Shown here piece after piece: positions 1 to 34,116 of a stretch of 34,116 nt of DNA. Under the pieces are notes generated by a model that did no database searches, was not told the origin of the DNA, and saw only the letters and a program-made list of their open reading frames with translations. The stretch's first letter is position 1, and every line of letters starts with the position of its first letter. The position numbers and the translations under genes are program-made. This DNA is from Thiocapsa sp. (GTDB lineage Bacteria > Pseudomonadota > Gammaproteobacteria > Chromatiales > Chromatiaceae): positions 1-34,116 of the forward strand of contig NZ_JAABRP010000035.1 in the NCBI RefSeq assembly GCF_011390875.1. Direction: 5' to 3'.

Positions 1-433
1 TGCGCGCGATGGATTGAGGAATGGAGACGGCATAGCCCTGATTCCGGGCCTTAATCAGGACGCCGATGGAACCCGTCAGGGTCAGTCCGGAGAGACGCGC
101 GACGCGCCGACCCACGCTCTCGTCGATACAGACCAGGGGGGATTTCTAGATCCAGCGCGCTCTGGATGACCGATACCTCTCCGCGATCCAGGCGATTGCG
201 CAGGTAAGGGGTCATCGCCGCTGGCTCGTCAAGTCGCTCCAACCAAGTGGCGCGGTCGAAAACTGCGACACCTAGCGCATCGGTCCCGATCGCATGGATC
301 TCTTCATCGACCTCCAACGGCACGATCACCCCCTGTCGTAGAGCACGCGGACAATGTCGAGGCTGCCGGTACCGACGGCCAGGGCAATCAGCTGCGTCGT
401 ATTGGTGACGATCCAGCACGGACTGTCAGGCAT
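1..433 (-). pseudogene. Frameshifted DUF3368 (PIN-like toxin) gene, 3' end off the window
   Basis: Reading from an ATG at 433 on the minus strand gives MPDSPCWIVTNTTQLIALA, the PIN-type start of DUF3368 proteins. The frame then breaks near 332 and continues as VIVPLEVDEEIHAIGTDALG and, later, PYLRNRLDRGEVSVIQSALD. It breaks again in a C-run near 145 and continues as LVCIDESVGRRVARLSG and TGSIGVLIKARNQGY up to the window edge. All family blocks are present in order but in different frames, so the gene is broken, barring sequencing errors. These proteins are usually the VapC-like toxin of a pair with a UPF0175 antitoxin just upstream. No antitoxin is seen in the DNA beyond 433, so this looks like an orphaned relic. 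Confidence 0.75.
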
Positions 434-436
434 TGG

Positions 437-560
437 CCACTGACGGACGAACAGATCGCGACCGTGGCAAGTTTCATTCGTACGGCCCGGGGCAATGCGG
501 CGGCACCTGTGCGCGGCGCCGACGTCAAGGCGTTGAGGACCGGCAATCCACGACCTTGCC
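437..560 (+). pseudogene. Remnant of the C-terminus of a class I cytochrome c
   Basis: The plus frame beginning at 440 reads LTDEQIATVASFIRTARGN and then AAAPVRGADVKALR. This is the last helix and tail typical of small c-type cytochrome domains, such as the cytochrome subunits of membrane dehydrogenases. No CxxCH haem site or start codon is present upstream, and the toxin relic lies directly against it. It is therefore a fragment left by rearrangement. The frame runs on to a stop at 620-622 without further family resemblance. Only a short helix supports the call. Confidence 0.35.
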
Positions 561-777
561 CGACGTCACCATGGCGTTTATTCTCGCGTCTGGTGCGGCG
601 AGTACCGACGATGTTCGAATGACCCCGTCGTCGTGCCAGACGCCGAAGCCAAGATTACAGCACGGCGACGGCATTCGAGAGAGGATCGACAATCAACCGG
701 ATCGGATCGACCGGATCCATCCACGGATTGCCCCGCCCGTACGAGGGGGCGCCAAAGCCCGGAACCGAGGCAAAGCT

Positions 778-1002
778 ATGGCTGAGATCATCACTGCGGT
801 CTACCAATCGCATACCAGCGTCGTCAACGTCGTCAATGACCTCGTCGCGACCGGCATCCCGCAAGAAGAGATCCACACTCGAGAGCATGAGGGGAAGCAT
901 GAGGTCCAAGTCTTGACACCCAACGTGACGCAATCGGAGATCAAGGAGATTCTTCAGCGGCATCAGCCTCTGGACTTGCGTGTCACGGAGCGAGCCGACT
1001 AA
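778..1002 (+). CDS. Small conserved hypothetical protein, 74 aa
   Basis: The ATG at 778 is preceded by GAGG about 8 bases upstream and opens MAEIITAVYQSHTSVVNVVND. It continues LVATGIPQEEIHT and ends with VQVLTPNVTQSEIKEILQRH. The layout, a beta strand, a helix, a 'G(I/Y)p.eeI' turn, then strand and helix, resembles small proteins related to the general-stress YflT domain that sense or bind through a ferredoxin-like fold. The assignment is tentative and no function is known. It is soluble, with no signal peptide or membrane segment. It sits alone among degraded genes and is followed by a strong hairpin at 1057-1087. A longer reading from 433 in the same frame has no coding character. Confidence 0.6.
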   Translation: MAEIITAVYQSHTSVVNVVNDLVATGIPQEEIHTREHEGKHEVQVLTPNVTQSEIKEILQRHQPLDLRVTERAD

Positions 1003-1056
1003 GTATCCGGCTCCGATCACCCGATCGACGGTCGGGACGTCAGTCATTTGCTCGCT

Positions 1057-1087
1057 TTCCGCTCGACCCCTTCGCGGTCGAGCGGAA
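1057..1087. terminator. Strong hairpin downstream of the small gene
   Basis: TTCCGCTCGACC (1057-1068) pairs perfectly with GGTCGAGCGGAA (1076-1087) around a 7-base loop. It lies 55 bases after the stop of the 74-aa gene. No T-run follows on the plus strand, so termination is plausible but not demonstrated. Confidence 0.45.
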
Positions 1088-1365
1088 TTCGATCGGGTCG
1101 TTCTCCAGGAATCGGCGTCGGCGCGCCGGAGCGATCGGCCGGTGCATCCGCACCTCTGGTCAGGGAACCCTACCGGCAGGCGCGTGCCGTCGGACGTGCG
1201 CCATGGTGCACGCCGCCGTGAGGCAGAGTTGAAGTGTCGTTGGCGCTAGCCCATCAGTTGACCGAGCACGGCAACGGCAGTGGGAACAATGTCACGTTGT
1301 TTACACCGGGCAGCCTGATCGCCGATTCGGTCTCGGTGTCGTCTCCGGGTTGGTGATGGCATTCC
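1088..1365. other. No recognisable gene
   Basis: Short open frames here overlap on both strands and show no family motif. The stretch is probably decayed DNA leading into the broken permease gene that follows. Confidence 0.4.
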
Positions 1366-1766
1366 AGCCTGCTTGGCTTCGCGCGGAGCGGGTTGGGTAC
1401 CGGTGGGTTCGTGGTCTCACCGCTGATGGTGTTCGCGCTCGGTGGGACCGACGGCCGCCGTCATCGCTCGCTGTCCTCATGCTGCCGGCGGCGCTGCTCG
1501 GCGTTTGGCAGCATCGTGGTGAGGCCGGAACGGAGCTGCTCCGACCCCTGATCCCCGCTGCTTTCCTAGGCACCGCCATCGGCGGTCTTCTATTTTGGCT
1601 CATGGTCGCCGATGGTGAGATGGCACTGATCCATCGACGCCTGTAGCTCGTCGTAGCGGGCTTGTCGCTCGTCTACGTTGCGATGGTGGCGGCGCGGGAC
1701 AAGATCGCGCGTCTCGGAGGCGGAGGAGGTCCGCCGCGTTCCTGTCCGCAGTGGTGTTCAACCTAA
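1366..1766 (+). pseudogene. Broken TSUP (TauE/SafE-type) permease gene
   Basis: The frame from 1366 reads SLLGFARSGLGTGGFVVSPL then MVFALGGTDG, which matches the glycine-rich first repeat of TSUP permeases that export small sulfur or organic anions. The frame shifts near 1455-1470 into LAVLMLPAALLGVWQHR and PLIPAAFLGTAIGGLLFWL. This is interrupted by TAG at 1644, after which LVVAGLSLVYVAMVAARDKI continues in the same frame. The frame finally ends at TAA 1764-1766, inside the 86-bp repeat. There is no start region, one frameshift, one nonsense codon and no second half, so it is a dead fragment. Its predicted helices and order fit the family well. Confidence 0.7.
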
Positions 1767-1848
1767 ACCGCGTCACCGCCAAGGGCCGTGGATGCAACAA
1801 ACGCCGAGTTCACTCGAACGTTGGCCTCTCGCTGTGGACGCGGTTTAA
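1763..1848. repeat. 86-bp inverted-end repeat, copy 1 (subfamily A)
   Basis: The element opens CTAAACCGCGTC and closes GACGCGGTTTAA. It aligns without gaps to the copies at 29523 and 34008 (reverse complement), including an internal GATGCAACAAACGCCGAG block. It separates two converging reading frames, and both end in it: the broken permease at TAA 1764-1766, and the ClC gene at TAA (minus) 1847-1845. Confidence 0.85.
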
Positions 1849-3884
1849 CGTGACTCAATCGGCACCAGACGCTCGTCGGGTGTCAGGGGGCGGATCATCG
1901 GGTCGAGGCGCCGCAAGCGGGCCGGCAGGTTGGCCAGTGCTGTCTCGGCCGCGGTGCGGTCGGCGTAGGCCCCGAGCAACACGGGATGCCAGCGCGCACC
2001 GAGTCCGTCCGTCTGCAGCTTGAATGCCTCGCCGATCAGCCCCTCCTCCTCGGCGAAACGCGCAAGGCTTCCGACACTGCGGAAACTGATCAACTGAATG
2101 CTGAAACGGGCGTCTGCCACAGTGGTGGAACCTTGATCGTTTGGCGCCGACGTCGTCGCGACGGGCTCCAAAGTCGCCTGGTCGTCCGACGGATCCGGGT
2201 CAGCAGCACGCTCCGGCACGGACTCGGTAGACGTCGGCGGCGCCGGCAGATCTGCTGAAACCAGCCGTTCGTCGGTCACCGGCTCGCGATCGCCTGTTGG
2301 GCCGAGGGTCAAATCGGAACCGGCGGCCTCGATTGCCGGCGCGGCGTCAACGGCGGTTGGCCGTGACGGGACCAAGGCTGTCGCTGCCGGGGCGCTCGAC
2401 GCGACCGGAGGCGGATCGGCACGCGTCCCGGACACGGCGGCCGGTTGGTCCGCCACGGCCGGAATCGGCGGGTCCACCTCGGCCTGGGTCTCGGCCAGGG
2501 TCTTGCCCGGTTCCATCCCCGTTCCTTGAAACGCGACGTCGAGTCGTTCGATGGCGACGAACGCGACCAGGAGCATCGCCGCGGCAAGGATGCGCCGAGC
2601 CGGTGCGCGCGGTGGTGCCTGCTGTTGGAGCCCGAGCAGAGCGCTGTAGATCGGCCGCCCGCCCATGCCCTCGGCCGTGAAGGTGGCGGCCAGGCAGGTG
2701 ATGATGATCGGCAGGGCCAGGGCTTGAGCGCCGGTGAGCTCGATCACCAGGATGATGCCGGTGAGCGGCGCGCGCACGGTGGCCGCGAAGAGCGCGCCCA
2801 TGGCCGCGACCGCGAACATCTCCGGGGCGAGCGCCAGTGTCGGCGCCGCGAGCGTGATCAGGGCCGCGAAGGCCGCGCCGCAGATGGTGCCGAGCGCGAG
2901 CATCGGCGCGAAGATGCCGCCCGGGAGACCCAGACCGTAGGAGCCGATGGACGTCAGCAGCCGCACCGCGAGCAGCGCGATCAAAAAGAGCAACGCCGGT
3001 TGGCCGTGCACCAGGCTCTCGACCAAGCCTTCCCCGCCGCCGACGGTATTGGGCGCGAACCACAGCAGCGCACCGAGCATCAGACCGGCGACGGCGGCGG
3101 CGGTGTAAGCCCCGGGGGTCCCGAGCGCGCGGAACGACGCCACCGAGCCAAGCACCAGCCCGTTGAACAGCACGCCAAGGGCGCCGATGAGGATGCCGAG
3201 GACCAAAAACAGCGGCAGCGCCTCCAGCGGCGCCGTGTTCAGGTCCGGCATCGCCATATCCGGACCCTGGCCAAGCATCCAGCCGCTCACGATGACCGCG
3301 GCACAGCAGGCGAGGATGACGGACTGGATGGTCTCGAAGCGATACTCGAAGTGCTCGCGCAGCTCCTCGGTGACGAAGACGATGGATGCGAGCGGCGCGT
3401 TGAAGGCGGTTGCCAAGCCGGCCGCCGCACCGGCCGCGATGAGGGCACGATTGGCGCCGGGTCGCGGCTCGATGCGCTCGCCGGCCATCTGGCCAAGCGC
3501 CGCACCCATATGGATGGTCGGCCCTTCGCGCCCGAGCACCAAACCGGAGCCGACCGCCAAAGCGCCGGCGACGAACTTCACCGGCAGCACGCGCTTCCAG
3601 CGCAATTGGCGTTCGCCGGCGAGGATGGCCTCGACCTCTTGCACGCCGCTGCCTGCGGTCTCCGGAGCGAAGCGTCGCACCAGCCACATCGCCGTGACCA
3701 GCACCAAGGCACCGAGCAGCATCAGCAGAAGCCAACCGGGTACGGGGGCCGCCTCGAGAAGTGCTTTCAGATCGCCGCGGCTGGCGGCGGCTTGATCCAG
3801 CAGTGCATGGAAGGCCGCGCCGATCAGCCCGGTGAGGACGCCGACGAGGGTTGCTGCAAGGTAAAACCGCCAGGGAAACGTCAT
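1845..3884 (-). CDS. ClC-family H+/Cl- antiporter with an extra membrane helix and C-terminal SPOR domain (679 aa)
   Basis: Residues 1-420 form a complete ClC channel/antiporter. GSGVQ (78-82), GREGP (118-122, gating Glu120) and GIFAP (323-327) line the anion path, with a Tyr at 413. Glu174 in VTEELREHF occupies the position of the proton glutamate of CLC-ec1, which favours H+/Cl- exchange over a channel. After the ClC core comes one more hydrophobic segment (about 431-446), a long Pro/Ala-rich linker (about 450-600), and a SPOR-like domain (about 604-676: FSIQLISF ... WHPVLLGAYADRTAAETAL). SPOR domains bind denuded septal peptidoglycan. The extra helix would move the tail from the cytoplasm to the periplasm, where it could do so. 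It lies 18 bases after the DedA-type gene, probably in one operon. The stop codon lies in an 86-bp repeat. Confidence 0.9.
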   Translation of the reverse strand: MTFPWRFYLAATLVGVLTGLIGAAFHALLDQAAASRGDLKALLEAAPVPGWLLLMLLGALVLVTAMWLVRRFAPETAGSGVQEVEAILAGERQLRWKRVLPVKFVAGALAVGSGLVLGREGPTIHMGAALGQMAGERIEPRPGANRALIAAGAAAGLATAFNAPLASIVFVTEELREHFEYRFETIQSVILACCAAVIVSGWMLGQGPDMAMPDLNTAPLEALPLFLVLGILIGALGVLFNGLVLGSVASFRALGTPGAYTAAAVAGLMLGALLWFAPNTVGGGEGLVESLVHGQPALLFLIALLAVRLLTSIGSYGLGLPGGIFAPMLALGTICGAAFAALITLAAPTLALAPEMFAVAAMGALFAATVRAPLTGIILVIELTGAQALALPIIITCLAATFTAEGMGGRPIYSALLGLQQQAPPRAPARRILAAAMLLVAFVAIERLDVAFQGTGMEPGKTLAETQAEVDPPIPAVADQPAAVSGTRADPPPVASSAPAATALVPSRPTAVDAAPAIEAAGSDLTLGPTGDREPVTDERLVSADLPAPPTSTESVPERAADPDPSDDQATLEPVATTSAPNDQGSTTVADARFSIQLISFRSVGSLARFAEEEGLIGEAFKLQTDGLGARWHPVLLGAYADRTAAETALANLPARLRRLDPMIRPLTPDERLVPIESR

Positions 3885-3902
3885 CGCTGGACGCGGACCG
3901 AC

Positions 3903-4733
3903 CTACGTCGGGTGGTTCCGGCCCCGCCGCCGGATCAGGGCGATCAGCACGGAGAACAACAGGACGACGACGCCGATGATGGTGAGACCGGCGATCCACG
4001 GGTTGAGCTGACGCAACGCAGTGACCAACACATCGAAGTGCAGATCGAGATAATAGACGCCGAGCGCCCAGAAACTCGCCCAGAGGATGGCGCCGACAAT
4101 ATTGAGGAGCATGAAACGCCCCCAAGGCATCTTCAGGACACCTGAAAAGAGCCCGATGAGCTGGCGCGGCCCATCGACGAAGCGACCGAAGACGACGAGC
4201 CATCCACCATACCGATTGAATGCGCGCTCGATCTTCTCGATGCCCTGCTTGGAGATCGGCAACCGATCGAGTACAGCGCGCCCGCCCGAACGACCGATCA
4301 GATAGCCGAGGGTCTGACCGAGAGAGGTCGCCAGGATGGTGACGAACAGCAGCAGGTAGATGTTGAGCTTGCTGCCGGGTGCCGCGGAGACCAGGGCGCC
4401 GGCTTCCAAGAGTGTCTGTCCGGGTGCCGGAATCCCGATGCCCTCGATCCCGACCGCCGCGAATACCGCCCAGTAGCCGTAGCGTTCCAGGTAGGGCTCG
4501 ACGCGTTCGATGTCGTGAGTGATCGCCCCTGCGAGCCGGTGCGCTTGCTCATCGAGCTTTCGCTCGCTGCCGCGATGCAGCTCCGTCGGCTGCTGCGCCG
4601 ATGCGCCGGTCGGTTGCGCAAGCGCAGTGTGGCCGATTCCAACGGCCGAAACTGCGATGACCAGCAGGCACCCTAGAAGAATCCAAGTGAAACGACCACT
4701 GAAACGCTGCGAATCTGTTTCGGACATGGGCAT
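3903..4733 (-). CDS. DedA/VTT-family membrane protein with N-terminal extension (276 aa)
   Basis: The VTT core spans about residues 80-260. It includes IEGIGIPAPGQTLLEAGAL, a Gly-rich helix (TLGYLIGRSGG) and GRFVDGPRQLIGLFSG, the family's conserved arginine-containing re-entrant motif. DedA proteins act in the inner membrane in lipid (undecaprenyl or phospholipid) translocation and membrane-potential maintenance; which applies here cannot be told. An additional N-terminal helix (about 16-38) and a polar 40-residue segment precede the core, making the protein longer than the usual 200-220 aa. Two in-frame ATGs (4733 and 4727) are both plausible. The downstream ClC-SPOR gene is 18 bases away and likely co-transcribed. 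Confidence 0.85.
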   Translation of the reverse strand: MPMSETDSQRFSGRFTWILLGCLLVIAVSAVGIGHTALAQPTGASAQQPTELHRGSERKLDEQAHRLAGAITHDIERVEPYLERYGYWAVFAAVGIEGIGIPAPGQTLLEAGALVSAAPGSKLNIYLLLFVTILATSLGQTLGYLIGRSGGRAVLDRLPISKQGIEKIERAFNRYGGWLVVFGRFVDGPRQLIGLFSGVLKMPWGRFMLLNIVGAILWASFWALGVYYLDLHFDVLVTALRQLNPWIAGLTIIGVVVLLFSVLIALIRRRGRNHPT

Positions 4734-4921
4734 CAGGGGTCATTCCAGGTTTCGTGTTGCACGGCAAGATGTAGGTCAGCGGCGGCCTGCTGACCGCATC
4801 AGTCCGGCAGGATGCGCAGACCAAGGCGCACCGACCGAAGGTGATGGCGAACATGACAGATCCGGGCAGGGTGTCATCGCCCGAAAGGGGCACGACTGAG
4901 CCGGCCCCGACGAGTTTCGTC

Positions 4922-5110
4922 TTAGGTATCGGACCCAACACGTGCCACAGACGCCTGGAGGGCGTCGAGGATCAGTCGCCTTGCTGCTTGCTCATCCAGA
5001 TCAGGGACATCCCAGCCCATGATGCGGCTATACTTTTTGAGGAGGTGACGCACGTCCTCCTCGAGCTCTTTGGCATAACGGTCGATTTCGATCTCTTCGA
5101 TTGTCGCCAT
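4922..5110 (-). CDS. Small hypothetical protein, 62 aa
   Basis: The frame reads MATIEEIEIDRYAKELEEDV, then RHLLKKYSRIMGWDVPDLDE and QAARRLILDALQASV. It is charged, probably all-helical and without a membrane segment. AGGA lies about 11 bases before the ATG. I do not recognise a family. The composition is protein-like rather than a GC-rich shadow, and no better frame overlaps. It stands alone between the DedA-type gene (same strand, 188 bases away) and the plus-strand phosphatase, so context gives no function. Confidence 0.5.
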   Translation of the reverse strand: MATIEEIEIDRYAKELEEDVRHLLKKYSRIMGWDVPDLDEQAARRLILDALQASVARVGSDT

Positions 5111-5341
5111 GTCGCTATGTCCTGGTTGCCGTTGAGTTCATATACACCCGAAAGAGTGCGCCTTCAGCAAGCCCATCGAGAGGTCGATCAAGCGGTATTG
5201 GAGATCTGCGCAGATGCGACATCGTTGGGGCTCTGCCCCCGAAGCTAGGTGACGCCTGAGGCAATCCCCGTGTATGCTGGCGCGGGTCGAACGTTAACCC
5301 GTGCTGGGCGCGTCTGCAAGCCCGGCAGGACTGGAGAGCAC

Positions 5342-5959
5342 ATGAATACGGAGCTCCCGATTATCTATGTCGCTCGCCACGGCGAGACGGCGTGGAGCCG
5401 ATCCGGTCGGCATACGGGTCTGACCGACATCCCCTTGAGCACCGAGGGCGAGCGCGATGCGGCGTTGCTCGCGGACCGGCTTGAGAACATCCCCTTTCGA
5501 ACGGTCTTGGCGAGCCCGCTGATGCGCGCCCTCCGCACCTGCGAGCTGGCAGGCTTCGGTGCGGTGGCCGAGATCGATCGCGACCTGGTCGAGTGGAACT
5601 ACGGCGACTACGAAGGGCAGACCACGCAACAGATTCGAGCCGGTCGCCCCGACTGGAGGCTGTTTCGCGACGGCTGTCCCGGGGGCGAGTCGTTGGATCA
5701 GGTCGGCGCACGGGCGGATCGGGTCATCGCCAGGGTTCGGGCGACCGAGGGAAACGTGCTCCTGTTCTCGAGTGGCCATTTTCTGCGTGTATTCGCCGCG
5801 CGCTGGCTCGGGTTGGCGCCCGATGCCGGCAGATTCTTTATGCTCCTCACCGCGAGCTTGAGCGCGTTGGGTTACGAGCACGACCTCGATGAGCCTGTCA
5901 TCCGTTTCTGGGATGACACGAACCGATGTCCATCAACGCCGCACAAGGTGATGCAATGA
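5342..5959 (+). CDS. Histidine phosphatase family protein (GpmB/CobC-like), 205 aa
   Basis: The phosphohistidine motif RHGETAW (12-18, nucleophile His13), Arg62 in SPLMRAL, acid residue Glu84 in LVEWNYGDYEG and the second histidine in SSGHFLRV (His146) are all present. This is a complete branch-2 phosphoglycerate-mutase-like fold. Members are cofactor-independent phosphatases on small phosphorylated substrates rather than true mutases. The substrate here is unknown, but the sugar-phosphate genes that follow suggest a phospho-sugar. The start is set at 5342, where GGAGAG precedes the ATG. An upstream GTG at 5249 would add 31 residues that do not fit the family. Confidence 0.85.
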   Translation: MNTELPIIYVARHGETAWSRSGRHTGLTDIPLSTEGERDAALLADRLENIPFRTVLASPLMRALRTCELAGFGAVAEIDRDLVEWNYGDYEGQTTQQIRAGRPDWRLFRDGCPGGESLDQVGARADRVIARVRATEGNVLLFSSGHFLRVFAARWLGLAPDAGRFFMLLTASLSALGYEHDLDEPVIRFWDDTNRCPSTPHKVMQ

Positions 5960-5966
5960 AACGGAT

Positions 5967-6224
5967 CGGGTGAGCTGTGGGCCACCCCGGGAGGTCGAGC
6001 GTCCGGTGGCTGCTCCCAAGCCCGTCGATGTAGTGCTCGGCGGCGGCAACGCGAAACGTCTGACCGAGCTGCCCGCAGGCTGTCGATCGGGGGACAACGC
6101 CAACGCCTGTGTCGGCGGGCTCCGTGCCCGGGAGCCGAAGACCGGCCCGCAAGCCGGGTTCGCCAAGCTCGCCGATGCATCGCCTTCAGCGTGAGAATAC
6201 AAAGCCCGAGACCTAAGCCACGTC
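5967..6224 (+). pseudogene. Internally deleted duplicate of the ROK kinase gene
   Basis: Bases 5967-5999 match the leader of the intact ROK gene (6450-6482). From 6000 on, the sequence matches that gene's 3' end and beyond (7013-7236), including DVVLGGGNAKRLTELPAGCR and the stop at 6192-6194. About 530 bp, carrying the start codon and the whole nucleotide-binding half, are missing. Both ends of the missing piece in the intact copy carry GGTCGAG (6476-6482 and 7006-7012), and one GGTCGAG remains at the junction (5993-5999). That is the signature of deletion between short direct repeats. The remaining C-terminal frame carries substitutions such as Phe to Cys in NANA(C/F)VGG. Confidence 0.85.
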
Positions 6225-6447
6225 CGGAGCGACATGCGTCTTTGTCCCATTTTGGCCATGGACGCGCGCGCCCGCACGTTGGAACATGCGTGGCAATCAC
6301 GGCTGGCCCGCATGCGCTTGCCGTCGATGCTCCGGTGGGTCGACGTCCATCACGAGTGCCAACAGCGTTCAGTGCCACTCTCAGTTCTCGAGCAACAGTC
6401 GTCCGGCAGCGGAAGATGAAGTCCAGCGCCGAACAATTAGGAACCGG
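6225..6447. other. Unassigned DNA between the ROK copies
   Basis: No family motif is seen on either strand. Short frames overlap freely. It is the spacer between the deleted and intact ROK copies and may be the remains of a duplicated neighbour. Confidence 0.3.
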
Positions 6448-6505
6448 GCCGGGTGAGCTGTGAGCCACCCGGGGAGGTCGAGATGATGGTGCGGAGGGGT
6501 CCAAA

Positions 6506-7207
6506 ATGAAGATCCTCGCTGTCGATGTGGGTGGAACCCACGTCAAGATTCTCGCGAGCGGGCAGACCGAGCGCCGGGAATTCGAATCCGGACCCACCCT
6601 GACCGCTGCCGGGATGGTCGAGCAGGTCAAGGCACTCGCTGCAGATTGGCCGTACGACCGGGTGACCATCGGCTACCCGGGTCCAGTGCTGCACAACCGC
6701 CCGGTGGCGGAGCCCCATAACCTTTCCTCGGGGTGGGTCGCGTTTGATTTCGCCGACGCCTTCGGTCAGCCGGTCAAGGTCATGAACGACGCGGCAATGC
6801 AGGCTCTCGGGAGCTACCGGGGAGGGAAGATGCTGTTTCTCGGCCTCGGGACCGGGCTCGGGTCCACGATGATCGTGGCGGATCACATCGAGCCGATGGA
6901 GCTGGGCCACCTGCCCTACCGCAAGGGGACTTACGAGGATTATGTCGGGCTGCGCGGCCTCCAGCGACATGGCAAGAAAAAATGGCGGGCCTTTGTGGCG
7001 GACGTGGTCGAGCGTCTGGTGGCTGCTCTCGAGCCCGACGATGTGGTGCTCGGCGGCGGCAACGCGAAACGTCTGACCGAGCTGCCCGCAGGCTGTCGAT
7101 TGGGGGACAACGCCAACGCCTTTGTCGGCGGGTTCCGTGCCTGGGAGCCGAAGACCGGCTCGCAAGCCGCGTTCCCCACGGTCGCCGATGAATCGCCGTC
7201 AGCGTGA
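6506..7207 (+). CDS. ROK-family kinase, polyphosphate-glucokinase type (233 aa)
   Basis: Phosphate-binding DVGGTHVK (7-14), catalytic Asp95 in NDAAMQALGS and the second phosphate loop LGLGTGLGS (112-120) define a sugar kinase of the ROK/ASKHA fold. The zinc-binding cysteine motif of transcriptional-repressor and NagK-type ROK proteins is absent. ELGHLPY (132-138) replaces it, as in polyphosphate/ATP glucokinases, so phosphorylation of glucose to glucose-6-phosphate is the likely reaction; the phosphate donor is not readable. GGAGGGG precedes the ATG. The gene starts a tightly packed run (pgi, fba, gnd, zwf). A second, deleted copy lies immediately upstream. Confidence 0.8.
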   Translation: MKILAVDVGGTHVKILASGQTERREFESGPTLTAAGMVEQVKALAADWPYDRVTIGYPGPVLHNRPVAEPHNLSSGWVAFDFADAFGQPVKVMNDAAMQALGSYRGGKMLFLGLGTGLGSTMIVADHIEPMELGHLPYRKGTYEDYVGLRGLQRHGKKKWRAFVADVVERLVAALEPDDVVLGGGNAKRLTELPAGCRLGDNANAFVGGFRAWEPKTGSQAAFPTVADESPSA

Positions 7208-7255
7208 GAATCACAAAGCCCGCGAGACCCAAATGACCCGAGAGGAGTCGTGCGC

Positions 7256-8274
7256 ATGAACCCCACTCAGCCACTTCTAACCGAGCGCCCCGCTTGGGAA
7301 GCGCTCCGCGCCCACCGGGATGCCATCGCCCCGCTGACGCTGCGCGGACTGTTCGCCGACGACCCGGGGCGCGGCGAGCGCTTATCGCTCGAGGCCGCGG
7401 GCGTCTATCTCGACTACTCGAAGAATCGCGTCACGGACGAGACCCTCGCGCTCCTGGTGCAGCTCGCGGAACAGTCGGGACTGCGCGAGCGCATCGATGC
7501 GATGTTCCGCGGCGAGCGCATCAACGTCTCGGAAAACCGCTCCGTTCTGCATGTGGCCCTACGCGCCCCGCGCAGCGCGTCGATCCTCGTCGATGGGGTG
7601 AACGTCGTCGATGAGGTTCACCAGGTGCTCGATCGCATGGCCGAATTCGCCGAGCAGGTCCGAAGCGGCGCATGGAAGGGACATACCGGTCAGCGAATCG
7701 TGAACGTCCTGAACATCGGCATCGGCGGCTCCGACCTCGGTCCCGTGATGGCCTACGAAGCGCTGAAGTTCTACAGCGACCGCGCCATGACCTTCCGCTT
7801 CGTGTCCAATATCGACGGCACGGACTTCGTCGAGGCAACCCGTGACCTGGATCCTGCGGAGACCCTCTTCATCGTCGCCTCCAAGACCTTCACGACATGT
7901 TGCTCGCCAACGTCTTTGCCCAAGGCGAGGCCCTGGCCTTCGGCAAGACACGCGAGGAGGTCGCGGCCGAGGGTTCGCCGGCGTGGCTGGTGCCGCACCG
8001 CACATTCGACGGTAACCGGCCCTCCAATACCATCCTACTCGATCGGCTGACGCCGGCCGCGCTCGGCAAGCTGGTCGCACTCTACGAGCACAGTGTCTTC
8101 ACACAAGGGGCCATCTGGGACATCGATTCCTTCGACCAATGGGGCGTGGAGCTCGGGAAGGTGCTGGCCAAGCGCATCCTGCCGGAGCTGGGACACGCCG
8201 AGCCCGTGCTCGGGCATGACAGCTCCACCAACGCCCTGATCCGCCGCTACCGACAGTTGCGAGGTCCACTATGA
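7256..8274 (+). pseudogene. pgi: Glucose-6-phosphate isomerase gene with central deletion
   Basis: The first part (about 212 residues) is a normal Pgi N-terminal half, with [20 protein letters not shown] and SKTFTT. At about 7897 the sequence jumps, out of frame, to [11 protein letters not shown] and runs to the normal end ([22 protein letters not shown]). About 200 residues that carry active-site segments are missing compared with the intact copy at 23208-24857. The junction reads ttcACGACAtg. It serves both the Thr-Thr codons and the His-Asp-Met codons, so deletion between short matching sequences is likely. The first half alone would read on to 8050 as nonsense. The stop overlaps the ATG of the aldolase gene. 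Confidence 0.88.
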
Positions 8275-9173
8275 GCACCTTGACCGTGAAAGAGCAGCAG
8301 CGCCGCAAGATCGCGACCCAGTGCGGTTTCATTGCCGCCTTGGATCAAAGCGGCGGCAGTACACCCACGGCGTTGCACGCCTATGGGATCGATGACGGGG
8401 CCTGGTCCACCGAGGAGGAGATGTTCGACCTGGTGCATCGCATGCGCACCCGTATCGTGACCAGCCCCTGTTTCAACGGCGACCGCGTCTTCGGGGCCAT
8501 CCTGTTCGAGGGCACCATGGATCGACAGATCGAAGGGCAGCCCGCCGCGGACTATCTCTGGGGCCGAAAACGCGTCGTGCCGTTCCTCAAGGTGGACAAG
8601 GGTCTTGCCGAGGAGCGCGACGGCGTTCGGCTGATGAAGCCGATACCCCAGTTGGATGGCCTGCTCGAACGGGCGAATACCAAAGGCATCTTCGGCACGA
8701 AGATGCGCTCGGTGATCGTCCAGGCCGACCCCGTCGGAATCGCGGCCATCGTAGATCAGCAGCTCGATCTGGCGGTCCGGATCCTCGACGCGGGCCTGAT
8801 GCCGATCGTCGAGCCTGAGGTCGACATCCATTGCCCCGAGAAGGCCTCGGCCGAGACGCTGCTCCGGGCGGCCCTGCTCGCCGCGCTTGAACGGCTGCCG
8901 GCGGAGCGGCAACTGATCTTCAAGCTGACCCTCCCGGAGCAGGACGGCCTCTACGCCGACCTGGTTACGCATCCGCAGGTCCTGAAGGTGGTTGCACTCT
9001 CCGGCGGCTACGTCCGATCGGAAGGCAACCTGCGCCTGCGCCGCAACCCTGGGGTGGTGGCGAGTTTCTCCCGCGCCTTGGTCGAGGGTCTTGCGGCTCG
9101 GCAGTCCGATGCCGACTTCGATGCGACCCTGGATGCGTCCATTCAGGCGATCTTCGAGGCATCTATGACCTGA
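8271..9173 (+). CDS. Class I fructose-bisphosphate aldolase (300 aa)
   Basis: It cleaves fructose-1,6-bisphosphate to two triose phosphates in the cytoplasm through a Schiff-base lysine, without metal. The N-terminal block [13 protein letters not shown] (20-32), substrate-side lysines ([10 protein letters not shown], 102-111), EPEVD (181-185) and the candidate Schiff-base Lys218 in LIFKLTLPE are present. A phosphate-binding ALSGGY segment follows. Length matches the short bacterial class I type. The ATG overlaps the stop of the broken pgi (ATGA), showing the original operon coupling. Translation that relied on coupling may be reduced now that pgi ends early. The gene itself appears intact. 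Confidence 0.9.
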
Positions 9174-9198
9174 CGGCGACTGGCGGGCGAGAAGACAA

Positions 9199-9252
9199 GT
9201 CAGGCGGACTGTTTGGTGACAGAAATCGCCTGACAGCCGGGTCAGTGACCCG
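9199..9252. promoter_or_regulatory. Two inverted repeats ahead of gnd
   Basis: GTCAGGCG (9199-9206) pairs with CGCCTGAC (9227-9234), and CGGGTCAGTGACCCG (9238-9252) is a compact palindrome just upstream of the gnd start. They may be a terminator after the aldolase gene or an operator. There is no T-run. Confidence 0.35.
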
Positions 9253-9293
9253 ACACATCAGCGTCTCATTTGAGCAATCAGAGGGGTAAAACG

Positions 9294-9711
9294 ATGCAGC
9301 TCGGAATGATCGGACTCGGTCGAATGGGCGCAAACATGGTGCGGCGGCTCATCGCAGGGGGACACGCCTGTGTGGTGTTCGACCGCTCGCCGGATGCGGT
9401 GAATCATCGACCTGCCCGACATCGCGGAGGTGTGGCGCCGCGGCAGCGTGATTGCGTCCTGGCTGCTCGATCTCACCGCAGGGGCGCTGAGCGAGGACCC
9501 CACGCTCGGCAAGTTCGCGGGGCGCGTGTCCGATTCCGGCGAAGGGCGCTGGACGATCAAGGCGGGCATTGACGAGGGCGTGCCTACACCGGTGCTGTCT
9601 GCAGCGCTGTACGAGCGTTTCAGCTCCCGTGGCAACGCCGAGCTCCAGAACAAGCTGTTGTCGGCAATGCGTTACGAGTTCGGCGGGCACAACGAGAAAC
9701 CGTCGGCATAA
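9294..9711 (+). pseudogene. gnd: 6-phosphogluconate dehydrogenase gene with central deletion
   Basis: A GAGGGG ribosome site leads into [19 protein letters not shown], the NADP-binding start of the decarboxylating enzyme, up to about residue 37. At about 9404 the frame changes and the sequence resumes at [20 protein letters not shown], then [20 protein letters not shown] and the normal C-terminus ending at 9711. Roughly 170-200 residues are missing, including the catalytic Lys/Asn region and most of the cofactor domain, judged against the usual length of about 300-330 aa for the short family. No intact gnd is present in this window. Confidence 0.85.
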
Positions 9712-9733
9712 CCGTCACCTAAGCGAGGCAACC

Positions 9734-11113
9734 ATGAGCGAGTTGCAATCCGATGCATTGGTCTTCTTCGGCGCCACCGGGGATCTCGCGTACAAGAAGA
9801 TCTTCCCGGCCCTGCAGGCGATGGTGAAGCGCGGAACGCTGACGGTTCCGGTGATCGGCGTGGCGAAGGCCGGCTGGGACCTCGAGCAGCTCAAAGCACG
9901 CGCCAAGGCGAGTCTCGAGGAGCACGGCGGCGGGGCGGATCCGCAGGCATTCCCCCGGCTGATGGAGCTGCTCGGATACGTGGATGGCGACTACGCCGAC
10001 GCGGCGACCTTTCAGGCCTTACGCCAAACGCTCGGCGACGCTCGGTGCCCCGCGCACTACCTCGCGATCCCCCCGATGCTGTTCGGGGCCGTGGTGGAGC
10101 AATTGGCCAAGGCCGGGTGCACGACCCCGGGCACCCGCGTCGTGGTCGAGAAGCCCTTCGGCAGCGATCTGGACTCGGCGCGCGCACTGAACGCGATCCT
10201 GCTGGCCACGTTCGACGAGGATCACATCTTCCGCATCGATCATTACCTGGGGAAGCGACCGGTCCACAATATGGTGTTTTTTCGCTTCACCAACCCCCTG
10301 CTCGAGTCGCTGTGGAGCCGCGAGCACGTCAAGAGCGTGCAGATCACCATGGCGGAAGACTTCGGCGTCCAAGGCCGCGGCGCCTTCTACGACCAAACCG
10401 GCACCATCCGCGACGTGGTGCAGAATCACCTGTTCCAGGTGCTCGCGAATCTGGCCATGGAGCCGCCGGCGCGCACCGACAGCGAGTCCATGCGCGACGA
10501 GAAGGTCAAGGTGCTGAAGGCGATCCAGCCCCTTGCGGCGGCCGACCTGGTGCGCGGTCGGTTCCGTGGCTACCTCGACGAGCCGGGTGTCGCCCCCGAG
10601 TCCAACACGGAGACCTTCGCGGCGCTGCGTCTCGGGATCGAGAACTGGCGCTGGGAGGGTGTGCCCTTCTTCATCCGCGCCGGCAAATCGCTCCCGGTCA
10701 CCTGCACCGAGGTGATCGCCCATCTGAAGCAGGCACCGAGGGTCTTCCCGGGATGCCGGCCTCACCGCAACTACTTCCGTTTCCGGATTTCCCCGGCCAA
10801 CGAGATGGCGTTCGGACTCACTGTCATGGACGCCGAGGAAAAGGGTTTGGGACAAGCCACCGAGCTGATGGCAAGCCGCCACGCGGAGGCGAACGAAATG
10901 GATGCCTACGAGCGCGTGCTGACCGACGCGATGAGCGGCGACCGGACCCTCTTCGCGCGGGAAGACTATGTGGAGGAAGCCTGGCGCATCGTCGATCCGG
11001 TGCTCAAGGCGGGAACGCCGCTGCACGGTTACGAGCCCGGCACCTGGGGTCCGCCGGAGACCGAACGCATCGCGCCGCCGGAGGGCTGGGGCAACCCGGT
11101 CGTGGCCGGTTAA
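9734..11113 (+). CDS. zwf: Glucose-6-phosphate 1-dehydrogenase, first copy (459 aa)
   Basis: It oxidises glucose-6-phosphate to 6-phosphogluconolactone with NAD(P)+. The cofactor loop GATGDLA (13-19), VVVEKPFG and the substrate-binding RIDHYLGK (167-174, with catalytic His downstream) are all present. The residues after the latter are RPVHN where EPVQN is usual. The ATG at 9734 follows GAGGCAACC, 22 bases after the gnd stop, so it was the last gene of the sugar operon. A start further upstream would overlap gnd. The stop TAA (11111-11113) lies at the edge of a variant repeat. A different, intact zwf lies at 24919-26394, and the two proteins are clearly divergent paralogues. Confidence 0.9.
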   Translation: MSELQSDALVFFGATGDLAYKKIFPALQAMVKRGTLTVPVIGVAKAGWDLEQLKARAKASLEEHGGGADPQAFPRLMELLGYVDGDYADAATFQALRQTLGDARCPAHYLAIPPMLFGAVVEQLAKAGCTTPGTRVVVEKPFGSDLDSARALNAILLATFDEDHIFRIDHYLGKRPVHNMVFFRFTNPLLESLWSREHVKSVQITMAEDFGVQGRGAFYDQTGTIRDVVQNHLFQVLANLAMEPPARTDSESMRDEKVKVLKAIQPLAAADLVRGRFRGYLDEPGVAPESNTETFAALRLGIENWRWEGVPFFIRAGKSLPVTCTEVIAHLKQAPRVFPGCRPHRNYFRFRISPANEMAFGLTVMDAEEKGLGQATELMASRHAEANEMDAYERVLTDAMSGDRTLFAREDYVEEAWRIVDPVLKAGTPLHGYEPGTWGPPETERIAPPEGWGNPVVAG

Positions 11114-11196
11114 TCCGCACCCGGCGCGGTATGCGATGTTTTTGGATGGGATCGGCCTCGGCAGATTTGACGAGCGCTGGAGCTGGCGCGGTTTAA
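11110..11196. repeat. 87-bp inverted-end repeat, variant C (upstream partner of copy 2)
   Basis: It opens TTAATCCGCACC and closes CTGGCGCGGTTTAA. The internal GCGGTATGCG block is shared with 11803-11859. Its TAA (11111-11113) is the zwf stop codon. A 20-base AT-rich linker (11197-11216) joins it to copy 2. Confidence 0.65.
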
Positions 11197-11216
11197 GATA
11201 TTAAAAATAATAAATT

Positions 11217-11302
11217 TTAAACCGTGTCTTACCGAGATCGAGGACATCTCCTAAGCCAAACGCAAAATGAAAATGACGCATGTCGCTTTGGACGCGGTTT
11301 AG
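11217..11302. repeat. 86-bp inverted-end repeat, copy 2 (subfamily B)
   Basis: It opens TTAAACCGTGTC and closes GACGCGGTTTAG. The interior CCTAAGCCAAACGCAAAATG is shared with copy 3 (11881-11966). It lies between zwf and the tautomerase gene. Confidence 0.85.
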
Positions 11303-11304
11303 TG

Positions 11305-11479
11305 ACGATTCAGAAATAAGGTGAACGCCTTGGTGAACGCGTAGGATGGGTAGAGCCTCAGCGAAACCCATCCTCCAAACCGCCGCGTTGCCGGGTTTCG
11401 GTCCGATGCGCTTGGCGCGGGCTGGATGGGTTTCGCTTCGCTCTACCCATCCTACGTGTTTCGGTTGTTTTTGAATCGT
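11305..11479. repeat. 175-bp palindromic element with nested arms
   Basis: The outer arms 11305-11319 and 11465-11479 pair with two mismatches. The inner arms carry GTAGGATGGGTAGAGC (11341-11356) and GCTCTACCCATCCTAC (11440-11455), and GCGAAACCCATCC (11361-11373) matches GGATGGGTTTCGC (11424-11436). The inner GGATGGGT...ACCCATCC motif resembles a palindromic repeat common in many proteobacterial genomes. No gene lies inside. It fills most of the space between copy 2 and the tautomerase gene. Confidence 0.7.
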
Positions 11480-11605
11480 TCCTGATACACGCGCTGCTGC
11501 GATCGGTGACGTGGACGGGTTTATGTGCAGACCCGGCAGTTCCCGGTCACGTCGTTTTGTTTTTTCGCTGCTTCCTTATCCCGCTCGGATCAACCGGAGA
11601 GCGAC

Positions 11606-11806
11606 ATGCCCTACGTCAACATCAAGATCACCCGCGAGGGTGCGACCGCGGAGCAGAAGGCGGCACTCATCCAGGGCGTCACCCAACTGCTGGTCGACGT
11701 GCTCGGGAAGAATCCGCAGACAACGATGGTCGTCATCGACGAGGTAGAGACCGACAACTGGGGCATCGGCGGGGAGAGCGTGACGCTGCGCCGCCGCCGA
11801 GACTAA
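11606..11806 (+). CDS. 4-oxalocrotonate tautomerase family protein (66 aa)
   Basis: MPYVNIKITREGATAEQKAA begins with the proline that becomes the N-terminal catalytic base after Met removal. It continues LIQGVTQLLVDVLGKNPQTT and VVIDEVETDNWGIGGESV, the complete small-tautomerase monomer that assembles as a hexamer. The usual arginine positions (Arg11 region, R at the C-terminus) are plausible. Such stand-alone members tautomerise keto-enol substrates, and the physiological substrate cannot be told. GGAGA lies 5 bases before the ATG. Longer frames start upstream, but their added residues are unrelated to the family. The stop TAA is the first TAA of a shortened repeat (11803-11859). Confidence 0.88.
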   Translation: MPYVNIKITREGATAEQKAALIQGVTQLLVDVLGKNPQTTMVVIDEVETDNWGIGGESVTLRRRRD

Positions 11807-11859
11807 ACCACCCCCGGTGCGGTATGCGTCATTTGCGGGAATGGACTGGCGCGGTTTAA
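11803..11859. repeat. Shortened inverted-end repeat, variant C (upstream partner of copy 3)
   Basis: It opens CTAAACCACCCC and closes CTGGCGCGGTTTAA. It matches 11110-11196 but lacks about 30 interior bases. Its TAA is the tautomerase stop. A 21-base AT-rich linker joins it to copy 3. Confidence 0.65.
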
Positions 11860-11880
11860 AGTCTTAAAAAGCATTAAATT

Positions 11881-11966
11881 CTAAACCGCGTCTCACGGGG
11901 ATCAAGGATATCTCCGAAGCCAAACGCACAATGAAAACGACGCATATCGCTCTGGACGCGGGTTAG
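11881..11966. repeat. 86-bp inverted-end repeat, copy 3 (subfamily B)
   Basis: It opens CTAAACCGCGTC and closes GACGCGGGTTAG. It aligns gap-free with copy 2. The right end supplies the TAA stop of the minus-strand Uma2 gene (11965-11963). Confidence 0.85.
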
Positions 11967-12526
11967 GTTCCATCGCCCAGAATGTAACCCAAGTCGATCT
12001 CGACGCCGTCGAACGGCGGGATACGCATCTTTCGCTCGTCGGGGCCGGGCGCGGCGACACTGGCGATGACCCGGTAGCTTCCCCCGTCGAGTTGCCAGGC
12101 AATCAGCGAGCGTTCCTCGGGCCAGATCAGCCAGTAGTAGGACACCTGTTGGCGTTGAAGCAGCAGAAACAGGGTCAGCGTGTCCTTGCGCTCATGTCCA
12201 GGCGAAACGATCTCGCACACCCAGTCCGGGACGATCTCGACCACCCCGCGCGGGCGCTCCGGCAAGCGTTCCTTGCGCCAGCCCGCGAGATCGTGGGTCG
12301 GACACTGGTGGGCGGAATAGTGGACGCTGACCTCGCTGGCGATCCACCAGCCGCCGGGGCCAACGGTGCGTCGTAACGAGTCGAGCTCGGCAACCGTATT
12401 GCTTTGCACGAAACCGTGCTCGATCCGCGCCATCGGGCGCTGGACGATCTCGCCATCGATCAGCTCGACACGCTCATCGGCAGCATTGAGCAGATCGGCC
12501 AGGGTCTTGAGTTTGAATGCTTCCAT
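11963..12526 (-). CDS. Uma2-family (DUF820) putative endonuclease-fold protein (187 aa)
   Basis: The protein begins MEAFKLKTLADLLNAADERV, then ELIDGEIVQRPMARIEHGFV. The core has PDWVCEIVSPGHERKDTL and a VSYYWLIWPEERSLIAWQL strand-helix. This is the PD-(D/E)XK-like arrangement of the Uma2/DUF820 family, common in cyanobacteria and Chromatiales and of uncertain function. Here the Asp of PDW, the Glu of CEIVSP and the Lys of ERKDTL are kept. The start at 12526 is preferred, with a GGAG nearby. A longer frame to 12778 would run back through the adjacent repeat. The gene is flanked on both sides by 86-bp repeats. Confidence 0.8.
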   Translation of the reverse strand: MEAFKLKTLADLLNAADERVELIDGEIVQRPMARIEHGFVQSNTVAELDSLRRTVGPGGWWIASEVSVHYSAHQCPTHDLAGWRKERLPERPRGVVEIVPDWVCEIVSPGHERKDTLTLFLLLQRQQVSYYWLIWPEERSLIAWQLDGGSYRVIASVAAPGPDERKMRIPPFDGVEIDLGYILGDGT

Positions 12527-12563
12527 CGCCGTCGCTCCGCTGGGTTCAACATCGACGTTTAAC

Positions 12564-12649
12564 CTAAACCGCGTCTCCACAAAGGTCGGAAAAATCCTTG
12601 AGTCCGACACAACATGAAAACGATGCCTAGCGGTCGGGACGCGGTTTAA
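12564..12649. repeat. 86-bp inverted-end repeat, copy 4 (subfamily B, divergent)
   Basis: It opens CTAAACCGCGTC and closes GACGCGGTTTAA. The interior AACATGAAAACGATGC resembles copy 3. It supplies the mtnA stop (12648-12646 on minus) and sits upstream of the Uma2 gene. Confidence 0.85.
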
Positions 12650-13713
12650 AGCCCCCAGCCGCCCATCAAGGCCCGGATCTTCTCCTTCGTCGGCCGAAGC
12701 ACCACACCCCGCTCGGTGACGATGGCATCGACCAGCTCCGCCGGCGTGACGTCGAACACCGGATTGCGGGCCACACATCCGGCGGGGGCGAGACGCCGCT
12801 CGCCGCAGCTCAGCAGCTCGTCCGGATCGCGTTCCTCGATCGGAATCTCGTCACCGCTCGCGACCTCCATATCGATCGTGGACGTGGGTGCCGCGACCAT
12901 GAACTTGATGCCGTGGTGTTTCGCCAGGATCGCAAGCCCGTAGGTCCCGATCTTATTGGCGACATCCCCGTTGGCGGCGATCCGATCCGATCCGACGATG
13001 ACCCAGCCGACCGAGCGCCCCGCCATCAGGCTCGCGGCCGCCCCGTCTGCCTGCAGGGTCACCGGGATGCCGTCGTGCATCAGCTCCCATGCAGTGAGTC
13101 GTGCCCCTTGCATCCAGGGCCGGGTCTCGTCGGCGAAGACGCGCCCGACCTTGCCCGCCGCGTAGGCGCTGCGAATGACACCGAGCGCCGTGCCGTAGCC
13201 GCCGGTGGCGATCGCCCCGGCGTTGCAATGGGTGATGATGTCGGTCGGCGCCTCGATCAGCGCCGCACCCAAGTCACCGATCACCCGGTTGGCGGCACGA
13301 TCCTCGGCGTGAATGGCCAGCGCCTCGTCCACCAAGGCCGGGAAGGGATCGCGTTCATCCAGACGTGAGATCAGGCGGCGCATCCGATCGATCGCCCAGA
13401 AAAGGTTGACCGCGGTCGGCCGCGAGGCGGCCAGGCGCTCGAGGTCGGATTCGATCGCCGCCCGCCAATCGGCACCGGCGGCCGCGTAGGCAGCCCGCCC
13501 CGCCAACGCGACCCCATAGGCCGCAGCGACACCGATGGCCGGGGCGCCGCGCACCACCATCGCACGAATCGCATCGGCCACCGCTCCCGCATCGGTGAGT
13601 CGCAAGAACTCCGCGCGATCGGGCAGCAGACGCTGATCCGCGAGATAGAGGGCACCCTCGTGCCAGAGTGCCGCATCGTCCGGGGTCGGCACGGTCGGGA
13701 TCGTTGTTTCCAT
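12646..13713 (-). CDS. mtnA: S-methyl-5-thioribose-1-phosphate isomerase (355 aa)
   Basis: It converts methylthioribose-1-phosphate to methylthioribulose-1-phosphate in methionine salvage. The eIF2B-like fold is complete: RGAPAIG (55-61), catalytic Cys163 in [12 protein letters not shown] and catalytic Asp243 in [19 protein letters not shown]. The start METTIP at 13713 follows AAGGAG at good spacing. It is divergent from the methylthioadenosine deaminase gene with 68 bases between the starts. The same pairing occurs in Pseudomonas aeruginosa (PA3169/PA3170), where MTA is deaminated to methylthioinosine before phosphorolysis. The phosphorylase itself is not in the window. The C-terminus ends exactly at a repeat. 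Confidence 0.93.
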
Positions 13714-13781
13714 CGGGGGCTCCTTGTGGCATGTTCTCGACATTGTCACCCATCACACGCCCCGACTGAAAGGACCGACCG

Positions 13782-15092
13782 ATGCAAGCCGAGCTTCTGA
13801 TCCATGCCCAGTGGGTATTGCCCGTCGATCCACGGGATCGTCAGCTCACCGATCATGCGATCGCGATCGCGGACGGGCGTATCCTCGCCGTGCTGCCGTC
13901 CGAAGAGGCGCGGAGCAGTATCGACGCCCAACGGGTGATCGATCTCCCGGGTCACTTGCTCATTCCGGGCCTGGTCAATGCACACACCCACGCGGCCATG
14001 GTGCTGATGCGGGGGCTCGCCGACGACCTGCCCCTGATGACCTGGCTGCACGAGCATATCTGGCCCGCGGAACAACGCTGGGTCGACCCCGGCTTCGTCG
14101 CCGACGGGACCCGGCTGGCCGTGCTCGAGATGCTGCGCGGCGGCATCACCTGCTACAACGACATGTATTTCCATCCGGAGGTCACGGCACAGGTCACGGC
14201 AGAGGCCGGGATGCGTGCCGTGATCGGCATGATCGTCGTGGATTTTCCCACCGGCTATGCCGCAAATGCCGACGAATACATCGCCAAAGGGCTCGCCCTG
14301 CACGAGCACTATCGAGACCATCCGTTGATTCGGGTCGCCTTCGCGCCGCATTCGCCCTACGCGGTATCGGACGCACCCCTCCAACGGGTGCGTGCGCTTG
14401 CGGACGAGCTGGAGGTCCCGATCCATATCCATCTCCACGAGACACGTGACGAGGTCCTCCAGTCGCTGCGCGACCACGGCGAACGACCTATCTCGCGGCT
14501 GAATCGGCTCGGATTGCTCGGCCCCGGACTGGTGTGCGTACACATGACCCAGCTCGAGGAGGACGAGATCGCGCTCTTGGCGGACTCGGGCGGCCATGTG
14601 GTGCATTGCCCGGAGTCGAATCTAAAGCTTGCGAGCGGGTTCTGCCCGGCCGCGAAGCTTTTGGAGGCGGGAATCAACGTCGCGATCGGCACCGACGGCG
14701 CGGCGAGCAACAACGACCTGAACATGCTCGGGGAGATGCGCACGGCCGCCCTGCTCGGCAAGGGCGTGGCAGGCTCGGCCTCTGCGCTGCCGGCCGCGAC
14801 CGCCTTGCGGATGGCGACGATCAACGGTGCCAAAGCGCTGGGATTGGAGGATGAGATCGGCTCGCTCGAGCCCGGCAAATCAGCGGACCTGGTCGCGCTG
14901 GATCTGCGCGACTCCCACACCCAGCCCCTCTATCACCCGGTCTCCCAACTGGTCTACGCGGCCAGTCAGCAACAGGTGCGTCAGGTCTGGGTGCGGGGTC
15001 GGCACATGATCCGCGACGGCCTGCCGACGGGGCTCGACAACGCTCGGATCATCGCGGCGGCACAGACCTGGGGGGAGCGTCTCGGGCGCTGA
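13782..15092 (+). CDS. mtaD: 5-methylthioadenosine/S-adenosylhomocysteine deaminase (436 aa)
   Basis: It is an amidohydrolase of the TrzA/AtzA group that deaminates MTA (and SAH). Metal ligands are visible: His68 and His70 in NAHTHAAM, His217 within HIHLHET (215-221, with catalytic Glu220), His254 in VHMTQL and Asp305 in GTDGAASNND. The composite beta-sandwich closes the C-terminus (EPGKSADLVALDL). AAAGGA lies just upstream of the ATG. It is divergent to mtnA, which supports the MTA role over triazine degradation. It is followed by a hairpin and a truncated repeat, then the convergent rlpA. Confidence 0.9.
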   Translation: MQAELLIHAQWVLPVDPRDRQLTDHAIAIADGRILAVLPSEEARSSIDAQRVIDLPGHLLIPGLVNAHTHAAMVLMRGLADDLPLMTWLHEHIWPAEQRWVDPGFVADGTRLAVLEMLRGGITCYNDMYFHPEVTAQVTAEAGMRAVIGMIVVDFPTGYAANADEYIAKGLALHEHYRDHPLIRVAFAPHSPYAVSDAPLQRVRALADELEVPIHIHLHETRDEVLQSLRDHGERPISRLNRLGLLGPGLVCVHMTQLEEDEIALLADSGGHVVHCPESNLKLASGFCPAAKLLEAGINVAIGTDGAASNNDLNMLGEMRTAALLGKGVAGSASALPAATALRMATINGAKALGLEDEIGSLEPGKSADLVALDLRDSHTQPLYHPVSQLVYAASQQQVRQVWVRGRHMIRDGLPTGLDNARIIAAAQTWGERLGR

Positions 15093-15121
15093 ACCCTGCC
15101 CGGCACGACATGGATCCTTGT

Positions 15122-15142
15122 AGGGGCAACTTGAGTCGCCCC
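15122..15142. terminator. Hairpin after mtaD
   Basis: AGGGGCAAC and GTCGCCCCT pair with one mismatch over a short loop, 29 bases after the mtaD stop, between convergent genes. It may be a terminator. There is no T-run. Confidence 0.4.
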
Positions 15143-15173
15143 TGCCTGGTGTGTGGTCGTCCGCCTTCTCGTG

Positions 15174-15205
15174 AATCGCCTAAGCCAAGGGCAGACGCGG
15201 TTTAG
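15174..15205. repeat. Truncated inverted-end repeat, copy 5
   Basis: The right end GACGCGGTTTAG and the interior CCTAAGCCAA of subfamily B are kept. The left end and part of the interior are gone. It provides the rlpA stop codon TAA (15204-15202 on minus). Confidence 0.6.
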
Positions 15206-15642
15206 AAGAGCTCCATGAGGACCCGTTGGGCCTCGGCGAGCGCGATCGTCTCGCCGGAGGACCATGAGGAACTGCCCGAATCGACAACCTCGAGTCGGAC
15301 CGGGGCAATCCCTCGACCCAACATCCCGATTTCGCGGGCCGCCGCCTTCGAGAGATCGATCGTACGGCCGCGCGAGAAAGGGCCGCGATCGTTGATGACG
15401 ACGTCGACCGAACGACCGTTCGCCTTATTCGTCACCGTCACCCGCGTGCCGAACTCCAAGGTCCGATGTGCAGCGGTCAATGCATCCTTATCGAACCGGA
15501 CTCCGCTGGCGGTGCGCCTGCCGTCGAAACGATCACCGTAATAAGAAGCCACACCTTCCGTTACATTGGCCTGAAGGGTTGCCGTGGGAAGAAACGCCAA
15601 CATTGCGAGCGCCGGGGTCAACCAGATGTTCTGTCGAATCAA
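15202..15642 (-). CDS. rlpA: RlpA-like double-psi beta-barrel protein (146 aa)
   Basis: Septal-ring RlpA proteins cleave or bind denuded glycan strands. After a signal peptide (MIRQNIWLTPALAMLAF, cut near LQA/NV) comes the barrel: GVASYYGDRFDGRRTASG, ALTAAHRTLEFGTRVTVTN, VVINDRGPF and RTIDLSKAAAREIG. There is no SPOR domain and no lipobox cysteine, so it would be free in the periplasm. The residue after TASG is Val, where Glu is usual. The start is set at a TTG at 15642, with GGAG upstream, because this gives a proper signal peptide. A longer frame to 15798 would bury it. The C-terminus is fixed by a repeat. Confidence 0.8.
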   Translation of the reverse strand: MIRQNIWLTPALAMLAFLPTATLQANVTEGVASYYGDRFDGRRTASGVRFDKDALTAAHRTLEFGTRVTVTNKANGRSVDVVINDRGPFSRGRTIDLSKAAAREIGMLGRGIAPVRLEVVDSGSSSWSSGETIALAEAQRVLMELF

Positions 15643-15808
15643 AACAGAGTTCTCCGTTCGTAACGATTGGTGTTTGAGCCGAGATTCGCATGTCTTCCGA
15701 ATCGCGACGAAGCCGGAGTCTAACGGCAGAGAGCATTTGAATCCACCCCTTGGCGGACACGAAACGCTCGGCGCACATCTCCCGAAGAAGACGCGCATGG
15801 GAGGGTCG

Positions 15809-15827
15809 TCACGATCGGCGATCGTGA
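15809..15827. promoter_or_regulatory. 19-bp perfect palindrome between ldtD-type gene and rlpA
   Basis: TCACGATCGGCGATCGTGA has 9-base arms around one base. It lies 31 bases beyond the transpeptidase stop and about 170 bases before rlpA. It could be a terminator hairpin (stem 8, loop 3) or an operator. Confidence 0.45.
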
Positions 15828-15857
15828 GAACAGCAGACCGATAGGGATCGTAAGCCT

Positions 15858-17672
15858 TTAGAGGCGGCCGGCCGGACTCGCCGCGGAGTGGTCGACGGTC
15901 GAAATCTCAGGCTCGGCCCCATTGGTCGCGGACGTGCCCTCGCCGTCGGGCGGTTCCGCAGAACCCCGACGACTGAGTCGCACCGCTGTGTTCGGGCCGG
16001 GGGGATCCGGAGGCTCGGTGCCCGGTGCCCGCTTGAGCTGCTCCGGGTCCGGGCTCGGGCCCTCGACCGGGAGCTCCGGGAAGCTGATGCGCGTGCGTAG
16101 GACCGGACTCGCGAAGGCTGCGCGTAGGGCCCCGTCGCGCCCGTAGATGTCCTGGCGAAAGCCGACCTTGCCGTCCCCGTCGGCAAAAGCCGTCAAATAG
16201 TAGAGCAGCACCGGCAGGGTGTCAGCGAGGTCGACGTAGCGCGTCTGTCCGCGCTCCACCACGCGCTCGATCCCGGACCGATCCCAGTTGGGCTGGGCGA
16301 GGATCGCCTCGGCAAGGTCGAGCGGGTCTTGCACCCTGACGCAACCGTTGCTCAGGGCTCGCGCTTGGCGCCCGAACGCAGCCTTTCCGGGCGTGTCGTG
16401 GAGATAGATCGCATGGCGGTTCGGGAACATGAACTTGACGCGGCCGAGGGCGTTTTTCGGGCCCGGCGCCTGAACGAGACGATAGCGTCCGTGATCGCGG
16501 GCATCTCCGCCGGCGACCCGCTTACCGGTTCGGCGGTCGACGAGCCGATAGTCGCCGGAGACCCTGCCCATCTTTTTCTGGATGGACACGGGCACTGTCC
16601 AGGTCGGATTGAAGACCAAATGGTCCATAGTGTCGCGAAACATCGGGGTTTGGGTCTCGGGCGTCCCGACGATGACACGCGTCGACCAGACGAAGCTCGC
16701 GCCGCGCGCCAGGTGAACCTTGTACGCGGCCACATCGACGAAAACGTAGTCTTCCGGAAGGTCCTGATAGAGCCAGCGCATCCGCTCCAAGTTGATCCGG
16801 ATCTGCTCGGCCTTCGTCTCGTCGCCGTGCCCGTTGAGCGCAGCGAGCGTCGAGGGACCCACGACGCCGTCGGCCGTCAGCCCCGAGCGCCGCTGAAAGG
16901 ACACCACGGCCTCATGAAGTGCTGTGTCGAAGAGATCGGCATCGGATGGCTTCGCAACCGCCGCTCCATCGAGCCGCGCGAGCCGCTCGCGCAGCATCGC
17001 CACGCGCGGATGCCGGCCGCCTTGGGCCAGATTCGACCCAGCCGGCAGGGGTGACAGTTCCGCAAGAGAGGCCTGAGCGGTATAGCGCTCGAGCGCCTTC
17101 TTCAGGTCCTCATACCAAAACGGACGAGAAAACTGCGCGTTCAGGCTCGTTGCGAGATCCTTGCCGCCGAGCGCCCGGTTCATCGCGCCCAAGAGGACCT
17201 CGCTCGATGCCGGAGCTCTGTCGTGCCATTTCGAATCGACAGCGACCGGATCGAGCTTACCGTAGCGATGGTGGTGAACGTAGCGCGCCAAGGCATCGCT
17301 GAGGACGAGATCGGCTGCGATGCGTGCGTTGCCGCTCAGGGATTCGAGAACGCCGGGCGCCGCCAGTCGACGCAGACTTTCGGCATGGAAATCCTGGGGG
17401 CGGAAACCTTCCGACACGCTGCGCTGCGCGAGATCCAAGAGATCCGAAATCCGCACCGGGTCGACCCAGACCAAGACATCGCCGCGCTGCGCGTAGAACT
17501 CCGCCAGCAGGCGCCCGGACAGCAAGGGTATGCCCTCGACGGCGACGGTTCGCGCGTCCCTGATCGAATCGAGCGTCGGGCGCAGCAAACCATCCGCGGA
17601 CACCGGTGCGGCGGCGACGACCAACAACGAAAAGAGACCAACCAAACGGCAACGCATCCGGTTATCACTCAC
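15858..17672 (-). CDS. LdtD (YcbB)-type L,D-transpeptidase (604 aa)
   Basis: A signal peptide (about 8-26) is followed by the YcbB scaffold domain, a peptidoglycan-binding fold (about 222-280: AVVSFQRRSGLTADGVVG) and the catalytic YkuD domain (about 307-470). The active site is LHDTPGKAAFG ... LSNGCVRV, with His425 and Cys444. It makes 3-3 peptidoglycan cross-links in the periplasm. About 70 Pro/Glu-rich residues extend the C-terminus beyond the family norm. The start is a GTG at 17672, with GAGGGG at good spacing; an ATG at 17657 is the alternative. It starts 18 bases after the spoVR stop, so it may be the last gene of the prkA unit. Confidence 0.88.
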   Translation of the reverse strand: MSDNRMRCRLVGLFSLLVVAAAPVSADGLLRPTLDSIRDARTVAVEGIPLLSGRLLAEFYAQRGDVLVWVDPVRISDLLDLAQRSVSEGFRPQDFHAESLRRLAAPGVLESLSGNARIAADLVLSDALARYVHHHRYGKLDPVAVDSKWHDRAPASSEVLLGAMNRALGGKDLATSLNAQFSRPFWYEDLKKALERYTAQASLAELSPLPAGSNLAQGGRHPRVAMLRERLARLDGAAVAKPSDADLFDTALHEAVVSFQRRSGLTADGVVGPSTLAALNGHGDETKAEQIRINLERMRWLYQDLPEDYVFVDVAAYKVHLARGASFVWSTRVIVGTPETQTPMFRDTMDHLVFNPTWTVPVSIQKKMGRVSGDYRLVDRRTGKRVAGGDARDHGRYRLVQAPGPKNALGRVKFMFPNRHAIYLHDTPGKAAFGRQARALSNGCVRVQDPLDLAEAILAQPNWDRSGIERVVERGQTRYVDLADTLPVLLYYLTAFADGDGKVGFRQDIYGRDGALRAAFASPVLRTRISFPELPVEGPSPDPEQLKRAPGTEPPDPPGPNTAVRLSRRGSAEPPDGEGTSATNGAEPEISTVDHSAASPAGRL

Positions 17673-17690
17673 GTCCGACCCCTCGGCCGA

Positions 17691-19181
17691 TCAACACTCG
17701 CCGATCAACTGTGTTCTGCCGTTCTCGTCCAAGGTCTCCAAACGGACGGTGAAGCCCCACAATCGTCTGATGTGGCGCAGCATCTCTTCGGCCGAATCAC
17801 CCAGCGGGCGACGATTGTGCCGAAAGTGCCGCAGGGTCATGGAGCGGTCGCCGCGACGATCGACATTGAACACCTGAATATTCGGCTCGCGCGAGCCCAG
17901 GTTGTACTGTTCGGCCAGTGATTGTCGCAACGCCCGGTAGCCCTGCTCCTCGTGGATCGCCGTGACCTCCAAGTGCTCCTCGCGGTCGTCGTCCGAAATC
18001 GAAAACATCCGCAAATCGCGCATGACCGTCGGCGAAAGATACTGTGCAACAAAACTCTCGTCCTTGAAGTTGCGCATGGCGAAGTCCAAGACCTTCAGCC
18101 AGTCACCGCCGGCGATGTCCGGGAACCAGTGACGATCCTCGTCGGTCGGCTGCTCGCAGATCCTGCGAATGTCGCGCATCATCGCAAAGCCAAGCGCGTA
18201 GGGGTTGAGCCCGTTGTAATAAGGCACGTCGAACGTGGGCTGGAAGACCACGCCGGTATGCGACTGCAGGAACTCCATCATGAATCCATCGGTCACGAAG
18301 CCTTCGTCGTACAGATGATTCATGAGCGTGTAGTGCCAGAATGTCGCCCAGCCCTCGTTCATGACCTGCGTTTGACGCTGCGGATAGAAATATTGACCCA
18401 GCTTACGGACGATCCGAACGATCTCGCGTTGCCACGGCTCAAGTAGCGGGGCATTTTTCTCGATGAAGTAGAGCAGGTTCTCTTGCGGCTCATCCGGCCA
18501 GCGCACGTCCTGCTCTCCGTTGCCGTCCGCATCGAAGGTCGGCAAGGTGCGCCACAGGTCATTGACCATCGATTGCAGATAAGCAGCACGATCCTTTTGG
18601 CGGCGTTGTTCCTCGGCAAGTGTCAGCGGTGTCGGTCGCTTGTAACGGTCGACGCCGTGATTCATCAAGGCGTGGCAGGAATCGAGCAACATCTCGACCT
18701 CGGCCTCGCCGTAGCGTTCTTCGCATTCGGCGATGAATCGACGGGCGAAGACCAGATAGTCGATGATCGCATCGGCGCTGGTCCAAGTACGGAAGAGATA
18801 ATTGCCTTTGAAGAAACTGTTGTGGCCGTAACAAGCATGCGCGATGACGAGCGCCTGCATCGGCAGCGTATTCTCCTCCATGAGGTAGGCGATACAGGGA
18901 TCGGAGTTGATCACGATCTCGTAGGCCAATCCCATCTGACCGCGCCGATACGTCTGCTCGGTCGCGACGAACTGTTTACCGAAGGACCAATGCGGATAAT
19001 TGATGGGCAGACCGACCGACGAGTAAGCATCGATCATCTGCTCGGAGCTGATGACCTCGATCTGATTGGCGTAGGTATCCAGACCATAGACATCGCGGGC
19101 CAAGCGCCCGATCTCCCGGTCGAACCTCTCGAGCAGCGGGAACGACCATTCGGAGGAGTCCGAGATGAGGTTCTTGGTCAT
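17691..19181 (-). CDS. SpoVR family protein (496 aa)
   Basis: It is a full-length SpoVR/YcgB-type protein. [57 protein letters not shown] and [15 protein letters not shown] are all present, and the His/Glu residues in the latter blocks suggest a metal site. The biochemical function is not established. The family is tied to the PrkA kinase and YeaH in many bacteria, and to cortex formation in Bacillus. The start MTKNLI at 19181 overlaps the yeaH stop by 4 bases (ATGA), which argues for translational coupling. A longer frame upstream is only the shadow of yeaH. Confidence 0.92.
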
Positions 19182-20449
19182 GCCTCCTGCCTCCTGAACA
19201 GCTCCCGGAACACGGGAAAGATATCCTCGGCACCGTCGATCTCCTGCATCGCGAAGTGCCGATGCATTGCCCTCACCTCTTGGTAGGCGTACCAAAGACT
19301 CTGATGCTGGCGCGGGGTGATCTCGACGTAAGCAAAATAGCGCATCAACGGCATCAGCTTCTCCACCAGCAGATCACGGCAGACCGTCGAATCGGAATCC
19401 CAATTGTCCCCGTCCGAGGCCTGTGCGGCATAGATGTTCCAAACCGATGAATCATAGCGCTCTTTGAGAACGTCGTAGGCCAGATTCAACGCACTCGACA
19501 CGACCGTACCCCCGGTCTCGCGCGAATAGAAAAACTCTTGCTCGTCGACCTCTTGGGCAATCGTATGATGACGAATAAAAACGACGTCGATCTTGTCGTA
19601 ATTCCGCTGCAGAAACAGATACAGCAGGATAAAAAATCGCTTCGCGAGATTTTTGCGCACCTGATCCATCGAGCCGGAGACGTCCATGATGCAGACCATC
19701 ACCGCTTTGCTCGTGGGCTCGGGAAGCTTCGTGAAACTCTGATACCGCAGGTCGAAGGTGTCGATGAAGGGCAAGGCCGCGATCCGCGTGCGCAGTCGAT
19801 CGATCTCTTCGCGAATCTCGCGCACACGCGGCTCGGTCTCCTCGACACCGCTGTCGAGCAGCGCCTGAAGCTCCTCTTCGAGCTCCCGCGCACGCGCGCG
19901 CAGCGGCGCCCCGATTGCCGTTCGGCGCGCGATGGCACCTTTGAGGGAGCGCACGACATCGATATTGGAGGGCGATCCGTCGGTTGAATAACCGGCCCTG
20001 ACCGTTTTGAACTCGGTCGTTCCCATCAACTGGTTCCGCACCAGATTGGGAAGCTCGAGGTCATCGAACAAAAGGTCCATGAACTCTTCGCGCGACAGTT
20101 CGAAGACGAAGTCGTCGTCGCCTTTTCCGCCCTTTCCTGCCTTACCTTGACCCGAACCTTCTCCTCCGCCGCCTTCCGGACGCCGTATCCGATCCCCGGT
20201 GACGAAGTCCTTGTTGCCGGGATGCACCATGTCCCGGATACCCCCTTTGCCGTGATGAAACACCGGCTCGGAGATGTCCTTGGACGGGATTCCCACACGC
20301 TCGCCCGAGTCGATATCCGTAATGCTGCGCTTGTTGACAGCATCGGCGACCGAGCGTTTGAGCTGCGACTTATAGCGCTTCAAGAAACGCTGTCTATTGA
20401 CCGTGCTCTTGTTCTTGCCGTTCAGTCGACGGTCGATGAAGTGTGACAT
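19178..20449 (-). CDS. yeaH: UPF0229 / DUF444 protein YeaH (423 aa)
   Basis: The N-terminal block [20 protein letters not shown], the flexible Gly-rich segment (about 92-110), [19 protein letters not shown] and the VWA-like core [20 protein letters not shown] (a MIDAS-type DxSxS) identify the family. VWA domains bind partners through a metal. In E. coli the gene is co-transcribed with the kinase gene yeaG (prkA) and responds to nitrogen starvation. Here it lies 246 bases after prkA and overlaps spoVR. The intergenic stretch holds no gene and no clear terminator, so read-through from prkA is likely. Confidence 0.92.
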
Positions 20450-20695
20450 AAAGACTCTTGCCTACTCGGCTGGGTGAAACAACGACGAATCGCGCAAGTC
20501 GGTGCCCGCGCCTGCCTTCGACTCCCTGATCGCCTTCTCCCGCTGCAGGTTTCGACACCGCCATGATGCCGCCGGATACGACGGCCTTTCAACCGATCGA
20601 CCGCCGTGCGGCGAGACCGAGGCGGCCGGCCATCGCCGCAAGAGTCACCAGACCGTCGAGGAGAGAGACTGCGTCGATCGCCTCCCCCCGTCACA

Positions 20696-22618
20696 TTACT
20701 GCGATTTGCGAACCCGCAGATACCATTCCGATAGAAGCCTGACCTGCTTCGGCGTATAGCCCTTTTCGGTCATGCGATCGACGAACTGATCGTGCTTCTT
20801 CTGCTCGTCGACGGATGCCTTGGCATTGAACGAAATGACAGGCAGAAGCTCCTCGGTATTGGAGAACATCTTCTTCTCGATCACCACACGCAGCTTCTCG
20901 TAGCTGGTCCACTTCGGATTGGCGCCACCGTTGTTCGCGCGTGCCCGCAGAACGAAGTTCACGATCTCGTTTCGGAAATCCTTGGGGTTGGAGATCCCCG
21001 CCGGCTTCTCGATCTTCTCCAGTTCTTCGTTCAGTCCGCTGCGATTCATCATCTCGCCCGTATCCGGGTCGCGATACTCCTGATCCTGGATCCAGTAATC
21101 CGCGTAGGTCACGTAGCGATCGAAGATATTCTGGCCATATTCCGCATAGGACTCCAGGTAAGCCGTTTGCAGCTCCTTGCCGATGAACTCGGCGTACCGA
21201 GGCGCGAGGTATTGCTTTAGGAAACTCAGATAGCGTTCATGGGTTTCCGGGGGCAACTGCTCACGCGTGATCTGGCGCTCGAGGACATACAACAGATGAA
21301 CGGGATTGGCGGCAACCTCGGTGTGATCGAAATTGAAGACCTGCGAGAGAATCTTGAACGCAAAGCGTGTCGAGATTCCCGACATGCCTTCGTCGACCCC
21401 CGCGTAGTCCCGATACTCCTGCATGGACTTGGCTTTTGGATCGGTATCCTTGAGGTTTTCGCCGTTGTAGACGCGCATCTTCGAAAAGATGCTTGAGTTT
21501 TCCGGTTCCTTCAAACGCGTCAGCACCGAGAACTGGGCCATCATGGACAAGGTTCCCGGCGCACAGGGCGCATCGGCCAGCGAGCTGTTGTAGAGCAGCT
21601 TCTCGTAGATCTGAGTCTCTTCGTTGACGCGCAGGCAATAAGGGACCTTGACGATAAAGACGCGGTCAAGGAATGCTTCGTTGTTCTTGTTGTTGCGAAA
21701 GCTCTGCCATTCCGACTCGTTGGAATGGGCAAGGATGATGCCTTGGAACGGCAGCGCGGACAGCCCCTCGGTGCCGTTGTAGTTCCCTTCCTGGGTCGCG
21801 GTGAGAAGCGGATGCAGCACCTTGATCGGCGCCTTGAACATCTCGACGAACTCCATCACGCCTTGGTTTGCGCGGCACAGTGCACCGGAGTAGCTGTAGG
21901 CATCCGCGTCGTGTTGGGCGAATCGCTCCAACTGGCGGATATCCACCTTACCGACCAGCGAGGAGATGTCCTGATTGTTCTCGTCGCCGGGCTCCGTCTT
22001 CGCGATCGCCACTTGCTCGAGAACCGACGGGTAGAGCTTCACGACCTTGAACTGCGTAATGTCGCCGCGGTATTCCTGCAAGCGCTTCACCGCCCATGGC
22101 GACATGATCGTACGCAGGTAGCGGGACGGGATCCCGTAGTCCTCCTCGAGGATCGGGCCGTCTTCGTCGGGCGAAAACAATCCGAGCGGAGATTCGAATA
22201 CGGGCGATCCGTGAATCGCATAGAAGGGTCGTTCCTCCATAAGCTCCTTGAGCTTCTCGGCGAGCGATGATTTGCCGCCGCCGACCGGTCCCAACAGATA
22301 TAGGATCTGTTTCTTCTCTTCGAGGCCTTGCGCCGCATGCTTGAGGTACGAGACGAGGTGCTCGATTGCCTCCTCCATACCGTAGAACTCGGAGAATGCG
22401 GGATAGCGCCGAATCATCTTGTTTTGGAAGATGCGACTGAGTCTCGGGTCGTCGCGGGTATTGACGAGCTCCGGCTCACCGATCGCCGTCAGCAACCGCT
22501 GCGCCGCCCCCGCATAGGCGCTCGGGTCGGACTTGCACAGCTGCAAGTACTCATCGAGGCTCATGACCTCCTCCCGGGATGACTCGTAGCGTGCCTGGTA
22601 GCGTTCGAAGATCGACAT
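20696..22618 (-). CDS. prkA: PrkA serine protein kinase / AAA+ protein (640 aa)
   Basis: The N-terminal AAA+ module has the Walker A GPVGGGKSS (110-118), followed by the PrkA core (LPFQGIILAHSNESEWQSF, NNKNNEAFLDRV) and the C-terminal kinase-like domain. It is the YeaG/PrkA family, reported to act as a Ser/Thr kinase and in Bacillus also as a protease-like regulator. In E. coli YeaG is needed in prolonged nitrogen starvation. The ATG at 22618 follows GAGGT with good spacing and gives the family's usual length. A longer frame to 22945 has no homologous residues. A sigma-54 promoter (22736-22751) and an NtrC-like palindrome (22836-22850) lie upstream. Confidence 0.95.
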   Translation of the reverse strand: MSIFERYQARYESSREEVMSLDEYLQLCKSDPSAYAGAAQRLLTAIGEPELVNTRDDPRLSRIFQNKMIRRYPAFSEFYGMEEAIEHLVSYLKHAAQGLEEKKQILYLLGPVGGGKSSLAEKLKELMEERPFYAIHGSPVFESPLGLFSPDEDGPILEEDYGIPSRYLRTIMSPWAVKRLQEYRGDITQFKVVKLYPSVLEQVAIAKTEPGDENNQDISSLVGKVDIRQLERFAQHDADAYSYSGALCRANQGVMEFVEMFKAPIKVLHPLLTATQEGNYNGTEGLSALPFQGIILAHSNESEWQSFRNNKNNEAFLDRVFIVKVPYCLRVNEETQIYEKLLYNSSLADAPCAPGTLSMMAQFSVLTRLKEPENSSIFSKMRVYNGENLKDTDPKAKSMQEYRDYAGVDEGMSGISTRFAFKILSQVFNFDHTEVAANPVHLLYVLERQITREQLPPETHERYLSFLKQYLAPRYAEFIGKELQTAYLESYAEYGQNIFDRYVTYADYWIQDQEYRDPDTGEMMNRSGLNEELEKIEKPAGISNPKDFRNEIVNFVLRARANNGGANPKWTSYEKLRVVIEKKMFSNTEELLPVISFNAKASVDEQKKHDQFVDRMTEKGYTPKQVRLLSEWYLRVRKSQ

Positions 22619-22735
22619 AAATGTTACCTCGCTCGGAAGCTGTTGTTGCTCGCCCGACCCATTGTCGACCGCATCTCGCCTCGGTGTAGTGCTCGGGGCG
22701 AACCGTGGGAAAGACAAGGTTTGGCGTCGAATAAT

Positions 22736-22751
22736 AGCAATATGCGCGCCA
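22736..22751 (-). promoter_or_regulatory. Sigma-54 promoter of prkA
   Basis: On the minus strand this reads TGGCGCGCATATTGCT, matching the TGGCACG-N4-TTGCW consensus with one change and correct GG-to-GC spacing. The predicted start near 22726 gives a leader of about 108 bases before prkA. This agrees with RpoN control of yeaGH in E. coli. Confidence 0.72.
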
Positions 22752-22835
22752 TGGGATGCGACGCTACGTTTGCGCCGCGCCGGTACCTGGCCGCATCGCG
22801 CTCGGAACACCAGTGCACCGGCGCAGCCGCCTCGC

Positions 22836-22850
22836 GCACTAATAAAGTGC
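22836..22850. promoter_or_regulatory. NtrC-like enhancer site upstream of the sigma-54 promoter
   Basis: GCAC-TAATAAA-GTGC has the spacing of an NtrC site (GCAC-N7-GTGC), with a matching outer A after GTGC. It sits about 85-100 bases upstream of the sigma-54 promoter, a typical enhancer distance. Confidence 0.5.
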
Positions 22851-23207
22851 AGGCACTCGCCGGGAAATCGACAGTGTCGACCGGACCCGCCGATGGGTAC
22901 TGACGCCTTCGCACGAGCGGCATCGAGCCGTTTTGTTCGAACCAATTCGGCCGCATTCAGCGACGGCTCAGCTGATCACCCCGCTCTGCACGCTTCGGTG
23001 GCGGGCAGCCCTCGCCCCACGCCGATGCATAAAGACTAGCACCAAGACGCCGCGCCGGATAAAAAGACAGCGCTCCGGCGGCGGGGTTCATCCCGCAAGA
23101 AATATCCCCGAGGGCCGCTTGCGGGTTTCGGGGCACCCCGCAGCCCGATCGGTCGACATCGGGATGGCGCCCCGCCGCGACATCGCGCGGGGATTGGTGC
23201 GTCGAGG
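22851..23207. other. Intergenic DNA between pgi and the prkA regulatory region
   Basis: No gene is recognisable. Two modest hairpins lie near the pgi end: CCCGAT/ATCGGG around 23146-23165 and CCCCGC/GCGGGG around 23170-23192. They may terminate pgi transcription, but no T-run follows. Confidence 0.35.
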
Positions 23208-24857
23208 TCAGGCGCGGCGCCCCCGAATGAATTCGTTCAGCAGGGCTCGCGTCGATGCATCGTGATCCCCGCCGACACGCCCTTCGCCGAGCTCTTCGAG
23301 AATCACTCCCGCGAGCTGTTTGCCGAGCTCCACACCCCACTGGTCGAACGAGTTGATCCCCCAGAGGACACCCTGTACGAAAATCCGATGTTCGTAGAGC
23401 GCAATCAAAGCCCCCAACGTAAAGGGCGTCAGACGCTCCATCAAGAGACTGTTGGTCGGTCGGTTGCCGGGGAAGGTTCGATGATGCGCAAGGAACTGCG
23501 CCCGATCCTCGGACACCCCGGCGCTCAGCATCTCGGCAAGCGCCTCCTGTGTGGTACGACCGCGCATCAGGGCCTCGGTTTGCGCAAAGAAGTTGGCCAT
23601 GAGCTTTAGATGATGATCGCCGAGCTCGTTGTGGCTCTTGATCGCGCCGATGAAATCGGCCGGGATCAGTTGCGTACCCTGATGAATGAGCTGGTAAAAG
23701 GCATGTTGCCCGTCGGTGCCCGGCTCGCCCCAGACGACTGGGCCGGTGGTGTAGTCCACGGCGACGCCCTCGCGGGTGACGCCTTTGCCGTTGCTCTCCA
23801 TATCGCCTTGCTGAAGGTACGCCGGCAAAAGCCTCAGATACTGATCGTAGGGCAAGACGGCATGCGTTCGGGCACCCCAAAAATTGGCGTACCAGACCCC
23901 GAGCAGACCCAGCACGACGGGCATGTTTTCCGCCGACGGGGCGGTTCGAAAGTGCTCGTCCATCGCAAAGGCGCCCTCGAGCAGCTCTACGAAGCGCTCG
24001 TAACCGACCGCCAACGCGATCGGTAGACCGATGGCCGACCAGAGCGAGTAGCGCCCGCCCACCCAATCCCAAAACCCGAACATGTTCCGGGTGTCGATCC
24101 CGAACGCGGACACCTTCTCGGCATTGGTCGAGACTGCGACGAAGTGCTTGGCGACCGCCGCCGGATCGCGCGCCGCCGCCAGCAGCCAGTCGCGCGCGCT
24201 GGTGGCATTGGTCATGGTCTCCTGTGTCGTGAAGGTCTTGGAGGCCACGATGAAGAGTGTGCGTGCCGGATCCAGGTCGTTGAGCGTCTCCAGGAGATGG
24301 GTCCCGTCGACGTTGGAGACGAAGTGGACCCGAAGGTCGTTGCTGCCGTAAGCGCCGAGCGCCGTGCAGACCATCTTGGGTCCGAGATTGGAGCCGCCGA
24401 TGCCGATGTTGACGACATCGCGGATGGACTGGCCCTGAAAGCCCTTCCACTCGCCCGAGCGGACCAGCCCGACGAACGACTCGAGACGCTCGAGCACGCG
24501 ATTGACCCCGGGCATCACGTCTTGGCCGTCCACCTGGATTGGTCGATTGGACCGATTGCGCAGGGCGACATGCAACACCGCGCGTTCCTCGGTGTTGTTG
24601 ATGGGCTCTCCGGCGAACATCCGGGCGATCCAACCGTTCATGTCGGCGGTTTCAGCGAGATCGAGCAGCAGCCCAAGGGTCTGCGGGGTGGCTAGGTTCT
24701 TCGAGTAATCCAGACGCAGTCCCGCGACGGACAGGCGCATCCTGTCGGCGCGGCCGGGATCGGACGCAAAGAGATCGCGCATCGCGACGTCCTGCAACTC
24801 TTGCCGGTGCTGCTCCAGTGCCCGCCATGCGGCTGTTTGATTGATGAGCGACGTCAT
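23208..24857 (-). CDS. pgi: Glucose-6-phosphate isomerase (549 aa), intact
   Basis: It interconverts glucose-6-phosphate and fructose-6-phosphate in the cytoplasm. The Pgi signature blocks are present: [41 protein letters not shown], the middle segment with [19 protein letters not shown], and near the C-terminus [13 protein letters not shown] and HDASTRALL. Length is that of the family. The start at 24857 follows AGGAGA; frames to 24917 only add leader sequence. It is 61 bases downstream of the second zwf on the same strand, so zwf-pgi is one unit. It supplies the function lost in the deleted pgi at 7256-8274. The two are paralogues, not a recent duplication. Confidence 0.95.
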
Positions 24858-24918
24858 GAAGTTCTCCTGATAAGGCGTTGGCGAATGTTGCAGCTGGCCG
24901 GCTCGACGATCCCGCAAC

Positions 24919-26394
24919 TCACTCGTCCATCCCCTCCCGCCAAGACTGATCGTCTCGGTCGAACAAGCGGTTGGCTTCGGGCGGCCCGCAGGACCCGGCA
25001 GGATAGGTCTGGATGAAGTCGCGCTCGGTGGACCACAGCTTCAGCACCGGATCCACCACCCGCCACGCCCAATCGACCTCGTCGAAGCGCAGGAAATGGG
25101 TATGGTCGCCCTCGATCACGTCCAGGATGAGCGCCTCGTAGGCGTCGATCTGCTCGGAGGGGATGGTGCATCGGCTCGCGTCCAGCCGTTCGGTCTGCGT
25201 GCGCATCTCGAGTCCGGGTTGCTTGACCTGGATCTCCATGCGGATGCACTCGTTGGGCTGGATGTTGAGCAGCAGCCAGTTGGGTTTGAGCTGCTCGATC
25301 GCCGTATAGCGGAACAGCTGCTGCGGCGGATGCTTGAACCGGATAGCGATCAGGGAGTTGCTGCGGGCAAGACGCTTTCCCGTGCGCAGATAAAAAGGCA
25401 CGTTGCGCCAGCGCCAGTTGTCGATGTAGAGCTTCAGCGAGGCATAGGTCTCGGTGGTGCTGTTGTGCCCGACGCCGGGCTCGTCGCGGTAGCCTGCAAC
25501 CTTGCTTCCGCCGGCAGCGCCGGGCCCGTATTGTGCGCGAAAGGCCTGTGCATGTACCGCCTCGCGCGGGATCGGGCGAATGGAGCGCAGCACCTTGACC
25601 TTCTCGTCGCGCAGCGCCTCGGCATCCAGGCAGGGCGGAGGCTCCATCGCCACCAGGGTCAGCATCTGCAGGAGATGGCTCTGGATCATGTCGCGCATGG
25701 CGCCCACACCATCGTAGAAACCGGCGCGCTCTCCGATCCCGGCCGCCTCGGCGTGCGAGATCTGCACATGATCGATATAGTTGCGATTCCAAAGGGGCTC
25801 GAGCATCAGATTGGCGAAGCGGAACACCAGGATGTTCTGAACCGTGCTCTTGCCCAAATAGTGATCGATGCGAAAGATCTGCGACTCGGCGAAACAGTGC
25901 CGAATGCGTCGATCGAGGATGGCCGCACTCTCGAGGTCGAATCCGAAGGGTTTCTCGACCACCAGACGTGACCAACGCCCGTCCTCGGTATTCAGACCCT
26001 GAGCGGCCAGGTTGTCCACGATACCGCCGTAGTGCTTGGGCGCCACCGCCAGATAGGTCATGAGGTTGGCCGGGATGTCCGCCTCCTCGCGCAGTCGTTC
26101 GGCCAGGCGTAAGTAGCCGGCGGACTCTTCCAGGTCACCTTCCACGAAGAGCATCCGGCCGAGCAGACGTTCCAAGACTTGCGCGTCGGTTGCGCCGGGC
26201 AGTCGCTCGGCGAGCCTCGCCCGGACCTCGTCGCGCCATTCGCCATCCGACCAAGCGCGGCGGCCGAATCCGATGATCCGAGTCTCGGGATGAAGACGTT
26301 CCGCCGCCTCGATGTGATAGAGCGCCGGGAGTAGCTTGATACTCACAAGGTTACCCGTCGAGCCGAAGATCAGGATGGTGCAGGGATCCAGCAT
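24919..26394 (-). CDS. zwf: Glucose-6-phosphate 1-dehydrogenase, second copy (491 aa)
   Basis: Cofactor loop [18 protein letters not shown] (9-26), [23 protein letters not shown] (175-187) and the C-terminal [12 protein letters not shown] are present. In the cofactor loop an Asn (residue 15) replaces the usual Asp of GA(S/T)GDL, which may affect cofactor preference or stability but does not truncate the enzyme. Length is that of the main bacterial family, longer than the first copy. GAGGCACC lies upstream of the ATG. The gene is divergent from glgA with 111 bases between the starts, and is followed by pgi, which suggests coordinated use of glucose-6-phosphate from glycogen. Confidence 0.92.
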
Positions 26395-26505
26395 GGGCTT
26401 GGTGCCTCGATCGCGGACAAATGTGATAACGTGAGCCCTGTCATACTGTTGCCAAGCCAGGCGTGCCGCGCCGGCAACCGCTTCGCTCGGATTTAGGGAC
26501 CATCC

Positions 26506-28056
26506 ATGGAGCCATCGCTTCTTCTATCCCCGGACATTACCGCGCCGGAGCGGCCGCTGCATATCCTCGTGGCAAGCAGCGAGGCTCATCCGCTGATCAA
26601 AACCGGCGGGCTCGCCGATGTCGCCGCCAGTTTACCCGCTGCGCTGCGCGATCTGGGTCACGACGCCCGGCTCATCCTGCCGGCCTATCCTCGCGCGGCC
26701 CGCCAGTTGCGCGACACCAAGATCCTTTGCGAGCTGAAGATCCCGGCGGGCCGCACCCAAGTGCGCATCCTCGAGGGCAAGCATCCGGATCACGACTTAC
26801 CGCTCTATTTGGTCGACGCACCCGAGCATTTCTGTCGCGAAGGCAATCCGTACACCGACCTCAGCGGACGCGACTGGGGCGACAACGCCGAGCGCTTCCT
26901 GCTCTTCTGTCGGGCCATTGCCCTGGTCGCTCGCGGCCTTCCGGCGATCGGCTGGCGACCGGACGTGTTGCACGGCAATGACTGGCAAACCGGGCTAGCC
27001 CCTGCTCTGCTCCGGGATCTGCCCGGCCATCCGGCAAACGTATTCACGATCCACAATCTCGCCTATCAAGGTTTGTTCGATCGCGCAACCTTCGATCGGC
27101 TCGGCCTGCCGCCCGCGCTGTGGAGCGTCTCGGGTTTGGAGTTCCATCAGAGGATGTCCTTCATCAAGGGAGGCATCTTCTTCTCCGACCGGGTCAACAC
27201 CGTCAGCCCATCCTATGCCGCGGAGGTGCGCACCGCACGTTTCGGATTCGGGCTCGACGGACTTCTGCGCCAGATCGGCAGCCGCTTCAGCGGCATCCTC
27301 AACGGTGTCGATTATCGGGTGTGGGACCCCCTGACGGATCCCTACATCCTCCAATGCTATGACCCGGAGACCTTCGGACTCAAGGCGGAGAACAAGCTCG
27401 ACATCCAACGCGAGGTCGGGCTTCCGCGCAACGAGGACGCCTTCGTGCTGGGCTATATCGGGCGCTTGGTCGAGCAGAAGGGTGTGGACCTGATCCTCGC
27501 CATGCTCCCGCGGCTTCTCGAAGACCCGCGCATCCAGGTCGTATTCCAGGGGACCGGAGAACGCAGCACGGAGCAGGCGCTTCTCGCCATCGCGGCACAG
27601 TATCCGCGTCAGGTCGGGGTCTTCGTCGAGTACGAGGAGGCGCGGGCGCATCGTATCGAAGCCGGCTCGGACGCCTTCTTGATGCCGTCGCGCTTCGAGC
27701 CCTGCGGGCTCAACCAGATCTACAGCCTGCGATACGGGACACCGCCCATCGCCCACCGCACCGGCGGCCTGGCCGACACCGTGGTCCATGCCTCCCCGGA
27801 AACGCTCGCCGACGGCACCGCGACCGGCTTTCTGTTCGAGGAGCCACGCGCCGAGGCCCTGCTTGTCGCCGTGCGGCAGGCCCTGCAACTGTATCGGGAC
27901 AACCCGCAGGCGTGGCAAAAGCTCGCAACGACGGGAATGCAGCAGGACTTCAGTTGGGAGGCAAGCGCCCGCGGTTATGTGCGGCTTTATGCCGAGGCGA
28001 TCGCCGATCGGGCAATCGCGCAAGGGACGGATGAGGCGAGTTCAGCGTCGGCGTAG
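26506..28056 (+). CDS. glgA: Glycogen synthase, ADP-glucose type (516 aa)
   Basis: It adds glucose from ADP-glucose to glycogen (GT5). The ADP-glucose-binding KTGGLADV (32-39) is present, followed by [24 protein letters not shown] and [13 protein letters not shown]. The C-terminal Rossmann half carries [33 protein letters not shown] and [10 protein letters not shown]. The N-terminal 16 residues before [14 protein letters not shown] are an extension. It is divergent from zwf and the only glycogen gene in view. It ends in a tight hairpin (CCGCCC-ggtc-GGGCGG, 28057-28072) directly after the stop. Confidence 0.93.
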
Positions 28057-28072
28057 CCGCCCGGTCGGGCGG
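28057..28072. terminator. GC hairpin directly after glgA
   Basis: CCGCCC and GGGCGG pair around a 4-base loop starting one base after the stop codon. It lies between convergent glgA and panD. There is no T-run, so this is weak evidence for a terminator. Confidence 0.4.
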
Positions 28073-28167
28073 AGTCCGCTCGGCGTCTTCGGATTGGCGT
28101 CTCCGGGGTGGGCTCGTGCGGACAGGTGCCTGGGCAGGTGTCTTCGGCCGGGAGGGTTCGAGCGGGA

Positions 28168-28548
28168 TCAGGCCACCTGAGCCGGGATGAAGTCCCCGGT
28201 GCGAGTCACGCGGTTGTGCTCGTTGAGATAGACCAGCGCCGGGCGGTGGGCATCGGCCTCGGCCTCCGTCATGGCGGCGTAGGCGCAGATGATGATGCGA
28301 TCGCCCGGCGCGGCTTTATGCGCTGCGGCCCCGTTGACCGAAATCACGCGTGAGCCGGGCTCGGCACGGATGGCGTAGGTCGTGAACCGCTCGCCGTTGG
28401 TGACGTTGTAGATTTGAATCTGCTCGTACTCGCGAATGCCGGCGAGCGCGAGCAGCTCCTCGTCGATGGCACAGGAGCCCTCGTAATCGACTTCCGCGTG
28501 GGTCACGCAAGCCCGATGCAATTTGCACTTCAACAAGGTCAGATGCAT
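28168..28548 (-). CDS. panD: Aspartate 1-decarboxylase proenzyme (126 aa)
   Basis: It makes beta-alanine for pantothenate. The self-cleavage site Gly24-Ser25 is visible in YEGSCAID, and the cleaved serine becomes the pyruvoyl cofactor. Lys9 in LLKCKLHRA and the Tyr58/Asn72 region ([21 protein letters not shown]) are kept. Length equals the family's. It follows panC in the same direction with an 80-base gap, completing the panB-panC-panD set. Confidence 0.95.
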
Positions 28549-28628
28549 GTCTAGAAACCTCCGAAAGGCCGGTCCGGCCGCGTCTTCGTGCCCTGACGAA
28601 GCGCTCTCGATCTAAGAATCGTCGTAGT

Positions 28629-29507
28629 TTACCGCAGCGTTTGTTGCGGCGCAGCATTCGCGTCGAGCTGCACCCTGAGATTGTCGATCAAACGCGCCCG
28701 ACCGAGATAGGCGGCCGCGAGAATTACGAGATCTCGGTCGCCCTCCGTGGCCGATCGCAGGTCGTCCGCCGCACGGACCTGAACATAGTCTGGGGCCAAA
28801 CCGGCCTCGCGCAAAGCGGCCTCGGCCTCCCGTTCGACCGAAGCGGCGACATTCCCTGCCAGCAAGGATTGCCGAGCCGCCGTCAACACCCGACGCAATC
28901 CCGGCGCGAGCGCCCGCTCCGAAGGGGAAAGGTAGCCGTTGCGCGAGCTCATGGCGAGACCGTCTGACTCGCGCACGGTCGGCACCCCGACGATCTCGAT
29001 CGGCATGTCCAGATCCTCGACCATCCGCCGGATGACCAAGAGCTGCTGGAAATCCTTCTCGCCGAACAGTGCAATATCGGGCTGCACCATATTGAACAGC
29101 TTGCACACGACGGTCGCCACACCGCGGAAGTGCCCTGGGCGGCTCTCGCCGCAGAGGACATCGGAGAGCCCCGGCACCTCCACGCGCGTCTGCACCTCGC
29201 TGCCGCGCGGGTAGACGCTCGCAACGCCCGGGGCAAACAAGAGGTCGCAACCCGCCGCCTCGAGCAGCTCCCGATCCCGCGCCAAGGTCCGCGGATAGGC
29301 GTCCAGATCCTCGGCGGGGCCGAACTGCATCGGGTTGACGAAGATGCTCGCGATGACCCGTGGCGCGCGCGCGCGGGCCTCAGCGATCAAGGTCAGATGC
29401 CCGGCATGCAGATTCCCCATGGTCGGTACGAAGGCCACGCGCTCGCCCGCCCAGCGCCATATGCGGACCTGCTCACGGAGGTCCTCCAGTGTTTCGATTG
29501 TCTTCAT
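28629..29507 (-). CDS. panC: Pantothenate synthetase (292 aa)
   Basis: It joins pantoate and beta-alanine using ATP. The nucleotidyl-transferase motif [11 protein letters not shown] (28-38), [11 protein letters not shown], the KMSKS-like region [14 protein letters not shown] and [10 protein letters not shown] match the family from end to end. It sits between panB (with an 86-bp repeat in the 97-base gap) and panD. The inserted repeat may lower co-transcription of panC with panB. Confidence 0.95.
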
Positions 29508-29522
29508 TGCCCTTTCCGCATT

Positions 29523-29608
29523 TTAAACCGCGTTCCCGCAAAGGGTTGTAGATGTAACGAACGTCGAGCTCGCGCGAGAATCAGCATCTCGCTCTGGACG
29601 CGGTTTAG
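29523..29608. repeat. 86-bp inverted-end repeat, copy 6 (subfamily A)
   Basis: It opens TTAAACCGCGTT and closes GACGCGGTTTAG. The interior GTCGAGCTCGCGCGAG can fold. It lies in the panB-panC gap and supplies the panB stop TAA (29607-29605 on minus). Confidence 0.87.
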
Positions 29609-30408
29609 TACGGTGTTTCGTCACGACCGGGGAACTCATTCGCCTTGACCGCTCGGACGTAGGCCGCGACGGCATCCGCAATCGAAACCTGCCCGGTCAT
29701 GAAATCTCGGCTGAAGCTCGGCGGACGCCCCGGATTGAGTCCCAGCATGTCGTAGAGCACAAGCACCTGGCCATCGCATCCTGCGCCGGCGCCGATCCCG
29801 ATGACCGGGATGCTCAGGGTCAAGGCGATCTCGGAGGCCAAGGCGGCGGGCACGCACTCCAAGACCAAGAGGCTCGCTCCCGCTTCCTGCATGGCGATGG
29901 CATCGTGCCGGATCGCCTCCGCCGAGGCGTGGTCCCGGCCCTGGAAACGATAACCGCCGATGCGGTGCACCGACTGAGGCAGAAGTCCCAAATGGGCGCA
30001 AACGGGCACGCCTTGCTCCGTGAGGCGTCGCACGGTTTCAAGCATCGGCGCCCCGCCCTCGAGCTTCACGACCTCCGCCCCGCCGTCCTGCATCAGACGT
30101 CCGGCCGCATCGATCGCGCGCTCGGGTGTCGCGCAGGCGAGAAAGGGCAGATCCACCACAAGTAGTGCCCGTGCCCGTCCGCGCGAGACGCAGGCGGCGT
30201 GATAGACCATCTGCTCGAGGGTGACCGGCACGGTCGTGCGGTGCCCCTGGAGGACCATTCCGAGAGAATCCCCCACCAGCATCAGATCGACGCCTGCCGT
30301 ATCGAGCAGGCGTGCGAAGCTGGCGTCGTAACAGGTAAGAGAAGCGATACGCTCGCCCTTCGCCTTCATGCCGGCGAGGGTGGCGACCGAGATCGGCGCG
30401 AGAGACAT
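29605..30408 (-). CDS. panB: 3-methyl-2-oxobutanoate hydroxymethyltransferase (267 aa)
   Basis: It is the first pantothenate enzyme, making ketopantoate with methylene-tetrahydrofolate. It shows SLTCYDASFARLLD, the metal-site VGDSLGMVLQGH, VVKLEGG, HLGLLPQSVH and GIGAGAGCDGQVLV. It is full length and ends DETPY with its stop inside the adjacent repeat. It is first in the panBCD unit, 105 bases downstream of pcnB. The folK gene often found between pcnB and panB in related bacteria is not here. Confidence 0.95.
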   Translation of the reverse strand: MSLAPISVATLAGMKAKGERIASLTCYDASFARLLDTAGVDLMLVGDSLGMVLQGHRTTVPVTLEQMVYHAACVSRGRARALLVVDLPFLACATPERAIDAAGRLMQDGGAEVVKLEGGAPMLETVRRLTEQGVPVCAHLGLLPQSVHRIGGYRFQGRDHASAEAIRHDAIAMQEAGASLLVLECVPAALASEIALTLSIPVIGIGAGAGCDGQVLVLYDMLGLNPGRPPSFSRDFMTGQVSIADAVAAYVRAVKANEFPGRDETPY

Positions 30409-30513
30409 GGTCGACTCCGAAGGTCAGGCTTGATGACGCGAGGATAGTGGCCGAGATCAAGCAACGCTACCCCGTGCACGATCACCGCACTCGGTTAGGT
30501 CGGTGCGGCAGAA

Positions 30514-31926
30514 TCAGCCGCCGCGTTCCACGACCCCTGTCGCCTCCGTCCCGGGCCCTGCGCCATCTCCCGTCTTGCGCCGCCGCGGACGGCGTCGGCG
30601 CCGCTTGGCACCGCCTTCGGTCATGGTCGCGCGCTCCTGTCCGCTCGCCTCTTGGAAGCGCGTCCACCAGGCCGCCAGCTCCGGATCCGCCTCGCCGGCA
30701 TCCGCGCGCAGGACCAGAAAGTCGTACGCAGCCCGGAACCGCGGATGCGTCACCAGGCGCTGCGGACGCTTGCCGTCACGCTGCTCGAGGCGAGGCTGCA
30801 TCGACCAGATCTCGCGCATCGGCAGCGAGAATCGCTTCGGAATCGCAACAAGCGATTGCTGCTGCGAACAGATCTCGCTCGCCGCGAGGAACATCGCCTC
30901 GTTCGCGGCCTCCCCACCGGCCAGATACTCCTCGAAACGACGCCGGACCGGCTCCCAGAGGAGCACGCCGAACAGGAAGGCCGGGGTGACGGACTTGTCC
31001 TCGTGCAGCCGCTTGTCGGTATTGGCCAAACCGCGACTGACGAAGGTGAGCGGGAAGCCATGGTCTTCCCGCGCCAAGCAGTCCTCGGTCGCCGGGAAAA
31101 GCTCCCCGAAGAGCCCGTACTGGCGCAGCTTCTCGAAGACGCCGAGGCCGTAACCCGAATGAAAGAGCTTGATCAGCTCATCGAAGAGTCGCGCCGGGGC
31201 GATGTCGGCGAGCAGATGGGCCAGCTCGAACAGCGGCTGCTCGGTCTGCCGCTCGATCGTAAAGCCCAGTTTGCAGGCGAAGCGCACCGCCCGGAGCATC
31301 CGCACCGGGTCCTCGCGATAGCGCTGCTCCGGATCGCCGATCAGACGCAGCCGACCGGCCTTGATGTCCTCGAGCCCGTCGGCGTAATCGATGAGCGAAA
31401 AATCGGCGATGTTGTAGTAGAGCGCATTGACCGTGAAATCCCGGCGCAGGGCATCCTCGGCGATGGTGCCGTAGGTGTTGTCCCGGAGGATCCGACCGTT
31501 CTCCATCTGCCGGTCGTTCTCGTCGCCCTCCGACGCAATCGTGGAGCCGCGAAAGGTCGCGACCTCGATGATCTCGCGCCCGAAATGCACGTGCGCCAAT
31601 CGAAAGCGCCGCCCGATCAGACGACAGTTGCGAAACACCTGCCGGACCTGCTCCGGGGTCGCATCGGTCGCCACGTCGAAATCCTTCGGCTCGTGACCGA
31701 GCAACAGATCGCGCACGCCGCCGCCGACCAAATGGGCTTGAAAGTTCTCTTGCTTCAGACGGTAGAGCACCTTGAGGGCGTTCTCGCTGATGTTCGCGCG
31801 CGAGATCCCGTGCTCGGGCCGAGGCACGATCAAAGGGCTCGCCGCGATCGCGTCCGGGCTCGTGTTTTGGAAAGGTTCCTGCATCACCTTTTCGGAGGAA
31901 TTCCTGATCGCTGGGGCCGCACTCAT
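30514..31926 (-). CDS. pcnB: Poly(A) polymerase I (470 aa)
   Basis: It polyadenylates RNA and promotes decay. The nucleotidyl-transferase motif AHLVGGGVRDLLLG (64-77) with the metal pair Asp82/Asp84 in KDFDVATDA is followed by the RNA-binding neck (REDPVRMLRAVRFACKLGF) and a basic C-terminal tail (about 440-460, RRRRRPRRRK) typical of PcnB rather than CCA-adding enzymes. The start at 31926 gives a 35-residue leader; an internal ATG at residue 15 is the alternative. It is transcribed towards panB and divergent from the tRNA-Glu gene. Confidence 0.92.
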   Translation of the reverse strand: MSAAPAIRNSSEKVMQEPFQNTSPDAIAASPLIVPRPEHGISRANISENALKVLYRLKQENFQAHLVGGGVRDLLLGHEPKDFDVATDATPEQVRQVFRNCRLIGRRFRLAHVHFGREIIEVATFRGSTIASEGDENDRQMENGRILRDNTYGTIAEDALRRDFTVNALYYNIADFSLIDYADGLEDIKAGRLRLIGDPEQRYREDPVRMLRAVRFACKLGFTIERQTEQPLFELAHLLADIAPARLFDELIKLFHSGYGLGVFEKLRQYGLFGELFPATEDCLAREDHGFPLTFVSRGLANTDKRLHEDKSVTPAFLFGVLLWEPVRRRFEEYLAGGEAANEAMFLAASEICSQQQSLVAIPKRFSLPMREIWSMQPRLEQRDGKRPQRLVTHPRFRAAYDFLVLRADAGEADPELAAWWTRFQEASGQERATMTEGGAKRRRRRPRRRKTGDGAGPGTEATGVVERGG

Positions 31927-32000
31927 GAAGGCGTCACCCGGTGCCGAGCACGACGGGGCGCGGAGCTGCAGCCATTGGTAAGACGAAGGTCACAGCCGGC

Positions 32001-32028
32001 TTGTAGAGCGCCGTGATGCGCGTATAAT
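32001..32028 (+). promoter_or_regulatory. Sigma-70 promoter of the tRNA gene
   Basis: TTGTAG (32001-32006), a 16-base spacer and a perfect TATAAT (32023-32028) lie 24 bases upstream of the tRNA, an expected distance for a stable-RNA promoter. Confidence 0.7.
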
Positions 32029-32052
32029 ACGCGTTTCCACGCCGCAGTACCT

Positions 32053-32127
32053 GCTCCCTTCGTCTAGCGGTTAGGACGCTGGCCTCTCACGCCGGTAACA
32101 GGGGTTCGAACCCCCTAGGGAGCGCCA
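32053..32127 (+). tRNA. tRNA-Glu (CTC)
   Basis: The acceptor stem GCTCCCT/AGGGAGC closes a cloverleaf with a D-arm (TCTAGCGGTTAGGA), an anticodon stem CTGGC/GCCGG, loop CTCTCAC giving anticodon CTC (32086-32088), and a T-arm GGGGTTCGAACCCC. The discriminator G is followed by encoded CCA. The sequence matches bacterial glutamate tRNAs. Most bacteria rely on a TTC tRNA, so this is the additional GAG reader of a high-GC genome. Confidence 0.93.
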
Positions 32128-32420
32128 AATCCAAGCCGATGATTCATAGGTCTGTTTGACACAATCATCGCGACTATCCCGGATTCCGAAGTTTTTCTTC
32201 CGCCTCCCGGCACGGCCATCGCCAGGCCCGCGATGACGAGGGCTCACGCCCACCCCCGCGCTCCCCGGCAGGACCGAGCAGATCCCGACAGACACCGACG
32301 AGGTATCCGAAAGGACGGGCCCCGGAGGTCGACAGCTTCTGCGCGAACATCCGCCGGCCGCTTCCTTCGGCGCGCGGTGCCGGGCGCACCCGGCATCGCC
32401 CAGCCGCCGACGCCGGCGAG
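32128..32420. other. Convergent intergenic region after tRNA-Glu and ffh
   Basis: No gene is recognised. A T5 run at 32192-32196 after weak pairing could end the tRNA transcript. TGCCGGG/CCCGGCA (32378-32395) is a firm hairpin 26 bases past the ffh stop. Confidence 0.4.
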
Positions 32421-33827
32421 CTACATCGGGAAGCCACCCGGCGGCATGCCGCCCGGCGGGAAGCCCCCACCCGGCGGAAAGCCTCCGGGCATGCGCCCCT
32501 GCATCGAGCGCATCATCTTGGCCATGCCGCCGCCCTTCATCTTCTTCAGCATCTTCTGCATCTGAGCGAACTGCTTGAGCAGGCGGTTCACGTCCTGCAC
32601 CTCGGTGCCGGATCCGGCGGCGATGCGACGCTTTCGCGACCCCTTGATGACGGCGGGAAAACGGCGCTCCTGAGGTGTCATCGAGTTGATGATGGCAATC
32701 AGCTTGCCCATCTCTTTGTCGCTGGCCTTGTTCTTGACATGATCGGGGATCTGCCCCATCCCCGGAAGCTTGTCCATCAGGCTCATCATGCCGCCCATGT
32801 TCGCCATCTGATCGAGTTGCTCTTTGAAGTCGACGAGATCGAACTCCTTGCCCTTCTTGAGCTTTTTGACCAGCCTCTCGGCCTTGTCCTTGTCGACCTT
32901 GGACTGGACCTCCTCGACCAGCGAGACCACGTCGCCCATGCCGAGGATGCGCGAGGCGACGCGATCCGGATAAAAGGGCTCGAGTGCCGTGGTCTTCTCG
33001 CCGGTGCCGAGGAATTTGATGGGCTTGCCGGTGATGTGGCGGATCGAAAGGGCCGCACCGCCGCGGGCATCGCCGTCGGTCTTGGTGAGGACCACACCGG
33101 TCAGCGGCAGGGCCTCGTCGAAAGCCTTTGCCGTGTTGGCCGCATCCTGACCCGTCATGGCATCCACGACGAAGAGGGTCTCGACCGGCTTCAACGCGGC
33201 ATGAACGGCCTTGATCTCGTCCATCATGGCCGAGTCGACATGCAGCCGGCCGGCGGTGTCGACGATCAGCACATCCTTGAAGTGCTTGCGCGCCGCATCG
33301 AGTGCGCGCTTGGCGATATCGATCGGGTTCTGATCCGGGGTGCTCGGATAGAATTCGGCCCCGACCTCGGCCGCGACCGTCTTCAACTGCTCGATAGCGG
33401 CCGGGCGGTAGACGTCGCAGCTCACGACCATCACCGATTTGCCCTGCTTCTCTTGCAGCCAGCGCGCGAGCTTGGCGACACTGGTCGTTTTGCCCGAGCC
33501 CTGCAGGCCCGCCATGAGCACCACGGCCGGCGGCTGCGCGGTCAGGTCCAACTGCTCGTTGGCCTGGCCCATGAGCGTGACCAGCTCGTCGTTGACGATC
33601 TTGATCATGACCTGACCCGGCGTCAGACTCCGGGTCACGGTCTCGCCGAGCGCCTTCTCGCGGACATCCTCGACGAACTGTCGCACCACCGGTAGGGCAA
33701 CGTCGGCCTCCAGGAGCGCCATGCGCACCTGACGGACGGTTTCCTTGATGTTCTCTTCGGTCAGACGACCCTGACCGCGCAGATTGTTCAGGACATCGCC
33801 GAAACGATCCTGGAGAGTCTCAAACAT
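32421..33827 (-). CDS. ffh: Signal recognition particle protein Ffh (468 aa)
   Basis: It is the GTPase of the signal recognition particle, delivering membrane proteins to FtsY with 4.5S RNA. The N domain is followed by G1 GLQGSGKTT (107-115), DTAGR (190-194) and TKTDGD (248-253). The Met-rich M domain (MANMGGMMSLMDKLPGMG ... MLKKMKGGGMAKMM) ends in a Pro-Gly tail. The start at 33827 with GAGGTC matches the family. The frame extending to 33956 has no conserved residues. The usual downstream rpsP cluster is not present; a tRNA is found instead. Confidence 0.95.
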   Translation of the reverse strand: MFETLQDRFGDVLNNLRGQGRLTEENIKETVRQVRMALLEADVALPVVRQFVEDVREKALGETVTRSLTPGQVMIKIVNDELVTLMGQANEQLDLTAQPPAVVLMAGLQGSGKTTSVAKLARWLQEKQGKSVMVVSCDVYRPAAIEQLKTVAAEVGAEFYPSTPDQNPIDIAKRALDAARKHFKDVLIVDTAGRLHVDSAMMDEIKAVHAALKPVETLFVVDAMTGQDAANTAKAFDEALPLTGVVLTKTDGDARGGAALSIRHITGKPIKFLGTGEKTTALEPFYPDRVASRILGMGDVVSLVEEVQSKVDKDKAERLVKKLKKGKEFDLVDFKEQLDQMANMGGMMSLMDKLPGMGQIPDHVKNKASDKEMGKLIAIINSMTPQERRFPAVIKGSRKRRIAAGSGTEVQDVNRLLKQFAQMQKMLKKMKGGGMAKMMRSMQGRMPGGFPPGGGFPPGGMPPGGFPM

Positions 33828-33923
33828 AAGTTGACCTCGAGCCTCGTCGGGCCACGATGCCCGCACGGATATTCGATCTGATATTAGGCCGGCGTCGGCC
33901 CGGCCTGTCGCGAAAGTTCCGAG

Positions 33924-33929
33924 TATAAT
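33924..33929 (+). promoter_or_regulatory. Candidate -10 box divergent from ffh
   Basis: A perfect TATAAT, without a good -35 at the right spacing, points away from ffh. The only small frame after it (ATG 33928, 27 codons) ends at a TGA formed by the end of repeat copy 7. That frame is unlikely to be a gene. Confidence 0.3.
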
Positions 33930-34007
33930 GCCCGCCATCGGCAGGCGATACGACAAGGCCCCGTCTCGACGACGTCAGGTTTGCGCTCGCCCTGTGGGCG
34001 ACCCCAC

Positions 34008-34093
34008 TTGAACCGCGTCCAGAGCGAGATGCTGACTTTCGAGTGAGTTCGACGTTTGGTGCATCCACAACATTTAGCGGGGACGCGGTTTAA
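34008..34093. repeat. 86-bp inverted-end repeat, copy 7 (subfamily A, reverse orientation)
   Basis: Read on the minus strand it opens TTAAACCGCGTC and closes GACGCGGTTCAA. It aligns gap-free with copies 1 and 6. An AT-rich linker (34094-34112) follows, then TTTA at the window edge, which suggests a partner element just outside. Confidence 0.85.
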
Positions 34094-34116
34094 AATGCTA
34101 TTTTTTTAATAGTTTA

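Follow-up and report, generated by a model that had tools for sequence, protein, structure and literature searches.

Several genes in a stretch of DNA from a Thiocapsa sp. (contig NZ_JAABRP010000035.1, 34,116 nt, called the window below) end inside copies of a short repeat, whose last bases are also the stop codon of the gene. Does this repeat occupy stop codons more often than expected by chance and, if so, does this come from the way in which it moves, from its usefulness to the host, or simply from the TAA carried at its ends? The copies found in the window are shown in Table 1, where the gene names are tentative and come from the original prediction. The original prediction named seven intact genes which stop in the repeat ends, and all seven (ClC-SPOR, zwf, tautomerase, Uma2, mtnA, rlpA and panB) do end on the outermost TAA. 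The broken TSUP frame was also correctly placed, it ends in the repeat and contains two earlier in-frame stops. Convergent neighbours both stopping in repeats, another part of the prediction, are found at 11804-11965, where both genes are intact; near 1763 the neighbour is a broken frame, so that the claim depends there on counting this frame. The proposed common end, YTAAACC, is not kept at every stop: the zwf end is TAATCC and the Uma2 end TAACCC, the tautomerase copy is a shortened remnant, and the rlpA copy has only its right arm intact.

Table 1. Hairpin elements and related features in the window
Feature	Positions	Remarks
Hairpin element, 84 bp	1764-1847	Both 11-bp arms exact; 1845-1847 is the ClC-SPOR stop (gene 1845-3884, minus strand); the broken TSUP frame stops at 1764-1766
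Possible remnant of one element half, weak	6214-6270	TAAGCCACGTCCGGAGCGACATGCGTC
Hairpin element, 85 bp	11111-11195	GGCGCGGTTTA type, worn left arm TAATCCGCACC; 11111-11113 is the stop of the first zwf; left half of a pair
AT-rich spacer, 22 nt	11196-11217	Within the paired unit 11111-11301
Hairpin element, 84 bp	11218-11301	Right half of the paired unit 11111-11301
Remnant hairpin, 55 bp, internally shortened	11804-11858	11804-11806 is the tautomerase stop; left half of the second pair
AT-rich spacer, 23 nt	11859-11881	Within the second paired unit
Hairpin element, 84 bp	11882-11965	11963-11965 is the Uma2 stop (gene on the minus strand)
Hairpin element, 84 bp, exact arms	12565-12648	12646-12648 is the mtnA stop (gene on the minus strand)
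Worn copy, only right arm intact	15121-15204	Left limit placed by assuming the usual length; 15202-15204 is the rlpA stop (gene on the minus strand)
Hairpin element, 84 bp, between panB and panC	29524-29607	29605-29607 is the panB stop (gene on the minus strand)
Hairpin element, 84 bp, TGAACC left end	34009-34092	Upstream of an ffh-like gene (32421-33956, minus strand; name by eye); no called stop there

The basic unit in Thiocapsa is a short non-coding, self-complementary hairpin of about 84 bp, with 11-bp terminal inverted arms. Its length ranges from 81 to 93 bp, and is 83-86 bp in 308 of 346 hairpins. The ends are YTAAACC..GGTTTAR plus covarying variants, which gives YTRAACC as the general foot. 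Frequently, two hairpins form a paired unit of about 191-194 bp, with about 22 nt of AT-rich spacer between them. There are 143 exact copies in the own genome, while a reversed control pattern gives none. The element is found in 8 of the 11 genomes of the genus and in 27 of the 194 genomes of the family (Chromatiaceae), the own one included. No match was obtained when a plasmid collection was queried with the first paired unit or IMG/VR with the exact-end pattern, and in the window and three other stretches Rfam at gathering score detected nothing except a tRNA.

The position of these elements has been scored in a sample of eight Thiocapsa genomes, over 1.83 Mb in total. The own genome (3.98 Mb) contributes 362 kb, namely the window and stretches picked because exact copies occur in them. 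Seven relatives contribute 1.465 Mb, picked by synteny or adjacency and partly counterparts of the copy-bearing own stretches. Genes were called with a simple purpose-made caller. This sample contains 151 loci, 96 single hairpins and 55 pairs, with TA at both ends in 69 and 42 of them, respectively. The outer flanking base is a pyrimidine in 282 of 302 cases. At least one hairpin is located within a called gene.

At 80 of the 151 loci, the outer end of the element is the stop codon of a neighbouring called gene. An offset of zero between gene stop and element end is found 85 times, and no other single offset within the listed range, -60 to +100, is found more than four times. Among unoccupied non-coding sites with the same YTAR motif, 175 of 1034 (about 17%) are stops; the odds ratio for stops at the occupied sites over these is 3.7 to 12.6. 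The predicted overlap above chance has been borne out in this sample: the excess persists against equally available YTAR sites, also when the kind of intergenic region is corrected for. Earlier, smaller statistics point in the same direction, and the same pattern is found in two other genera. In paired units, the hairpin on the stop side is of the GC type in 10 cases and of the TA type in 14, with no clear bias (106 loci).

Every TAAACC end has a built-in stop, so any open frame entering an element would end at its TAA, and the overlap might be produced by gene calling or by truncation. This explanation is most improbable. Frames entering in the other two codon phases should stop inside the elements, where three gene ends are found against 85 at offset zero. 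The comparison of orthologous gene ends, which had been suggested as a check, leads to the same result: in 32 of 40 groups of orthologs, the protein and its closest ortholog with a stop outside any element terminate at the same residue. Seven other groups agree within three residues, so that 39 of 40 do, and one has a longer ortholog. It follows that native stops are hit, and an artefact of this kind is refuted for most loci which have an ortholog. The type of stop is often maintained as well. In the groups with the same end residue, TAA-type ends are opposite TAA or TAG in 17 of 25 and TGA-type ends are opposite TGA in 7 of 7 (20 of 32 and 7 of 8, respectively, in all 40 groups). Insertion of TAA-ended elements into TGA stops, which would mean targeting of stop codons rather than TA, is unproven: TGA orthologs are found in 8 of 25 groups and 9 of 52 controls (p=0.16). 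An ungrouped count, 24 of 56, appears stronger because orthologous copies were counted separately.

Unoccupied orthologs allow us to see the sites before insertion. They have been found at 16 of the 151 loci; a site was taken as unoccupied when the gap was -2 to 8 bp, so that much larger differences went uncounted. Of 35 comparisons, 32 give a gap of exactly 2 bp: the whole unit replaces 2 bp. Paired units of 191-193 bp are absent as one piece. At 7 of the 16 loci, one genome or more has exactly TA as the unoccupied site. The other nine are TTA, a 6-bp site starting with TA, TC, GA, CA, TT, CC, AA and CA. Since TC, GA, CC, AA and one of the CA sites are each common to two to four genomes, a strict TA target is not proven. 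These results support the proposed preference for the TA of stop codons as a landing site: a 2-bp site between pyrimidine and purine is replaced, and the orthologs mostly have TAA/TAG opposite TAA-type ends and TGA opposite TGA-type ends.

We consider it likely, with a probability of about 0.7, that this family consists of non-autonomous mobile elements, formed by one or two hairpins of about 84 bp, which replace 2 bp between a pyrimidine and a purine. As the unoccupied sites indicate, a paired unit moves as one piece into such a dinucleotide, TA being the commonest. In-frame YTAA or YTAG is possible only as a stop and the element provides an A after the dinucleotide, therefore insertion there rebuilds TAA (or TGA). 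The rebuilt stop leaves the protein unchanged in most of the ortholog groups compared. Insertions within coding sequences are rare and presumably purged. What remains of the excess, when non-coding sites of equal quality are taken into account, may be due to an additional target preference, to better retention at stops, or to both; targeting can be tested against retention in cultured Thiocapsa, where some copies have unoccupied orthologs. In this way, a repeat could multiply to hundreds of copies in a dense genome and leave the genes intact.

Most copies have TA at both ends, which, together with the terminal inverted repeats and the 2-bp exchange, could also be expected from a MITE of the IS630/Tc1-mariner type with TA target duplication. 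Stops would then be merely the commonest harmless TA sites. We regard this origin as a real possibility which falls short of being probable. The odds ratio given above means that stops are over-occupied when matched with non-coding YTAR sites. The TG..CA ends do not form direct repeats, and TG follows the inner foot of its own hairpin, not the opposite end of the unit. Moreover, no DDE_3 protein was found in the own genome, which is 91.5% complete and to which the search was limited.

The two arms of a hairpin also covary. In 237 of 529 cases (373 candidates, with some chance matches) an altered left arm has a matching alteration on the right, while the shuffled-arm control gives a mean of 64 and a maximum of 81 of 500. 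In paired units, 10 of 14 hairpins with a TG outer foot also have TG at their inner foot, compared with 3 of 95 with a TA outer foot; both outer ends are TG in 2 of the 55 pairs and only one in 10. Because of this covariation within hairpins between copies, it seems reasonable that the hairpin is recognised during movement. A more specific suggestion is that its foot acts as a guide: the inner dinucleotide would pair with the target dinucleotide at the outer foot, TA feet leading to TAA/TAG stops and TG feet to TGA stops. We find this quite unlikely as it stands; if it were true, it would describe a hairpin-guided mobile unit which reads stop codons, a safe landing site in nearly every gene.

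Covarying feet and hairpins paired across a short spacer recall REP/REPIN systems, moved by a Y1 (RAYT) transposase which acts on single-stranded hairpins. Matches to Y1 transposases are found in 11 of 11 genomes of the genus, and GTAG-REP termini also supply stops, according to the sections consulted of PMC3733652. In spite of this, such a system is an unlikely source of our elements. The hairpins have about 84 bp instead of 20-40 bp and the GTAG head is absent. Y1 matches are also found in three genomes of the genus without exact copies of the element. Among 30 Y1 loci inspected, of 100 matches, an element lies within 1.5 kb at six, none of them directly beside the gene. The window also has a pair of GTAG-type palindromes, which are a likelier Y1 substrate.

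A different explanation, compatible with mobility, is selection by the host: a hairpin starting at the stop codon might end transcription or protect the 3' end of the mRNA. If this is useful, insertions elsewhere would be lost and those at stops retained. We consider this possible but somewhat unlikely. At 20 orthologous loci, the arms diverge half as fast as the interiors (7.3% against 15.3%; the spacer reaches 18.9% at 12 loci). When both arms have changed, 21 pairs keep Watson-Crick pairing and 6 do not. On the other hand, 190 pairs have changed on one side only, and another count gives 202 one-sided cells against 12 compensated ones from three loci. All these pair counts refer to cells across genome comparisons, which are not independent of each other. 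Of seven plus-strand hairpins, one does not fold better than shuffled sequences. Where a locus is filled in at least two genomes and has no empty ortholog, it is at a stop in 15 of 20 cases, compared with 7 of 16 for loci with an unoccupied ortholog (16 of 20 and 6 of 14 in a smaller locus set), but the first contrast has p=0.087. No canonical intrinsic terminators were found in the region scanned, 10,800-13,000 of the window, with no terminator-like sites (GC-rich stem followed by a T run) against 2.0 in shuffled sequences. Selection for a portable stop-plus-hairpin unit, the other predicted cause, is at most weakly suggested by the slower arms and by the contrast between filled and unoccupied loci. 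In any case, similar hairpins have been placed at the 3' end of many genes, and could be co-opted for RNA control.

It has already been published that pneumococcal BOX elements and GTAG-REPs supply stop codons. In the sections consulted of the BOX account (PMC3049150), the element encodes the stop at the extreme 3' end of the gene for 36 of 58 overlapping CDSs, and evidence for truncation is not strong. BOX elements are modular, 67-637 bp long, and their mobilisation through similarity to ISSpn2 has been proposed. As in BOX, the Thiocapsa hairpins supply the stops of upstream genes, mostly without truncation; to judge from the description, they differ in being hairpins of about 84 bp. What is new is the Thiocapsa family of hairpins, with their pairing and covariation, and a stop-codon excess measured against controls. 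Native stops are occupied by a bacterial mobile repeat above the availability of the target motif, which is backed by empty orthologous sites and a matched null. The sections consulted of the BOX and GTAG-REP accounts report stop supply without such a null. We have found no account of this family in the literature covered on Thiocapsa and Chromatiaceae repeats, a set mostly outside the subscription journals, and it is absent from the sections consulted of the paper on the T. bogorovii genome (PMC10892978).

Other known repeats share some of these features, as far as the portions consulted of the papers cited here describe them. REPs tagged with GTAG or CGTC at the head, 20-40 bp long, are palindromes which are often paired, most dimer spacers having 20-100 bp, and in some species they lie near gene 3' ends (PMC3733652, PMC2817692). 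The Thiocapsa hairpin differs from them in its length, its YTRAACC feet and the lack of either head. ERIC/RU-1, RUP, Correia and related MITEs are also short non-autonomous hairpins with TA ends and many copies (PMC2229807, PMC2759123). They are single units of about 100-170 bp, whereas the Thiocapsa family has a two-hairpin unit, hairpin ends which often differ and a measured excess at stop codons.

Seven intact genes in the window (ClC-SPOR, the first zwf, tautomerase, Uma2, mtnA, rlpA and panB) were said in the original prediction to end on the TAA supplied by a repeat end. This holds for all seven, the stop codon of each being the outermost TAA of an element end, and also for the broken TSUP frame. 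The element is a hairpin of about 84 bp with ends YTAAACC..GGTTTAR. Allowing up to four mismatches in the 11-bp arms, we found seven good copies of 84–85 bp in the window, with inverted arms TAAACCGCGTC/GACGCGGTTTA, together with worn copies. The whole genome contains 143 matches to the exact-end pattern, and its reversed control none. This pattern is present in 27 of 194 genomes of the family and in 8 of 11 of the genus Thiocapsa, exact copies numbering 47 to 224 per genome. With mismatches permitted, 346 hairpins are found in 1,827,259 bp from eight Thiocapsa genomes (0 to 2 per genome in the reversed control), and none in 120 kb from the genus's other three genomes, which lack exact copies.

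Hairpin length is narrow (83–86 bp in 308 of 346) and interiors vary widely between copies. The 151 loci analyzed in these eight genomes comprise 96 single hairpins and 55 paired units, two hairpins joined by a spacer with a mean A+T content of 82%, which measures 22–23 nt in 38 units. Among the matches listed in relatives (other Thiocapsa genomes) for a 20-kb query holding paired units, many are about 190–200 bp long, with 86–93% identity. Left-arm departures from the consensus number 529, and 237 of them are mirrored by a matching right-arm change; 500 shuffles gave 64 on average and 81 at most. For the seven window hairpins, 11 of 12 single-strand RNA folds were equalled by no more than 10 of 200 shuffles, their stem being formed by all or most of the arms; the RNA fold of hairpin 11111–11195 was no better than shuffles. 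Five DNA folds gave z-scores from -1.47 to -3.24.

An unoccupied orthologous place (a gap of -2 to 8 bp) exists in another genome for 16 of the 151 loci. Of 35 filled/empty comparisons, 32 show the entire element, single or paired, in place of exactly 2 bp; in the other three it replaces 1, 3 and 6 bp, once each. Seven of these 16 loci have an empty site that reads exactly TA in one or more genomes; one has TTA, and at another the site is 6 bp long and starts with TA. The other seven are TC, GA, CA, TT, CC, AA and CA, five of them found in two to four genomes. The outer flanking base is a pyrimidine at 282 of 302 element ends. From these flanks and empty sites, the target is therefore Y-NN-R with TA favoured, a strict TA rule being unproven.

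Two places in the window vary between genomes. At the mtnA stop (12565–12648), hairpins of differing subfamilies lie between the same flanks in six genomes, the counterparts being in relatives G153, G102, G185, G071 and G175, a pattern that would suit either differing reduction of an ancestral multi-hairpin array or exchange of the hairpin. G102 and G071 have no element at 11804–11965: There the tautomerase and Uma2 genes, which are convergent, share a single TTAA in which both stop, and the tautomerase has two more codons than its counterpart in the filled genome.

An outer end is the exact stop of a called gene at 80 of the 151 loci, taking a representative member (both ends at five), at 83 if any member counts, and at 68 when genes must be 300 bp or longer and have a strong coding score. 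Called gene ends facing an element lie at offset 0 in 85 cases, at -1 to -50 in 38, at -51 to -300 in 39 and inside it in 3; a small cluster of stops 8–12 nt outside the element end accounts for 11 of the 38. In an earlier set of 106 loci, elements supply 53 TAA and 7 TGA codons.

As a null we used unoccupied YTAR sites, stop or other, by type of intergenic region. Loci that lie in no called intergenic gap were omitted (7 of the 92 from relatives and 4 of the 70 from the own genome), and loci present in both sets were counted in each. In relatives, convergent regions contain 57 stop sites and 108 others against 14 and 4 loci (odds ratio 6.6, p = 6e-4), and tandem regions 118 and 482 against 28 and 31 (3.7, p = 9e-6). 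For the own genome the figures are 10 and 18 against 14 and 2 (12.6, p = 0.001) for convergent regions, and 27 and 89 against 27 and 19 (4.7, p = 3e-5) for tandem ones. None of the loci in divergent regions (8 in relatives, 4 in the own genome) is at a stop. In stretches from two other genera, picked for holding copies, 9 of 21 and 10 of 21 element clusters are likewise at stops; the intergenic test gives 8 of 17 (odds ratio 4.1, p = 0.009) and 10 of 15 (4.8, p = 0.007). Read in frame, YTAR can by definition be nothing but a stop. In the other two phases, the last 50 codons contain 123 YTAR sites, compared with 299 genes that have a Y-preceded TA stop, those ending in elements included. The landing preference for stop codons which had been suggested stands, with odds ratios of 3.7–12.6 over unoccupied YTAR sites.

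The stops are largely native. Genes ending in an element form 79 ortholog groups, 40 of which have an ortholog with its stop outside any element. The protein ends at the same residue as that ortholog in 32 of these 40 and within three residues in 7; the ortholog is longer in one. Among same-residue groups, the ortholog opposite a TAA-ended element has TAA or TAG in 17 and TGA in 8; opposite a TGA-ended element it has TGA in 7 of 7 (20, 12 and 7 of 8 over all 40 groups). The TGA orthologs opposite TAA-ended elements, 8 of 25, are not above control turnover (9 of 52, p = 0.16). The preference of this family for native stop codons is unusually strong, and is now controlled.

Selection for a portable stop-plus-hairpin unit, the alternative suggested, may also contribute, so that retention of the hairpin may be weighed alongside targeting. 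Where an ortholog is unoccupied, 7 of the 16 loci are at stops, against 17% of unoccupied non-coding YTAR sites in relatives (175 of 1034), and against 15 of the 20 loci that two or more genomes have filled and none has empty (p = 0.087). The figure for single-genome loci is 61 of 115. At equal-length orthologous filled places (236 comparisons, 19 with worn copies below detection by the hairpin search), per-locus divergence averages 7.3% in arms, 15.3% in interiors and 18.9% in spacers. Doubly changed arm pairs keep Watson-Crick pairing in 21 cases and lose it in 6, and 190 pairs have a one-sided change. Both results are consistent with some in-place constraint on the hairpin, but the bulk of the covariation distinguishes one copy from another and so belongs to the moving families.

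The two hairpins of a paired unit frequently differ in end type. As to the dinucleotides at the hairpin feet, TG is found at both outer ends in 2 of the 55 units and at one in 10. Of 14 TG outer feet, 10 are accompanied by TG at the inner foot of the same hairpin; with TA outside, the inner foot is TA in 91 of 95, TG in 3 and TT in 1. One outer foot is AT. An IS200/IS605-like guide would produce such outer/inner agreement, and the pattern may reflect one. Y1 transposase matches are found throughout the 11 genus genomes, the three that lack exact copies among them. Among 30 loci inspected out of 100 matches, 6 have an element within 1.5 kb and in none is the Y1 gene directly flanked by one. No IS630-type DDE_3 was found in the own genome.

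The Thiocapsa hairpins are a genuine family of mobile repeats, and their general kind is known. In pneumococcus, BOX elements encode the 3'-terminal stop codon of 36 genes, with no strong evidence of truncation (PMC3049150); stop supply is common to both families. TA ends, as in our element, are described for ERIC, RUP and Correia elements (PMC2229807). Stop supply by repeats is therefore already known: What is added here is the Thiocapsa family, its paired covarying hairpins and a measured stop-codon excess.

Other features of the window
Feature	Position	Remark	Basis
Palindrome pair GTAGGATGGGTAGAG...CCCATCC / GGATGGGTTTCGC...CCCATCCTAC	11340–11461	adjoins first paired unit	seen in sequence
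Direct repeat, 206 bp, 92% identical	5993–6198 and 7006–7211	not hairpin family	
Separate repeat, 42 bp, 88%, same stretch	5958–5999 and 6441–6482	not hairpin family	
Two glucose-6-phosphate isomerase-like genes	7250–8274, 23208–24917		names by eye
Two zwf-like genes	9734–11113, 24919–26394		names by eye
tRNA gene	32053–32124		RF00005, 60 bits

The palindrome pair resembles a GTAG-type REP doublet. The first glucose-6-phosphate isomerase-like copy is apparently split, with overlapping frames at 7250–8050 and 7897–8274.
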